A stretch of DNA of 64,000 nt from Armatimonadota bacterium (GTDB taxonomy: Bacteria; Armatimonadota; UBA5829; DTJY01), in contig JANYKG010000042.1 of NCBI GenBank assembly GCA_025358205.1, positions 1 through 64,000 on the forward strand, given 5' to 3'. Below the pieces are notes generated by a model. That model did no database searches, had not been told where the DNA came from, and was given only the letters and a program-made list of their open reading frames with translations. A program made the position numbers and the translations under genes. Every line of letters starts with the position of its first letter. Within the stretch, counting starts at the first letter, position 1. Below are positions 1 to 64,000 of the stretch, piece by piece.

Positions 1-2238
1 GATCAGGTGCGCGGCTACCTGGTACTCGATGCCGGTCCACACCTCATCGGAGTAGACGAACGGGAGCGCCGGGCGGTTACCGTGGGGCCAGGAGCAGAGC
101 AGCAACCCCGCCTCGTCGTTCAGCGCGTACACCCTCTGCACGTTGCTGAAGCTGCCGACGGAGGGCATGAAGTTGTGCCTGAAAATGGATCTCACAGCGG
201 TTGCGACCTGATGCTGGTCCAGAATGTATCCCACGCCCGCGACGTGCGCCGACAACTGGCCCAGGAGTTGGTCAGACAGACACCCCTCGCCATACTGATA
301 CTTCGGCATCACATCGCCCTGACCGAGCGCAGACGCCTTTCCGCCGGGCGACTTCTTGCACTCGCACTCCGGGCCGCACGCGAGTTCGGGACTTTTCAGG
401 TTCTCCGGCACAGTCACGCCGTCCACCAGCATGACCTTCTGCGTGTAGTATTCGCCGTTCCAAAGGCTTTCCTCCACCTTGGCCCGCCCGCTCTTGTAGA
501 TTGCGTGGTACTCGTCCGCCTTGCCTGCCTCGCCCAAGTGCCGAGCCATCATCTCGCAGGCTCTCAGCGCGCCCAGGTACATGGCGGTACACATGGTGTT
601 CGGCCCGAAAAACTCGATATCGTAGGTGTTGTGCTGCTCGCCTTCCATCAGGCCGTCTTTGTCAGGGTCCCAGACCGAGTCAATGCTTCGCTCGCCCACT
701 TTTCTGGGCGGCGTCAGCTTGTCGGGCTGCATGGTCCAGGCGTACTCCAGCGCAAGTTTCACCTTCGGCCAAATCTGCTTGAGGAACTCGTCGTCGCCGG
801 AAAGCTGCCAGTCGCGGTAGACCTGGATGATCGTGCCCATCTGCCCGTCCGCGCACGGCTTGAAGTTCAGCAGTCCGCTGTCCCTGGGTAGCTGGCATCG
901 GAAGGCCATGTTCCCGGTATCGCGCGTGTTGTGCAGAAATTCCGTGTCGCGCATGGTCCGCTCAAGCTCCGGGAACAGGAACGCGACCGCCTGCTCGTAG
1001 TTCCATACGTGCGTGCAGTTCCCGTGGCAGCATCCCCACTGGTCGCCGCAGCCTTCCCATCCGTAGAAGTTGCCGTCCGCGAGTAGGAAGCAGGTGGGCG
1101 ACCGCATTATGCTCGCCTGCGAGGTGACCGCATCCAGCACGTGGGCCGGTAGCGTGCTGTCGAAGATGGTCTCTTTCCACAGGTCGGTCTCCGTGCGAAG
1201 TCGGCCTATGTGCTTGGTCACGTACTCCGCCACCGCCCATGCGTTGTCGAACTGCGCCCCGGCGTAGGTCTTCAGCGGCTTCGGGTCGGCCATTCCCTCC
1301 GGCGGCCAGGGGTTTACCATGCTCGCGAACAACCACGAGATGTGGACCGGGATAGTGATCTCACCGCCCGCCGGTATCGTCGCGCGCATGACGAGCGAGG
1401 ATGTGTCCGCGCCTCCGCCCGACGGCTGAGTATCTAGAACAGGGGTGAGCCTGCCGTCCGCGCTGAAATCATCCCAGAACTGGTGGCATTTGTCCCACCA
1501 ACCCCCTCGGTACCAGCGGGTCTGCGCATCCACATCGTTCCATGTGGTGGTGAGCGCCAGCGTGCCGGTCGCAGGATCGTCCGGGGCGGCCTCGGGGTTG
1601 GAGAGCAGGATTCCCTTGAGCGCGCCGACCGCCTGATACGCATTCGTGCAGCCGTCGCTGACACGCTGCTTCTGCTCGTTCGCTCGGGTTGTCGGGTTGG
1701 TGATGCTCGCGGCCAGCGAGACTTCCACCGGCTCAAGACCGGAATTGCTTATCGTCCACTCGAAAATCGCTGTGGGCAGGGCGCTGTCCTTCACGTTCAG
1801 TGGGATGAAGGGGTTCCATGCGCGGAGCTTGGCGGTCACGGGAACTGCGTCATCCGTGAGTTCCATGCTTGCCACAGGATATTCGCCGGTGAAGTAGGTC
1901 TGATCAAACCTTGGAAGTCCCTGAAGCTGCGCCTGAGGCTCACCGAAGCCTGACCGGTACGGCGGCGGTATCTGTCCTTCGAGGATTCTGGCGACCGGCT
2001 TTCCGCCCTTCCGTTTCGCCCACAGAGCGAAGAAGGTGAACGGCAGCACGTTGCCCTTTGCGGGTCTGCCGAATATCTCGAAGTCGCGAAGGTTGCCGCG
2101 CCCACCGAGGCTGATGGTACCCGTGCCTATCCCGCCCAGCGGGAATGCAACCTCGGTCGCGTTCTTGATGTCATACTGCCTCTGTTCTCCAACCTTGAAC
2201 AGTTTCTCACGCTTGTAGGGTGATTCGGATGCGCTCAT
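1..2238 (-). CDS. GH116 family glycosyl hydrolase (DUF608/bile-acid beta-glucosidase-like), C-terminus truncated by window edge
   Basis: Absent from the ORF track because no stop lies inside the window. The minus strand is open from ATG at 2238 to base 1 (2238 = 746 codons). N-term reads MSASESPYKREKLFKVGEQRQYDIKNATEVAFPLGGIGTGTISLGGRGNLRDFEIFGRPAKGN; the window-edge end reads PALPFVYSDEVWTGIEYQVAAHLI, a typical GH116 motif. RBS AGGAGA upstream. Confidence 0.9.
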   Translation of the reverse strand, partial: MSASESPYKREKLFKVGEQRQYDIKNATEVAFPLGGIGTGTISLGGRGNLRDFEIFGRPAKGNVLPFTFFALWAKRKGGKPVARILEGQIPPPYRSGFGEPQAQLQGLPRFDQTYFTGEYPVASMELTDDAVPVTAKLRAWNPFIPLNVKDSALPTAIFEWTISNSGLEPVEVSLAASITNPTTRANEQKQRVSDGCTNAYQAVGALKGILLSNPEAAPDDPATGTLALTTTWNDVDAQTRWYRGGWWDKCHQFWDDFSADGRLTPVLDTQPSGGGADTSSLVMRATIPAGGEITIPVHISWLFASMVNPWPPEGMADPKPLKTYAGAQFDNAWAVAEYVTKHIGRLRTETDLWKETIFDSTLPAHVLDAVTSQASIMRSPTCFLLADGNFYGWEGCGDQWGCCHGNCTHVWNYEQAVAFLFPELERTMRDTEFLHNTRDTGNMAFRCQLPRDSGLLNFKPCADGQMGTIIQVYRDWQLSGDDEFLKQIWPKVKLALEYAWTMQPDKLTPPRKVGERSIDSVWDPDKDGLMEGEQHNTYDIEFFGPNTMCTAMYLGALRACEMMARHLGEAGKADEYHAIYKSGRAKVEESLWNGEYYTQKVMLVDGVTVPENLKSPELACGPECECKKSPGGKASALGQGDVMPKYQYGEGCLSDQLLGQLSAHVAGVGYILDQHQVATAVRSIFRHNFMPSVGSFSNVQRVYALNDEAGLLLCSWPHGNRPALPFVYSDEVWTGIEYQVAAHLI

Positions 2239-2349
2239 AGTATCTCCTATGGGGAATGGTCAATGGTCCGCGGCGCTAGCGCCGCTCCTCCTCCGGCGTC
2301 CCTAAGGACGCCTCCCGAGGTCAATGGTTGATGGTGAAGTCGTCGGCGA

Positions 2350-2736
2350 TCAGTCGCTACCTAAGTAGGCGATGGCCTCGATCTCCACGCGAACGTCCTT
2401 GGGCAGTCGGCTGACCTGCACAGTGGCGCGAGCGGGAGTCTCGCCGGTGAAGTAGTTTGCATAAACCTCGTTCACAGCCGCAAAGTCGTTCATATCCACC
2501 AGAAAGATCGTCGTCTTCACCACATCATTTAAGGAAGCGCTTGAGTCCTCCACTATGCAGCGGATGCTCTTCAATACGCGGTCAGCCTGTTCGGCCGTTG
2601 TCTCGCCCACTATCTCGCCCGTCTCAGGGTCAAGCGGAATCTGGCCGGATATGAACAGAAACCCGCCGGCTTTCACTCCTTGCGAGTACGGTCCGACAGC
2701 TTTTGGCGCTCTTTCTGTCTTGATCGGATGCTTCAT
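2350..2736 (-). CDS. ridA: RidA family enamine/imine deaminase
   Basis: [44 protein letters not shown]...; start at 2736 rather than the longer ORF-track start. Confidence 0.92.
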
Positions 2737-2772
2737 GGTGCGAAACCTCCATACACTAAATTGGACTGGATT

Positions 2773-2801
2773 ATTATACTCAGACGAGTCTGCCACAGCA
2801 A
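2773..2801 (-). promoter_or_regulatory. Putative sigma70 promoter of ridA
   Basis: On the minus strand TTGCTG-N17-TATAAT upstream of ridA; the spacer contains the inverted repeat CAGAC-GA-GTCTG (2781-2792). Confidence 0.55.
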
Positions 2802-2832
2802 CCTCAACTATCCGCAGTATCTGCAGCGCTAC

Positions 2833-2861
2833 TTCACCCGCTAGGCCCCAGGTGGTATAAT
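2833..2861 (+). promoter_or_regulatory. Putative promoter of the alkaline phosphatase gene
   Basis: TTCACC-N17-TATAAT about 30 bp upstream of the start codon at 2893. Confidence 0.45.
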
Positions 2862-2892
2862 GAACTGCAATCCCCCCTAACAGGAGTAACCG

Positions 2893-3993
2893 ATGAACAA
2901 GCGCAGACTGGTTTTGTTTTCCCTTATCGCACTGATGGCTCTGGCATGTATGCCGATGCATGCTGCACCAGCGCCGAAGAACGTGATCCTTCTCATAGGC
3001 GACGGCATGGGTCCGGCGCAGGTCTCTCTTGCCCGGTTGTCGTCCGGCAAGGCATTGGCCATGGATTCGATGCCGGTTGCAGGTTTCGCCAAGACCCAGT
3101 CGGCAAATTCAGCCGTGACGGATTCCGCTGCTGCAGGTACGGCCCTAGCGACCGGACACAAGACGAACAACGGCATGATTGGCGTGCTACCTGACGAGAC
3201 GGATATCGGGACCATACTGGAAACGGCGGAGAAACTGGGCAAGGCGACGGGACTCCTCAGTACCGTCATGATAACGGACGCCACGCCCGCCGCGTTTGCA
3301 TCACACACCAAGACGCGGAAGGACCAAGTGGGCATTGCCCCTCAGCTTGTGCAGGAGAAGGTGGACGTTATCCTGGGCGGCGGAAGGCAGTTTTTCACTC
3401 CCAAGTCCCAGACCGGAAGCAAGCGCACAGATGAGACGGACGTGATAGCTCAGGCTAAAGCGAACGGCTACGCGTATGTTGACACGCGCGAGGGTCTTCT
3501 TTCCGCGAAGGGCAACGAACTGCTCGGTCTCTTTGAGGATGCAGAGATGACGACGGAAGCCCCGGAGCCTACGCTCGCAGAGATGACGAACAAGGCGATC
3601 AGCATTCTGTCCAGAGACAAGGACGGATTCTTCGTGATGATCGAGGGCGGTCAGATTGACCGGAAATGCCATGCGAATGATGCCCCCGGTGCGATCAAAC
3701 AGACACTTGATTTCAGCGATGCGGTCGGCAAGGCGCTGGAATTCGCACGGAAGCAGGGCAACACGCTCGTAGTCGTGACTGCAGACCATGAGACCGGCGG
3801 CCTGACGATCCTTGGCTCAGAAGAGGGCGGGAATGCAATTACGCCGAATTTCGCGACCAAAAGCCACTCGGCGGTCAATGTCCCGGTCTTCGCTTTTGGA
3901 CCCGGTTCAGAGACCTTCGGCGGTGTGATGGAAAACACTGATATATCGAAGAAGATCGCCAAGCTCTGGGGCGTGAAGGGATTCGCGAACTAG
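2893..3993 (+). CDS. Secreted alkaline phosphatase
   Basis: Signal peptide, then [44 protein letters not shown] and [11 protein letters not shown] motifs of the alkaline phosphatase superfamily. Confidence 0.92.
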
Positions 3994-4083
3994 GGAATGA
4001 AGGGAATGGTTCATGGCTAATGGTCAATGAGGAGACATCTACGATACGGGGCCCTCATCAACCATGAAACATCAGCCATTCCC
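3991..4083. repeat. Heptamer arrays in inverted arrangement between convergent genes
   Basis: ATG at 4006, 4013, 4020, 4027 (7-nt steps, plus 3997) on + strand; CAT at 4056, 4063, 4070, 4077 (7-nt steps) for the opposite strand. GGGAATGGTTCATGG (4002-4016) pairs with CCATGAA (4062-4068) plus CCATTCCC (4076-4083). Confidence 0.75.
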
Positions 4084-4097
4084 ACACTTTGCCACGA

Positions 4098-6044
4098 CTA
4101 CCATCCGCCGCCGCCACCGCCGCCACCGCCGCCGCCCGATGAGCCTCCTCCGCCACCACCGCTGCTGAACCCGGAGCTGGACCCCGGTGCGACGGATGAC
4201 GAGGCAACCGCACCTGAAAGCGAGTTGCCGATGGATGAGGTGAATGAACCGAGCGCGGCGCCCGTGTAGACTCCGCTGGTGAACGCGCGACCCGAATACC
4301 AGTCCGGCTCATACGCCTGACCCGCAGCCGCAGCAGCGGCCAGCACAGCCGCGAACTTCTCCGCCCACTCTTGTTCCACGTCGAGCGCCAGTGCATAGGG
4401 GAGATATTTCTCGAAGACCTCTGGGGTCTTTTCCGGCGGGTTCATCGTGTTCAGTTCGTCCTTCTCCGCAACGGACATGTAGAGACGGAACCCCTCGATC
4501 TTGTCCATCAGCGCGCGCCCCTTGGCTGTCGGCGCTTTGAGAAGCTGGTAAAACAGAACATTCATGGCCCCAAGCGTAACCGCCAGCAGAGCGAACAGCG
4601 GGGTGCCCTGGGAAAGAAGAATGACAATTCCGGCAACATCGGCAATAAAGAACGGGATTACTGCCACTGTCGAGCATCCCGCTCCGACGCAGCCAAGTCC
4701 GGTAGCGGGCGCTTTCCACGCACGGATGATACCGCCGATCATTGCGTATAGGCCGAAGGTCCAACCGGTGACCCAGATACTTAGGAAGATAACCACCGCG
4801 GCCTTCTCTTCTGGCATGTTCGTAGCGGCAGCCACGAATGCGATAATGGATAGAATAACGGCAGGAACCATGTAGACCGTGTTCCGCGCGAAGTAGCCCT
4901 TACCGTACAGTCGTGACAGCGATGTCTTCAGCGCCTCAATGGCGGCGGCTATGTCTGTGTGGTTCTCGGTCTTCAGGACAATGCTGTTGCCGGAGTCAAA
5001 CAGCTTGACCGCTGCGCCCTGCTCTTCCGCCGAGAGAAGTGAGCTGTTCTCGGCCTTGTATTCGCTGATGGTGTAGACATTCTTTTCTTCCTCAATCTTC
5101 ACGTAACGCTTCACGCCCATATTAATCAGCGCGGCAGAAAATGCCTTGTTGTCATACCCCATGCGCCTGATATACCGCATGGCCGCCGGTGAGAGACCGT
5201 CAGGCGGCTCGTAGAGCGGGATGATGACGCCCTTCTTCGGGTCGCGCCCGACCTTCGACCAAACCGCCAAATAGTACAGAAGCGCCGCCAGGAACCCGAT
5301 CACAGCCACGACGAGGCCGAGGTTGCTCGTGATCATGTGTGCGGCCTTTTCCTGCTGGGTTGGCTCCCGGACGATACCCTTCGGCCATCCGACCACGATG
5401 GTCAGGTTCTGATTAGCGCCCAGTGGTTGAGTGGTGTGGAAGACCGCTCGGCCCGACGCATCAACAACCGCCTGGTAATTCTTCTCCTTCGATCCCTCTG
5501 CACCGGTATATCCCTCCAGCTTGATGTCCGCCGGTTTCACTTGCCCGGGGAGCGTTACCACCGCCGAAACCTGATCCATAGAGAACGGCCAACCGGTGCC
5601 GGTGACGTTCCAGTACAGTTCATCGTGGTCAGTGAAAAAACCCAGTTGATGGTCGGTCTTGTAGGTGATGATGTAGGTGTGCCTGCCGGGCGTCACGAGG
5701 ACATCCGCGCTGCCCATTTTCACCCGCTTGCCGTTGGACAGACCTTCAACGGAGAAAGGTTCCGGCTGGCCGTCGCGCGTGACCGACTCGACATCGAACC
5801 CGACGATGTAGTTCTTGCCCTTGTCGTCCGTGTATTCCGTCGGGAAATCGCGGTAGATACCGTGGTTGATCTTGATGCCTGCAGCCACGACCTTGATGGT
5901 TTCCTGCACGGTCATGGAGCCGTCCTGATGCACGGCGATGTCGCTGTGGAATGACAGGATACGCTCGGTATCCTGAGCAGCGACCGGAATGGCCGCAAGT
6001 ATGCACAGCAGCGTCAGAACGGGAACAAGTAGTCTGCTTTTCAT
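4098..6044 (-). CDS. DUF2207 domain membrane protein with poly-Gly C-terminal tail
   Basis: N-term signal, RILSFHSDIAVHQDGSMTVQETIKVVA...GIYRDFPTEY, TM segments, GGGGGGSSGGGGGGGGGGGW tail. Confidence 0.9.
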   Translation of the reverse strand: MKSRLLVPVLTLLCILAAIPVAAQDTERILSFHSDIAVHQDGSMTVQETIKVVAAGIKINHGIYRDFPTEYTDDKGKNYIVGFDVESVTRDGQPEPFSVEGLSNGKRVKMGSADVLVTPGRHTYIITYKTDHQLGFFTDHDELYWNVTGTGWPFSMDQVSAVVTLPGQVKPADIKLEGYTGAEGSKEKNYQAVVDASGRAVFHTTQPLGANQNLTIVVGWPKGIVREPTQQEKAAHMITSNLGLVVAVIGFLAALLYYLAVWSKVGRDPKKGVIIPLYEPPDGLSPAAMRYIRRMGYDNKAFSAALINMGVKRYVKIEEEKNVYTISEYKAENSSLLSAEEQGAAVKLFDSGNSIVLKTENHTDIAAAIEALKTSLSRLYGKGYFARNTVYMVPAVILSIIAFVAAATNMPEEKAAVVIFLSIWVTGWTFGLYAMIGGIIRAWKAPATGLGCVGAGCSTVAVIPFFIADVAGIVILLSQGTPLFALLAVTLGAMNVLFYQLLKAPTAKGRALMDKIEGFRLYMSVAEKDELNTMNPPEKTPEVFEKYLPYALALDVEQEWAEKFAAVLAAAAAAGQAYEPDWYSGRAFTSGVYTGAALGSFTSSIGNSLSGAVASSSVAPGSSSGFSSGGGGGGSSGGGGGGGGGGGW

Positions 6045-6073
6045 CTTCGTCTCCGATCTACTTCAGGGTTACC

Positions 6074-6142
6074 GGTTTCGGGTTTCGGGTGTCAGGGTCC
6101 CGTCACTGTTCACCGTTCACTGCCCACTGTTCACTTCTCACC
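6074..6142. repeat. Compound heptamer array filling the LemA to DUF2207 spacer
   Basis: GGTTTCG GGTTTCG GGTGTCA GGGTCCC (6074-6101), then ACTGTTC ACCGTTC ACTGCCC ACTGTTC ACTTCTC (6105-6139). Confidence 0.85.
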
Positions 6143-6694
6143 GAACCCCACCTCCGGCGCTGACCGCTCGGTGGCGAGTTCGATCTCGAAGAACTCCTCT
6201 GCCTTGAAGCCGGTCATGCCTGCCAGGACGTTGTTTGGGAAGGTCTGAATGAGTATGTTGTAGTCGCGCACGCTGCCGTTGTAGTAGCGCCGGGCGTACT
6301 GAATCTGGTCCTCTATCTCCGCCAGATTCTCCTGCAGCTTCATGAAGTTGGCACTCGCTTTCAGGTCGGGGTACGCTTCGGCGACGGCAAAAAGCGACTT
6401 GATCTGCTGGGACAGGACATTCTCGTTCGGTGTCTTCTCGCCGGGGGTGGACGCGCTCATAGACTTGGTGCGCGTCTCGGCGATCTCCTCGAAGATGGCG
6501 CTCTCGTGCTTGCTGTAGCCCTTCACAGTCTCCACGAGGTTGGGGACAAGGTCATACCGCCGCTTGAGCTGAACGTCAATGCCGCTCCACGCCTCGCGCA
6601 CCATGTTCCGCGCGCGAATCATGCGGTTGTAGGTCACGATAGGGAGAGCCAGCAGCACGACTACGACGGCAATAATCCACATGTGCGACTCCAT
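6131..6694 (-). CDS. lemA: LemA family protein
   Basis: MWIIAVVVVLLALPIVTYNRMIRARNMVREAWSGIDVQLKRRYDLVPNLVETVKGY...; start could also be 6682. Confidence 0.92.
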   Translation of the reverse strand: MESHMWIIAVVVVLLALPIVTYNRMIRARNMVREAWSGIDVQLKRRYDLVPNLVETVKGYSKHESAIFEEIAETRTKSMSASTPGEKTPNENVLSQQIKSLFAVAEAYPDLKASANFMKLQENLAEIEDQIQYARRYYNGSVRDYNILIQTFPNNVLAGMTGFKAEEFFEIELATERSAPEVGFGEK

Positions 6695-6789
6695 TCTGAA
6701 GGTTCCGGGCTCGTCCGACGTAGCCTTGGCGTAGTCGGATGTCGGGTTTCAGGCCTAGAGTTACACGGAAGGGTCGTGTATTCCTCCCG

Positions 6790-7311
6790 TCAGCGTGTGG
6801 CAAGTGCCAGTTCGAGCGCTTCCTCCGGGCTGTATCCGAGTCTATCAGCAATGATGTGGTGAGGAAACGCCTTAATCATCGTGTTGAAAGCGCGGACGGC
6901 GTAGTTGTAGTAGTGACGCGCGGACTGGAGATCGTTCTCGACCTCGGTCAGCACGGATTGGAGCCGCAGATGCTCCCGGTCGGCCTTCAGGACCGGGTAG
7001 TTGGCTGTCACGGCAAGCAGGTTTTTGATCTGCGCGGAGAACAGTCCCTCGGCACGGCCCTTCTCCTCTGGAGAGGTGCATTCGAGGCAGTGATCGCGCG
7101 TGCAGTTGATGTCTTCAATGGCGGTAGTCTCATGCTCGGCATACTGCTGGAGGGTGATCACCAGGCTTGCGATAACGTCGTGGCGACGTTTCAGGTGGGC
7201 ATCAACGTCTTTCCAGGCGCGCTGAACTCGGTTGCCGGCAACCGCCACTCTGTGGAACGCGTTCAGGCCGTATCCGCCCAGCAAAAGAATCACCGCTGGT
7301 ATGATCCACAT
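6790..7311 (-). CDS. LemA family protein (divergent tandem paralogue)
   Basis: MWIIPAVILLLGGYGLNAFHRVAVAGNRVQRAWKDVDAHLKRRHDVIASLVITLQQYAEHE...ARHYYNYAVRAFNTMI. Confidence 0.88.
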   Translation of the reverse strand: MWIIPAVILLLGGYGLNAFHRVAVAGNRVQRAWKDVDAHLKRRHDVIASLVITLQQYAEHETTAIEDINCTRDHCLECTSPEEKGRAEGLFSAQIKNLLAVTANYPVLKADREHLRLQSVLTEVENDLQSARHYYNYAVRAFNTMIKAFPHHIIADRLGYSPEEALELALATR

Positions 7312-7330
7312 TTACGCCTCCCATTCTGAA

Positions 7331-7423
7331 GGTTTCGGGATTCGGGTTTCAGGTGTCAGAGGCAGAGTTACACGCGCATCGTGCATTTTCCTCCGAAACC
7401 TGGCACCCGACACCCGAAACCTA
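7331..7423. repeat. Inverted pair of heptamer arrays ending on the serS stop codon
   Basis: GGTTTCG GGATTCG GGTTTCA GGTGTCA (7331-7358); CGAAACC TGGCACC CGACACC CGAAACC (7394-7421) abutting the serS stop. Confidence 0.85.
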
Positions 7424-8704
7424 TTTCTGCGGCTCCAGCACCTCCACACCGCCCATATACGGACGCAGAACCTCCGGCACGACCACGCTGCCGTCCGCCT
7501 GCTGGTAGTTTTCGACCACCGCGATGAAGGTACGCGGAAGGGCCACGCCCGAGCCGTTGAGCGTATGGACGAACTCAGGCTTCGCGCCCGGCTCCCGGCG
7601 GAAGCGGATGTTCGCGCGCCTAGCCTGGTAGTCCTCAAAGTTGCTGCACGAGGAAACCTCCAGCCACTGCTGCACACCCGGCGCCCAGACTTCCAGATCG
7701 TAGGTCTTCGCACTGGTCGCGCTCATGTCGCCGGTACACAGGACGACCACGCGGTAGGTCAGCCCAAGTCCCTGAAGAACAGCCTCTGCGTTGGCGGTCA
7801 GCGTCTCAAGCTCGGCATACGATGTCTCCGGCTGGGTGAACTTCACCATCTCGACCTTGTGGAACTCGTGAACCCTGAGCAGTCCGCGTGTGTCCTTGCC
7901 CGCCGCGCCGGCCTCTCGCCGGAAGCAGGAGCTGTATCCGGTCAGGCGGATCGGCAGTTCGCGTCCGTCCAGGATGTCCTCGCGGTAGAAGTTCGTCACG
8001 GGGACTTCGGCGGTCGGGATGAGGAAAAGGTCGTCATCCGGCAGCCGGTACATATCGAATTCAAACTTCGGAAGCTGGCCGGTGCCGATCATGGAGTTGC
8101 GGTTGACCAGCAGCGGCGGGAACAGCTCCTTGTAGCCGTGCTGGGTGGTGTGCAGATCGAGCATCCAGGAGTAAAGCGCGCGCTCAAGCCGTGCGCCCAT
8201 GCCGGTGTAGCAGATGAATCCGCTGCCGCTCATGCGGGTTCCGCGCTCGAAGTCCACGAGTCCCAGGTTCGTCGCGATATCCCAGTGCGGGACCGGCTCG
8301 AAATCAAAGGTCTTCTGTGTGCCCCATTCGCGGATGACAGGGTTGTCTTCCGGGCTGTCTCCCACGGGTACGGTCGCGCTGGGCAGGTTCGGGATCAGCA
8401 GCAGTGCGCGCTGAGTTCGCTCGTCCAGTTCCTTGACCTCGACATCCAGTTCCTTGATGCGGTCCGATACCTCGCGCATGCGGGTGATTTCGGCGGACGC
8501 ATCCTGGCCCGCGCGCTTCATTTTGCTGATCTCTTCCGAGACGGTGTTCCGCAGCGCCTTGAGCTGGTCAACCTCGGTGGTCTGCTTGCGCCAAAGCTCA
8601 TCGGCTTCCAGAAACTCGTCCACGGCGGCGGCATCCATCTTCTTGTTCTTGACGCCTTGTCTTACAGCATCGGCATTCGCGCGAATGTATTTCGGATCTA
8701 GCAT
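7421..8704 (-). CDS. serS: Seryl-tRNA synthetase
   Basis: [22 protein letters not shown]...; class II motifs ([83 protein letters not shown]). Confidence 0.98.
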
Positions 8705-8734
8705 CGCACACTCCTTGGATTCTGCTCGTGCATC

Positions 8735-8826
8735 TTACTCGTACTCGTACTCCTACTCGATCCCATACGATCCCGAGTACGAGTAGGATACACGAGTATG
8801 ATTCACGTATCACTCATCACTCGTCA
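8735..8826. repeat. Compound array: TACTCN hexamers, inverted copy, then heptamers ending on a stop codon
   Basis: TACTCG TACTCG TACTCC TACTCG (8736-8759); inverted CGAGTACGAGTAGGAT (8774-8789); ATTCACG TATCACT CATCACT CGTCAG (8801-8826). Confidence 0.85.
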
Positions 8827-10170
8827 GCCGCGTATCAACCCGAGAAGCTCGGCGACCTTCTCATCCATCTGCTCCTTCGTCTTCGCCTCAACGTTCAGGC
8901 GAAGGAGCGGCTCGGTCTGGCTCGGGCGGACGTTGAACCACCAGTTCTCGAACTCAATCGTCAGGCCGTCCAGCTCGATGATGTTCCCGCTGCCGTACTT
9001 CGCCTTGATCTCCGCCAGCTTGCCGTCCACATCAGCCACCGTTGAGTTGATCTCCGGGCTGTGGAAATACCTCTGCAGCGGCTTCACCAACTCGGAGAGC
9101 GGCTTCTTCTCGTCAACCAGCAGTTGAAGCATTTTCAGCATCGCCAGTTCGCCGTTATCCGTGATGAAGAAGTTGGAGAAATAGTAGTGGCTGGAAAGCT
9201 CGCCGCCGAAGTACGCGCCAATCTCGCGCATCTTCGTCTTGATCAGCCCGTGGCCGACCTTGTACATGAACGGCTTGCCGCCTGCCGCCGCGATCTCTTC
9301 CTTCACCGCCCAACTGCTGCGGAGGTCGTACATGATGGTCGCGCCGGGCTTGTCCTTCAGCATCTCAAGGCCTATCAGCGTGGTGACCATATCGCCCGCC
9401 ACGGTCTGGCCCTTCTCGTCTACGAACGCCACGCGGTCGCCGTCGCCGTCGAAGCAGACGCCCAAGTCCGCGCCGGTCCGCAGCACGGTCGCCTTCAGTT
9501 CGGCCAGCGTCTCGTCCTTCAGCGGGTTTGCCTCGTGGTTCGGGAACCGGCCGTCGGGTATCCAGTAGAGCGGGGTCACTTCGCAGTTCTTGCCCTCGAA
9601 CAGCTTCGGCAGGGTCATGCCGATCATCCCGTTCGCGCAGTCAATAACGATCTTCAGGCCGCCGAAGTCCTTGATTCCGCTCGCCTTCAGCGCGGCTTCC
9701 ACGTACCCATCAAGCACGCACTGGCCGCCGAGGAACTTGCCAATTTTCGGTGCGGTCTCGAATTTGCCGGAATTCGCGAGGGCGTACAGGTCCTCGTTCT
9801 TAACGAAGCCGATGCTGGGACGCGCTTCCGGCCCGGTGATCTTGAGGCCGTTGTACTGGGGTGGGTTATGCGACGCTGTGAGCATCATGCCGGCATCGGC
9901 CTTGAGCGCGTTCACGGCATAGTAGTACATGGGGGTGCTGGTCATGCCGATGTGGATGACGTCACTGCCCTGCTCCATCAGCCCGCGTGCGGTCGGCTCC
10001 AGGAGCGCCGGGCCGCTCAGGCGCATGTCATAGCCAACCACGGTCAGCTTGGGTTTGAGTATCTGTGCGAACGCCCGCGCGATCCGGTACGCCACGTCCT
10101 CGTTGAACTGGTCCGGATACGTGCCGCGAACATCGTATGCCTTGAAAATACTGGGGTCAATGCGGTCCAT
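8824..10170 (-). CDS. Phosphomannomutase/phosphoglucomutase
   Basis: IFKAYDVRGTYPDQFNEDVAYRIARAFAQ, MMLTASHNPPQYNGLKI, CFDGDGDRVAFVDEKG, GELSSHYYF, RPSQTEPLLRLNVEAK. Confidence 0.95.
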   Translation of the reverse strand: MDRIDPSIFKAYDVRGTYPDQFNEDVAYRIARAFAQILKPKLTVVGYDMRLSGPALLEPTARGLMEQGSDVIHIGMTSTPMYYYAVNALKADAGMMLTASHNPPQYNGLKITGPEARPSIGFVKNEDLYALANSGKFETAPKIGKFLGGQCVLDGYVEAALKASGIKDFGGLKIVIDCANGMIGMTLPKLFEGKNCEVTPLYWIPDGRFPNHEANPLKDETLAELKATVLRTGADLGVCFDGDGDRVAFVDEKGQTVAGDMVTTLIGLEMLKDKPGATIMYDLRSSWAVKEEIAAAGGKPFMYKVGHGLIKTKMREIGAYFGGELSSHYYFSNFFITDNGELAMLKMLQLLVDEKKPLSELVKPLQRYFHSPEINSTVADVDGKLAEIKAKYGSGNIIELDGLTIEFENWWFNVRPSQTEPLLRLNVEAKTKEQMDEKVAELLGLIRG

Positions 10171-10387
10171 TGCCGACTCCTTCTATGTGCGTACTTCTGT
10201 GAAATTCAGATTGGGTGGCCGAACGTGCTTGAACACCTGACCTGCATCATTCACGAACACAGTGAATAATGCGCGAAGGCCCTGTACCGCGTCTTTCACG
10301 CTCAGTACAGGCATTGATTATACTTACCCCAAACGTGGAGTGTCAAGGCGCGAGCGTGCATTTCGCTCAACCCCGCTCTCAGGAAGG

Positions 10388-10419
10388 AATAGGAGCATGA
10401 GTGAGAGTATGAGTATGAT

Positions 10420-10420
<1 letters not shown>
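10388..10420. repeat. Degenerate hexamer array over the translation start of the ABC ATPase gene
   Basis: GGAGCAT GAGTGA GAGTAT GAGTAT GATGTGG immediately upstream of and overlapping the GTG start. Confidence 0.6.
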
Positions 10421-11918
<1,498 letters not shown>

Positions 11919-11922
<4 letters not shown>

Positions 11923-12938
11923 GAAGGATAATTTCCGGCCCGGCGTTTGCACTCCTCGCAGCATTCGGGCTGGGCGCGATGGCGATCTGGGTCTCAGGCG
12001 GCAATCCCATCACGTCGTTCGGCGCGATGTTTGCGGGGGCGTTCGGCTCAGGCCCGACGGTCGCGGAGACACTGGTGAAGTCGGTGCCGCTCATCATCAC
12101 CGGTCTGGCGGTTGCGCTCGGCCTGCGGGCGGGGTTGTTCAACATCGGCGTGGAAGGACAACTGCTGGTCGGCGGGCTGTGCGCGGCGTACGTCGGATAC
12201 GCTGTAAAACTTCCTGCGGTGGTTCATCTCCCGCTCTGCATCGTCTGCGGCATGATCGGCGGTGCGGCGTGGGGCCTGCTGCCGGGTTTCCTGAGGGCGA
12301 AGCGCGGGGTGCATGAGGTCATCACCACTATCATGATGAACTACATCGCGTTCTACCTGACGCACTACCTGGTGACGAACCCGCTGAAGGACGCTACTAC
12401 GATGGCGCCCCAGACCCCCGAAGCGCTGTCGTCCGCATGGCTCCCGGCGTTCGGTGGGCTGCACGCGGGGATACTGCTCGCGCTGATCTGCCTGGCGGGT
12501 TATGCTTTCGTGATGGGCAGAGGCGTCTTCGGCTACGAGGTCAAGGTCGTGGGCAAAGCGCCTGATGCGGCGAGGGCGGCGGGTATCAGCGTCACCGGCA
12601 CGTTGGTCCGCGCGATGCTGATCAGCGGGGCGCTGGCGGGGCTGGCGGGTGCGGTCGAAGTGCTGGGCGTTCATCACAAGTTCTACGATCAGTTTTCGCC
12701 GGGTTATGGTTTCGACAGCATTGCTGTGGCGTTTCTCGGAGGCGGCTCGGCGCTGGGTACCGGGCTGTCGGCACTGCTCTTTGGCGCGCTGAGGAACGGC
12801 GCCGTGGGCATGCAGCTTGCCACCGATACGCCGAGGGAGATTGTCACCATCATTCAGGCGATCATCATTGTCATGGCCGGAACCAAGTTCGTGAAGAATT
12901 CGTCGGGGAGCGGCGGAGGTGCAGATGATCCACTTTGA
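11919..12938 (+). CDS. ABC transporter permease (YufP-like)
   Basis: Overlaps the ATPase stop; LFNIGVEGQLLVGG and KRGVHEVITTIMMNYIAFYLTHYLV motifs. Confidence 0.92.
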
Positions 12939-13830
12939 CGCTGAATTACTGAATAGCACCCTTCGGCTGGCGACGCCGCTGATACTGGCGGCGTTGGGCG
13001 GCGTGCTGTGCGAGCGCTCAGGCGTGGTGAACATCGCGCTTGAGGGGATGATGCTGGCGGGCGCGTTCTTCGGGATGCTCGGCTCTTACTGGACGGGCAA
13101 CCCGTGGGTCGGCATGCTGCTCGGTGCGGCGGCGGGCGGCGCGTTCGGCCTCGTACACGCGTTTCTCACCCAGCGGATGAAGTTGAACCACATAGTCAGC
13201 GGGGTGGCGTTGAACATCTTCGCGCTGGGGCTGACCACCTACCTGCTGAGGAAGCTGTTCATGCATGCTGGTGGCTCACCCCCGGTAAACGGCCTGCCGA
13301 TGTGGAACCTCCCTGGGCTTGGGGAGCAGAATCCCCTGACCGAGCTGGCGTTGGCAGGCACCTTGCTCATGACGCCGTTTTTGTGGCGGACTCCCCAGGG
13401 GCTGAGGCTGCGCGCTGTGGGCGAGAACCCGGAGGCTGCGCTTGCGGCAGGCATCAGGGTTGGGCGCGTGCGGTTCGCGGCTGTCATCGCTGGTGGGCTG
13501 CTAGGCGGGCTGTCAGGCGTCTACCTGTCTCTCGGCCAGCTCAACATGTTTGCCGAGGGGATGTCAGGCGGCAGAGGGTTCATCGCACTGGCTGCGGTCA
13601 TCTTCGGCAGATGGACACCGCTGGGCGCAGCGGGCGCGGCGCTCTTCTTTGGCTTCTTCGACGCGCTTCAGATGCGACTTCAGGGCCAGACCGTCGGCGG
13701 TGTTGTGATACCATCCGAGTTCATGCTTATGCTCCCATACCTGCTCACCATTGTCGCGCTTGCCGGATTCGCGGGCAAGGCGGTGGCTCCCGCCGCTCTT
13801 GGCAACGACGAGGCGACGGCAAGTAACTGA
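12919..13830 (+). CDS. ABC transporter permease (YufQ-like)
   Basis: TPLILAALGGVLCERSGVVNIALEGMMLAGAFFG...GRGFIALAAVIFGRWTPLGA. Confidence 0.92.
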   Translation: MQMIHFDAELLNSTLRLATPLILAALGGVLCERSGVVNIALEGMMLAGAFFGMLGSYWTGNPWVGMLLGAAAGGAFGLVHAFLTQRMKLNHIVSGVALNIFALGLTTYLLRKLFMHAGGSPPVNGLPMWNLPGLGEQNPLTELALAGTLLMTPFLWRTPQGLRLRAVGENPEAALAAGIRVGRVRFAAVIAGGLLGGLSGVYLSLGQLNMFAEGMSGGRGFIALAAVIFGRWTPLGAAGAALFFGFFDALQMRLQGQTVGGVVIPSEFMLMLPYLLTIVALAGFAGKAVAPAALGNDEATASN

Positions 13831-13902
13831 GTGTGGAAACAAGTAGTTGCTGACCGTGGAATCTAGTGTCCTACTGGGTATAATCAATGTGAAAGTGAGG
13901 CG

Positions 13903-14586
13903 ATGGACATGCCGAAAAGCACAGAACAGATCGCATTTGCGCGGCTTCGTCAATCGGAGTTGGCGCGAGACCAGCGCCAGGAATCCGGCCAGGTGGTCGT
14001 GAATCCAGTTATCACGATTTCGCGTAGCATGGGCAGCGGCGGACTGATCACAGCGCAGAAACTGGCGGAGATCCTCGGCTTCAGTCTGTGGGACAAGGAA
14101 CTGATAGATGCGATGGCCGCTGAATCTCAGATTCCCTCCGAAGTTGTGGAGGCCTTTGACGAGCGGACCATTTCCGAGATCGAACTACTAATACACGCTT
14201 GCCTGGGCAGACGCCAGATGTCGGAGTTCCTGTATCTGAAGCACCTCACCCGCGTTGTAGCGACCATTGCCAGCATTGGAAATGCTGTGATTCTGGGACG
14301 CGGTGTGAATTTCCTGCTGCCGAACGCGCTGAACGTCCGCATGGACGCGTCCATCGAGCGCCGGGTCGAGAACATGATCAAATTCGAAGGCGGGGACGAA
14401 GCGGCGGCGACGGCCAAAATCACGAAATCGGACAAAGAACGAGATCACTATCTGACTGGTCTGTTCGGCAAAGAGAAGATTCACAGCTTCCACTATGATG
14501 TTTCGCTGTGGATGGACAAGCTGTCATCGGACTGCGCCGCCGATATCATCAAAACTGCGTACACCGGAATCTACCAGTCGAAGTAG
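13903..14586 (+). CDS. Cytidylate kinase-like family protein
   Basis: NPVITISRSMGSGGLITAQKLAEILGFSLWDKELIDAMAAESQ...GNAVILGRGVNFLL. Confidence 0.85.
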   Translation: MDMPKSTEQIAFARLRQSELARDQRQESGQVVVNPVITISRSMGSGGLITAQKLAEILGFSLWDKELIDAMAAESQIPSEVVEAFDERTISEIELLIHACLGRRQMSEFLYLKHLTRVVATIASIGNAVILGRGVNFLLPNALNVRMDASIERRVENMIKFEGGDEAAATAKITKSDKERDHYLTGLFGKEKIHSFHYDVSLWMDKLSSDCAADIIKTAYTGIYQSK

Positions 14587-14604
14587 CAGTTTGGCTAAGC
14601 GAAA

Positions 14605-14634
14605 CGGCCTTGACTCCACGCGGGGTCAAGGCCG
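14605..14634. terminator. Bidirectional hairpin terminator between convergent genes
   Basis: CGGCCTTGAC(TCC acgc GGG)GTCAAGGCCG, 10-13 bp stem; weak U-tract. Confidence 0.65.
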
Positions 14635-14672
14635 TCTCCACAACAGATATTTCGTACTAGTAGAGCGCGCTC

Positions 14673-15461
14673 CTACCGCCTTCTGCGGAGCAGGAATCCC
14701 GCCGGTAGCAGACAGGAAATCGCTGCCAGTATCCCACTCGGCTCAGGTACGATAGCTGTCTCGATCATCTGGAAGTTGCTTGTACCGCTTGCCAGATCAC
14801 GAGCGCTAAGCTGGAACTTGTACTGCGCTTCCATTCTCGTCACACCTACGGATAGCTGCTGCCAGCTACCAACATCGTTGACGCTATAAGTTCCGCCGAT
14901 TCCAGGAGCTCCACCAACCGCTTTGTTCTCGAAGAGGGTGCCGCTGTTGTACCTGGTCTGGTAAGTCATTCCACCGGGCCACAGACCTGTGATGAAACCG
15001 TTGTTGTTCATCGTGTCAGTGGCTGTTACGCCCGCAGTAGCCTGCGCCTTCGGAAGAACCAGGCTTGTGTCCAGGAAATTCGTGAACGTAAACGTGGTAG
15101 CGGCCCCACCGGCCCTACACGCGAAGGCCAGACTCACCGCCGGATCTTGGTCAACATTCATCATCAGGCTGTCTATGTAGCCTATGACGTTGTTGTTGGT
15201 CGGATCAACAAGCTCAATCGGAGCGCTGACCGTGTAGGTATAGGTGGTATACCACTTCCCGGTCACTTCGTCCTGGTAGACGTCTTCGACCCAGCCATTC
15301 GGTTCCGGGGTGAATGTAGCGCTTCCCAGTTCTGAGCCGACGCCCACTTCGAATCCGCCCGTGCGAGCATGATGCGGAATACCGCCCTTGTCAGCATAGG
15401 TTGTGATGCTCGCGCACATCACGAGTAGCATCACGGAGATGATAAGCAATACCCTTTTCAT
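14673..15461 (-). CDS. PEP-CTERM sorting domain secreted protein
   Basis: N-term signal peptide; C-term VPEPSGILAAISCLLPAGFLLRRRR (PEP motif, TM helix, Arg-rich tail). Confidence 0.88.
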   Translation of the reverse strand: MKRVLLIISVMLLVMCASITTYADKGGIPHHARTGGFEVGVGSELGSATFTPEPNGWVEDVYQDEVTGKWYTTYTYTVSAPIELVDPTNNNVIGYIDSLMMNVDQDPAVSLAFACRAGGAATTFTFTNFLDTSLVLPKAQATAGVTATDTMNNNGFITGLWPGGMTYQTRYNSGTLFENKAVGGAPGIGGTYSVNDVGSWQQLSVGVTRMEAQYKFQLSARDLASGTSNFQMIETAIVPEPSGILAAISCLLPAGFLLRRRR

Positions 15462-15613
15462 TTACCCTCCTATCCCTCGGTCCCTTCCAATGAGATCCCG
15501 GTCTCCCCGGGGGATGCTGCATGCGGCGGGTTCTGTAAGACATTACTCCAAAATGCGAGCAACGGATAGGAAACAGTGCTGCGACCTGCTCAACATGCAA
15601 TCTCACTGACTCA

Positions 15614-15642
15614 CTTATACAGCGGTACTGCCGAAATGTCAA
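15614..15642 (-). promoter_or_regulatory. Strong sigma70-like promoter of the PEP-CTERM gene
   Basis: Minus strand TTGACA-N17-TATAAG, leader about 145 nt. Confidence 0.7.
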
Positions 15643-15758
15643 TAGGTCTCCCAAAATTTTCCGAAAAACTGGTATAAATACTGGTAATGCAGACAAGCGC
15701 CAGGAAGCATACCAACGACCGCCCCCATCTCTACGTCGGCTCGCCTGTTTCCTGCGCT

Positions 15759-17081
15759 TCACTTGAACTGCGGCAACCACTCCGCTTCCGCTTCAAACAT
15801 GTCATCACACATCGCCCAGACCTGGTCGGGCGTAAGAATCGCCGAGGTCAGCGGATCGTGCATGACGGCCAGCTTCACCAGGTTCCGGTCGCCGGCCAGC
15901 GCCGCCTCCACTGTCATGCGCTGGACGTGTACGCTTGCGGAGCAGGTCGCCGCGCACTGAAGCGGCAGGTCGCCCACATAGGTCGGCTGGATGCCGTTGC
16001 CGTCCACTATGCAAGGAAGCTCCACGGTACATCCGTCCGGCAGGTTGGTAATCAGCCCGGTGTTCGCCACGTTGAAGCAGCCCCAGTACCGCCTGCCGGT
16101 CTCCAGGGCCTCGATGATGTGTGAACCGTGCTCGTTCGACCGGTCGCCCAAGGGAATCTGGTCAAGCTCTCCCGCCATCCACTTGGGGTAGTTCTCTTTG
16201 TACGCGTTCTGGCTCTCACGGCACACGCGAAGGTATCCGCCGGTCTCGCCCCCTGCCCAGTATGAGTAGTCCATCCACCGCGCCATCTGTTCCTTGCCGC
16301 CCTTGCGATACCACGGCAGGTACTCGCTGAGGTGGCCGTTCGACTCGGTGGAGTAGTATCCGAACCGCTCCAGCACATCAATCCGCAGAGTCTCGCTCTT
16401 CGCCAGATGCTCGTCACGCTTGAAGGCGTCCAGCAGCTTGTGGGTATAGTCAATCCCCGTGTGCGTGACCTTGGTGAACCAGGTCTGGTGGTTGATGCCC
16501 GCGCAGATGTACTCCATCTCGTCCAGCGGGATGCCGAGCGCACCGGCGATCTGAGCAGCGCCGTGCTGTACGCCGTGACAAAGGCCGATGATCTTCACGC
16601 CGCCCGCCTTGCGCACCGCCCAGGTGTTCATCGCCATCGGGTTGGAGTAGTTGAGCCAGAGCGCGTCCGGGCAGACCTCTCGCATGTCCGCCGCGATGTC
16701 CATCATTACGGGGATAGTTCGCAGTGCGTAGAAGATGCCGCCGGGACCGAGAGTATCACCGACGCACTGGTCCACGCCGTACTTCAGCGGCATCTCGATG
16801 TCGTGCGCGAATGCCTCCAGCCCGCCGACCCGCACCATGCTGACGACGTAGTCCGCGTCGCGCAGGGCTTCCTTGCGGTCGAGCGTGCCCGTGACCTTCG
16901 CCGGTAGCTTGTTATCGGCCACCATCTTCCGGCAGAGGTTTACGGCCATCTCCAGGTTCTCCCGCGAGATGTCCATGAGCCGGAACTCGGTGTCCTGAAG
17001 CTCCGGCACCGACAGGATATCCATAAGCAGCCTGCGAGTGAACCCGACGCTCCCTGCTCCGATGAATGCGATCTTGATCAT
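15759..17081 (-). CDS. GH4 family alpha-galactosidase/6-phospho-glycosidase
   Basis: MIKIAFIGAGSVGFTRRLLMDILSVPELQDTEFRLMDI; LCHGVQHGAAQIAGALG; AGINHQTWFTKV. Confidence 0.93.
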   Translation of the reverse strand: MIKIAFIGAGSVGFTRRLLMDILSVPELQDTEFRLMDISRENLEMAVNLCRKMVADNKLPAKVTGTLDRKEALRDADYVVSMVRVGGLEAFAHDIEMPLKYGVDQCVGDTLGPGGIFYALRTIPVMMDIAADMREVCPDALWLNYSNPMAMNTWAVRKAGGVKIIGLCHGVQHGAAQIAGALGIPLDEMEYICAGINHQTWFTKVTHTGIDYTHKLLDAFKRDEHLAKSETLRIDVLERFGYYSTESNGHLSEYLPWYRKGGKEQMARWMDYSYWAGGETGGYLRVCRESQNAYKENYPKWMAGELDQIPLGDRSNEHGSHIIEALETGRRYWGCFNVANTGLITNLPDGCTVELPCIVDGNGIQPTYVGDLPLQCAATCSASVHVQRMTVEAALAGDRNLVKLAVMHDPLTSAILTPDQVWAMCDDMFEAEAEWLPQFK

Positions 17082-17098
17082 GATGCTCTCCCAATATG

Positions 17099-17866
17099 TT
17101 AGAGGCCAACCGCCTCTTTTGAAATGCCATTCTGCTCAAGCTGGTAATGGCCGTCGTGACCCTCGTTGTCCTTGATGTCCAATCTTGCGCCCGCCTCGAT
17201 CAGCATCTTGGCGGCCCGTGGAGTCCTGGCTTGAGCGAGTACTGTCCTGCCCTTCTTGTCCTGATGGTTCACGTCTGCCCCGTGTTCCAGGAGGACCCCC
17301 AGCGCCTGATAAGGTCTCTCGCCGGACGGGAAGGAGCTCACGAGCGTTCTCTTGCCGGCCCTGTAATCCTCGTAGGAATCCGAGAAAACGTCAACTCGTG
17401 ATCCGCACTGTCGTACGGCCGAGAACAACGCCGTCATGCCGTCCTCGGTCTCTCGTTCTATCGCGGCCCCTCTGGCCAGCAGAAGCCGCGTCGCCTCGGG
17501 GAAGGTGACGCTCGCCATAAGCGCTGAGTGGCCGGCTGGGCTGGCCGCATTCGGATCAGAGCCTGCATCGAGGAGCATCCGGCCGATGTCAACGTTGCCG
17601 TTCGCGGAAGCCTCGATGATGGGATCAACACTATTCTGCTCGGGTCTCGCCCCTGCCTTAAGCAGAGCCTCGACCATAGCGGTCTGATTCCTCACGACCG
17701 CCATACAAACCGGCGTCACAGGATATCCATCCTTCCGATCCGGATGTTCGAGGTCCGGCCAGGGAACGGCGGCGTTCACCTCTACCCCACGGGCAAGGAT
17801 TCGATCGAAGGCCTCGGCATCGCCCTCCATTATCGCAATAACCAGTTGTTCGGCGTCTGTCGTCAT
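17099..17866 (-). CDS. Ankyrin repeat protein
   Basis: Repeats such as NQTAMVEALLKAGARPEQN, GNVDIGRMLLDAGSDPNAASPAGHSALMASV, ALGVLLEHGADVNHQDKKGRTVLAQA. Confidence 0.88.
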   Translation of the reverse strand: MTTDAEQLVIAIMEGDAEAFDRILARGVEVNAAVPWPDLEHPDRKDGYPVTPVCMAVVRNQTAMVEALLKAGARPEQNSVDPIIEASANGNVDIGRMLLDAGSDPNAASPAGHSALMASVTFPEATRLLLARGAAIERETEDGMTALFSAVRQCGSRVDVFSDSYEDYRAGKRTLVSSFPSGERPYQALGVLLEHGADVNHQDKKGRTVLAQARTPRAAKMLIEAGARLDIKDNEGHDGHYQLEQNGISKEAVGL

Positions 17867-17870
17867 TGGT

Positions 17871-18774
17871 TCAACCATTCGACGAAGGCAGCGACTCGGC
17901 GATGATGATTACTCGCCTGCCGCCGGTGATGCTCAGGATTCGTTCAGTCGGCATGCCTGGGCATGGGTTGACGTAGAATACCTGATCCGGCCGCAAGCCC
18001 TTCCAGTAGAACTCCAGATCTTCTGCGGCGCGGTCGTTGAGCTGCAATGTCTTGAGTGACCTCATCTCGCGCCAAACCGGTATGTGCTGCGTGTGCGTGC
18101 CGCAGAGATGGATCATGCCGCCCCTGGGATAGACGCTGAGCAGTTCATCGTCTATAGGCGCGACGAACTCAGCATACAGATCCGGCGGCTGCGTTCGGGC
18201 TACCGCCACCACGGGCTGAAGCTGCTGAATCGGTATGTGGGCCAGATACCACCGGTGCATCGTACAGAGCACGTCGTTGATGGTCTTCAGGTCGTGCCGC
18301 ACCGCCTCGGGTTTCTCGATGAAGGCAAGCAGAAGCTCCTGGCCGTAGAGGTTCAGTCCGATGTTCAGCGCGCTGGCGATGGTCGGAAGCCCGAATAGCG
18401 GCACGGCGAGATCGAGCGATAGGCTGATCCAACGGCGCCACCTGCCAATTGTTCTTCTCTCGCAGTTCGTACACGTGAGCGCCGAACACACGGTCCACAA
18501 AATGCACGCCGTATGGCCCAAACTCGATGGCCAGCGGACGGAAGACATCGGTATCGCGCAGTCGGTCGGCGCGTGATGCCAGGTCGTCAGCCGCCTCGCG
18601 CATCCATGCCTCTATGTCCGTATAGCGGTCAGTCCGGCCCACTCCTGCATGACCGTAGAGCAGAAACGGCTTGGTCTGCTGGGCACTCGTCGAGAGGCCG
18701 TCCATCCGCGCGAAGTGTGTGCCGCGTGCCTGGATCAACTCGGGGGCGTTCAGAATCGCGTGAGTATCGTTCAA
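17871..18774 (-). pseudogene. Uroporphyrinogen-decarboxylase-like protein, split by an apparent single frameshift
   Basis: N-terminal part in ORF 18169-18774 (...ELREKNNWQVAPLDQPI) continues in a different frame in ORF 17871-18548 (LDLAVPLFGLPTIASALNIGLNLYGQELLLAFIEKPEAV...HLCGTHTQHIPVW). Frame change near 18405-18435 equals one extra base. Confidence 0.75.
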
Positions 18775-19088
18775 GTCACATCTTCCACTAGCACAACCCT
18801 TACCAGATCGGAGAGCGGATGGGCCTTGTGCTTATGCTCCTCGCCCGCGGGTATGATGATGCCGTCACCGGGACCGTATTCCACTACCGTGCCGTTGAAG
18901 TCTATCGCGACACGGCCTTCCAGCACGTAGCCGATATGCCCCTTCAGGCACCAGTCCGGCTCCACGAAATCCCGGGCGTACTCCACGACCCTGATCTGCT
19001 TGCCGTCCGCCCTATGCGGGCGAAACCGCACTCCGTTCAGCGGCGACACCCATTCGATGGCATCGAAATCCACCTTGTATTGAGTCAC
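18771..19088 (-). CDS. Cupin domain protein
   Basis: GHIGYVLEGRVAIDFNGTVVEYGPGDGIIIPAGEEHKHKA. Confidence 0.85.
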   Translation of the reverse strand: MTQYKVDFDAIEWVSPLNGVRFRPHRADGKQIRVVEYARDFVEPDWCLKGHIGYVLEGRVAIDFNGTVVEYGPGDGIIIPAGEEHKHKAHPLSDLVRVVLVEDVT

Positions 19089-19103
19089 GGAATGCCTTCC
19101 TAT

Positions 19104-19769
19104 CTATGGCTCCAGCCAGCCGAGGGGAGTCAATGCCCCTGAGTACTGCGCAGAGTTCTCGTAGCCCATCGCGATCGGGATCTTTGTCCGGTCGCCAACA
19201 ATAGCAGCGAAATCGAGGCCGCCGTGACGCAGGACATGTGCCACCGTTAGTATCGCCAGGACATCCCACATCGCGTAGACGCACTCGGAATCCATGAACT
19301 CGCTCGAGTCGTCCGATTCGGTGGCGTCCATGTACCATTTCCACAGCCCGGAGGGGAGCTTCTCGGTCTTCTTGTACGACAACTCGGCCACTTCATCCCA
19401 GTCAATCTCGTCTACCCACTCTTCATCGTCTTCCGCTTGCAGCATCTCGATCAGGTCATCTATCTTCTCCTGACCGCCGGAGAATTTGTAGCCGTCAACA
19501 CCGAAGATCTCCGGCGCATCACCCAGATGAATGCCGACCAGGTCAACATCCGAGGCTTCTCCGAGCTTCTGGATCGCGGTGGTGAACCACTCGGTGACCA
19601 TTTCCGCGTCCTTCGACCAATCAATCTGTGGAAATTCATCCCAGATCGTCAATGCCTTCATGTCGTCCTGCGTTTTCGCCCATTCCGGCAGCTTGGCCAT
19701 AGCTTCCGCCGGCGCCACATCGTCGGCCAACAGCTCCTTCTCAAACTCAGCAAGGCTTTCCCAGTCCAT
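19104..19769 (-). CDS. Hypothetical acidic protein
   Basis: Start MDWESLAEFEKELLADDVAPAEAMAKLPEWAKT; SD-like GGAGG upstream; sits tightly between cupin and GH130 genes. Confidence 0.75.
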   Translation of the reverse strand: MDWESLAEFEKELLADDVAPAEAMAKLPEWAKTQDDMKALTIWDEFPQIDWSKDAEMVTEWFTTAIQKLGEASDVDLVGIHLGDAPEIFGVDGYKFSGGQEKIDDLIEMLQAEDDEEWVDEIDWDEVAELSYKKTEKLPSGLWKWYMDATESDDSSEFMDSECVYAMWDVLAILTVAHVLRHGGLDFAAIVGDRTKIPIAMGYENSAQYSGALTPLGWLEP

Positions 19770-19783
19770 TTGTTTGCGTCCTC

Positions 19784-20737
19784 CTAGTAAGATATGATCT
19801 CCGGCGGCTTGATGCCGTCGAGACAAGCCTGAATAAGGTCGTCCACATCGCACGTCGCCAGGCCGATGCATGTATCCGCCGCGCCGTAGTAGACCTTCAG
19901 TTCGCCGCACGGTTCCAGGATCGCGCCGTTCGAGAAGACCACGTTCGGCACCTCACCAACGCGTTCGTAATACTCCCTCGGTGTAAGGATGAACTCCGGG
20001 CACTGGCCGATGACCTTGCATGGGTCTTCCAGGTCCAGCATCACCGCTCCCAGCCGATAAACCACGTTGCAGGCGAACCACACGCCGTGGATGATCTGCA
20101 GCCAGCCCTTGTCCGTCTTGATAGGCGTCGGGCCGATGCCCCACTTCTCGCGCATCCATGTTTCGGACTGCAGGTTCAGCGGTTTCCAGTCGCCCCAATG
20201 AATGAGATCGGGCGAATAGGAGAGAAACGTGATCGCGTCTTTGCCGGACATGGGCCGCTCGAACCGTGCGTACCGTCCGCCGATCTTCTCCGGGAATAGC
20301 GCGCAGTTCCGACTCCAGGGCGAGGTGATGAACGGCATCCGCTCGAAGGTCTTGAAGTCGGTGGTGCGACACATGCCCATGCGGGTGGTCTCGGTCATGG
20401 TCTGGGCGCAGTAGGTGATGTAGTACGCGCCCTCCAGGTGGGTTACGCGCGGGTCGTACTTGTGCTTCTCCCAGATCAGTTCTTCCTCGGGGCCGGGTAT
20501 CTCGATCGGCTCCGGATTGACCTTGAAGTGGATACCGTCATCACTCATTGCCACATGCAGATAGTTGTCGCGTTTGCCGTCCTCCACCCTGGGCACAAGG
20601 ACGTACTTATCGCCGAACTTTACCGCGCCGGGGTTGTAGATAGCGTTGACGTTATAGGGCAAATCCTCATGTGTCAGTATCGGATTGCCGGGATAGCGTT
20701 TGAGAAGCTCTGATTTCATACTGCGCTCCTTGGTCAT
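19784..20737 (-). CDS. GH130 family glycoside phosphorylase
   Basis: RYPGNPILTHEDLPYNVNAIYNPGAVKFGDKYVLVPRVEDG...YDPRVTHLEGAYYITYCA...VFSNGAILEPCGELKVYYGAADTCIGLAT. Confidence 0.93.
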   Translation of the reverse strand: MTKERSMKSELLKRYPGNPILTHEDLPYNVNAIYNPGAVKFGDKYVLVPRVEDGKRDNYLHVAMSDDGIHFKVNPEPIEIPGPEEELIWEKHKYDPRVTHLEGAYYITYCAQTMTETTRMGMCRTTDFKTFERMPFITSPWSRNCALFPEKIGGRYARFERPMSGKDAITFLSYSPDLIHWGDWKPLNLQSETWMREKWGIGPTPIKTDKGWLQIIHGVWFACNVVYRLGAVMLDLEDPCKVIGQCPEFILTPREYYERVGEVPNVVFSNGAILEPCGELKVYYGAADTCIGLATCDVDDLIQACLDGIKPPEIISY

Positions 20738-20787
20738 TACTGATTGGCAGTTCTGCGCAGAAAGGTAGTTGTCCTCCTGTGGATAGC

Positions 20788-20815
20788 GTGTGGGAGTATG
20801 GGCGTGTGGGAGGAG
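20788..20815. repeat. Octamer array downstream of rpoN
   Basis: GTGTGGGA GTATGGGC GTGTGGGA GGAG. Confidence 0.65.
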
Positions 20816-20827
20816 ACTGATGCCAGG

Positions 20828-22261
20828 CTAACGCTTGCGCTGGCGGGACGAGAGGAGTTTGCGGGCCTCGCGGTATTTTACCACTGTGCGGCGGGCGACC
20901 GGGAAACCCTGCTGTGTGAGAAGCTCGGCTAGTTCCTGATCGCTGAGCGGATGGCCTGGGTCTTCGTTCGCTATCATCTGCGCGACGGTATCGGCAAGCG
21001 AGTGAGAGATCGCGAAGAAGAAGTCAAACGACAGGACTTCTCCGTTCGGCAGCATTACATACTTGTTCGCAGTGGCCCTGCTTATAGTGGACTCATGCAG
21101 ACCGAGTGAAGTGGCTACTCTCACGCGAGTGAGCGGCCTGAGGAACAGGTTCGACCCTGTCTCGAAAAAGCCGATTTCCTGCTCCACAATGTGCTTCGTA
21201 ATGAGCTTCAGGGTTCTGCGTCGCTGGTAGATGTTCCTGATAAACAGGTCCGCGCGTTCCACATACTCTGTCACGTGCTTCTTGTCTTCGGCGGTGTAGC
21301 TCTTTGCCTTGCCGTTCCTCATCTCATGGAACATCTGGCGGTAGTATGGGTTGATAGTGAGAGAGACGTGCTTGTTTGTGACAACCTCGATCTCAAAGCC
21401 GATGGGCGTGCGGTGGATAATAACATCTGGGCGCACGGTACTCTTGTTGTCGGCAGCCTTGGTTTCCCATGGTATTCGGAAACCTGCTGCAGGATACGGA
21501 TTCAGCGCATGATGAATGAAGTGGACGGCTTCTTCTACCTCGATCGGGTCAACCTTCAGTCTTCGGGCGATGCGCAGATGTTTCCGGCACCTCATCTCCT
21601 CCCAATACTGGTTGACTATCTTCTCCGCGATGGGATTACCGCAGCCGTCCTCTGCCAGATAACGAAGCTGAATCCGCATGCACTGCTTCAAATCCATAGC
21701 GCCTACTCCGGGTGGGTCCAGTGTCTGGATGACAGCCACAGCCTCCAGTATTTCTTCGTCCGTGGCGTCCATTTCCATTGTCACTTCCAGGAGGTCAACG
21801 CGCAGATATCCGCTTTCGTCAATGTAGTTGATTAGGTAGTCCGCAATATCGCTTATCTTGCCGGACGCCAGATAGCCGAGCTGAATGCGCAGGTGCTCTT
21901 TCAGGTCTATGTCTGACTTGAGGAACCCCATGGGATCAATGTCATCTTCAGGGTCAGACTGAAAATCGAAGGTAAGCTCGGGTTCGTTAAGGGGATCGAA
22001 ATCCAGGGTCTTCTCGTCATCATTTGGCGAGGCGTCCTGCTCCCGCTGCTTGCCGTACTGGCAGTCTTTGCACAGAAACGGAGCTAGTTCGCACCCGGAA
22101 CACGGCTCTTCATCCTCTTGCTCCAACGCAGGGTTTTCCTCAAGCTCCTGCTCAATGTTCTGCTGAAGCTCAACCCCCGAAAGCTGAAGGATGGCATTAG
22201 CCATGATGATCTTCGGGGCAATCTTCTGTTGCTGAGATACAACTAAGTCCTGACGCAGCAA
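20828..22261 (-). CDS. rpoN: RNA polymerase sigma-54 factor
   Basis: N-term Q-rich activator region MLRQDLVVSQQQKIAPKIIMANAILQLSGVELQQNIEQELEENPALE; RpoN box ARRTVVKYREARKLLSS. Confidence 0.96.
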   Translation of the reverse strand: MLRQDLVVSQQQKIAPKIIMANAILQLSGVELQQNIEQELEENPALEQEDEEPCSGCELAPFLCKDCQYGKQREQDASPNDDEKTLDFDPLNEPELTFDFQSDPEDDIDPMGFLKSDIDLKEHLRIQLGYLASGKISDIADYLINYIDESGYLRVDLLEVTMEMDATDEEILEAVAVIQTLDPPGVGAMDLKQCMRIQLRYLAEDGCGNPIAEKIVNQYWEEMRCRKHLRIARRLKVDPIEVEEAVHFIHHALNPYPAAGFRIPWETKAADNKSTVRPDVIIHRTPIGFEIEVVTNKHVSLTINPYYRQMFHEMRNGKAKSYTAEDKKHVTEYVERADLFIRNIYQRRRTLKLITKHIVEQEIGFFETGSNLFLRPLTRVRVATSLGLHESTISRATANKYVMLPNGEVLSFDFFFAISHSLADTVAQMIANEDPGHPLSDQELAELLTQQGFPVARRTVVKYREARKLLSSRQRKR

Positions 22262-22672
22262 GTCTCTTTCTCAATTCCCCGCGAACTGGACGTCGTCTAA
22301 CGCAACGTCTCGGTTTCACGCAGTTAATGAAATGGTAACAATGCGTTCACATTTTGTCAATCAGCAATCATACCTGTTCTGAGCGGTATACGCGCTCTCT
22401 GGTACTGATTATCGGCGGTATGCAGGCGGCGGAACACCGTATGCTTACCAGTATATCGAAACAAATATGATCGGTCACCGACTCGCGCTCTTCACATATT
22501 TCGGACTCGGCTAACTGGTGTTCGGTTCCCACAGACAGGTAATAATGCTGGATTTTCACGCTATTTTGGCCATTTCCCTTGACCGAATGCATAATGTGAG
22601 GTATGTTTAACATAGGTGGGATTCTGAATGGATTCCAGGTAGATGCGCCGCCGGATCAAGGAGTGTGATGGC

Positions 22673-25600
22673 ATGAACGGTGAATGGAGATTCAATGGTC
22701 GCATAATCGCGGCTGCTGTAATCACCCTGTTCACGGCATTAGCCTCAATGCACGCGATTTCAGCCGCAGAAATCGCGCCTTCCTTGGCGCCTGCTAATCC
22801 AAAGTTCATTTCCTACGTCAACGACGCCGCAGCGGGCATAGTGCAGCAAACCGAGGAGGGCGGACACACCCTGGGTCTTGTACCGCTGCCTGTGAATCTG
22901 CCTCAGGTGAAGCCCAAGCCCCAGCTCCGGGCAATGACGTTAGTCGGCATGCCGTCCTCCTATGACTTGCACACCCTCAACAAGCTTACGAATGTGAGAG
23001 ATCAGGGGAGTTGCGGCGCATGTTGGGCCTTCGCCACTTACGGTTCCATGGAATCCGCGCTGATGCCTTACGAAGCGAGGGACTTCTCAGAGAACAACAT
23101 GAAGAATACCTCCGGGTTCGACCTGTCGTGTTGCGCGGGCGGCAACTATTTCATGTCCACCGCGTATCTCTCGCGTTGGGCGGGGCCATCCATGGAGGCA
23201 GAAGACCCGTTTGACAGCGGGAGTTGCTCCTCATTAAGCCTACCAGCGCTCAAGCACCTGCAAGCGGTGGATTTCATTGCAGACCGAACCGGACCGATGG
23301 ACAATGACACCCTCAAGCGCGCGGTCATGTCCACGGGTGCGGTGTACACCAGCTTCTACTGGAGCGGCAGTTACTTCAATCCATCCACCAATGCTTACTG
23401 CTATTCCGGGTCAGCCGTAGTCAACCACGCCGTTTGCATCGTGGGCTGGGATGATAATTTCGATAGAAACCGGTTCGGCAACACCCCCGCCGGTGATGGC
23501 GCATTTCTTATCAAGAACAGTTGGGGGCCGAACTGGGGAATCAACGGATATTTCTGGATTTCCTACTACGATTCCAAAATAGGCACCGAAAACGCTTCGT
23601 TCCGAGTAGCGGAACCGAGTGTCAACTACTCGCACGTGTACCAGTACGACCCGCTGGGATGGGTGCAAAGCTCCGGCTTCAGCGCGAACACAGCTTGGTT
23701 CGCCAATATCTTTACCTGTGACGGCGATCAGGCTCTAGAGGCGGTTAGCTTCTACTCGCCGGTGCCGGACGCCTCATGTGAGATATCCGTGTATCTTGAT
23801 CCCAGCGGCGGCCCCACCAGTGAAGCCGGCCCGGTATCTACTCAAGTCGGCGGCATTGCTAATTCCGGTTATCAGACGGTGGCTCTTAACGCCCCGGTCA
23901 ACCTGGCGGCGGGACAGCGTTTCTCGGTGGTAGTCAAGCTCACCACCCCAGGGTACAACTATCCCATACCCATAGAGTCCATCTCGTATGGATACAGCGG
24001 CCAGGCCAGAGCTAACCTTGGAGAAAGCTATATAAGCCCCAACGGCCAGTCATGGACCGATATGACCACACCCTACCCGAATGCCAACGCATGCCTGAAG
24101 GCATTTACCGTGGACCGAGCCGGGCTTCTGGTTTCGCCTGCATCCAGCCTGAGCGCTACCGGGCCGGTAGGAGGGCCTTTCAATCCTTCAATCCAGGCCT
24201 ACACGTTGCGCAACGAGGGAACGACGGATCTGGACTGGACTGCGACGAAGAACTCATCGTGGGTAGACATTTCGACTGAAAGCGGTTTGCTGCATCCCGG
24301 CGAATCAACATCGGTTGATGTAAGCATAAACTCAAGTGCGCTTGCTTTTGACCAGGGCGGGTACTCGGACACTGTGTTGTTCACCAACGCGACGAACGGC
24401 GTGGGCAGCACATCGCGCGCAGTGTCGCTGGGCATCAGGGAGGGCAGCCTTTCTGTAACGCCGAGGATCGGACTGACGGTGCAGGGCGAACCCGGTGGAC
24501 CATTCTCTCCATCCGCACAAACTTACACGCTCAAGAACACCGGCTATGGCGGTATAAACTGGCAAGCGGCCCACACTGAGACTTGGATTGGCCTCTCAGA
24601 CTCATCCGGATACCTGGAGGCAGGCGAGAGCGCCAACGTTACCGTATCCGTCAGCCCGGCGGCAGCAGGTCTGTTCAGCGGCGATTACTCTGACCTGATA
24701 ACGTTCACCAACGCAACTAACGGCGATGGAAACACCACCAGGCCAGTCAACCTGAACATCGTGCGCAACTATAAAATGTCCGCCGCGCCATATGCGTGGG
24801 TGGACCCCAGCGCGCATCCATCGTTTGCGCTTTCGGATGACGGCGTAACAAACGGGCAAACCATACCATTCGCCTTCAGTTTCTACGGCAACCCTTACAG
24901 CGAGTTGTACGTTGGCGCAAACGGGCTGCTGGGTTTCGGCAGCGCCGGACTGGATGAATACCAGAACACCGATATACCATCATCCACCCTGCCAAATGCG
25001 GCAATCTATCCGTACTGGGACGACCTCAACCCGAGCGTGGGAGGCGCTGTACACGTAGGCACGGTTGGCGTCGCGCCTAATCGCCGGATGGTGATAAGCT
25101 GGCTGGGAGTGAAGCCATACTATTCCAGCTACCCGCTGGACTTTCAGGTACTACTGTGCGAAACCACCAACGACATAATATTCCAATACCAGGAGGTTCA
25201 GCAGGAAGACACGATTTACGGATCGGGCCTGAGCGCTACAATTGGTATAGAGAACTCCCTGGGCAGCATAGCCCGTAAATATTCGTTTGACGGCAGCGCT
25301 CCACTTAGCAACGGCCAGGCGATTCTGTTTACACTTAATCCGGCGATCAGCCTGGCAGAGGCGAAGCGAGTGGCCGCCGGCGCTTCGTGCAGTATCGAGG
25401 ACGCGATAGTCACAGCGGTGATCTCATCCAGCCTCTTCTACGTGGAAGCAGAAAACCGTGGATGCGGCATAGCCGTGTACAAACCGCAGCATTCCCTTGC
25501 GCCGGATATGATAGTGAACATCGTGGGCAGCACACAAGTTAGCGACGACGGCGAGAAGTTCATCAATGCCGTTGCAGCAGTTGACACCGGCGAGGCCTTG

Positions 25601-25975
25601 ACTCTGAAACCGGTAACAATGGCTAACTCCCAGCTCGGGGGCGCCGAGTGGTTCTATGACGCAGACACCAAAGCCGGACAACAGGGCATCAAGGATTCGA
25701 TCTACCTGAACAATATCGGGCTGCTGGTCACAACTCCGGGGAGAGTAACCTCCTCCGGCAGCGGGTACTTCTACATTGACGACGGTTCAGCGTGTGAGGA
25801 TGACTCCGGCCATGCGGGTGTGAAAGTCCTAGGCACAGTGCCGGTAGGCGTTGGGGAAGACCCAGTGGGCAAATACGTGTGGGTAACCGGTGTGAGTTCG
25901 TGTTTCATGGGTGTTTACCCGGATACGGATCTGTATCGCATGATTCGCGCTACCGATATACAGGTGGTGCAATGA
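22673..25975 (+). CDS. Secreted C1A (papain) family cysteine protease with two BACON-like repeats and C-terminal domains
   Basis: Signal peptide; NVRDQGSCGACWAFATYGSMESAL (Cys), VNHAVCIVGWDDN (His), LIKNSWGPNWGINGYFWISYYDS (Asn); two repeats with GGPFxPSxQxYTLxNxG...WxxxxxxTWIxxS. Confidence 0.92.
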   Translation: MNGEWRFNGRIIAAAVITLFTALASMHAISAAEIAPSLAPANPKFISYVNDAAAGIVQQTEEGGHTLGLVPLPVNLPQVKPKPQLRAMTLVGMPSSYDLHTLNKLTNVRDQGSCGACWAFATYGSMESALMPYEARDFSENNMKNTSGFDLSCCAGGNYFMSTAYLSRWAGPSMEAEDPFDSGSCSSLSLPALKHLQAVDFIADRTGPMDNDTLKRAVMSTGAVYTSFYWSGSYFNPSTNAYCYSGSAVVNHAVCIVGWDDNFDRNRFGNTPAGDGAFLIKNSWGPNWGINGYFWISYYDSKIGTENASFRVAEPSVNYSHVYQYDPLGWVQSSGFSANTAWFANIFTCDGDQALEAVSFYSPVPDASCEISVYLDPSGGPTSEAGPVSTQVGGIANSGYQTVALNAPVNLAAGQRFSVVVKLTTPGYNYPIPIESISYGYSGQARANLGESYISPNGQSWTDMTTPYPNANACLKAFTVDRAGLLVSPASSLSATGPVGGPFNPSIQAYTLRNEGTTDLDWTATKNSSWVDISTESGLLHPGESTSVDVSINSSALAFDQGGYSDTVLFTNATNGVGSTSRAVSLGIREGSLSVTPRIGLTVQGEPGGPFSPSAQTYTLKNTGYGGINWQAAHTETWIGLSDSSGYLEAGESANVTVSVSPAAAGLFSGDYSDLITFTNATNGDGNTTRPVNLNIVRNYKMSAAPYAWVDPSAHPSFALSDDGVTNGQTIPFAFSFYGNPYSELYVGANGLLGFGSAGLDEYQNTDIPSSTLPNAAIYPYWDDLNPSVGGAVHVGTVGVAPNRRMVISWLGVKPYYSSYPLDFQVLLCETTNDIIFQYQEVQQEDTIYGSGLSATIGIENSLGSIARKYSFDGSAPLSNGQAILFTLNPAISLAEAKRVAAGASCSIEDAIVTAVISSSLFYVEAENRGCGIAVYKPQHSLAPDMIVNIVGSTQVSDDGEKFINAVAAVDTGEALTLKPVTMANSQLGGAEWFYDADTKAGQQGIKDSIYLNNIGLLVTTPGRVTSSGSGYFYIDDGSACEDDSGHAGVKVLGTVPVGVGEDPVGKYVWVTGVSSCFMGVYPDTDLYRMIRATDIQVVQ

Positions 25976-25981
25976 GTGGAA

Positions 25982-26968
25982 CTACTTGATTGACTGAGCC
26001 ATGCGGCGAATCTGATCCATGGGGATGCGGCCTACGATGGTGAGACTCATCTTCCCTTGCTGCCAAGTGTATACTTCTCCGCCTCTGGACGGCCCCTGCC
26101 GCAGCCGCTCCAGGAACCTGGGACTAAGCCTATCTCCCGGAGTCTGGAAGAGCGACACCGCATTCACTCCGTCCGTATAGCGCAGAGAGACTATCTTGCC
26201 TTCTCGGAAGGGTATGATAGCCGCGCCCGCCAGTTTGAATCCATCGGGAACATACGACGGCTGCAGCACAGTAAAACCGGCCTGCTTCTTGGCATCGGCG
26301 ATGGACATGCTGTCAGGGCGTCGCATCTCACGCTCGATATGTACTCCCGGTGGTGGCGTGATGTGAAACTTATCGTCGGGTATGCTGCTCACGAACTCGA
26401 TCTTCGTGAAATACGACATGGAGACCACTGTGCCACCGGGCGCTATCTCTTCTGTCTTGAGCTTAACCCACTTCTCGGTGTCTATGTACACCTTGCGGCT
26501 GGAGCCTTCTCTGCCATGTGCGTTGATCTGAACCACGTATGCAGTGCGTCCTGCGACCTTGTCCTTGCCCACAATCTGAGCATCGAGATGGCCATCGCCG
26601 AACATGCCGCCCGCGTGATGCATCCATGACTGCATCGGCTCCATGCGCGAAGGCCTGAGCTTCAGCTCTTTCCTCTGCGGCGAGTAGTGCGCCAGCACGT
26701 GTCCGTCATCCGCCCTTACCTCGCCCTTGAGCCGGTCCGGCGAGGTAAACTCCATGCGCATGCCCTTGATACCCGCTCTGTAGACGGTCTGCTCAGAGGT
26801 CAGTGCAGGCCCGCGGGTGATGGTCGTAACCTCGTGCCCGATGAAACAGACCTTGCGCTCCGCCTCGAACATGTTCTTCAGCGCGGTTTTGGCGTCAATC
26901 TCCGCCCGGGCGCCGGACCCGAGAAGAGCGACCAGTATAAGAATTGTGGGAATCGTTCTGATTCTCAT
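25982..26968 (-). CDS. RseB/MucB-like sigma-E regulatory (LolA-fold) secreted protein
   Basis: Signal peptide; EVTTITRGPALTSEQTVYRAGIKGMRMEF...VVQINAHGREGSSRKVYIDTEKWVKLKTEEIAPGGTVVSMSYFTKIEF; third gene of a sigma/anti-sigma unit. Confidence 0.75.
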   Translation of the reverse strand: MRIRTIPTILILVALLGSGARAEIDAKTALKNMFEAERKVCFIGHEVTTITRGPALTSEQTVYRAGIKGMRMEFTSPDRLKGEVRADDGHVLAHYSPQRKELKLRPSRMEPMQSWMHHAGGMFGDGHLDAQIVGKDKVAGRTAYVVQINAHGREGSSRKVYIDTEKWVKLKTEEIAPGGTVVSMSYFTKIEFVSSIPDDKFHITPPPGVHIEREMRRPDSMSIADAKKQAGFTVLQPSYVPDGFKLAGAAIIPFREGKIVSLRYTDGVNAVSLFQTPGDRLSPRFLERLRQGPSRGGEVYTWQQGKMSLTIVGRIPMDQIRRMAQSIK

Positions 26969-26979
26969 ATCACGTCTAC

Positions 26980-27513
26980 TTACATTGTTTCGCCGGACTC
27001 ACTAGTGCTCTCTCTGAGCGCGGCTGCAGACTCGTCGCCGAGCGGGTTGGACCCGGCGTACGATGCGTGCTGATCTTTCACGGTGTTTATGTATGCCCAA
27101 TCGGTCTCAGGCGCCGGCGTCTTATGATTCGGCGCGAAAACGTACAGACTACCGGCAGCAACCACACACAGCATAAGCGCAGCCAGCGCGGGGCCTACGG
27201 ACAAACGGTGGCCGGGCGTACCCCAAAGAAGGCGGCCCAACGACTGCAGGCGTTCCTGCACAGTGAACCAGAATCCGCTCTGCTGCGCGGCGCACTGATC
27301 AGCAATACGCGCCCTGACCTGCGCCTCAAAACCATCCGGTGTATTGGCGCGGGCAAGCGAACGAATCATCGCCGATGTACACGCCAACTCGCGCATCCTG
27401 GCGGCGCACTCCGAACACGCATCAGTATGAGCATCGGCGGCCTTTGCCGCATCTGCGTCCAATGTGCGGTTCACGTATTCGCCCATGATTTGTGAAAACT
27501 CTTTGCAGTCCAT
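26980..27513 (-). CDS. Anti-sigma factor with zf-HC2 domain
   Basis: MDCKEFSQIMGEYVNRTLDADAAKAADAHTDACSECAARMRELA (H-x3-C-x2-C) plus one TM segment; adjacent to ECF sigma. Confidence 0.88.
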   Translation of the reverse strand: MDCKEFSQIMGEYVNRTLDADAAKAADAHTDACSECAARMRELACTSAMIRSLARANTPDGFEAQVRARIADQCAAQQSGFWFTVQERLQSLGRLLWGTPGHRLSVGPALAALMLCVVAAGSLYVFAPNHKTPAPETDWAYINTVKDQHASYAGSNPLGDESAAALRESTSESGETM

Positions 27514-27558
27514 ATCGCACCTACCTTATCATACCACAGACCATACTATTGTCTGCAT

Positions 27559-28170
27559 TCAAACATCCACATACGGACGAAGCATGTCCCTCAGTTGCAC
27601 TCTCGCGTTGAAGATGCGTGACTTCACTGTGCCAACCGGGCAGTTCACCGTCTCCGCGATCTCCTCATACGACAAGCCTTCAAAGTCGAAGAGCAACAAG
27701 GCAGATCGGAGTTTGTCAGGCATGTTCATCAATGCTCTCTGTATCTCCATCTGCAGCTCTGCGTTCTCATATATCCGCTGCGGTTCGTTACTAACATCGG
27801 GCAGATCGAGCGTCTGAGAGTGGCCGTCATCGTCTTTGCGGCTCTGCTCAATCGGCACAAAAAGCTGCTTTTCCAGTCCTCTACGTCGGTACTTGTCTAC
27901 GCACAGATTCGTGGCGATGCGGTACAGCCAGGTGCGCAGATTCGACTCGCGACGAAACGTCTTGATGGCGCCGTATGCCCTCACAAAGACGTCTTGCGCG
28001 AGGTCTTCCGCGTCCTCACGGCTGGAGACCATCCGCCAGATGTAGTTGTAGATTCCATCCTTGTATAGCGTCACGATCTCATCAAACGCCTCGATATCGT
28101 TTGCCTGACATCGGAGCACCAGGACGGCATCCGCACTCACCAAACGCGCCACCTTCTCCTCAGCGTCCAT
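27559..28170 (-). CDS. ECF RNA polymerase sigma factor (SigW/RpoE-like)
   Basis: DEIVTLYKDGIYNYIWRMVSSREDAEDLAQDVFVRAYGAIKTFRRESNLRTWLYRIATNLCVDKYRR...LSYEEIAETVNCPVGTVKSRIFNARVQLRDML. Confidence 0.95.
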   Translation of the reverse strand: MDAEEKVARLVSADAVLVLRCQANDIEAFDEIVTLYKDGIYNYIWRMVSSREDAEDLAQDVFVRAYGAIKTFRRESNLRTWLYRIATNLCVDKYRRRGLEKQLFVPIEQSRKDDDGHSQTLDLPDVSNEPQRIYENAELQMEIQRALMNMPDKLRSALLLFDFEGLSYEEIAETVNCPVGTVKSRIFNARVQLRDMLRPYVDV

Positions 28171-28185
28171 TTGTCCTCGCTCTTG

Positions 28186-28212
28186 TAGACGAAAGGATAC
28201 GCAAAATGTTCA
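28186..28212 (-). promoter_or_regulatory. Candidate autoregulatory ECF-type promoter
   Basis: Minus strand TGAAC-N16-CGTCTA 16-42 bp upstream of the ECF sigma start codon. Confidence 0.5.
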
Positions 28213-28260
28213 TTACTACTACCAGTGTCGGCACATGAACCCCCGTGCGTTATATGCCGA

Positions 28261-29190
28261 TCACAGCCTGTTCACGTTCACCTGATCCAGTAACTCCACT
28301 ATTCGGTCATGCCGACCTATCTCAGCGCCATTGGTCATGGCCGTCGCTGCACCCGCAGCCGAACCCCATTTAAGCGCCTCGGCCAATGTGCCGCAGTTGG
28401 CGATGGTGTGGGCTATTCCCGCTACCATGGAATCGCCTGAGCCGATGGTGCTGACTACCTCAACCTTGGGTGGAACCGCATGCCATATGTCCTGGCCCAG
28501 GCCCGCAACCGCGCCGTCCGCGCCCATGGAGATCACTACTAGTTGGACGCCGGTTTCCATCAAAGTGTTCACGGCTTTCACCGCATCGTCCAGTGACTTG
28601 ATCTCCACGCCTATCAGACGCTTGACCTCGTCTCTGTTCGGCTTAATCATGTACGGCTCGGCTTCCATTCCAAGACGCATCGGCTCGCCGTCTGCATCCA
28701 GAATCGCCTGCGCGCCCTCTGCCTGCGCCAGTCCGACCAGCGTGCAGTAGATATCACTCGGCAGACCGGGCGGGAGGCTGCCGCCGAAGATGACCATAGA
28801 CGATTTCGAGGCGGCCACGCGCACCTTGCCGTACAACTCGGTCAACTCCGCATCGGTGACAGCAGGCCCGGCTTCGTCCAACATGGTCGGTGGCGAGCCG
28901 GATGCTTCCTGGATGCCGATGTTCATGCGGGTTTCGTGCGTTACATGAACAAAGTCCGTCTCAATCCCCTCGTGACCAAGTTCGTGCGCGATGAACCTGC
29001 CGATCTTGCCGCCGACAAACCCCAGGCACATGGTATCGCTGCCCAGTTCCCTGAGCACGCGAGAGGCGTTGATTCCCTTTCCGCCGATATCGGTCTCGAC
29101 CTTCACGATGCGGTTGGTATCGTTCGGCCGGAGCTTGTCAAGATAGACGCTCCTGTCCAACGCGGGATTGAGAGTGACTGTTGCGATCAT
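28261..29190 (-). CDS. PfkB family hexose kinase (1-phosphofructokinase-like)
   Basis: MIATVTLNPALDRSVYLDKLRPNDTNRIVKVETDIGGKGINASRVLRELGSDT...STIGSGDSMVAGIAH. Confidence 0.93.
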   Translation of the reverse strand: MIATVTLNPALDRSVYLDKLRPNDTNRIVKVETDIGGKGINASRVLRELGSDTMCLGFVGGKIGRFIAHELGHEGIETDFVHVTHETRMNIGIQEASGSPPTMLDEAGPAVTDAELTELYGKVRVAASKSSMVIFGGSLPPGLPSDIYCTLVGLAQAEGAQAILDADGEPMRLGMEAEPYMIKPNRDEVKRLIGVEIKSLDDAVKAVNTLMETGVQLVVISMGADGAVAGLGQDIWHAVPPKVEVVSTIGSGDSMVAGIAHTIANCGTLAEALKWGSAAGAATAMTNGAEIGRHDRIVELLDQVNVNRL

Positions 29191-29200
29191 GAGAATACCT

Positions 29201-29328
29201 CAGGTGTTAGGTGGTTGGTGGTAGGTGTTAGTCCAATTCTCGTACTCTTACTCCTACTCGTACTTGTACTCGAAAACCTTTGGTGCAGCGCCAGTTCTCC
29301 GTAATGCGTATACCGTATTTCGTATCCG
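29201..29328. repeat. Compound array of three families: heptamer, hexamer, heptamer
   Basis: CAGGTGT TAGGTGG TTGGTGG TAGGTGT (29201-29228); TACTCT TACTCC TACTCG TACTTG TACTCG (29243-29272); GTAATGC GTATACC GTATTTC GTATCCG (29301-29328). Confidence 0.88.
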
Positions 29329-29388
29329 GACTCCCCTACGCACTACTGCTCACGGGCGCTCTACGGTACCCGTGCCGGAATAACAGAA

Positions 29389-29416
29389 GGGCGGCCTCGG
29401 AAAACCGAAACCGCCC
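29389..29416 (-). terminator. Rho-independent terminator of the aldolase gene
   Basis: Minus strand GGGCGGTTTCGG-TTTT-CCGAGGCCGCCC followed by TTCTGTTATT. Confidence 0.75.
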
Positions 29417-29440
29417 CAGCTTATACCATTCGATGTTGAT

Positions 29441-30391
29441 TTACTTCTTCAGTGCGGCGCGGACCGTCTCAAGCTGGCCGGCTGAGCCGAGCAGCACGTT
29501 GCGGCTGGCGATGAACTTCGCGTACTCTTCCATGAAGATCTTGCCGACCGGGCGGAAGTCGAACTTGTCCGGTTGGTCACGGAAGAACTCGCGGTGTACG
29601 CGGGTCCAGACCAGGCGGCCGTCGGTGTCAATGTTGATTTTGCAGACGCCAAGCAGGGCTGCCGGCAGGTACTGTGTCACGTCCACGCCCTTCGCGCCCT
29701 TCAGTGCGCCGCCCGCTGCGTTGATGCGCTCGACCTCTTCCTGCGGGACCGAGGATGAGCCGTGCAGTACCAGCGGGAAGCCCGGGACCAACTCCTGGAT
29801 CGCTTTCACGATCTCGAAGTGCAGGCCCTGGGAGCCGGAGAACTTGAATGCGCCGTGGCTTGTGCCGATCGCGCATGCCAGGCTGTCGCAGCCGGAACGC
29901 TTGATGAAATCGGCGGCCTGTGCCGGGTCGGTCAGGTGAGCCTGATCTTCGGATACGCTGACGTGCTCTTCCACACCGCCCAGCTGTCCGAGTTCTGCCT
30001 CAACGCTGATGCCCTTTGCATGGGCACGGTCAGCCACTCTCTTGGTGGCCGCGATGTTCTCCTCGAACGACTCATGGCTGGCGTCGATCATGACCGAGCT
30101 GTAGAAGCCGGAATCAATGCAGTCGTAGCAGGTCTGCTCGTCGCCGTGGTCCAGATGCACTGCGAAGATGGCATCCGGGAAAATCTGGTCGGCGGCACGG
30201 ATCATGCCTTCGAGCATAAGCTTGTTGGTGTACTTGCGCGCTCCGCTGGAAATCTGGATGATGAACGGAGCCTTGGAGTCCAGGCAGCCCTGGAACAGAC
30301 CCATAGTCTGCTCGGCGTTGTTGATATTGTAGGCGCCGAGGGCGTACTTGCCGTATGCCTGCTCAAACAGTTCTTTTGCTGTAACGATCAT
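29441..30391 (-). CDS. fba: Class II fructose-bisphosphate aldolase
   Basis: AYGKYALGAYNINNAEQTMGLFQG...AVHLDHGDEQTCYDCIDSGFYSSVMIDASH...LVLHGSSSVPQEEVERINAAGG. Confidence 0.95.
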   Translation of the reverse strand: MIVTAKELFEQAYGKYALGAYNINNAEQTMGLFQGCLDSKAPFIIQISSGARKYTNKLMLEGMIRAADQIFPDAIFAVHLDHGDEQTCYDCIDSGFYSSVMIDASHESFEENIAATKRVADRAHAKGISVEAELGQLGGVEEHVSVSEDQAHLTDPAQAADFIKRSGCDSLACAIGTSHGAFKFSGSQGLHFEIVKAIQELVPGFPLVLHGSSSVPQEEVERINAAGGALKGAKGVDVTQYLPAALLGVCKINIDTDGRLVWTRVHREFFRDQPDKFDFRPVGKIFMEEYAKFIASRNVLLGSAGQLETVRAALKK

Positions 30392-30474
30392 TGAATGTCT
30401 CCTTGCCTTATGGTATGCCGTGAACGGCCCCGGTTAGTGAAATATCCGGTGCATGCATTTTACTCACGCTAACT

Positions 30475-30504
30475 ATTATACCCGTAACGCGCACGGCAAG
30501 TCAA
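30475..30504 (-). promoter_or_regulatory. Putative sigma70 promoter of fba
   Basis: Minus strand TTGACT-N18-TATAAT, leader about 80 nt. Confidence 0.65.
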
Positions 30505-30513
30505 AAACCGCGC

Positions 30514-30595
30514 ACGAGTGATATGTGATACGTGAACCGCCGCCGGAGGCCGCGCGGTCTCCATAAACAGTTCACTCATCACTCGTCACTCCTCA
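30514..30595. repeat. Inverted heptamer arrays around a GC-rich insert, ending on a stop codon
   Basis: ACGAGTG ATATGTG ATACGTG (30514-30534); TCACTCA TCACTCG TCACTCC TCA (30572-30595), the last TCA being the stop of the CBM9/DUF5916-like gene. Confidence 0.85.
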
Positions 30596-32587
30596 GATTG
30601 GTCTTATCAGCTTCAGAAGGATCGCGTTCTTCGTCTCGTCGGAGTTCGGATCGCCGTAGACCAGGTAGGCGTCCATGCCGGCTCGCACACGCTGACGGTA
30701 CGCCATGTAGAGGTTCGCCTTGCCTTCTCGCCAGATAACGCGGCCGAGCAGCCCCTTCTCCGGGCTGATGTCGTAAGTCACGCCGAGGATGGTCTGACGG
30801 TTCGTCCCCGCGTATGGGCTAGGAGCGCTGATCTGCGAATACTCCGTGTAGACCTGCGCGCTCAGATGATCCGACAGGCGCAAGCCCTGGTTGAGCTGGT
30901 AGTACCGATAGCTGCCACCAACCCGCCTACCGACATTCAGCGAAATTCCGCCCGCGCGATAGAGGTCGTTCGATCCCCAGCCGTACTCCACCGTGCCGTA
31001 ATTGTCGTGAAACTGCAACCGGTGATAGTTGTTGTGGCGGAGAAACAGATACTGGCCGTTGCGCCAGTTCAGGTTGAATGAAGGCTCGACCGTGTTCCAG
31101 TACGGCTCACCATTCAGCACTTGATCGGCATCCTGAAGCCACAGGCCCCAACCCCGAAAGCTGACTTTGCCCTTCTGCGGCGAATCCCACCACTCCAGCT
31201 TAGTGCCCCATGATTCAAAGTTGTGGTCTGATGAGACTCCCAGATATGGTATGAAATCGCTGTCCCTGTCCTGCCGCTCCAGCAGCACAGCAAGTTTTCG
31301 CGGTCCGTTGTTCGTGCCTATGGTCCACCGGCTGTAATCGCCGTGACCAGCCGTGCCGTCGTTGTCCGTGTTCATGTACGTATAGTGGAAATCCGTCGAG
31401 CTGGTCGGGCCGTGACGCCACTTGTAGTCGGCGCTTGACCAGGTAGAGAGGTAGTCGGCGCCTTCGACCTGGCTCAGGACGCCGCCGGTCCAGATGGAGA
31501 AATCCTTCTGAGCGCCGAACTGCCGAGTGAGTTCCAGAACGCTGTTCGACTCATGCCCGAAGTTGTTCGCGTTCATGAACCCGGCCTGGTAATCGCCCAC
31601 CATGCCGACGAGCTTTGCCCCCGCGTCGAAGTCTCTAATTCGCCGCGTGTAGTAGATTCCGGAGCCGGGGAAGTACTGCTTGCCCTCACGGAAGAAGAGC
31701 CTGTTGTCGCCGAGCGCGCGCTCGTTGTACGTGAAGTCCACGCTGTCCACTTCCTGCTCCACATCGCGGAAATATGGGTTGACCGTCAGCAGGCCCGTCA
31801 GACTTGGGGTGAGTGCGTACTTCACGTCCGCGCCCGCCCTGACCGACGAGTCGCCCGAGCCGGCGCCCGCGAGCGCGTACAGCAGCGTAACAGGCTTCGG
31901 ATGCATAGATGGCGGCTGCACGCCTTCCCACAGGTAGAATCTTGTCAGGTCTACCGTCTTGCCCAGGTTGGGCGCCACCCAGTCCTGCTGCAGACGAGGA
32001 TGCCATCGGTCAAATGCGACGCTGATCCTGGGGTTCTTCTCATCGTACTTCAGAATGGAGAACGGTATGCGCATTTCGACCGTGTAGCCGCCCGGGTTCC
32101 GCTTAGCCGCCGCGTCCCAGTCGCCGACCCACTCTGTCTTGCCTGTCTCGGACGACTGGACCTGATGCGTCTGCGTGCCGGCGGCATTGACCCGAAAGTA
32201 GCAGCCCGAGTCGTTTCGGAACTCGCTGAACATGTCCAGGTAGACGGTGACATTGTCATCCGAATGCAAGTTACCGCCGCGTTTCACCTGCTGGGCGGTG
32301 ATCTTGTCAGGTTGGGAATCCTTGCAGTCGAAGGCGACGTAGATGTACTTGGCGTCGTGAGCAATCCGAGCGGTGGTCTGCTCCTGTGGGGGAATGCCGC
32401 TGTCCAGATAGACAAATTCCGTAACTGGCTGCACGGACTGCCAGCACTCGTCCGAGAGATCGCCGTCGATCGTTGGCGGTTTGTCGAGCGTGACGGCCTT
32501 CAGCGTCGGCTGAGCGCCCATGCAGGCCCCGGCGGCCATCGCCAGGATAGCGATCAAAAGCAGATGTGGTAACGCGCGTGTAGACAT
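30593..32587 (-). CDS. Secreted DUF5916/CBM9-like beta-barrel protein
   Basis: KPPTIDGDLSDECWQSVQPVTEFVYLDSGIPPQEQTTARIAHDAKYIYVAFDCKDSQPDKI; RLFFREGKQYFPGSGIYYTRRIRDFDAGAKLVGMVGDYQAGFMN. Confidence 0.85.
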   Translation of the reverse strand: MSTRALPHLLLIAILAMAAGACMGAQPTLKAVTLDKPPTIDGDLSDECWQSVQPVTEFVYLDSGIPPQEQTTARIAHDAKYIYVAFDCKDSQPDKITAQQVKRGGNLHSDDNVTVYLDMFSEFRNDSGCYFRVNAAGTQTHQVQSSETGKTEWVGDWDAAAKRNPGGYTVEMRIPFSILKYDEKNPRISVAFDRWHPRLQQDWVAPNLGKTVDLTRFYLWEGVQPPSMHPKPVTLLYALAGAGSGDSSVRAGADVKYALTPSLTGLLTVNPYFRDVEQEVDSVDFTYNERALGDNRLFFREGKQYFPGSGIYYTRRIRDFDAGAKLVGMVGDYQAGFMNANNFGHESNSVLELTRQFGAQKDFSIWTGGVLSQVEGADYLSTWSSADYKWRHGPTSSTDFHYTYMNTDNDGTAGHGDYSRWTIGTNNGPRKLAVLLERQDRDSDFIPYLGVSSDHNFESWGTKLEWWDSPQKGKVSFRGWGLWLQDADQVLNGEPYWNTVEPSFNLNWRNGQYLFLRHNNYHRLQFHDNYGTVEYGWGSNDLYRAGGISLNVGRRVGGSYRYYQLNQGLRLSDHLSAQVYTEYSQISAPSPYAGTNRQTILGVTYDISPEKGLLGRVIWREGKANLYMAYRQRVRAGMDAYLVYGDPNSDETKNAILLKLIRPI

Positions 32588-32735
32588 GTGGTGTATTGCC
32601 CTCTAAGATTGTTCGGCTACCCGACGGCCTATTCCTTCGGCACTGCCTTTGCTTTATAGACTAGACGGCAGCCGTTGAGCGGGGGTTGGGAGGAAATCGA
32701 GATACACTTGCCTGTCTGATTGGTTACAGCGTGGG

Positions 32736-33359
32736 TCAGGGCGCTGGCGGACTGGGTCCCCAATTGAGTTCCCAGACCTTGGACGGCTGAACAGCCTCAA
32801 CTGTGCCGTCCAGGAACAAGACAATGTGTTTGTCACCGTGACGAGGCGTCTTCGGGAAAAGCTCAGGTCCGCCGACCCTGTTTTTCCCAGGCACACAGTC
32901 GAAGAACAAGACTACATGGTCGCTCGAACCGAGATCACTGCGCTTGTGGTTTCTGAGTCTGACATTCATGGCATATGAAGGGATTCGACCCTCCGTGCGT
33001 GGACATACAAGTACTCCACGTTCAATTACGTACTCCGGGTACAGATCATCATACCAAGTGCCTGCCGGAGGGAAATGCCCTTTGTGGTCTAGGCAGTACT
33101 GCATGGTTGCGGTGTAGAGCTGCATCAGGTTGTTGCTGCACCGAGGAGGATAATGGCAGCCGTGGGGGCTGGGACCAACCGGAAACACCATTCCGATGAG
33201 CACGGCTATAGCCGGTATCAGCCACAATAACGTCCACCAAGGCACCTTGCGCCTACGACGAGTGGTGTTGACATGCCTATGGTCCGCCTCATCCTCCGGC
33301 CATCGGTTCTTCGGAATGTGCCGATTATTTCTCATGTCCGCGCTCCTTCCGAGTCCCAT
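32736..33359 (-). CDS. Membrane-anchored H-X9-DG / DUF1559-like protein
   Basis: TM helix WWTLLWLIPAIAVLIGMVFPVG, then CSNNLMQLYTATMQYCLDHKGHFPPAGTW and terminal PRHGDKHIVLFLDGTVEAV. Confidence 0.75.
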   Translation of the reverse strand: MGLGRSADMRNNRHIPKNRWPEDEADHRHVNTTRRRRKVPWWTLLWLIPAIAVLIGMVFPVGPSPHGCHYPPRCSNNLMQLYTATMQYCLDHKGHFPPAGTWYDDLYPEYVIERGVLVCPRTEGRIPSYAMNVRLRNHKRSDLGSSDHVVLFFDCVPGKNRVGGPELFPKTPRHGDKHIVLFLDGTVEAVQPSKVWELNWGPSPPAP

Positions 33360-33478
33360 GCACGGTAGCCCTCATTCTACCTGTATGACGAGATCAGACG
33401 CGGAAAAGATTCATCGGCCAAGAGAATTGTCTCATGATCGGTGTGGAGACTATCGTTGTCCGGTCCCGAGGATTCGGT

Positions 33479-33534
33479 GTTGGGCGTTGAGGGTTGAACG
33501 TTGGACGTTCGCAACCATCCGCCATTCCCCATCA
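33479..33534. repeat. Compound heptamer array starting on the hydC stop codon
   Basis: GTTGGGC GTTGAGG GTTGAAC GTTGGAC (33479-33506), then CAACCAT CCGCCAT TCCCCAT (33512-33532) reaching TCA (stop, minus strand). Confidence 0.85.
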
Positions 33535-34035
33535 TTTCTCCACGTGGTATTTCTCCAGGATATCGGGGATCTGGTCTGGGGTCAGGCGGCCGTAGACATC
33601 GTCGCCAATCGTGAGCACGGGGGCCAGTCCGCACGCGCCGATGCAGCGGGTTTCCAGCAGCGTGAACAAACCGTCCTCGGTCGTCTCGCCGGTGCGTATG
33701 CCGATCTGCTGCTTGATGGTGTCCAGAATCGCGGGCGCCCCTTTCACGTAGCAGGCGGTTCCCATGCAGACGGAAATCGGGTACTTGCCGCGCGGAATGA
33801 GCGTGAAGTGCGAGTAGAAGGTCGCCACACCGTAGACGTAGGCGGTCGGCACCTGCATCTTGTCGGCCACGAAATCCATCACCTCGGTCGGCAGATAGCC
33901 GAACAGCTCCTGCGCCCGGTGCAGCACGGGGATCAGCGCGCCCTGAGCCTCCACCGGATCGGGATGCGCTTCTATAAAGGCGGACAGCTCCGTCAGTTTT
34001 TCAGATTCGGTCAGTTTGCATTCGGTACAAGACAT
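33532..34035 (-). CDS. hydC: NuoE/HydC-like [2Fe-2S] subunit of a bifurcating [FeFe]-hydrogenase
   Basis: LIPVLHRAQELFGYLPTEVMDFVADKMQVPTAYVYGVATFYSHF...CMGTACYVKGAPAIL...LLETRCIGACGLAPVLTIGDDVYG. ATG at 34035 (ORF-track TTG start is less likely). Confidence 0.93.
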   Translation of the reverse strand: MSCTECKLTESEKLTELSAFIEAHPDPVEAQGALIPVLHRAQELFGYLPTEVMDFVADKMQVPTAYVYGVATFYSHFTLIPRGKYPISVCMGTACYVKGAPAILDTIKQQIGIRTGETTEDGLFTLLETRCIGACGLAPVLTIGDDVYGRLTPDQIPDILEKYHVEK

Positions 34036-34042
34036 GGCGTAC

Positions 34043-34077
34043 TCCAAATTCGAAATCCGAAATCCGAAATTCGAAAC
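34043..34077. repeat. Heptamer array directly upstream of hydC
   Basis: TCCAAAT TCGAAAT CCGAAAT CCGAAAT TCGAAAC, five in-phase units. Confidence 0.9.
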
Positions 34078-34165
34078 AACTCCAAAAGTGCGAATGGGAA
34101 AATGCCAAAACTCCAGACTAAGGCGCTTGTTTGGTGCATTTCCCTTTCACTGATTTGCCGGTTGT

Positions 34166-34193
34166 TTCGTGCTTCGTGCTTCGAATTTCGTGC
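34166..34193. repeat. Heptamer array just downstream of the hydA stop
   Basis: TTCGTGC TTCGTGC TTCGAAT TTCGTGC. Confidence 0.9.
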
Positions 34194-34202
34194 TTTCCCT
34201 CA

Positions 34203-35972
34203 CTAAGGTTTATTCTCTCTCCTCGATATTCCCACCGGCAGCCGGGACACCAGCTTCGTGTGAAGCAGCTTGTGCGACTTCTCTGAGAGCGGCGCCCCAA
34301 GGTACTCCCGGTAGAGCCGCTGCACCCATGGGTTCTCATACGACCTGCGAATCGTCTTGCTCCGGTCTTCGGAGCGCAGTGCGTCCGCGCGCTTCTTCAG
34401 GAGCTTCTCGTCCAGCGGTATCGAGCCGGTGGTGCGCGCATAAGGCTGGCCGCCGCCGCCGATGCACCCGCCGGGGCACCCCATGATCTCCACGAAATGA
34501 GCTTCTTCTTTCCCGTCACGTATGGACCGCAGCAGGGTGTGCGCGTTCTGCAGGCCGTGCGCCACCGCGAACTTGTAGTCCGTCCCGCCGATGTTGATCG
34601 TCTGCCGCTTCACCCATTCCATCGAGCGCAGTCCATCGAACTCGATGTCCACCAGCGTTTCACCGGTGATGAAGTAGTAGACCGACCGAAGTACGCTCTC
34701 AGCCAGCCCGCCGGTCCACCCGAAGATCGAGCCGCCGCCGGTGGAATCGCCCAGCGGATCATCGAACTCCTCGTCCGGCAGGTTCATGAAGTCAATGCCG
34801 TTGCTCTTGATCAGCCAGATCAGCTCCCGGGTGGTCATCACCGCATCCACAGCAGGCGTATTCTCGTCCAACCAGCACTGGTGTCGAGCGGCCTCGAACT
34901 TCTTGGCCGTGCAGCACATGGCACCCACGCTGTAGATATTTTCCTTGGGGATGCCGGCCTTCTCAGCGTAGTAGGTCTTGGCCAGCGAACCGAGAATGCT
35001 CATCGGCGACTTGGTGCTGGACAGGTTCGGCAGCATGTCGTGGTAGAAGTTCTCGGCGAACTTGATCCACGCCGAAGAGCAGGAGGTGATCAACGGGAAC
35101 GGCCCACCGGCCTTCACTCGCTCGATGAACTCCATGCCCTCTTCCATGATGTTCACGTCCGCGCCGACCTCGGTATCGAACACCGCGTCGAACCCAATCA
35201 GCCTGAGCGCCGAGACGATCTTCTTCTGCAGCGGGACACCCGGCTTGATGCCAAACCCCTCGCCGATGGCCGCGCGAACCGACGGCGCGAACTGCACCAC
35301 CACGTGCTTGTTCGGGTCGGCAAGCGCTCTCATAACGTTATGAACCGCGTCCTTCTCCAGGAACGCGGCGGTGGGACAGGCGTTGATGCACTGGCCGCAC
35401 GTGCTGCACACACTGTCGTTGAACGGCAGGTTGTACGCCGGCATGACGACGGTCTTGAACCCCCGGCTGTGGTACCCCAGGCAGTGGATGCCCTGCACCT
35501 CGCCGCAAATGCGCACGCACCGGTGGCACATAACGCACTTATCCGGTACGCGGATGACGCCCGGCGATGAATAGTCGTTCTCGTAATGCTTCCGTTCGCC
35601 CTCGAAAAATCGTTCGCGGACGCCGGTGGAGTAGGCCAGGTCCTGAAGCTCGCAGTTGCCGTCGCGCTCGCAGGTCTGGCAGTCGGTCGGGTGGTTGTCC
35701 AGCAGGAGTTCTACTATGTCGCGCCTGATCTCGCGAATTTCGGGCGTGATCGTACGGACGACCATGCCTTCCTCGACCGGGTAGGCGCACGAGGCCGGGA
35801 GACTCCGCATCCCCTCGACCTCCACGATGCACACCCGGCACGCACCCTCCACGCTCAACCGTGGATGGTAGCACAGGCGCGGCACCTTCACCCCGATCTT
35901 CTCCGCCGCGCTCATGATGGTGGTTCCTTCCGGCACACTGACCGGTTTTCCGTCTATCGTAAGGTTAATCAT
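34203..35972 (-). CDS. hydA: [FeFe]-hydrogenase catalytic subunit (HydA)
   Basis: N-term 2Fe-2S and 4Fe-4S domains; H-cluster region PLITSCSSAWIKFAENFYHDMLPNLSSTKSP, YSVGAMCCTAKKFEAARHQ, FVEIMGCPGGCIGGGGQPY. Confidence 0.94.
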   Translation of the reverse strand: MINLTIDGKPVSVPEGTTIMSAAEKIGVKVPRLCYHPRLSVEGACRVCIVEVEGMRSLPASCAYPVEEGMVVRTITPEIREIRRDIVELLLDNHPTDCQTCERDGNCELQDLAYSTGVRERFFEGERKHYENDYSSPGVIRVPDKCVMCHRCVRICGEVQGIHCLGYHSRGFKTVVMPAYNLPFNDSVCSTCGQCINACPTAAFLEKDAVHNVMRALADPNKHVVVQFAPSVRAAIGEGFGIKPGVPLQKKIVSALRLIGFDAVFDTEVGADVNIMEEGMEFIERVKAGGPFPLITSCSSAWIKFAENFYHDMLPNLSSTKSPMSILGSLAKTYYAEKAGIPKENIYSVGAMCCTAKKFEAARHQCWLDENTPAVDAVMTTRELIWLIKSNGIDFMNLPDEEFDDPLGDSTGGGSIFGWTGGLAESVLRSVYYFITGETLVDIEFDGLRSMEWVKRQTINIGGTDYKFAVAHGLQNAHTLLRSIRDGKEEAHFVEIMGCPGGCIGGGGQPYARTTGSIPLDEKLLKKRADALRSEDRSKTIRRSYENPWVQRLYREYLGAPLSEKSHKLLHTKLVSRLPVGISRRENKP

Positions 35973-35987
35973 GTAGACTCTAGCCTC

Positions 35988-36017
35988 TTACTCTTACTCC
36001 TACTCGTACTCTTACTC
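35988..36017. repeat. Hexamer array filling the methyltransferase-hydA spacer
   Basis: TTACTC TTACTC CTACTC GTACTC TTACTC (five perfect-phase hexamers) containing the TAA stop of the methyltransferase at 36012-36014. Confidence 0.9.
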
Positions 36018-36770
36018 GAATCTCCCCACATACACCTGCGTGTCATACTCAAACCGCACCCGTCCATCCCGCTCGTGCCGGGCAAACAGCTTCTCCAACT
36101 CCGCTATCATCGGCTCGTGGTTCGGATGACCCGGCTCCGGCGAGTATGACGACGAGAGCAGCCCTCCCTTGAGCGCCTCGTAGTCCTGCAAACGCCCGTG
36201 CTCGCAGGCCCGGAACTGATACACATTTGGTGAGAAGAACTCGGCGAACATCTCATCGGTGACATTCGTGCCGTCAACCTTGTCATAGTCAGGCGAAAAC
36301 GTGCGCGACAGCTCCTCATACTCGGCCAGGAACGGCATGTCTTTCCGGCGTCTGTTCCACATCAGCGCCACCCAGCCGCCCGGCTTCAAGATGCGCCGAA
36401 ACTCGACCTTGGCCCTCGCACGGTCGAACCAATGGAACGCCTGACCAGCAACCACCAACTCCACACTGCTGTCCGGCAGAGTCGTTTCCTCCGCCGTTCC
36501 GTCAACGCTCGTGAAGCCGGTATACTCCTTGAGACACGATTCGGCCGCCTCGCGCATCGGCTGATTCGGCTCTACCCCATAGGTCGGATTCCCGTTTGTC
36601 AGGAACAGCTCGGTCGAAATCCCTGTTCCCGAGCCAATGTCGGCAACGCGCCAATCCCGCATCAACCCGCACACCTCCCGCAGGATTTCTATCACCTCCC
36701 GCGGATAGTGCGGACGATATTTCACGTAGTTCTCAACGCGGCTCGAAAAACGTTTTGTTGGCTCAAGCAT
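36012..36770 (-). CDS. Class I SAM-dependent methyltransferase
   Basis: WRVADIGSGTGISTELFLTNGNPTYGVEPNQPMREAAE...LVVAGQAFHWFDRARAKVEFRRILKPGGWVALMWNRR. Confidence 0.92.
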   Translation of the reverse strand: MLEPTKRFSSRVENYVKYRPHYPREVIEILREVCGLMRDWRVADIGSGTGISTELFLTNGNPTYGVEPNQPMREAAESCLKEYTGFTSVDGTAEETTLPDSSVELVVAGQAFHWFDRARAKVEFRRILKPGGWVALMWNRRRKDMPFLAEYEELSRTFSPDYDKVDGTNVTDEMFAEFFSPNVYQFRACEHGRLQDYEALKGGLLSSSYSPEPGHPNHEPMIAELEKLFARHERDGRVRFEYDTQVYVGRFE

Positions 36771-36778
36771 CAGACCAC

Positions 36779-37555
36779 CTAGGAAAGTCCCACAACGCTC
36801 TCAGCAAGTGATTTCAACTCCTTCTCGCAATCGTCCTTCACTTGTGTCCACAAAGGAAAGAGAACATCAAGCACTCGTCGTGTTATCTGCAGGAAGGACA
36901 GTGTATGGATAGTCAGCAGATTCATCAGCGTCGTTCCGCTATGTTGCTCACCCATCATCCCGAGCGTATTGAGCGCCTTCATTCCTGTAACAGTTCCATG
37001 CACGAATTGGCAGAGAATGTGATACATGGACAGCACATCCTCGCAGCCAGCTACAACACACAGTGTAGGAAACCCCCCGTGCCAGTTGGGTTTCTTGCTT
37101 CTGGCGAAGTCTGGACCGAACTGAGATGCCATATACTTCTCCAACTCGTCGATTTTCCAGCTTGGTTCGTGGTGCCGCATAGATTGGAGATGTCGGCTCT
37201 TGGCATGCACTTCATATCCCATGTAGTCATCGCCGAGTTCAGGCTTCTTGGCGATTGCGGATATGGCAACATCATATTCAATACAGCACCTAGCTATTGT
37301 GTAACATCCACAAATATCATTGGCCGCAGCCAAGTGCCGCAAGCTCCTCAGGCTTAGGGAGTACCGAATCCACAGGTACCAGCAAGCCTGCTTTTGGTTG
37401 TTGGTCTTGCAGTATGGCCAGAGATCCTTGACCCACCTCGACACGAAAGCATCGATTTTGGCCTGGGCGCCTTCTATGATCTCTGCAGGAACGGTGTTGT
37501 CCATACGGTCGCTGTCTCCCGAAAGATTGGTCAAGCAGGAGGAGTTGTCCGCCAT
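36779..37555 (-). CDS. DUF5677-like all-helical protein
   Basis: CWYLWIRYSLSLRSLRHLAAANDICGCYTIARCCIEYDVAI...YHILCQFVHGTVTG; start at 37555 or 37504 rather than inside hydB. Confidence 0.65.
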   Translation of the reverse strand: MADNSSCLTNLSGDSDRMDNTVPAEIIEGAQAKIDAFVSRWVKDLWPYCKTNNQKQACWYLWIRYSLSLRSLRHLAAANDICGCYTIARCCIEYDVAISAIAKKPELGDDYMGYEVHAKSRHLQSMRHHEPSWKIDELEKYMASQFGPDFARSKKPNWHGGFPTLCVVAGCEDVLSMYHILCQFVHGTVTGMKALNTLGMMGEQHSGTTLMNLLTIHTLSFLQITRRVLDVLFPLWTQVKDDCEKELKSLAESVVGLS

Positions 37556-37573
37556 TCGTCGTGCTTCCAGGTG

Positions 37574-37629
37574 CTCCCACACTCCCACACACCCGCACTC
37601 CAATACTCCAGTACTCCAAGTGTCCCCTA
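37574..37629. repeat. Perfectly phased octamer array (7 x 8 bp) ending on the hydB stop codon
   Basis: CTCCCACA CTCCCACA CACCCGCA CTCCAATA CTCCAGTA CTCCAAGT GTCCCCTA; final CTA = hydB stop (TAG). Confidence 0.92.
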
Positions 37630-39417
37630 CTTCTTCTCTATCGCCTCGAATCTGCACCGCTGGAAGCACTGGCCGCAGCGAATGCACCGGCTCTGGTCAA
37701 TCTCGTGTATCTTCTTCGGCTCGCCCGCGATGCAGTTCACCGGGCAGACCCGCGCGCACGCCGTACACCCGACGCAGTTCTCCGGCTTCACAAAGTACCT
37801 GAGCAACGCCAGGCACGCACCCGCCGGACACCGCTTCTCGTTGATGTGCGCCTCGTACTCGTCCTTGAAGAACCTGAGCGTGCTCACAACCGGGTTCGGC
37901 GCCGCCTGCCCCAGCCCGCAGAGCGACGAACGCTGAACCGTGTGGCACAACCGCTCCAGCTTCCAGATATCATCCGGCACGCCGTTGCCCTCGGTGATGC
38001 GAGTCAGTATCTCCAGCAGGCGCTTCGTTCCCTCGCGGCACGGCGTACACTTGCCGCATGACTCGTCCTGAGTGAACCCCAGGAAGAACTTCGCCACGTC
38101 CACCATGCACGTGTCTTCGTCCATAACGATCAGGCCGCCGGAGCCCATCATGGAGCCCGCCTGTTTCAAGGATTCGTAGTCCACCGGCAAATCTAGGAAC
38201 TGCTCGGGTATGCACCCGCCGGAGGGCCCGCCGGTCTGCGCGGCCTTGAACTTCTTGCCGCCCGATATTCCGCCGCCGATGTCAAAGATTATCTCGCGCA
38301 AGGTCGTGCCCATCGGGACTTCCACCAGGCCGGTGTTCTCCACCTTGCCTGCCAGCGCGAAGACCTTCGTCCCTTTGCTGCCGTCCGTGCCGATGTTGGA
38401 GAACCACTCCGAGCCGTTCAGGATGACCGCCGGGACGTTCGCCCAGGTCTCCACGTTGTTGATGAGCGTCGGTTTGCCCCAAACGCCTTCCACGGACGGG
38501 TAGGGGGGTCTGGGCCTGGGCATGCCGCGACGACCCTCTATGCTGTGGATGAGCGCCGTCTCCTCGCCGCAGACGTACGCACCCGCGCCCAGGCGGATGT
38601 CTATGACAAAGTCAAACCCGGAGCCGAGGATGTTCTTGCCGAGAAGTCCGTAGCTCTCGGCCTGCGCTATTGCCTGCCGAAGCCGTTTGATGGCAAGGGG
38701 ATACTCCGCACGGATGTAGACATAGCCCACGCTCGCGCCCACTGCATACCCGCCAATGATCATCCCTTCGAGGATGCTGTGCGGGTCGCCCTCAATGGCC
38801 GTGCGGTCCATGAACGCGCCGGGGTCGCCCTCATCAGCGTTGCAGATCACGTACTTCGGTTCGCCCTCCGCCTCGGCGGTGAGCTTCCATTTCACGCCGG
38901 TGGGATATCCGCCGCCGCCTCTTCCGCGCAATCCGGCCTGGGTGACCGTGTCTATGACATCGTTCGGTGTCATAGTGTCTAGGACACGCGCCAGGGCGTC
39001 GTAGCCCTTGACCTCCAGGTAGTCCTCGATGCTTTCGGGGTCAATCACGCCGCAGTTGCGCAGAGTAATACGTAGTTGGTCGCCAAAGAAGTTCGAGTCG
39101 CCGAGCACGCGGATGCGCCGTCTATCTATGCCGTCCTTGCTGATCAGCCGCTCGACCGGTTTGCCGCCCTTGAGGTGGCTCTTTACGATCTCCGGCAGGT
39201 CTTCCAGTGTGACATGCGCATACACGGTCTCGTTCGGATAAACGATGACCACCGGGCACTGACCGCACAGCCCGAAGTAGACCGCCTCCATTACGCGAAC
39301 CTTCTCCTGCAGGCCGTTCTTAACTATCAGCGACTGCAGCTCGGGCGCCAGGCACTTCGCCTTGCCCGTGCAAGCCGTTCCGCCGCAGACCAGTACGTGT
39401 TTCATTGTGTCAGACAT
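37627..39417 (-). CDS. hydB: NuoF/HydB-like flavoprotein subunit of the bifurcating [FeFe]-hydrogenase
   Basis: CGGTACTGKAKCLAPELQ; GLRGRGGGGYPTGVKWKL; CNADEGDPGAFMDRTAIEGDPHSILEGM; ESCGKCTPCREGTKRLLEIL; C-term NCVGCTACARVCPVNCIAG...CIRCGQCFQRC. Confidence 0.95.
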   Translation of the reverse strand: MSDTMKHVLVCGGTACTGKAKCLAPELQSLIVKNGLQEKVRVMEAVYFGLCGQCPVVIVYPNETVYAHVTLEDLPEIVKSHLKGGKPVERLISKDGIDRRRIRVLGDSNFFGDQLRITLRNCGVIDPESIEDYLEVKGYDALARVLDTMTPNDVIDTVTQAGLRGRGGGGYPTGVKWKLTAEAEGEPKYVICNADEGDPGAFMDRTAIEGDPHSILEGMIIGGYAVGASVGYVYIRAEYPLAIKRLRQAIAQAESYGLLGKNILGSGFDFVIDIRLGAGAYVCGEETALIHSIEGRRGMPRPRPPYPSVEGVWGKPTLINNVETWANVPAVILNGSEWFSNIGTDGSKGTKVFALAGKVENTGLVEVPMGTTLREIIFDIGGGISGGKKFKAAQTGGPSGGCIPEQFLDLPVDYESLKQAGSMMGSGGLIVMDEDTCMVDVAKFFLGFTQDESCGKCTPCREGTKRLLEILTRITEGNGVPDDIWKLERLCHTVQRSSLCGLGQAAPNPVVSTLRFFKDEYEAHINEKRCPAGACLALLRYFVKPENCVGCTACARVCPVNCIAGEPKKIHEIDQSRCIRCGQCFQRCRFEAIEKK

Positions 39418-39447
39418 AAGATGCTGTTCCTTCGAAGTGATGGTCAC

Positions 39448-39510
39448 GGTTTCCGGTTTCCGGTTTCCGGTGTCCGTGATCCCGCAATCCGTAACCTGAC
39501 ACCCGCAACC
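39448..39510. repeat. Inverted heptamer arrays between ferredoxin gene and hydB
   Basis: GGTTTCC GGTTTCC GGTTTCC GGTGTCC (39448-39475); CGCAATC CGTAACC TGACACC CGCAACC (39483-39510). Confidence 0.9.
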
Positions 39511-39516
39511 GGATTG

Positions 39517-39876
39517 TCAGCTCACCGCCCACTCCGTGATGGGTTCGTTATTCTGAATATGCTGCTGGACGATGCGGCGCGCCTTGTCTGGGGTCACCTG
39601 GTAGTAGAGCACAGGCGCCTCGCCGTGCCGGTTAACCTGCACCAGCGGTTCCAGGTTGCACCTGCCCGAGCAGCCGGTCTCCGCCACCATCACACCTTTG
39701 ATCTTTCGCGCGGCGACCTCCTGCTTAAGCGCGTCCACCACCAGCCGCGCCCCGGCGGCCACCCCGCACGTCGCTGTGCCGACTATTATCTTGGCCGTGA
39801 TCTCGGAATGCCGTTTCTTCCGGGCCGTCTCAGCTTTCTTCTTCACCTGCGCCAAGGCTTTCCGCGCGGTTTCCAA
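39517..39876 (-). CDS. Thioredoxin-like (2Fe-2S) ferredoxin domain protein, hydrogenase-associated
   Basis: KIIVGTATCGVAAGARLVVDALKQEVAARKIKGVMVAETGCSGRCNLEPLVQV; TTG start with GGAGG upstream. Confidence 0.82.
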   Translation of the reverse strand: METARKALAQVKKKAETARKKRHSEITAKIIVGTATCGVAAGARLVVDALKQEVAARKIKGVMVAETGCSGRCNLEPLVQVNRHGEAPVLYYQVTPDKARRIVQQHIQNNEPITEWAVS

Positions 39877-39995
39877 TGTTCCGCCTCCATCCAAAAGTTG
39901 AGGGATTCCAGCCAGCACTGTACACGAACACCATGAATAATCCAGGCTGGCAGAGAATCCCTCGTCATGTCTATCTATACCGCAAATGCCAAGCC

Positions 39996-40751
39996 TCAAA
40001 CCGCCGGTGGTGTGCTGCTATCAACAACCGGCGGAGGCGCCATCTGCCCGCTGAGGTCGTTGTACGCCACAGCCAGCAGCGCATAGTAGAACCCTGCACT
40101 GAACAACACGCCCACACAGCAGGCAATCATTCCTACGCTGCTTGCAAGCCCTGCCACCAGGGCGAAGAGCGCCGCCCACCAGAAGTTGCCCTTGATAATA
40201 TCAAAACTCTTGCCCATAGCGGAGTTGCCGGTCGCACCCGACTCAGACAGAGAGAATGCAGCGAATATGCCCCATAGTCCCACCACCATATACAGAGGAA
40301 GCAGTATCCACGCCAGAGGAAACAGTGAGGGCAGTAGGCCGAACCCGGTAGATATGAGACCGATCACGAAGCTGGCCGGCCACTTCTTGAAGCCTGTCCA
40401 CAGCAGATCCCAACCGAATACGCCGGTCCGCAAGGCTTTCATCGCAACAGCAGCGATACCGACGATCAGCGGAGTAGATAATGCCGCGCCGAATAGCCAT
40501 GATCCCAACACCACTAGCGCCTGTGAGGCGGTGGGTACCAGGGGGAACGGATTCGTGTTCTGCGGGGGATGCCGCAGCGCGTCCATTGTCGAGATAATAC
40601 CGGATGCTCCACCAATCAGCATGGCCGGCACCGCCACAACGAGCGCCAGCAGGATGAACTCCCACATGTGCGGCTTGAACAGGTTCCACGCGTCGGTAAA
40701 CCATTTTCCCAGATCGTAGTTCAGCTTCTTCGGTTGCGCCCAGTTTTCCAT
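39996..40751 (-). CDS. Multi-spanning membrane protein (DUF975/glycerophosphodiester-phosphodiesterase membrane-domain-like)
   Basis: MENWAQPKKLNYDLGKWFTDAWNLFKPHMWEFILLALVVAVPAMLIGG; several hydrophobic helices. Confidence 0.72.
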   Translation of the reverse strand: MENWAQPKKLNYDLGKWFTDAWNLFKPHMWEFILLALVVAVPAMLIGGASGIISTMDALRHPPQNTNPFPLVPTASQALVVLGSWLFGAALSTPLIVGIAAVAMKALRTGVFGWDLLWTGFKKWPASFVIGLISTGFGLLPSLFPLAWILLPLYMVVGLWGIFAAFSLSESGATGNSAMGKSFDIIKGNFWWAALFALVAGLASSVGMIACCVGVLFSAGFYYALLAVAYNDLSGQMAPPPVVDSSTPPAV

Positions 40752-40765
40752 GAATGTCCTCCTCT

Positions 40766-40900
40766 GAAAATGCAAAGCATTTTCGCTCCCATCGCAGTGA
40801 GACTGACAGCGCCGTCCGCCGAGGCGGACAGTGCGAGAATCTCACCAGCGATTCCCTGAATCTGTAATGCGAGATGGATGGCCAAACTGCCATCCATCTC
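40766..40900 (-). other. Structured leader of three or more hairpins upstream of the 40751 gene
   Basis: 12-bp stem GAGATGGATGGC-caaact-GCCATCCATCTC (40871-40900); GTCCGCCGAGGCGGAC with flanking ATCGC/GCGAT and GTGAG/CTCAC pairing (about 40793-40853); GAAAATGC-aaa-GCATTTTC next to the SD. Confidence 0.55.
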
Positions 40901-40933
40901 ATCAGACAATCATACCGCCTGAAAGTTTCATCC

Positions 40934-41713
40934 TCAAGGCGCGGGTGGCGGCTGGGATGGATTCGGAGTAAAGGCCGGCCCTGGATTGAAGTTCAGCCCG
41001 CCGATTCCGCTCTCAGAAATATAAGTCACATGGCCGTCTGCAAAGCCCACATTTTGCTTATCGCGATGCCTTGCCGGGGTGGGAAAAAGCTCCGGGCCGC
41101 CGTACTGGTTCACACCAGGCACGGATTCGAAGATGAGCGCAGTCTCGGACGGCATGGCCACATCAGCCGACTTCTTGCCGTCCATCTGGGCATTCATGGC
41201 GTATCCCGGCAGCGTGCCATCCTCTTTCGGACAAACCATTATCTTTGGATTCTTTGTGTACGGCGCTATCGCTTCGTTCCAGTTCGCCGCCATCGGATAG
41301 GCGTTGTCCCAGTCCTGGGTGTACATCTGCACCGCTATGCTGATCTGTTTCAGGTTGTTCATGCAGTTCGTCTCCTGCGCGGCGTCTCTGGCCCGTGCAA
41401 AGACAGGAAAGAGAATCGCGGCGATGAAGGGAACGAACAGCAGGCTTATTGCGCTGATGATGGTCCCGGCGAGCGCAAGCCCCTGGCCCCTAAGCCTCGT
41501 GGGGTTTTTGCCGATCTGCACGAGCGCGATGATGCCTAGTATCAGGCCGGGCAGCCCAAGGCATAGCACCCCCAGAACCAGTGACGCTATCGCCATGCCG
41601 CTGGTCCTGGGCGGCTGTCCCGGCCCAGGCTCCGGTTGCGCAGTTGCTACCCCTATGGGCGGCTGGGGAGGCGGCTGTTGTACTTCAGATTGATTATTCT
41701 TTTCCTCGTCCAT
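40934..41713 (-). CDS. DUF4190 fused to H-X9-DG/DUF1559-like pseudopilin domain
   Basis: SGMAIASLVLGVLCLGLPGLILGIIALVQIGKNP; IAAILFPVFARARDAAQETNCMNNLKQISIAVQMYTQDWDNAYP; ARHRDKQNVGFADGHVTYI. Confidence 0.85.
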   Translation of the reverse strand: MDEEKNNQSEVQQPPPQPPIGVATAQPEPGPGQPPRTSGMAIASLVLGVLCLGLPGLILGIIALVQIGKNPTRLRGQGLALAGTIISAISLLFVPFIAAILFPVFARARDAAQETNCMNNLKQISIAVQMYTQDWDNAYPMAANWNEAIAPYTKNPKIMVCPKEDGTLPGYAMNAQMDGKKSADVAMPSETALIFESVPGVNQYGGPELFPTPARHRDKQNVGFADGHVTYISESGIGGLNFNPGPAFTPNPSQPPPAP

Positions 41714-41826
41714 GATGTATCCTCCAGAAAGGTGATGCGGTTCCGGCAAAATGCCGAATCTGCCACTAGCACAATACTACCCTTTTATTGTCTGAAATTC
41801 CTGCACGAACGTTGAAACCGCTCATC

Positions 41827-41884
41827 GGTAGCGCCGGCATCTTGCCGGCTTTGTCCGGAATGCCGCCGAGACGGCGGCGCTACC
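41827..41884. repeat. Palindromic dispersed element, copy 1
   Basis: GGTAGCGCCGGCATCTTGCCGGCTTTGTCCGGAATGCCGCCGAGACGGCGGCGCTACC; terminal inverted GGTAGCGCCG/CGGCGCTACC. Confidence 0.85.
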
Positions 41885-41885
41885 C

Positions 41886-42941
41886 TCATTCAGGAAACCA
41901 ACCCTCATAGCCGTGAGTATTGCCAAAATGATCCTTCGTCCACTCGGCCGCTCTAAGATTGAGTATCTGATACGGCTTGGCATGACCGTCCGCATAGAGG
42001 ACATTCATGACGTCTTCGTGCGCCATCTGGGCTTCTTCGCCCTGCGTGACCGCATACCCGCACGGCGTGTCCCATACAATCGGCGCATCCGCAGTCTTGT
42101 CGCACACCTCGGGGGAGTGCCCGGAGACCACTATCGTGCCTTGGTTCTTGCCGGAGTTGTCAGTGATCACGGCATTGAACCAGTATGAGGTGAGTGGGTC
42201 GTTCTCGAACAGCAGTCCGTCAATGGTAGAACCATCCGGTGCGGCAAGAACTCCCAGCCCGTCCGGATTGTTCTTGCCATGGATGTCAGGGCATTTGGTT
42301 CCGTTGTAGATGAAACCCCCGTGCCGATTCTGCCAGTAGTACACCACACCCGGATGTTTGCCGCCCATCGCCCAAGAGGCATCCTGCTCAAGCGCTGGGC
42401 ACCAGAAGATCTTCTTGCTCTTTGCATACACGCCCAAAAGGTCCTGCATCCACCGCCGCTCGCCACCTGTGGAGTTCGTCCGATAGTTCCATGTCTGTCC
42501 CATCGCCTCCTCAAACGCTCGTCCGGGACCGGACACGAGCGGATACTTGTCGTCCCAGTCAGTCTGATAGAGACTGATTCCAGTCCCGATCTGCTTCAGG
42601 TTGTTCAGGCAGTTGCTCCTCCTTCGTGGCGGATGACCAACTCGGAGCAAGAACGGCGTAATGATCAACACTGTAAGGATGAACATAGGGATGGCCCCCA
42701 CCAAGGCCATTGCCCGACCCTTCGTTGTATCTCGATTTCTGGCTATGTCAACGAACGCTACTATGCCGCATATGAAACTGAGAGGAGGAAACGCAGAGAG
42801 GCAAAACAGAAAGAGTCCGGCGGTATCGACGGCAAACTCGACGTAACTAAACAACGCAATCAGCACGACTTCTACGATGGCTATCGAGAATGATGCAATC
42901 GCCCACCTGCTGTTTGTCCGTGATTGTTGCTGTTCCATCAT
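41886..42941 (-). CDS. Second DUF4190-like/H-X9-DG pseudopilin-type protein
   Basis: RWAIASFSIAIVEVVLIALFSYVEF; NCLNNLKQIGTGISLYQTDWDDKYPLVSG; HEDVMNVLYADGHAKPYQ. Confidence 0.83.
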   Translation of the reverse strand: MMEQQQSRTNSRWAIASFSIAIVEVVLIALFSYVEFAVDTAGLFLFCLSAFPPLSFICGIVAFVDIARNRDTTKGRAMALVGAIPMFILTVLIITPFLLRVGHPPRRRSNCLNNLKQIGTGISLYQTDWDDKYPLVSGPGRAFEEAMGQTWNYRTNSTGGERRWMQDLLGVYAKSKKIFWCPALEQDASWAMGGKHPGVVYYWQNRHGGFIYNGTKCPDIHGKNNPDGLGVLAAPDGSTIDGLLFENDPLTSYWFNAVITDNSGKNQGTIVVSGHSPEVCDKTADAPIVWDTPCGYAVTQGEEAQMAHEDVMNVLYADGHAKPYQILNLRAAEWTKDHFGNTHGYEGWFPE

Positions 42942-42951
42942 GTTCCTCCCA

Positions 42952-42998
42952 GGTAGTGTCGGCATATTCCGGAATGCCGCCGGGACGGCAGCGCTACC
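42952..42998. repeat. Palindromic dispersed element, copy 2
   Basis: GGTAGTGTCGGCATATTCCGGAATGCCGCCGGGACGGCAGCGCTACC; same orientation and ends as copy 1. Confidence 0.85.
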
Positions 42999-43004
42999 AT
43001 GTTA

Positions 43005-44447
43005 TTACACTATAATCGCCCGCAAATCCTCTATATCTACGCCGAAGAGCTTGCAGACTAGACAATCAAGCTCGTCTTGGGAAGACGAACCGGCCCCAGC
43101 AAGGCTCACTAGGCGGTCGTGCAGCGCGCGGCAGAGAGGATCGGAGAGGTCAGGCAGGGGGAAGGGGATGCGCTCCAGGTCCGCTATCTTCGCATGGGCG
43201 ATGGTACGCGGGTTGGTCAGGCACCTCGCCTTGTAGTAGACATCCATCAGCCGCGAATTCAGCACGCCCAAGATGAACCGCCAATCCCACTCCACGCACT
43301 TGTTGAAGAGGAAATAAAGCGACTGCTCCGGGTACATGCCGGAGTCATCATACGCCGCGATCAGCTGGGAACCCGTCTTGCGGATGAGGATCTTCGGTGA
43401 CGCGCCCAGCTTCGCCGGGTCACGAGTCCGCCCGGTCAGGTTCTCGGCGCGGAACTCGAACCAGTACCGCTTGCGCACGGCATACCGCTTGATGCTGTCG
43501 CCCTTCAGCACGGGTATCTGCGCGTCGGAAACCCGCGCGTCGGTGATCAGCTCGGACCTGCCGCCGAACCCGGAGGTGATCTCGCAGACGCCCCCAAGCC
43601 GCCCGGGGAGCGACTCCATCTGCCTGATAATGCGCGTGATTCGCGGGTCCTCCGTGGGCCGAAACTCGCAGCCGGTACTCAGCATCTCGGACTGCGCAAT
43701 GGTTGACGACGCCCCTCTCCAATCGCGGATTTCGGTCACTGTGTCCGGCCCAGGCGCGCCCTTCCTGCAGACGAAAACGAGGGTGTCCGCTACCACGCCT
43801 GGGAAGGGGATGCCGTGTACCAGCAGCAGAAGCTCGGTCTCCGCAAGAAGCCTGCGCCGCAGGTACTCGAACTGCCGGTTGAACCCAAGTCGGTCCGGCA
43901 CGATGAACGAGAAGTAACCGCCGGGCCGAGTCAGCTCCAGTCCGAGCGAGATGAAGTACTCGAAGGTGTTCGGCAGGTAGGAGTTGCCGCCGAACCGCCC
44001 GCGCAGACGCTCGACCTCCGCCTTGGTGTATGCGCCGAGTCCGAACCGCCCGCCGAGCGACACCCACGGCGGGTTGCCGATCACTGCGTCGAACCCACCC
44101 CGCGCCATGATATCGGGGAACGCCTTGCGCCAGTCCACAACGAGCAGGCTGTCACCATGCACCAGGTCCGCGCATTCACCAAGACAACCCCGAGCAGCCT
44201 CAAGCGCAACTTCATCCACATCTGCGCCGTATAAGTGAGTGGGAGCGGAGCCGACCTGGGTAAGAAAGTCACGCGCGCCCAGTAGAAACGCGCCAGCCCC
44301 GCACGCGGAATCGAGCACGGCAAGGCGAGACGGATCGGCGGACTCACGGCACAGTCTGCCTACCGTGTTCTCGACGATCAGACTTACGATTTCGCTTGGC
44401 GTGTAGTATGCGCCTCGGGGGTCAGCGTGCATGGGTTCAGTATGCAC
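43005..44447 (-). CDS. N6-adenine DNA methyltransferase (Eco57I/TaqI-like) with specificity domain
   Basis: AYYTPSEIVSLIVENTV; VLDSACGAGAFLLGARDFL; FDAVIGNPPWVSLGG; C-term KRYWFEFRAENLTGRTRDPAKLGASPKILIRKTG. Confidence 0.92.
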   Translation of the reverse strand: MHTEPMHADPRGAYYTPSEIVSLIVENTVGRLCRESADPSRLAVLDSACGAGAFLLGARDFLTQVGSAPTHLYGADVDEVALEAARGCLGECADLVHGDSLLVVDWRKAFPDIMARGGFDAVIGNPPWVSLGGRFGLGAYTKAEVERLRGRFGGNSYLPNTFEYFISLGLELTRPGGYFSFIVPDRLGFNRQFEYLRRRLLAETELLLLVHGIPFPGVVADTLVFVCRKGAPGPDTVTEIRDWRGASSTIAQSEMLSTGCEFRPTEDPRITRIIRQMESLPGRLGGVCEITSGFGGRSELITDARVSDAQIPVLKGDSIKRYAVRKRYWFEFRAENLTGRTRDPAKLGASPKILIRKTGSQLIAAYDDSGMYPEQSLYFLFNKCVEWDWRFILGVLNSRLMDVYYKARCLTNPRTIAHAKIADLERIPFPLPDLSDPLCRALHDRLVSLAGAGSSSQDELDCLVCKLFGVDIEDLRAIIV

Positions 44448-44530
44448 GGGCGAACGGAAGATGTCAACCCGGGTCCGCAGAAAAGCTTCAGGCAGCAGGA
44501 ATGCGCAAAATGGTGGAGAACACTGACGAT

Positions 44531-45658
44531 ATGAAAACGCTTATTCTGACACTCATACTCGCGGCATCGGCAAGCGCGACCGCACCGGACTTCGTGCGCA
44601 ACGCGGATGTCTGCAACGGCTGGTACAAGGCCTGGGACGACAAGGTCACGCAGGAGATGCAAGACCTGCCGTTTGTGATCGCCTCTCACCCGGACAAGGA
44701 TATGCTGGCCAAAGCCCGCAAGCTGAACACGCGGCTTCTGGAGTATGTCACCTTTTACCAGATGCCGGCAGACCAGTATTACCAGCATGCAAACATCAAG
44801 GATCACCCGGAGTGGGTGTGCATCCACGCGGACGGCAAGCCGGGCGAGTCTGCGGATAACGCGAACGCGGACTGGCTGACCACCTGCCCGAACTCGCCGA
44901 CCTACCATGAGTATGTCATCAAGACCGTCAGGCTTATCATGGAGGCGGGAGTTGACGGGCTGTTCATAGACAACGGCCACCCGGATCGGGTCTGCGAAGG
45001 CCCGAAGTTCGGCAAACACAAGCACCTCTATCCTGACCAGGACAACAACTACGCATACCGCAAGCTGCTTGAGGACATATCAGCGGTGGTGAAGAGCTAC
45101 GGTGCGGACAAGATCGTCATCGTGAACCCCGGCAATCCGTGGGAGCAATGGCGCGGCGCGTGTGACGGCCAGATGCTGGAGTCGTACATCTGCTCTTGGG
45201 CGTGGGACAACCGCTGGAAGGAAGAGAAGATTCTGCAGTATCAGAAGGAGTGGGGCGCAAAGGCCGATGCCGGTGACGCGGTGATAGCGCTCTCCTATCT
45301 CGACCACACCAAGGCGCCGGTCCGCGATGATGCCTTCTACTGCTTTGCGTGGGCGAGGCTCTCCGGCTTCATCTGGGCGGACTGGTTTACCGGGATAGAC
45401 ACAGCGCGCGATTTGTACAAGGTGCGACTCGGCCCGGCAGTGGGTCCTATGAAGACGAATACCGGCTACTACTCCAGAGAGTTCAAGTACGGCATGGTGG
45501 TCGCCTCCAAGGAAGCGATGGGCGCTTCGTTCCGCATAAGCGCGAAGGACCATCCTAGCGTCCTGGATTTGTACAACACGAAGTTCCTCAAGCCCGGCAA
45601 GTCCGGCGACTATGAGATTAAGCTGGACAAGGGCGAGGGTCGGGTTTATACGTGGTGA
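44531..45658 (+). CDS. Secreted putative TIM-barrel glycosidase
   Basis: Signal peptide MKTLILTLILAASASATA; YHEYVIKTVRLIMEAGVDGLFIDNGHPDRVC; KIVIVNPGNPW; start at 44531. Confidence 0.7.
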   Translation: MKTLILTLILAASASATAPDFVRNADVCNGWYKAWDDKVTQEMQDLPFVIASHPDKDMLAKARKLNTRLLEYVTFYQMPADQYYQHANIKDHPEWVCIHADGKPGESADNANADWLTTCPNSPTYHEYVIKTVRLIMEAGVDGLFIDNGHPDRVCEGPKFGKHKHLYPDQDNNYAYRKLLEDISAVVKSYGADKIVIVNPGNPWEQWRGACDGQMLESYICSWAWDNRWKEEKILQYQKEWGAKADAGDAVIALSYLDHTKAPVRDDAFYCFAWARLSGFIWADWFTGIDTARDLYKVRLGPAVGPMKTNTGYYSREFKYGMVVASKEAMGASFRISAKDHPSVLDLYNTKFLKPGKSGDYEIKLDKGEGRVYTW

Positions 45659-45665
45659 TAAGGGG

Positions 45666-45734
45666 CGAACATCGAATTCCGAACCCTTCGACGCCGCTCA
45701 GGACAGGCATCCAACTTCGAACATCCAACAATCC
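45666..45734. repeat. Heptamer array interrupted by a GC-rich 20-nt-scale insert
   Basis: CGAACAT CGAATTC CGAACCC (45666-45686); TTCGACGCCGCTCAGGACAGG insert; CCAACTT CGAACAT CCAACAA (45711-45731). Confidence 0.82.
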
Positions 45735-45740
45735 AGAGGG

Positions 45741-47018
45741 ATGCTTCAGATGAGTCAGCCTTCGGGACGCCGAATTGTCCTACATCCGTTCGGGTCGCTG
45801 GGGGATATCCACCCGTTCATCGCCATTGCGATTGGGCTTAGAGAGCGTGGGCACACACCCGTCATCGCCACGCACGAATCCATGCGAGGGAAGGTCGAGG
45901 CGGAGGGGATTGAGTTTCGCGCTATCCGCCCTGATCCCCTGGGAAGCGGCGATGCCGTGGAGATCGTGCGCCAGGCGATGGAATCCCGGCGCGGGCCTGA
46001 GAATATCATCCGGGGCATGCTCCAGCATCTGAGAGAAAGCTACGACGACCTGATGGAGGCGCTGCCCGGGGCGGATTTGGTCATCACGCATCCGATTGCC
46101 TTCGCGGGGCCTATCGCCGCAGAGAAGCTGGGCATACCATGGGCTTCTACCGCACTCGCACCATTGAGCATGTTCTCAGGGGATGACCCGCCGGTCGTCC
46201 CAGGCTACCGGTTTCTGTCCGAGTTGTACCGCAACAACGCGGCGTTCAGGCGGTCTCTGCAGGCGCTCAGCAGGGCGATTGCCGGGCCGTGGTTCAAGCC
46301 GGTCTACAATCTCCGCGAAGAGTTGGGGCTGCCGCAGGACGGCATACCGATCCTGACCGGCCAGCGGTCGCCCTACCTCATGCTCGCACTGTTCTCGGAG
46401 TCGCTCGGTGCGCCCCAGCCGGACTGGCCACCGCAGACGCGCCAGACCGGGTTCTGCTTCTACGACAAGCACACGTCCGACAACCTGCCGCCCGAACTGG
46501 AGCGGTTTCTCGACGACGGTCCGCCGCCGATAGTATTCACACTGGGGTCCGCAGCGGCGCTTTCCGCCGGTGATTTCTACGGTGAGAGCGCGAAGGCCGC
46601 TCAACTGCTGGGGCGACGTGCGGTCCTGCTGACAGGAAAGGGGACGCATGACGCGCTGCCGAAGGGTATCATCGCGTGCGAGTACGCGCCTTACTCGGCG
46701 TTGTTCCCCAGTGCGTGCGCGGTCGTCCATCACGGCGGAGTCGGAACCACCGGCCAGACATTGCGATCAGGGAGGCCGATGCTCGTAGTGCCGTTCAGCC
46801 AGGACCAGCCGGACAACGCGGCCAGGGTGGTGCGCCTCGGCGTGGCCCGATCAATCCCCCAAAGCCGCTACACCGCCCAGCGAGCGGCATCCGAGTTGAG
46901 ATCCCTGCTCGAAGAGCCTTCCTACGCTCTCAAGGCAAAGGATGTCGGTCTCCGCGTCCGCGCCGAGGATGGAGTATCAAAGGCGTGTGATGCGATAGAG
47001 GAATTCCTCGCAGAATAG
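45741..47018 (+). CDS. UGT-type glycosyltransferase (sterol glucosyltransferase-like)
   Basis: RRIVLHPFGSLGDIHPFIAIAIGLRERGHTPVIATHE; YAPYSALFPSACAVVHHGGVGTTGQTLRSGRPMLVVPFSQDQPDNAARVVRLGVARSI. Confidence 0.93.
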   Translation: MLQMSQPSGRRIVLHPFGSLGDIHPFIAIAIGLRERGHTPVIATHESMRGKVEAEGIEFRAIRPDPLGSGDAVEIVRQAMESRRGPENIIRGMLQHLRESYDDLMEALPGADLVITHPIAFAGPIAAEKLGIPWASTALAPLSMFSGDDPPVVPGYRFLSELYRNNAAFRRSLQALSRAIAGPWFKPVYNLREELGLPQDGIPILTGQRSPYLMLALFSESLGAPQPDWPPQTRQTGFCFYDKHTSDNLPPELERFLDDGPPPIVFTLGSAAALSAGDFYGESAKAAQLLGRRAVLLTGKGTHDALPKGIIACEYAPYSALFPSACAVVHHGGVGTTGQTLRSGRPMLVVPFSQDQPDNAARVVRLGVARSIPQSRYTAQRAASELRSLLEEPSYALKAKDVGLRVRAEDGVSKACDAIEEFLAE

Positions 47019-47029
47019 GGGTCTCTGGT

Positions 47030-48079
47030 CTACTCCTTGGCGGTGATCTTGCCGCCTCGCGCGAATACGCCAGCCGTCAGTCCGCGGTCTGCAGCCATCA
47101 TGTCAATCAGAAGCTCCTGGGGAACGGCACACACCAGCGAGAGAAGCTCCGGGCGGCCAGGCTGAAGGACGATGCTCTGGATGTTCTCATGCGCCGGAAC
47201 GGCTTCTGAAGTCATCAGCAGAATTTTGCTGCCCAGATCGGCCATCTCCACCGCCATGCTGCGAACCAAATCGCCGCCGTGACCGTCGGACGCATACATG
47301 ATCGCGTAGTGTCCCGGCCCAGCGACCTCGAACGGCCCGTGACGCATGCTTCCGCCGGGCATGGCGGTGGTGTACACGTGTGCGCCCTCCTGGAAAGTCA
47401 GCGCAGCCTGTCTCGCGGCGGTCATCGCCGGGCCTCGGGAGATGAAGTATACGGTCTGCGCGTCCATCAGCAGGTCTGCGGCGGCCCTGATCTCGTCCAT
47501 CCTATTCGCGATAAACTCGTCCATGCCCTTCGAGATCTCATCCAGTTCACTCAGCAGGGATGAAGTGTCCTCCAACGCAATCGCGCGGGACAGAAGCAGC
47601 ATCAGGGCCATGCTGTTCGTGTAGGTCTTGGTCGAAATGGTCGCCTCGTCCCCGGCCATCATCTGCAGGTTCACGGTCGCCTCGCGGGCCATGCTGTTGA
47701 CCGGGCTGTTCGTCACGGTGATCAGGTGCTGATGGTGGCGGAGGTACTGCACCACCTTGCGGGTCTCCACGCTCTCGCCGGACTGCGAGATGGCGATGAT
47801 GATGTCGTTGTCGCGGATGGACTCCAGCCCGTAGTGCAGCAGTTCGCCGGCCTCCCATGATACAATTGCTGCGGATGATTTGTCGCCCAGATACTCGCGC
47901 ACAACCCCCGGCACGAACTCAGATGTGCCCATTCCCATGAACGTGATGCTCCTGGTCCGGTACGAAACCATGTGCCCTACGGATTCCAGCGGCCCGGCGC
48001 CCTCCTCGCTGCGGTAGAATGCAACCAGGTTTCGGAGCGCCGATCCCTGTTCCCTTATCTCGTCAGCAAAACTCATCAT
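47030..48079 (-). CDS. SIS domain sugar isomerase (glucosamine-6-phosphate deaminase/GlmS-like)
   Basis: TFMGMGTSEFVPGVVREYLG; IIAISQSGESVETRKVVQYLRHH; VYFISRGPAMTAARQAALTFQEGAHVYT. Confidence 0.9.
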   Translation of the reverse strand: MMSFADEIREQGSALRNLVAFYRSEEGAGPLESVGHMVSYRTRSITFMGMGTSEFVPGVVREYLGDKSSAAIVSWEAGELLHYGLESIRDNDIIIAISQSGESVETRKVVQYLRHHQHLITVTNSPVNSMAREATVNLQMMAGDEATISTKTYTNSMALMLLLSRAIALEDTSSLLSELDEISKGMDEFIANRMDEIRAAADLLMDAQTVYFISRGPAMTAARQAALTFQEGAHVYTTAMPGGSMRHGPFEVAGPGHYAIMYASDGHGGDLVRSMAVEMADLGSKILLMTSEAVPAHENIQSIVLQPGRPELLSLVCAVPQELLIDMMAADRGLTAGVFARGGKITAKE

Positions 48080-48083
48080 CTTC

Positions 48084-48117
48084 CTCGTTCTCGTGAATCG
48101 TACTCGTGCTCGTGATC
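48084..48117. repeat. Degenerate CTCGTG hexamer array
   Basis: CTCGTT CTCGTG AATCGTA CTCGTG CTCGTG between divergent genes. Confidence 0.6.
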
Positions 48118-48228
48118 TCTGTTCGCTACCATTCTACCGCCAATGCGAAAACATGTCACCCCTCCGAGGAGTCCACGTGGGCAATGGCGAACCTTACGGT
48201 GGTTGTTCAACATGTCCGGAGGCGAAAC

Positions 48229-49365
48229 ATGCGTAGACTGATACTAAGTTCTCTGATCTGCATATTCATCGCTGGTGCCGCCCAGGCCCGCGAGTTCCGC
48301 ACGCTGCCCGCGAGCGTCTATATCGATAAGATGAAGGGCGGATGGGCCGGACAGATGATCGGCGTCTCGTACGGCGCACCAACCGAGTTCAAGGCGTGCG
48401 GCAAGACCTACGACGCCCCGATCCCCTGGACTAAGGACATCGTCGCCAACTCCCTGCATCAGGACGATGTCTACGTGGAGATGAGCTTCCTCGAAGCGAT
48501 TGAGAAGTACGGCCTCGATATCACATACCCGCAGGCCGGCAAGGCGTTCGGCGAGACCAAGTTCCGCCTCTGGCACGCGAACAAAGAGGGCCGCGAGAAC
48601 GTCCGCAAGGGCATCATGCCGCCGGACTCGGGCAGCCCGAAGTACAATTCGCACTACAATGACATTGACCTCCAGATCGAGGCGGACATGTTCGGCCTAA
48701 TCAACCCCGGCATGACCCGCTCGGGCATCAACATCTGCGACAGATTTGGCCGCATCATGAACTCCGGCGACGGGCTGTACGGCGGGCTGTTCATGACCGC
48801 GATGTACACCGAGGCGTTTTTCGAGAAAGCCCCGCGCAAGCTGGTGGAGTTCGGCCTGAAGAATATCCCTGCCCGAAGCGTCTATGCGAAGACCGTGAGC
48901 GATGTGATCCGCTGGCACGATGAGAACCCTGGTGACTGGCGCGCAACCTGGCAGAAGCTCCAGGACAAGTGGGCGTCCAACCCGAGCGGGCGGTGCTCCA
49001 CGGACCCGAAGGGCTTCAACATAGACGCGAGTCTGAACGGGGCGTACATCGTCGTCGGCCTCCTCTACGGCAACGGCGATGTCATGAAGACTATGGAGAT
49101 CACCTGCAGATGCGGGCAGGATTCCGACTGCAATCCGTCGAGCGCGGCGGGGATACTCTGCACGGCGCTCGGGTACAGCGGAATCCCGGAGGAGCTTAAG
49201 CAGGGCATCCCGGCGATCGCGAACGAGAAGTTCGAGAACGTCGGCTATACGTTCAACAGCATCCAACCGGTCTGCGTGAAGTCCGCGGAAGAGGAAATCA
49301 CCCGCGCAGGCGGCAGCATCAAGACCGTGGACGGCAAGAAGGTTTTTGTTATTCCGGTACAGTAG
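48229..49365 (+). CDS. ADP-ribosylglycohydrolase family protein (secreted)
   Basis: Signal peptide MRRLILSSLICIFIAGAAQA; DKMKGGWAGQMIGVSYGAPTEF; HQDDVYVEMSFLEAIEKYG; CGQDSDCNPSSAAGIL. Confidence 0.88.
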   Translation: MRRLILSSLICIFIAGAAQAREFRTLPASVYIDKMKGGWAGQMIGVSYGAPTEFKACGKTYDAPIPWTKDIVANSLHQDDVYVEMSFLEAIEKYGLDITYPQAGKAFGETKFRLWHANKEGRENVRKGIMPPDSGSPKYNSHYNDIDLQIEADMFGLINPGMTRSGINICDRFGRIMNSGDGLYGGLFMTAMYTEAFFEKAPRKLVEFGLKNIPARSVYAKTVSDVIRWHDENPGDWRATWQKLQDKWASNPSGRCSTDPKGFNIDASLNGAYIVVGLLYGNGDVMKTMEITCRCGQDSDCNPSSAAGILCTALGYSGIPEELKQGIPAIANEKFENVGYTFNSIQPVCVKSAEEEITRAGGSIKTVDGKKVFVIPVQ

Positions 49366-49415
49366 AATCAGGAGACCGACAGTCACTACTGCCAGATGGT
49401 TATACTGATAAGTAT

Positions 49416-50408
49416 ATGAGATTAGAAGATTGCATCACGGATATAGCGGCATTGGGTGTCCCGCCACTGGAGAAGTCTATGCCAGAGGATTGCTGGATAG
49501 AGGCTCGCGATTCCGGGGCGATACCATCGCCCGTCTATGACCTCTATGTCAAAGCGAACTACCTCTCTCTAGATGCCTCGCCAACCTTCTTGGCAGATTC
49601 CGATAGGGTGTTATTCACTTATTTCAGAATGTTGTTATCAAGCCTTCGTAGTGCCATGATTGAGTCCGCTGATGAACTCGCGGAGTTCCTTACCGCTGAC
49701 GCTAGCAAGTGGAGTGGGGGGACATGGGACCTGAAGGCTGAAGAGAAGGCGCGACGTCATTTCAAGCATTGCCTTGTAGCTTTGCAGGCGTCATTGGACA
49801 TTCTTGCTGACCTCATAGCACTGTTCTTCCCCGGCCGAGTCAAGAACCTACGCGTAGGACGAGCTCAATTCTCATACATTGAGACATGGCTGGAATCTGC
49901 GACCCTGCGCAACAATGGGATCGTGACTCCGCATGAGCACTTTCTCCAGCAACTACATGATGTGCTGAAACCTATCGTCCTGCCTGACTCAGCAGAGCGG
50001 GAGTGGATACGGTTGATGCGCCTGTTCCGCAACAAGGCCGCTCATCTGGGAACAGGAATGTTTCGCTATGTTCTGCTCCGCCAGAGGGGAGGCCCGCTCT
50101 ATACTTTCCTTCCACGACAGTGGCCGTACATATGGGAGAGACATATCGTCTCTGTCGGACGAGATGCGACACCGCGGGCAGAGCCTTTCCAAGAAATCCT
50201 AGTCCATCAGGATGTTCAGTCTTTCATGGAGGGGCTGAGGGCGAAGGTCAATGATGTGATAGCTAGTGGTACTGCGGTGCTGATCACAGCCTATGACCAA
50301 CTCAAGGATTGCCCTGTAGACACCAAGGCGCTGAGTGAACTAGAGAGCAGTACGGAGAAATGCGGTTTTGAGCACTTCACAAATGCGGTATTGTTTGAAT
50401 CGCAGTAA
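49416..50408 (+). CDS. Uncharacterised protein with HEPN-like motif (Cthe_2314-type suspected)
   Basis: RLMRLFRNKAAHLGTG gives the R-x4-H HEPN signature; otherwise unknown. Confidence 0.6.
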   Translation: MRLEDCITDIAALGVPPLEKSMPEDCWIEARDSGAIPSPVYDLYVKANYLSLDASPTFLADSDRVLFTYFRMLLSSLRSAMIESADELAEFLTADASKWSGGTWDLKAEEKARRHFKHCLVALQASLDILADLIALFFPGRVKNLRVGRAQFSYIETWLESATLRNNGIVTPHEHFLQQLHDVLKPIVLPDSAEREWIRLMRLFRNKAAHLGTGMFRYVLLRQRGGPLYTFLPRQWPYIWERHIVSVGRDATPRAEPFQEILVHQDVQSFMEGLRAKVNDVIASGTAVLITAYDQLKDCPVDTKALSELESSTEKCGFEHFTNAVLFESQ

Positions 50409-50601
50409 TGGAAGAAATGGGACCGCGGCATCATAGATTTCTATCTGATCTTCCAGGTAGCTTCTACCAAATACCAGATTATATTCGGGTTGCACACGAT
50501 TGGAGAGCGACATTCCGCGTTGTTTGCGGCTTATCATCATCGGAGGATGATGTTCCCGTGGCAACGAACCTTACACCATAGCACGCACAAGGAGTATTCA
50601 G

Positions 50602-51960
50602 ATGTTTGAGATCACATCCCCCAGGCCGTATCAGGTCTTTCAAAGAAACGATGATTATGTAGGCGATATCCAAGTCACGGGAACAGCGGAGGGCGCGAAG
50701 AAAGTCGAGTTCCGTCTGACCGACGGCACGTGGCAGACGGCTGACGTGGTGGACGGGCGCTTTTCCGCAACGATAGCGGATGTGCCGGTGGGTGGGCCAT
50801 ACGCGGTCGAGGTGCGCGAGAAGGGCGCGAAGACCGTCCTGAAAGTGGACAACATCCTCGTCGGCGACTTGTGGATTCTCGCCGGTCAGTCGAATATGGA
50901 CGGCTGCGGGAAGCTCATCAACCTTGAGCCGCCGCACCGCATGGTTCACGCATTCTACTACAACGAAACCTGGGGCACGGCCAAGGACCCGCTTTGCCGA
51001 GTGATGGATTCCATTGACCCGGTTCACTGGGGCGGAGTTGAAGACCTGGCCGAGATCGAAAAGGCCAGGCAGTGGGATCACAACTTCCGCGAGATCGGCG
51101 CGAGTCTGGGTGTGCGCTTCGGCAAAGACCTCCACAAGGCAACCGGCGTCCCCGTCGGCCTGCTGGTCTGCCCGCACGGCGGAACGTCTCTGGAGCAGTG
51201 GAGTCCCAAACACAAGAAACTCGGCGGCAAGTCGCTCTACGGCTCGATGCTTCGGCGCATCAACGAGTGCGGCGGCAAAGTCGCGGGATGTCTCTGGTAC
51301 CAGGGCGAATCGGACGCGGTCGGCCCAACCCAGGGCAAGCAGTATAGGAAAGATTTTCGCTTCCTGATCGAGAGCATGCGCGCAGACCTCGGCAACCCGG
51401 ACATACCGTTCATCTACGTGCAGCTCGGCCCGTTCTTCAGCGACGATACGCTCTATAGGGACGGGTGGAACCGCGTGCAGAACACCCAGCTTGAATTCGA
51501 GAAGGAGATGCCGAACCTGGCGATGGTCCCGGCCATTGATTCCACCATTTCGGACATCATCCACGCGGACGCAGTTTCGCTCAGGCGCATCGGCGCGCGC
51601 ATGGCACTCATGGCACGCAAACTGCGGTTCGGCGAGGACATACCGTTCGGCCCGCGCCCTGTGGAGTTCACTTTCACCGAAAAGACTCGAACGACAATCA
51701 AGGTGAAGTACGCCGAGGTACACGGCAAACTGACATCGGTGTCAGGCGTGCGCGGATTCCTGGTCGAGAAGGACGGAGCGCCCCAGGTTATCAAGCAGTG
51801 CGTAGTTGACCCGAAGGACGGCTGCAGCGTGCTGATCACGATGGCCGAACCCGTGTCCAAAGGTTCGAGCCTCTGGTACGGCAGGGGACTCAACCCAATC
51901 GTCAGCCTGAAGGACGCGGCGGGGTTCCCAGCCCCGGTCTTCGGGCCGGTGAAACTATAA
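50602..51960 (+). CDS. Sialate O-acetylesterase-like SGNH esterase
   Basis: VGDLWILAGQSNMDGCGKL; CPHGGTSLEQWSP; GCLWYQGESDAV; DIIHADAVSLRRIGARMA. Confidence 0.9.
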   Translation: MFEITSPRPYQVFQRNDDYVGDIQVTGTAEGAKKVEFRLTDGTWQTADVVDGRFSATIADVPVGGPYAVEVREKGAKTVLKVDNILVGDLWILAGQSNMDGCGKLINLEPPHRMVHAFYYNETWGTAKDPLCRVMDSIDPVHWGGVEDLAEIEKARQWDHNFREIGASLGVRFGKDLHKATGVPVGLLVCPHGGTSLEQWSPKHKKLGGKSLYGSMLRRINECGGKVAGCLWYQGESDAVGPTQGKQYRKDFRFLIESMRADLGNPDIPFIYVQLGPFFSDDTLYRDGWNRVQNTQLEFEKEMPNLAMVPAIDSTISDIIHADAVSLRRIGARMALMARKLRFGEDIPFGPRPVEFTFTEKTRTTIKVKYAEVHGKLTSVSGVRGFLVEKDGAPQVIKQCVVDPKDGCSVLITMAEPVSKGSSLWYGRGLNPIVSLKDAAGFPAPVFGPVKL

Positions 51961-51963
51961 CAG

Positions 51964-53286
51964 ATGTCTGACACATGCACAACAAGCGGATCGGCGAAGG
52001 CGCATGAACCCGTAAGCGTCTTCTACATCGTCGCGTTGTGTATGTTCACCATCGGCACGTCCAGCGTATCGTTCTGCTCGAACCAGGTGCTGCCGCTGAC
52101 CATGAAGAGGTTCACGGACAGCACCATGCTGATCGGGTTTGTGGTCGCGCTTCAGGCGCTCAACCAGCTTTGGGTGACGCCTTACGCCGCATGGAAGTCC
52201 GACCGAATCTGGACGCGAATCGGACGTCGCAAGCCGCTTGTACTTATCATCACCCCGCTCCTCGCTGTGACCATATTCATGGTACCGCACATGCCTGCTC
52301 TGTGGATGATCATCCCCTGGGTGTTCATCCTGCAGATGGCCGAGGATGCCGACCAAGCGGTGCTGATGCCTGCGATATGCGATTCCGTGCCGGACAAGCA
52401 AAGACCGATGGCGACGGCGATGTGGCAGGTGGCGGTGGGCGTTTCGGCGTTCGTGATGGGCCGCTATGTTATGAAGTTGATGGACCCAGGGGTGCATGAA
52501 CTCATCCTTCGCAAGCTCGGCATCAACCTTCACCTCGCCAGCCTGCAGGGCGCCGAACACTGGCCTTACACGGTTTCGGCGGTCACCGTTGTGATCACGG
52601 GAATCATCTTCCTGTTCGTCATGAGAGAGCGCTACGTCGAGCCGAGACCGCTGGACAAGTTCCGGCTCTTCTCCTACGGCAAAGAGGTATTTCAGATCAG
52701 GGAGCACAAGCTGATCTACATCATATTCCTCTTTCAACCGCTGTTCTACCTTGTGGCTATCGCCTTCTTTCCGCTGCTGGCCAAAGAGCAGTTGCACATG
52801 AAGCCTTCCCAGTACGGGACCGCGTTCGCCTGGAGTTCGGTCGTTACACTCACGACGGCGATCCCCATGGGCTGGCTGTTCAACCGGTTCAAGCACCGCA
52901 GGGCGTTCTGCATCGGCGCGTGCGCATACGCCGTCCTGCCGCTCACCTACGGGCTGTTCTTCATGCACACCGCGCGCGACATGGCGATCTTCTTCGCCGC
53001 CCAGATCGTGGCGTTCAACGTCTTCCGCTTCAACTTCATGCCATACGTGATGGAGTACACCACGCACAAGAACGTCGGGACCATCCTCGGCTTCACGACA
53101 GCCGTGAACGGTCTGGTTCGCTTCACCATGCTGCCGTTGTTCGGGCTTCTGGTGGACCTATCCGGCAAGAACTACAAACTGCCGCTGTATGGAGGCTATG
53201 TCGGGGCGGTGGTGTGCATCATCGCGCTGCTCATGATGCGCCCGCCGGAGAAAGCGATGGCGGGAGAGGGAATGGCTGATGGTTAA
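51964..53286 (+). CDS. MFS transporter (paralogue 1)
   Basis: 12-TM pattern; TPYAAWKSDRIWTRIGRRKPLVLIITPLLAVTIFMVP. Confidence 0.88.
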   Translation: MSDTCTTSGSAKAHEPVSVFYIVALCMFTIGTSSVSFCSNQVLPLTMKRFTDSTMLIGFVVALQALNQLWVTPYAAWKSDRIWTRIGRRKPLVLIITPLLAVTIFMVPHMPALWMIIPWVFILQMAEDADQAVLMPAICDSVPDKQRPMATAMWQVAVGVSAFVMGRYVMKLMDPGVHELILRKLGINLHLASLQGAEHWPYTVSAVTVVITGIIFLFVMRERYVEPRPLDKFRLFSYGKEVFQIREHKLIYIIFLFQPLFYLVAIAFFPLLAKEQLHMKPSQYGTAFAWSSVVTLTTAIPMGWLFNRFKHRRAFCIGACAYAVLPLTYGLFFMHTARDMAIFFAAQIVAFNVFRFNFMPYVMEYTTHKNVGTILGFTTAVNGLVRFTMLPLFGLLVDLSGKNYKLPLYGGYVGAVVCIIALLMMRPPEKAMAGEGMADG

Positions 53287-53309
53287 TGGAAAATGGTTGA
53301 TGGTAAATG
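53268..53309. repeat. ATG-ladder heptamer array spanning an MFS stop and a GH2 start
   Basis: Six ATGs at 53272, 53279, 53286, 53293, 53300, 53307, exactly 7 nt apart; MFS stop TAA at 53284-53286, GH2 ORF start 53279. Confidence 0.93.
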
Positions 53310-55984
53310 CCATAGCGGCCTTGATGGCGCTGGGTGTTGCCGCTGCTGTCTGTGCCGCCCCGCCGTTTATCGTGCTGCCCACGATGAACAGCGTGCAAGT
53401 GAGGTTTCTAGCCCCGCCTACATCCGACATATGGTACGAAATCCGCCACTGGCCGGACGGAACGGTGCTTGGACGAGGTCGGGCTATACCCGACACCACT
53501 GCAACGCCGACCTTCAAGGTCCCCGGCCTAAGCCCCAAGCTCTGGTCGCCGAACGACCCGCAGCTCTACGAGATAGAAATCAAGGACGTCGGCAAGGTAA
53601 GGTTCGGTTTCCGCTCGTTCGAGATCAAGGACCAGAAGTTCTACCTCAACGGACAGGCGCAGTTCCTCCGCGCTGTACCCATCAACCCGCCCGGGCGAGA
53701 ACTTCCCGAGGCTACCGGCAAGGATCCTGAGTTCATCCGAGGGTATCTGCAACTCCTCAAGGATGCTCACGTGAACCTGATTCGCACTGACACCCAGCAG
53801 TGGCTGGACGCCTGCGACGAGATCGGAATGATGGCGTTCCAGGGGCGCTACGGACCGATCCCCGGCACAACGCCTGAGGGGGCGCTCCCGCCTTATGACC
53901 AAGCTCTCGGCGCTTACCGAGACATGTTCCTCGACCTTGCCAACCATCCCAGCGTCGTCATCTACGTGCTCTCCAACGAAATCCCGTACGCAAAGTCGCC
54001 GGGTACGCTTGAAATGCTTACGCAGATTCGCGAGGATGTTCGGAAGCTCGATCCCACTCGTCCGGTCATCGGCAACGCGGGATTCGGGCGCGGAAAACCG
54101 GGTGAGATATTCGACCTTCATCCCTACTACGGCTACTACGGCGGAAACATGTACGACTGGTACAACCTGGCGAAATACCAGGTGATGGCAGATGAGGCCA
54201 AGCAGCCGTTCACGCTCTCCGAATGCGTGGGCGCGTATACGTCGGACGCTGGCGTCTTTCTCACCATGTCCAAGCAGTTGGCGACGATGCTGAGGTGGGT
54301 CGGGCCAGAGGCGGATCAGCGAACAGCGGCACTGGAATACCAGGCGGAGCTTGTGCGGCAGGTGGTTGAAATACCCCGTCGTATGCGCACGGAGAAGTCC
54401 GGCATCGCAAGCGTCATGCCGTTCACCTACTTCTTCGGCTGGTCGAGCGCCAAGAAGGTGGACGATCTCATCATCAAGCCCGCTTTCGCCGCGCTCCGAA
54501 CGGTCTTTCAGCCGGTTCTGATCAGCGCGGAATGCTGGAAACGCAACCTCTACGCGGGCGATTCTCTGAAGCTGCGGCTGTGCGTGTCCAATGACTCGGA
54601 GGAGGGGCGTGCGCTTCAACCGTCCACAGCCGAGGTGCGGATCGTCTCGACGGAAGGCAAACTGATCGCATCGGGCAAGGCATCGTTCGCGGCTGTCCCA
54701 TATTACGCAAATGCCTGGTCCGAGCTGAGCGTTACCGTCCCCAAGAACACCCCGCGAGGTGACTACTACGTGAGGCTCTCTCTACTGGAAAACGGCAAGC
54801 AGGTTTCTCAGAACGGATTCAACGTATTCATCGCGTCGAGGGATTGGCCCAAGGTCACGATCAAGCAAGTGCAGGTGTTCGATCAGTCCGGCAAGACCAT
54901 CAGCGCCCTTCGCAAGCTCGGAGCGAACGTGCAGAGCGTGCAGAATCTGAAGACCCTGCCACATATCGGCGTGCTCATCATCGGCGAGGAGGCACTGAGC
55001 GCCGCCAATCCGCCCGGCAGAAAGGCTGTCGAGGCGTTCCTGGACAGAGGCGGCCGCATACTCTGCCTGCGACAAGACATGGCCAAATGGAAAAGCGACT
55101 GGCTGCCTGCGAAACTCGTGTCCGAGCAAGAGTCACCATTCAGGCCAATGACCTATGCCCACCCGATGGGCAATAACGCGGTTATCTTCGACGGCCTGCG
55201 CGAGCGTGACCTGCACGTCTGGAATGAGACAGACCGCACTGCAGAGGGCGTACCGAACATCGGGTCGGTGGTCGGGCCGCTTATGCCGGTCTCCGCTGCC
55301 GACCTGAAGAACACCCGAATCTGGGCTGTATGCGATCAGATCATGCGCGGTGCGGCCATCGCTGAGGTGTTCCACGGAAAGGGGAGCATCATCCTCAGCC
55401 AGTTTGCCTGCGTTGACCGCGTGGATCACGATCCTATCGCGGCAAAGCTCCTGGCAAACCTGGTACACTATGCAACTTTCCTCCACCATCCCGAGTCATT
55501 AGATCTGTCCAGGCGAATACGAATGGATTTGGAAGCATACCGCATGGGGCTAATCTCGTCCACAGTGCAGGGTTTCCTGCCTCATTCACCGGTCTATCAG
55601 CACGAAGGATCGAGCAAAGGCCTGCAAGGAGCCGATCACCGAATTGACGGCGTCACGCTTGTGGGTAAGTACAGCCACAGAGCAGGCACCGGCTGGATTG
55701 ATCCTGTCCCAGACCCGAAGGCCGAAGGGTGGGGCATAGCATACGGCACACTCACACAACCTGCCACCCAGATGAAAGTGGAGGTGCATAATCCTTCCGA
55801 AAGCCCCTCGACCATTCGGATAAGGCTGGACGACAAAGAGATTGGAGCGCCAAAAGTCGTTCCGCCAGGTAGCAAAACAACCTTGGAGTGGGCTATTCAG
55901 CGGAAGGCCGGGCCGGTGAAGATCGAGATGCGCGGTAGCCAAAACCTGGTGATCTCTGCCATGCTGTTCGAACCGGCACACTGA
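53279..55984 (+). CDS. GH2-like glycoside hydrolase (TIM-barrel core, N-terminally shortened), secreted
   Basis: VRFGFRSFEIKDQKFYLNGQAQFLRAVPINPPG; FIRGYLQLLKDAHVNLIRTDTQQWLDACDEIGMM; NHPSVVIYVLSNEIPYA. Confidence 0.82.
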   Translation: MVNGKWLMVNAIAALMALGVAAAVCAAPPFIVLPTMNSVQVRFLAPPTSDIWYEIRHWPDGTVLGRGRAIPDTTATPTFKVPGLSPKLWSPNDPQLYEIEIKDVGKVRFGFRSFEIKDQKFYLNGQAQFLRAVPINPPGRELPEATGKDPEFIRGYLQLLKDAHVNLIRTDTQQWLDACDEIGMMAFQGRYGPIPGTTPEGALPPYDQALGAYRDMFLDLANHPSVVIYVLSNEIPYAKSPGTLEMLTQIREDVRKLDPTRPVIGNAGFGRGKPGEIFDLHPYYGYYGGNMYDWYNLAKYQVMADEAKQPFTLSECVGAYTSDAGVFLTMSKQLATMLRWVGPEADQRTAALEYQAELVRQVVEIPRRMRTEKSGIASVMPFTYFFGWSSAKKVDDLIIKPAFAALRTVFQPVLISAECWKRNLYAGDSLKLRLCVSNDSEEGRALQPSTAEVRIVSTEGKLIASGKASFAAVPYYANAWSELSVTVPKNTPRGDYYVRLSLLENGKQVSQNGFNVFIASRDWPKVTIKQVQVFDQSGKTISALRKLGANVQSVQNLKTLPHIGVLIIGEEALSAANPPGRKAVEAFLDRGGRILCLRQDMAKWKSDWLPAKLVSEQESPFRPMTYAHPMGNNAVIFDGLRERDLHVWNETDRTAEGVPNIGSVVGPLMPVSAADLKNTRIWAVCDQIMRGAAIAEVFHGKGSIILSQFACVDRVDHDPIAAKLLANLVHYATFLHHPESLDLSRRIRMDLEAYRMGLISSTVQGFLPHSPVYQHEGSSKGLQGADHRIDGVTLVGKYSHRAGTGWIDPVPDPKAEGWGIAYGTLTQPATQMKVEVHNPSESPSTIRIRLDDKEIGAPKVVPPGSKTTLEWAIQRKAGPVKIEMRGSQNLVISAMLFEPAH

Positions 55985-56172
55985 GTTGTGAACAAACCAG
56001 ACGCTCGCGTCGTCAAAGATAAAGGAAATGATATTTCCCAAGGTTTGTTCACGCCAAGAAGGTTAATAGGCGAACTTTGGGTAACAGCATATGTTAGAAT
56101 GTTCGCGTCGCTTGGCAATAGAGGCATAATGCCTTGGCGACCAGCAATCATGATTAGCGCAAGGAAGGCTCA

Positions 56173-57546
56173 GTGACCAAAGACCAGGTCGAACCAACGA
56201 CCGCAGAATCCGTGAATACGTGTACTTCGGAAAAGCAGACCGCACCGGTTAGCTTCTGGTACATGCTACTGCTGACATCGTTTACTCTGGGCACGGCAAG
56301 TGTCTACGGCTGCAATCAGCAGGTCCTTCAGATCACAGCGCGCCGATTCTTTGACATCCTGCCGGGCTGGCTTCCACCGCTTCTGTTCATTGGACTCGTC
56401 AATTCCGTTCAGGAACTAGGCCAGATCATCGCTACCCCCTATGCCGCCTGGAAGTCCGATCGGATATGGACACGCATAGGCCGACGACGACCGCTGGTGA
56501 TGCTCGTTGCGCCGATTCTCGCCGTTGCCATCTTCCTGGTGCCCAGGTGCCCGACACTGGGCATGTTCCTCATCGTTGTGATGGTCCTGCAGCTTGCAGA
56601 AGGCGCAGAACTCGCGGTCTTGATGCCGTCTATACACGACTCCGTGCCTGACAAGCAGCGGTCGCTCGCCATAGGAATGAGCCAGATGATAGGAGCGATT
56701 CCCGCGATCATTCTGGGACGATACGTGATGGGGCTGATGGACCCCGGACTTCACAGGGTTGCCATCCCGTTCATTGAGAGACTGGGGATTCACTCACCCT
56801 CTATCATGGTCAACGGCGCGCATCACTGGCCTTACACTGTAGCGGCCGTAATGGTGGCCGTCACTTCCATCATCTATCTCCTAGTTATGAGAGAAAGATA
56901 CGTCCCACCACGAACAACCGAGAGATTCAGGCTGATCAAGTACAGCAAGGACCTTTTCAAACTCAGAGAGCATAGGCTGATCTGGATGATCTTCATGTTT
57001 CAGTCGCTCTTCATGGCTACTGCCTCAGAGTACCTGCCCACTCTAGGCAAATTAGGAATGAGGCTGACCCAGCGCGAATACGGATGGGCGTATTCATGGC
57101 GAGGGGTAACTCAGTTGTTGTTGGCCGTTCTGCTTGGTTATGTGTTCAGCAAGCTGAATAAGCGCAAGGCAGTCTGTATAGGAGTGTGCATATACTCCAT
57201 GCTGCCAGCCACTTTCGCGCTGTTCTTCATGAAGACAAAGCTGGACCTGGCCATATTCTTCGCAAGCCACGTGCTCGGATTCTTGGTACTCCGCCTGAAC
57301 TTCGTGCCTCTTGTTATGGAATATACTTCTCCCAAAAACGTTGGCACTATCATGGGCTTCTCAAGCGCGGTTAGCGGGATTTCGCGAATGATCGTCATCC
57401 CGCTCTTCTGGTTTCTGATCGGGGTGTTTCATAACAACTACCGATTGCCGTTTTATGCCACGTACGTCGGCGCGATCGCCTGCATTATCGCGCTCTTGAT
57501 GATGCGCCCGGCTGAACAGGTGCCGGAACTAGCTGATAGCTGCTGA
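56173..57546 (+). CDS. MFS transporter (paralogue 2)
   Basis: TPYAAWKSDRIWTRIGRRRPLVMLVAPILAVAIFLVP, aligned along its length with 51964-53286. Confidence 0.88.
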   Translation: MTKDQVEPTTAESVNTCTSEKQTAPVSFWYMLLLTSFTLGTASVYGCNQQVLQITARRFFDILPGWLPPLLFIGLVNSVQELGQIIATPYAAWKSDRIWTRIGRRRPLVMLVAPILAVAIFLVPRCPTLGMFLIVVMVLQLAEGAELAVLMPSIHDSVPDKQRSLAIGMSQMIGAIPAIILGRYVMGLMDPGLHRVAIPFIERLGIHSPSIMVNGAHHWPYTVAAVMVAVTSIIYLLVMRERYVPPRTTERFRLIKYSKDLFKLREHRLIWMIFMFQSLFMATASEYLPTLGKLGMRLTQREYGWAYSWRGVTQLLLAVLLGYVFSKLNKRKAVCIGVCIYSMLPATFALFFMKTKLDLAIFFASHVLGFLVLRLNFVPLVMEYTSPKNVGTIMGFSSAVSGISRMIVIPLFWFLIGVFHNNYRLPFYATYVGAIACIIALLMMRPAEQVPELADSC

Positions 57547-57571
57547 CCCAAAGTCAGGTGTTAGGCCACTC

Positions 57572-57595
57572 TTACTCTTACTTGTACTCGTACTC
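57572..57595. repeat. Hexamer array between convergent genes
   Basis: TTACTC TTACTT GTACTC GTACTC, preceded by CAGGTGTTAGG as at 29201. Confidence 0.82.
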
Positions 57596-57669
57596 GGCAT
57601 CTATTCTCGCTCGAAAACGCAGCAGCTCGGAGCGCAGTCTGAAGACCAACGGCTGCCCGGCCATAAAGC

Positions 57670-60408
57670 CTACTTCTTCCCCTGCGTGCGCTGAAGCTGC
57701 TTCAGAGTCTGGCCGAGCGACTTCACCTGATCGCCGTAACCAGCCCAGTTGCCGGACTTCTGGGCGTTCTGCGCACCGTCATACTGCTGCACCGCCTGGT
57801 CTATCAGCCCGCGCAGGTCAATAGTCGTACCCGGCGCGGCGGTTGTTGTACTCCCAGTTGAGGGTGCAGACGATGACGCACCCGATCCGCCGAATATCCG
57901 CGCCAACGCTCCGTCCAAAGTCGGCTCCATCGCCACCTGGTCGCCGTAAGCCACCACCACCCGCTTAAGCTCCGGTATCTGGCTGGTCTCTGCCTGCAGG
58001 TACAGCGGTTTCACGTAGATCAGGCCTTGCTCCACCGGTATTACCAGCAGGTTGCCTCGGTTCACGCGTGAGCCGCTCTGGTTCCACAGCGTCACTTCCT
58101 GCGAGATTGACGGCTCCTGGTTGATGCGCGCTTCTATCTGCGCCGGACCGTAGATCAGCTTATCTTTGGGGAACTGGTAGAGTATGATCTTTCCGTATTC
58201 ATCCGGCCCGCACTTCGCCGCCATCCACGCCACCATGTTGCTCTTGTTGTGAGGCGTGAACGGGCGCATGAGCACGAACTCCTCGTCCGTTTCCCCGGGC
58301 AGCTTCATCACCACATAGTATGGTTCCACCGGCTGTTCTTCCGTGGATGTCTCCACTATTTCATTGGGTATATCCCACTGATCGCTCTTGTTATAATAGA
58401 CCTGAGGTTCGCGCATGTGGTATGTCCTCAGCGCCTCTGTCTGTACCGTGAACATCAGCTCCGGGTAGCGGATGTGCGCAGCCAATGAGGCCGGCATCTT
58501 CGACAACGGTTGGAACGTGCCGGGGAATATGCGCTCGTAGGTTTTGATGATAGGGTCTTTGGCGTCGGCAGTGTAGAAGCTCACCGTGCCGTCATACGCG
58601 TCCACCACCACCTTGACGGAATTGCGTATGTAGTTGACTGCTATTGTATCCGTCACCTGCTGCGGCTGGGAGTATGGATAATCCTGCGACACGGTATATG
58701 CATCCCACATCCAGTACAGCTTGCCATCCGCTATCACCAGATAAGGGTCGTTGTCATACATCAGGAACGGGAATATCGTCTGCACCCGTTCCCGAATCTC
58801 GCGGCGAAACATGATGCGGCTTTTGTCGGTGATTGGGTTCGATAGTACCAGTTTCGCATCGCCGAACCGCCACGCAAACGCCAGACGGTTCAGCCGCCCG
58901 CCCACCGGCACACCGCCCTTGCCGCCATAGCGGGTGTACTTTGGCGCATTCTCAGCCGGGTAGTCGAACTCCTCCTGCTGGGTATTTACCACCACATATT
59001 CCCGCGTCTGCTCGCCGAAGTAGATCTGCGGCTGCGTTATCTTGACGCCGACGTTCGAAATCGGCGGCATGTCTGAGACGAAGAACTCCGGCAGCCCTTC
59101 GGTAGTGGCACGGTTGACCGGACTCATCACCGCGCCGTAGCCGTGAGTGTACTGGAAATGCTGGTTCACCCACGTGCCCGCCCTGCTCGCAATTGCTTCG
59201 GCGGAAAGCTCTCTGGCCGCCAGCATCACCTGCCGCAGGTCGGTACCCAGCTTGTACCTGTCTATGTCCACATTCATGATGTCATAGTACGGGCCAAGCG
59301 CCTGAAGCTGGTTGTAGGTGGATTGGATGGGCCGGTAGTCCCACAGCCGCACGCTGTTGATGGTCGCGCGGTTGGTCTGCAGGTCTTGCGCGGTCAGGTT
59401 TGTTGCCGCCGGGAAACTCTTGTCCACAATGCCATCCAGTCCGAACGCCTTGCGGGTGAACTCGATGTTGTTCGCCATGTACGGGGTTTCGCGGGTAATC
59501 GCGTTCGAGGTGACGTAGAACTGCTGGACGATACCGGGGTAGACGCCGCCCATGAGTATTGACGCCGCAATGAGGATGACAACAGCCGCAATCGGCAGCG
59601 TCACTCCTTTGCGGAAGATGTTCACCAGTGCGATGAGCGCCGCTATCACAGCTACGATCACCAGCGCCTTGTACGCAAACAGCCTGGCATGCACGTCCGT
59701 GTAGCCCGCGCCGTACATGAACCCGTGCTCGGAGTACAGCAGGTTGTATGCGTCCAGCCGATAGCCCCACGCGCGCACCAGCAGTATGCCTGCCAGCAGC
59801 ACGGATAGATGCGCTTTCACATGCGGGGCAAACGACGGCACCCCGGCGAGCACCTCTATCGCTCTATCTGCGTAGTGGACAAACGCGGCGACGATGGCGG
59901 AGGCGACCAGCGCGAAGAACAGCCAGCCGTAGATGTATCGCAAGAACCCCAGCTTGAATACGTAGAAGCCCACGTCCTGCTTGAAGATGGGATCGAGCAC
60001 TCCGAAGCTTGCGCCGTGGGCGAACGTCTGATAAGCAAACCAGTGCGAGGACGCCTCCAGCCCGACCAGAATAGGCAGAACCACGGGCACGATGTAGATG
60101 AGAATGTTGAGGATCTTCTTCGCATTCTGGGCCACTACTATGCGGAATGGACTTCGCCCGTAGTTTTCCAGAACCGGCGGCGCCATGATTCTCGCGATTT
60201 GGATATTGGCGAAGAGTATGACAAAGAAGACCAACCCGGCAATGCCGCCAAGCGCCAGCCTGCTCAGTATACTCTTCCAGAATATGGACCGGTAGCCCAC
60301 TTCGCCGAACCACAGCCAGTCCGTGTAGTACCCAAGCAAAAATCCGCCTATGATGTATAGGACGGCAAAGGAGACAAAGACTTTGAACCAGTACCTGGTA
60401 TCGCTCAT
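57670..60408 (-). CDS. UPF0182 family membrane protein
   Basis: GYYTDWLWFGEVGYRSIFWKSILSRLALGG; NIEFTRKAFGLDGIVDKSFPAATNL; RLWDYRPIQSTYNQLQALGPYYDI. Confidence 0.94.
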   Translation of the reverse strand: MSDTRYWFKVFVSFAVLYIIGGFLLGYYTDWLWFGEVGYRSIFWKSILSRLALGGIAGLVFFVILFANIQIARIMAPPVLENYGRSPFRIVVAQNAKKILNILIYIVPVVLPILVGLEASSHWFAYQTFAHGASFGVLDPIFKQDVGFYVFKLGFLRYIYGWLFFALVASAIVAAFVHYADRAIEVLAGVPSFAPHVKAHLSVLLAGILLVRAWGYRLDAYNLLYSEHGFMYGAGYTDVHARLFAYKALVIVAVIAALIALVNIFRKGVTLPIAAVVILIAASILMGGVYPGIVQQFYVTSNAITRETPYMANNIEFTRKAFGLDGIVDKSFPAATNLTAQDLQTNRATINSVRLWDYRPIQSTYNQLQALGPYYDIMNVDIDRYKLGTDLRQVMLAARELSAEAIASRAGTWVNQHFQYTHGYGAVMSPVNRATTEGLPEFFVSDMPPISNVGVKITQPQIYFGEQTREYVVVNTQQEEFDYPAENAPKYTRYGGKGGVPVGGRLNRLAFAWRFGDAKLVLSNPITDKSRIMFRREIRERVQTIFPFLMYDNDPYLVIADGKLYWMWDAYTVSQDYPYSQPQQVTDTIAVNYIRNSVKVVVDAYDGTVSFYTADAKDPIIKTYERIFPGTFQPLSKMPASLAAHIRYPELMFTVQTEALRTYHMREPQVYYNKSDQWDIPNEIVETSTEEQPVEPYYVVMKLPGETDEEFVLMRPFTPHNKSNMVAWMAAKCGPDEYGKIILYQFPKDKLIYGPAQIEARINQEPSISQEVTLWNQSGSRVNRGNLLVIPVEQGLIYVKPLYLQAETSQIPELKRVVVAYGDQVAMEPTLDGALARIFGGSGASSSAPSTGSTTTAAPGTTIDLRGLIDQAVQQYDGAQNAQKSGNWAGYGDQVKSLGQTLKQLQRTQGKK

Positions 60409-60538
60409 TTTGACCCTCCTGGCCTGCGCTGTTCATGAACAGGATGAATAAGGCTATTATATCCAATGCAGGGTAGCATCCACGCCTAGTGCTTGTCAAA
60501 CATTTCCCATTTCGTACTTATTCATATCCACAGTTCGA

Positions 60539-61759
60539 TCAATACCGATTGCGCACACCCGCGAGTTGGAATGCCGCGCCGAGCAGCATCAAGCTCATGG
60601 CTACGAGGAAGGCGAACTTCATGTCAATGCCCCAGTGTCCCAGCGATGCGATCATGCCAGCGCCGACCAACGGCCCGACTGTGCCGCGGATGCCGAGCAG
60701 AAACGAGTGCAGCGCCTGGTACTGCGATTCTTTGCCGTCTCGGGCGAAGTACAGTATGCTGTTGAAGTAGCCCAGCTCCACACCGCCCATCGTCACGCCG
60801 TTGATTATCGCCGTGGGAACCAACATCCACACGTTTCGCGCGAGGAAGTAGTTTAACGGCACCAGCGAAACCAGCAGCACGTTTATCACCACTGCGCGCA
60901 ACGGGCTGCGCACGTCAACGTATTTGCCCCAGTAGAAGTATGAGATCATCCAGATGACGGTTGTCAGATTCGATAGAAGCGCTATCTGCAGCGCGGTGAT
61001 GTGCAGCCGGTCTACCTGGAAAACCGGATACAGCGGCGCGACTAGCAGGTTCCCGAATCCGAAGACGAACACAGAGAGGGCAAACCATGCGTAGTTTCTA
61101 TCCTCGTTCAGGATGGCAAGCGTGTCCTTCAGAAACTTCAGCGTTGACGTGCGCTTGTTGTCCGGATGGTTCGGGTCCACATCAGCAGTCTTGACCGTGC
61201 CGAAGATGAGCGCGCTAGCTACTCCCAGGAGTCCGGCTATGGGAAATATGTGCGTGAAATCCACATTGCCGCGCTTCATGAGCTGGCCCACGATGAGTGT
61301 GGATGCAAATGTGGTGGCTGCCAGCCCCACGCGGATGTAGGCCATAATCCGCCCCCTATGCTCGTCCGGGTACACCTCCTTCATCACAGCGGCGTAGGCG
61401 GGCGAGGCGACCGTGGCGATCATCTGGATGACGGACACCAGTACCGCGAACCGCAGAGGCGTGGTGGCGAAAAGCATGAGCACAAACAGCAAGCGTGCGA
61501 TGGCGCAAGACCACACAACGTATGGTATCTTCTTTCGGCCTTCCATGGCGTTTGCCCAGAACAGGGCGAACATATTGCCGATGAATGGCGCGGCCGTCAT
61601 CACGCTGATCAGGACGACGCTGGCGTGCAGCCTGTCCCGCGCGATGAACCCTACGAACGGGAATATGGCCCCGGTGTACAGGCCCAGCAGCGCACCCGCC
61701 AGTGAGTCCCGCCGATATGCATCCCTCGCCTCAATTGGAATCGCCTTCTCAAAAAACAC
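60539..61759 (-). CDS. MFS transporter (unrelated to the 52-57 kb pair)
   Basis: Multiple TM helices; SLAGALLGLYTGAIFPFVGFIARDRLHASVVLISVMTAAPFIGNMFALFWANAMEGRKKIPYVV. Confidence 0.85.
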   Translation of the reverse strand: MFFEKAIPIEARDAYRRDSLAGALLGLYTGAIFPFVGFIARDRLHASVVLISVMTAAPFIGNMFALFWANAMEGRKKIPYVVWSCAIARLLFVLMLFATTPLRFAVLVSVIQMIATVASPAYAAVMKEVYPDEHRGRIMAYIRVGLAATTFASTLIVGQLMKRGNVDFTHIFPIAGLLGVASALIFGTVKTADVDPNHPDNKRTSTLKFLKDTLAILNEDRNYAWFALSVFVFGFGNLLVAPLYPVFQVDRLHITALQIALLSNLTTVIWMISYFYWGKYVDVRSPLRAVVINVLLVSLVPLNYFLARNVWMLVPTAIINGVTMGGVELGYFNSILYFARDGKESQYQALHSFLLGIRGTVGPLVGAGMIASLGHWGIDMKFAFLVAMSLMLLGAAFQLAGVRNRY

Positions 61760-61779
61760 CTTCGCCTGCTCCTATCCAG

Positions 61780-61849
61780 AATCTCAAATCTCGGATATCA
61801 AATCTGAGATCCTGAATCTGGAACCTTACTCATACTCATACTCTTACTC
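61780..61849. repeat. Heptamer array followed by hexamer array
   Basis: AATCTCA AATCTCG GATATCA AATCTGA GATCCTG AATCTGG (61780-61821); TTACTC ATACTC ATACTC TTACTC (61826-61849). Confidence 0.9.
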
Positions 61850-61880
61850 TCGCCAGGAAACCTCCGCAATCTGCAATGAA

Positions 61881-61912
61881 AAGGCCCACCCGATGACTAC
61901 CAGATGGGCCTT
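61881..61912 (-). terminator. Rho-independent terminator of serA
   Basis: Minus strand AAGGCCCA-(16 nt)-TGGGCCTTTTC. Confidence 0.75.
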
Positions 61913-61939
61913 ACTTATCCTATTTCAGAAACGGGTGTC

Positions 61940-63529
61940 TCAGCCGAACTGCACCAGCTTTGCCGTCTCGATGCCGTCCAGCGCCCTGATCTCCTTCATC
62001 ACGTCGTCCGCAATCGCGTCGTCCACGTTCAGCACCATCACCGCGTTCTTGTGGATGCCCGCGCGCCCGACGTGCATACCCGCGATGTTGACGTTGTGGT
62101 TGCCGAGCAGCGTGCCGACCCGCCCGATTATGCCGGGCTTGTCTATGTGCGTGGTCACCAGCATTGCACCCTCAGGTACGATGTCCACCTGGTAGCCGTC
62201 TATCCGGGCTATCCGCGCTTCCTTGTTGCCGAAGAGCGTGCCTTCTATCATCATTTCGCCCTTGTCGGTTTTCACCTTCACAACCAGCAGATTGGCGTAA
62301 TCCTCAGGCGCACCGCTCTTGCTCTCGGTAATCCGGATGCCCCTGCTCTCCGCTATCACCGGGGCGTTGACCAGGTTCACGCTCTCGGTCAGAATCGGCT
62401 GGAGCAGACCCCTGAGCACCGATCTGGTGACCGGCCTGGTCTCCATGTTGGAGAGGTCGCCGCAGTACATGATCTCAATCGCGTTCACAGCGCCTTCGTT
62501 GAGCTGTGCGGCCATCGCACCCATCCGCTCGCCGAGGGTCATGAATGGCCCAACCGCACTCAGAGTCTCTGTGCTCATAGCGGGCATGTTCACCGCGCTG
62601 CGTGCAGGCTTGCCTCCCAGCACGTCCACCATCTGCTCGGCCACGTCCACCGCCACGTTGATCTGCGCCTCCTCAGTCGAAGCGCCAAGGTGCGGGGTGG
62701 TGATCGCCTTGTCCAGCTTCAGGAGCGGGTTGTCGGGAGCGGGCGGCTCGGTGGAGTACACGTCAAACGCGATTCCTGCGACCTTGCCTGCCTCGACCGC
62801 CGCCGCGACCGCCTCTTCGTCCACGATGCCGCCGCGAGCGACGTTGATAATCCGCACGCCGTCCTTCATCTTCGCGATCTCGTCCGCGCCGATTGACCCC
62901 TTGGTGTCCTTGGTTGCCGGGACGTGCAGCGTGATGAAATCGCTCCTCTTCAAGAGCGTCTCAAAGTCCACGAGCTCGATGCCCAGCTTCTGGGCGTACT
63001 CCTCGGAAACGAACGGATCGTGTCCGATGACCGTCATCTCGAAGCTCTGGCACCGCTTCGCCACGGCGGTTCCGATCTTGCCTAGACCGAAGACTCCCAG
63101 CGTCTTGCCGTAAAGCTCGTTGCCCACAAGCTGCTTGCGCGCGGCCTTCCACTCACCGGCGCGAAGCATTGCGTGACCCTGCGGGATGTTTCGCGCGAGG
63201 GAAAGGATCAGGGCCATCGTCAGTTCCGCCGCCGCCAGGGTGTTTCCTGAGGGCGAGTTGACTACCAGGATGCCCTTCTGAGTGGCGACAGGAACGTCAA
63301 TGTTGTCCACACCCACGCCCGCGCGACCGATGATCTTCAGCTTCTTCGCGGCTTCCAAAACGTCGGCTGTCACCTTCGTCTCGCTGCGGACTGCCAGCGC
63401 GTCGTAGTCGCCGATGATGGCGATGAGCTGGTCCTTCTCAAGCCCGATCTTTACATCTACATCGAAGTGTTTCTGAAGCAGGTCAATGCCTTCTTTTGCG
63501 ATAGGATCGCTGACCAGGACTTTCGGCAT
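61940..63529 (-). CDS. serA: D-3-phosphoglycerate dehydrogenase
   Basis: MPKVLVSDPIAKEGIDLLQKHFDVDVKIG; GRAGVGVDNIDVPVATQKGILVVNSPSGNT; GVFGLGKIGTAVAKR; C-term ACT domain DKPGIIGRVGTLLGNHNVNIAGMHVGR. Confidence 0.96.
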   Translation of the reverse strand: MPKVLVSDPIAKEGIDLLQKHFDVDVKIGLEKDQLIAIIGDYDALAVRSETKVTADVLEAAKKLKIIGRAGVGVDNIDVPVATQKGILVVNSPSGNTLAAAELTMALILSLARNIPQGHAMLRAGEWKAARKQLVGNELYGKTLGVFGLGKIGTAVAKRCQSFEMTVIGHDPFVSEEYAQKLGIELVDFETLLKRSDFITLHVPATKDTKGSIGADEIAKMKDGVRIINVARGGIVDEEAVAAAVEAGKVAGIAFDVYSTEPPAPDNPLLKLDKAITTPHLGASTEEAQINVAVDVAEQMVDVLGGKPARSAVNMPAMSTETLSAVGPFMTLGERMGAMAAQLNEGAVNAIEIMYCGDLSNMETRPVTRSVLRGLLQPILTESVNLVNAPVIAESRGIRITESKSGAPEDYANLLVVKVKTDKGEMMIEGTLFGNKEARIARIDGYQVDIVPEGAMLVTTHIDKPGIIGRVGTLLGNHNVNIAGMHVGRAGIHKNAVMVLNVDDAIADDVMKEIRALDGIETAKLVQFG

Positions 63530-63769
63530 ATCCGTATCCTCCCGATGTTGGTTTGCGTTGCAGTTGTGTACCAGGCGGGGCCGAGAAGCCCTGCCTGCTG
63601 GAATGATGATACAACAGCGCGGAAAACCTGTCAACAAGAACTGCACAGCGGACGATATTTGCCCATGCAGGCGAGCGGCGTTTTCTCGTGTAAGGGATTG
63701 ACTTAGACGGCATCCTCATGTACAGTTGAGGTGGCAAGAACAGCTATCTGTCATCGAAAGGAGCCGGGA

Positions 63770-64000
63770 ATGTCCGCTGCAAGCAATTACGATAGATCCG
63801 CCAGGCATCATCCGAAGAACGTCAACGACCTCCACAAACAGAAGTTGGGCATGCAGGACCGGATCGCCCTGGTGATCACAGGCGCAATCGGCACCATGTA
63901 TGCGGTCTACTTCTTCGCCATCTGGATGGGCGGATGGATGTTGTGGCAGACCCATTTCGCGCACAAGCCGTTCGATCCGTTCCCCTTCGCCTTCCTGCTC
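63770..64000 (+). CDS. DUF1003 family membrane protein, truncated by window end
   Basis: Absent from the ORF track because it runs off the window: MSAASNYDRSARHHPKNVNDLHKQKLGMQDRIALVITGAIGTMYAVYFFAIWMGGWMLWQTHFAHKPFDPFPFAFLL; AAAGGAG SD. Confidence 0.82.
   Translation, partial: MSAASNYDRSARHHPKNVNDLHKQKLGMQDRIALVITGAIGTMYAVYFFAIWMGGWMLWQTHFAHKPFDPFPFAFLL

What the first reader, a model, noticed from the sequence alone, without database searches (positions are those of the whole stretch)
2245..61852. A window-wide system of short intergenic tandem arrays with strict 7-bp (also 6- and 8-bp) period and many different unit sequences
Seen directly: about 20 arrays in intergenic spacers (near 2.25, 4.0, 6.1, 6.7, 7.3, 8.75, 10.4, 20.8, 29.2, 30.5, 33.5, 34.05, 34.17, 36.0, 37.6, 39.45, 45.7, 48.1, 53.3, 57.6 and 61.8 kb). 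Units within an array are degenerate but period is kept, and unit families differ between arrays: GGTTTCG, ACTGTTC, TGACGAG, CGAAATC, TTCGTGC, GTTGAAC, ATGGTTG, GTATACC, AATCTGA (7); TACTCG (6); CTCCCACA (8). Conservation of period rather than sequence argues against simple slippage of one seed. Established parallel: heptanucleotide short tandemly repeated repetitive (STRR) sequences of heterocystous cyanobacteria, whose function is unresolved. A multi-family version in this lineage, anchored to genes, is the strongest candidate here for an undescribed element class.
Basis: partly seen in the sequence, partly recalled or inferred. Interest (0 to 1): 0.9.

Follow-up and report, generated by a model that had tools for sequence, protein, structure and literature searches.

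The report
Heptad-repeat hairpin elements filling intergenic spacers
The short 6-8 base repeats between the genes of this uncultured bacterium are real, and a large share of them are the arms of small hairpin-shaped repeat elements, one of which recurs almost unchanged in bacteria of many different phyla, so they look like unrecognised mini mobile elements rather than random stutters in the DNA.

Summary
Nineteen of the 20 listed sites I tested carry a significant 6/7/8-bp period. In a 325-kb sample of the same genome, intergenic lag-7 identity is 8.5 SD above shuffles, while coding DNA shows none. The reading "many unrelated words, only the period conserved" is half right. Many arrays are the two arms of imperfect hairpins. 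Word families recur as dispersed elements within the genome. One of them, window 34046-34195 between two [FeFe]-hydrogenase genes, is a full-length member of a ~140-160-bp element. A covariance model built only from other phyla finds it at E=3e-18. Its exact 20-mer occurs in Desulfobacterota, Omnitrophota, Planctomycetota, Patescibacteria, Verrucomicrobiota and others. In the host's own phylum only 2 of 61 genomes carry it. In sister Desulfobacterota genomes, orthologous spacers either keep the element, or hold unrelated heptad families while the period and inverted layout persist. Best explanation: small non-autonomous palindromic elements (MITE/REPIN-like) with slippage-built heptad arms that nest in and replace each other in spacers. 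The mobiliser is unknown; a RAYT in cis was tested and not supported.

The parts
34046..34195 (+). Full-length TTCG hairpin element between the hydA-like gene (34203-35972, -) and the thioredoxin-like [2Fe-2S] gene (33532-33954, -). Outer arms are heptad arrays, AAATTCG AAATCCG AAATCCG AAATTCG AAACAA ... TTGTTTCG TGCTTCG TGCTTCG AATTTCG; the interior is an inner imperfect hairpin.
   Evidence: cmsearch with a model built only from other phyla: 102 bits, E=3e-18, model 1-141; fold z -3.1; flanking genes from Pfam.
34046..34076 (-). Left-arm heptad array (TTCGGAT/TTCGAAT read on the minus strand)
   Evidence: TRF period 7.
34163..34195 (+). Right-arm heptad array TTCGTGC/TTCGAAT, carrying the cross-phylum 20-mer GTTTCGTGCTTCGTGCTTCG
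4002..4083 (.). ATGG-family heptad hairpin (GGGAATGGTTCATGGCTAATGGTCAATGAGG / CCTCATCAACCATGAAACATCAGCCATTCCC)
   Evidence: fold z -3.8; lag-7 p<0.01.
7330..7421 (.). GGTTTCG/GGTGTCA heptad hairpin filling the spacer up to the stop of the seryl-tRNA synthetase gene
   Evidence: fold z -8.3; inverted partner score 17; gene.
8716..8806 (.). TACTCN hexamer hairpin, followed directly by a TCAC heptad array (8803-8827)
   Evidence: fold z -6.1; lag-6 p<0.01.
30516..30595 (.). TCAC-family heptad hairpin (GAGTGATATGTGATACGTGAAC ... GTTCACTCATCACTCGTCACTC) with a GC-rich palindrome in its loop; further TCAC copies elsewhere in the genome
   Evidence: fold z -3.8; copies in L009, L182, L189.
39447..39512 (.). 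CGGTTTC heptad array with a weaker inverted partner (CCGTAACCTGACACCCGCAACCGG), at the start codon of the NuoF-like gene
   Evidence: TRF; p<0.01; fold z -2.0; inverted score 12.
6066..6143 (.). GGTTTCG array abutting a CACTGTT array, no inverted partner; the second overlaps the stop of the LemA-family gene
   Evidence: (z +1.4).
29202..29272 (.). AGGTGTT heptad array followed by a TACTCN hexamer array, no inverted partner
2253..2330 (.). ATGGTTA-family array interrupted by two GC-rich palindromes
33473..33509 (.). GTTGAAC-family heptad array
35985..36017 (.). TACTCN hexamer array
37574..37619 (.). CTCCCACA octamer array
53271..53309 (.). ATGG-family heptad array containing the predicted start of the 901-aa glycosyl hydrolase 2-type ORF
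57568..57596 (.). TACTCN hexamer array
61775..61850 (.). AATCTCA heptad hairpin (61775-61822) followed by a TACTCA hexamer array (61827-61850)
   Evidence: fold z -3.6.
10393..10418 (.). GAGTAT hexamer array
20786..20812 (.). GCGTGTGG octamer array
   Evidence: p=0.003.
48084..48114 (.). CTCGTG hexamer array

Best explanation
The arrays are mostly the arms, whole or eroded, of small non-autonomous palindromic elements (about 80-200 bp, several families) that colonise intergenic spacers. Shown: each arm is a short array of 6-8-bp units; two arms often face each other across a variable loop; families are dispersed within genomes; one family (TTCG) has sharp ends and is shared between phyla; elements nest in one another; orthologous spacers in sister genomes either keep an element or carry a different family. 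Inferred: the 7-bp period arises by replication slippage of about one polymerase footprint, followed by point mutation, and arms stay in register because they pair in single-stranded DNA or RNA; the elements are moved in trans by an unidentified enzyme without a visible target-site duplication, and reach other phyla by horizontal transfer; at 3' ends and inside operons they are mainly tolerated, possibly acting as mRNA 3'-end or spacer hairpins. Spacer content therefore turns over by insertion into, and deletion of, older elements, which keeps period and palindromy while changing words.
For: Inverted partner within 300 bp (score >=13): 13 of 49 arrays in this genome, against 4 direct, 1 reversed and 0 complement-only; 138 of 285 in other phyla, against 31 direct. 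Fold z down to -8.3. TTCG element: exact 20-mer in >100 loci from many phyla; all-against-all BLAST shows a ~160-bp unit with unrelated flanks; sharp AAATYCG...CGRATTT ends; window copy E=3e-18 with an outside-only model, and 2 of 61 relatives positive; many copies per genome. Several G000 and G003 copies have conserved outer arms and unrelated interiors. Other dispersed hairpin families in this genome, with nesting, e.g. an ATGG array inside the AGGTGTT hairpin at L182:17977. Orthologous spacers: element kept in four of five sisters; family switch at other sites; imprecise loss of an octad hairpin; unit gain and nested insertion between 92%-identical loci. Within arrays, changes fall on unit positions about as expected for random mutation.
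Against: No mobiliser found. RAYT (Y1) genes occur in 20 of 23 carriers, but their flanks are not enriched in arrays (8 against 20 per 100 kb) and one element-rich genome shows none. No consistent target-site duplication or target motif. No clean filled/empty site pair was seen; spacers differ wholesale. Roughly half or more of the arrays in this genome have no inverted partner. Paired positions in the TTCG consensus are invariant, so they give no covariation evidence for a selected structure. Fold z of some spacers is near zero.
Confidence: 0.6

Rival explanations
1. Pure local slippage: STRR-like simple repeats arising independently in each spacer by 6-8-bp polymerase slippage and drifting by point mutation, with no mobility; shared words are convergence.
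For: Excess of heptamer repeats in bacteria is known and has been attributed to the polymerase contact length (PMC4692102). Unit changes are placed along the unit about at random. Many arrays are unpaired. Transition-rich differences between units.
Against: Does not explain a ~160-bp element with 70-94% identity over its whole length in different genomes and phyla, inverted pairing far above controls, or copies dispersed within a genome with unrelated flanks.
Confidence: 0.2
2. REPIN-like elements mobilised by RAYT (Y1/HUH) transposases.
For: Inverted doublets forming hairpins, extragenic, no target-site duplication. Y1_Tnp genes in 20 of 23 carrier genomes. Among relatives, array-rich G000 and G003 have Y1 genes while array-poor G002, G004, G005 and G012 have none.
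Against: REPs flank RAYT genes in known systems (PMC3116915); here RAYT flanks hold fewer arrays than background and the host's RAYT locus has none. Element-rich G120 shows no Y1 match, and G001 has four Y1 matches but no arrays in 46 kb.
Confidence: 0.1
3. Regulatory binding arrays: post-transcriptional or nucleoid protein sites with 7-bp spacing, as proposed for TAACTGA repeats upstream of start codons.
For: MacGregor 2015. Arrays near start codons at 39447 and 53271. Invariant TTCG core with variable triplets in the TTCG family.
Against: Families switch at orthologous spacers. Arrays are rare in divergent (promoter) spacers, 2 of 45, and in tandem spacers lie nearer stops than starts, 26 to 18. 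General core conservation within arrays was not supported.
Confidence: 0.08

Closest known systems
STRR heptanucleotide repeats of heterocystous cyanobacteria, and heptameric SSRs of Xanthomonas/Nostoc (GGGAATC, GGGGA(T/C)T; Rehm et al. 2015, PMC4692102)
   Same: Intergenic, degenerate 7-bp tandem arrays, variable in length and sequence between close relatives.
   Different: Here many word families coexist with 6- and 8-bp ones, many arrays are inverted pairs forming elements with ends, and one element is shared across phyla.
TAACTGA direct repeats of Beggiatoaceae, Cyanobacteria and Bacteroidetes (MacGregor 2015, PMC4679880)
   Same: Intergenic heptamer arrays, patchy cross-phylum distribution suggesting horizontal transfer, no known mechanism.
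   Different: TAACTGA arrays are direct (one inverted case in 170) and related heptamers are rare in that genome; here word families are many and hairpin layout common.
REP/REPIN elements with RAYT transposases (Bertels and Rainey 2011, PMC3116915)
   Same: Extragenic inverted doublets predicted to form hairpins, dispersed, non-autonomous, often in clusters.
   Different: Arms are heptad arrays rather than a single REP; element shared across phyla; no enrichment next to RAYT genes.
MITEs
   Same: Size range and terminal inverted repeats, dispersed in spacers, nested.
   Different: No target-site duplication seen and no parent transposon identified.

Membership tests
STRR-type heptamer arrays | Intergenic tandem arrays of degenerate 7-bp units in excess of chance | tested here: met
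STRR-type heptamer arrays | Arrays stand alone as direct repeats, not as arms of a palindromic element | tested here: not met
   (not met for about a quarter or more of the arrays; the rest stand alone)
TAACTGA system | Unit is TAACTGA | tested here: not met
   not among the heptad words found in the sampled stretches of this genome
REPIN/RAYT | Inverted doublets forming hairpins in extragenic space | tested here: met
REPIN/RAYT | Element copies flank RAYT genes | tested here: not met
   (and 38)
REPIN/RAYT | A RAYT/Y1 gene present in carrier genomes | tested here: inconclusive
   20 of 23 carriers, drafts included
MITE | About 100-400 bp, terminal inverted repeats, dispersed copies with unrelated flanks | tested here: met
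   TTCG family:
MITE | Target-site duplication | tested here: not met
   no consistent duplication by inspection of flanks
MITE | Parent autonomous transposon with the same ends | not tested
   no systematic search for transposase genes between two arms
Rfam-described RNA family | Match above the gathering score | tested here: not met
   no match in the window

The most novel reading that the evidence does not exclude
A class of bacterial mobile DNA whose hallmark is geometry rather than sequence: palindromic elements with 7-bp-phased arms, in many interchangeable word families, spread across phyla by one shared mechanism that reads or makes the 7-bp phasing, of which STRR, TAACTGA and Xanthomonas heptamers are local cases.
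Probability: 0.25. Interest if true: 0.9.

Novelty: new variant of a known kind. Interest (0 to 1): 0.66.

Why it matters
It offers an origin for heptamer arrays such as those of cyanobacteria, Beggiatoaceae and xanthomonads, which have lacked one: arms of small hairpin elements rather than stray microsatellites. A ~140-160-bp non-coding element shared nearly intact between Patescibacteria, Omnitrophota, Desulfobacterota and this host would be unusually widely distributed for a small non-coding bacterial repeat, and its family switching at orthologous spacers makes intergenic turnover directly measurable.

Tried and rejected
RAYT in cis: Y1 loci of relatives and of 23 carriers fetched; flanks are not enriched in arrays. 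Loss of the hairpin nuclease SbcCD as a permissive condition: a TIGR00619 match above cut-off is present in the host and in array-free relatives of its family. Covariation support for the TTCG hairpin: the consensus pairs are invariant, so no information. A general '4-base core plus 3-base letter' grammar: seen in the TTCG family (where the core is selected by the search pattern itself), but not supported as a property of all arrays. Sharing of words with other phyla beyond TTCG: 7 shared words against a mean of 1.9 under letter permutation, but partly driven by TTCG relatives. Large-scale synteny between bin435 and ALJrbin.32 to sample many orthologous spacers: only about 18 kb aligned collinearly. 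Literature searches with unit strings and with element terms found no description. The host's taxonomic name was not determined.

Full report
OBSERVATION. The window (64 kb, 58.5% G+C) is contig C40 of a 4.08-Mb, 200-contig assembly, G000. Tandem Repeats Finder and a per-site shuffle test confirm 19 of 20 tested sites. In the window, lags 6 and 7 exceed shuffles (z 5.5, 5.2); in 325 kb of the genome lag 7 is z 8.5, with harmonics at 14 and 21, and coding DNA shows only codon periodicity. Strong arrays in 572 kb of G000: 30 heptad, 9 hexad and 5 octad, against about 0.1 expected. Arrays favour tandem and convergent spacers over divergent ones (36/211, 4/37, 2/45). They are patchy in relatives: G003 (same family) has 12 heptad arrays per 400 kb; G002, G004 and G012 none in 100 kb each.

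ANATOMY. Many arrays come as inverted pairs. Within 300 bp, 13 of 49 arrays in G000 have an inverted partner of score at least 13, against 4 direct, 1 reversed and 0 complement-only controls. Several window spacers fold far below shuffles: 7322-7424 z -8.3, 8715-8830 z -6.1, 3985-4100 z -3.8, 30510-30600 z -3.8, 61770-61860 z -3.6, 34035-34200 z -3.1; others do not. The TCAC family recurs as a hairpin of two heptad arms of about 25-28 bp around a variable loop at several G000 sites (L009, L182, L189, window 30516-30595). AGGTGTT hairpins carry ATGG or GTTGAAC-type arrays in their loops (L182:17977, L021:2564), i.e. nesting.

THE TTCG ELEMENT. The pair of arrays at 34046-34076 and 34163-34195 looked like one element. 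The exact 20-mer GTTTCGTGCTTCGTGCTTCG was found in more than 100 loci of Desulfobacterota, Omnitrophota, Planctomycetota, Verrucomicrobiota, several Patescibacteria, Alpha- and Gammaproteobacteria, Methylomirabilota, Aminicenantes, Eisenbacteria, Bacteroidia and TA06, some in complete chromosomes. Most of those inspected sit in the same imperfect palindrome, AAATCCGAAATCCGAATATCGAAATCCGAAACAA...TTGTTTCGTGCTTCGTGCTTCGGATTTCGGATTT, with sharp ends, median length 159 bp, and unrelated flanks. Some are bare arrays without the second arm (e.g. L041, L049, L061). A model built from 18 copies of other phyla finds the window copy at 102 bits, E 3e-18, full length, further copies in G000 and G003, and none in 59 other genomes of the class and phylum. 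In the copies inspected from these two genomes the outer heptads are conserved and the interiors mostly unrelated, except one pair in G003 that shares its interior. Inside runs of TTCGNNN, the triplet is mostly TGC, GAT, AAT or ATA in all sets, in varying order (the TTCG core is fixed by the search pattern). The window copy lies between a thioredoxin-like [2Fe-2S] gene and an [FeFe]-hydrogenase large-subunit gene.

ORTHOLOGOUS SPACERS. (a) Element conserved: one site keeps the TTCG element in G118, G120, G121 and G122, with small unit differences and one arm replaced by a GC-rich insert in G120; G119 carries unrelated DNA there. (b) Family switch: one operon-internal spacer holds the TTCG element in bin435, a nested ATGTGAG/AATCCG/CAAATTC hairpin in BM002, GATTGCG plus CAGAAGT plus CTGACAC arrays in ALJrbin.32, and GGTTTCAGTGTTCAGG/CTGACACC arrays in CSMAG_2358. 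L062 against L147 shows a right arm retained while the rest is replaced by a GATGTGA hairpin; more switches. (c) Unit gain and nested insertion of a GC-rich hairpin between 92%-identical loci L046 and L091. (d) Loss of an octad hairpin by imprecise deletion in two of five sisters. Coding identity between these sisters is about 75-94%, so the spacers have had time to diverge; the number of switches is small and was not compared with a null for spacer turnover.

MECHANISM. A dispersed, sharply bounded, inverted-repeat unit with unrelated flanks is best read as a non-autonomous mobile element. Heptad arms are best read as slippage products, because unit changes are spread over unit positions about as random mutation predicts and heptamer excess in bacteria has already been linked to polymerase contact length (PMC4692102). 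The mobiliser is open: no target-site duplication or target motif was seen; RAYT genes are common in carriers but not next to elements. Spread by horizontal transfer is inferred from the cross-phylum identity and the gap in the host's own phylum. Whether the hairpins do anything for the host is not shown.

NOVELTY. I know of no description of this element, and the searches found none, but the library holds only open-licence papers, so absence there is weak evidence. The nearest published cases are single-word heptamer systems (PMC4679880, PMC4692102) and REPINs (PMC3116915).

Noticed in passing
window 33532-39447: Gene set resembling an electron-bifurcating [FeFe]-hydrogenase operon (thioredoxin-like [2Fe-2S] protein, Fe-only hydrogenase, NuoF-like protein) with several arrays in its spacers.
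   Followed up: partly
window 41833-41885 and 42966-42998: Repeated GC-rich palindromes (GGTAGCGCCGGCATCTTGCCGGC...GCCGCCGAGACGGCGGCGCTACC) that look REP-like and differ from the heptad arrays.
   Followed up: no
window 2266-2320: Two GC-rich palindromes (GCGGCGCTAGCGCCGC and GGCGTCCCTAAGGACGCC) sit inside an ATGG heptad array.
   Followed up: no
L038, L046, L058, L059, L068, L075, L077, L088: A recurrent GC-rich hairpin (like ACTGGGGACCCGCCCGCAGGGTGGGGAGTCCGAAGGACCA) inserted in the arms of TTCG elements of several Desulfobacterota, as if it targets heptad arrays.
   Followed up: partly
window 53279: The predicted ATG of a 901-aa glycosyl hydrolase 2-type ORF lies inside an ATGG heptad array, so arrays of this word can create start codons.
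   Followed up: no
L061 and L049: Very long TTCGTGC/TTCGTGT arrays (many units) in a Granulosicoccus and a Planctomycetota assembly, unlike the four-unit arms elsewhere.
   Followed up: no
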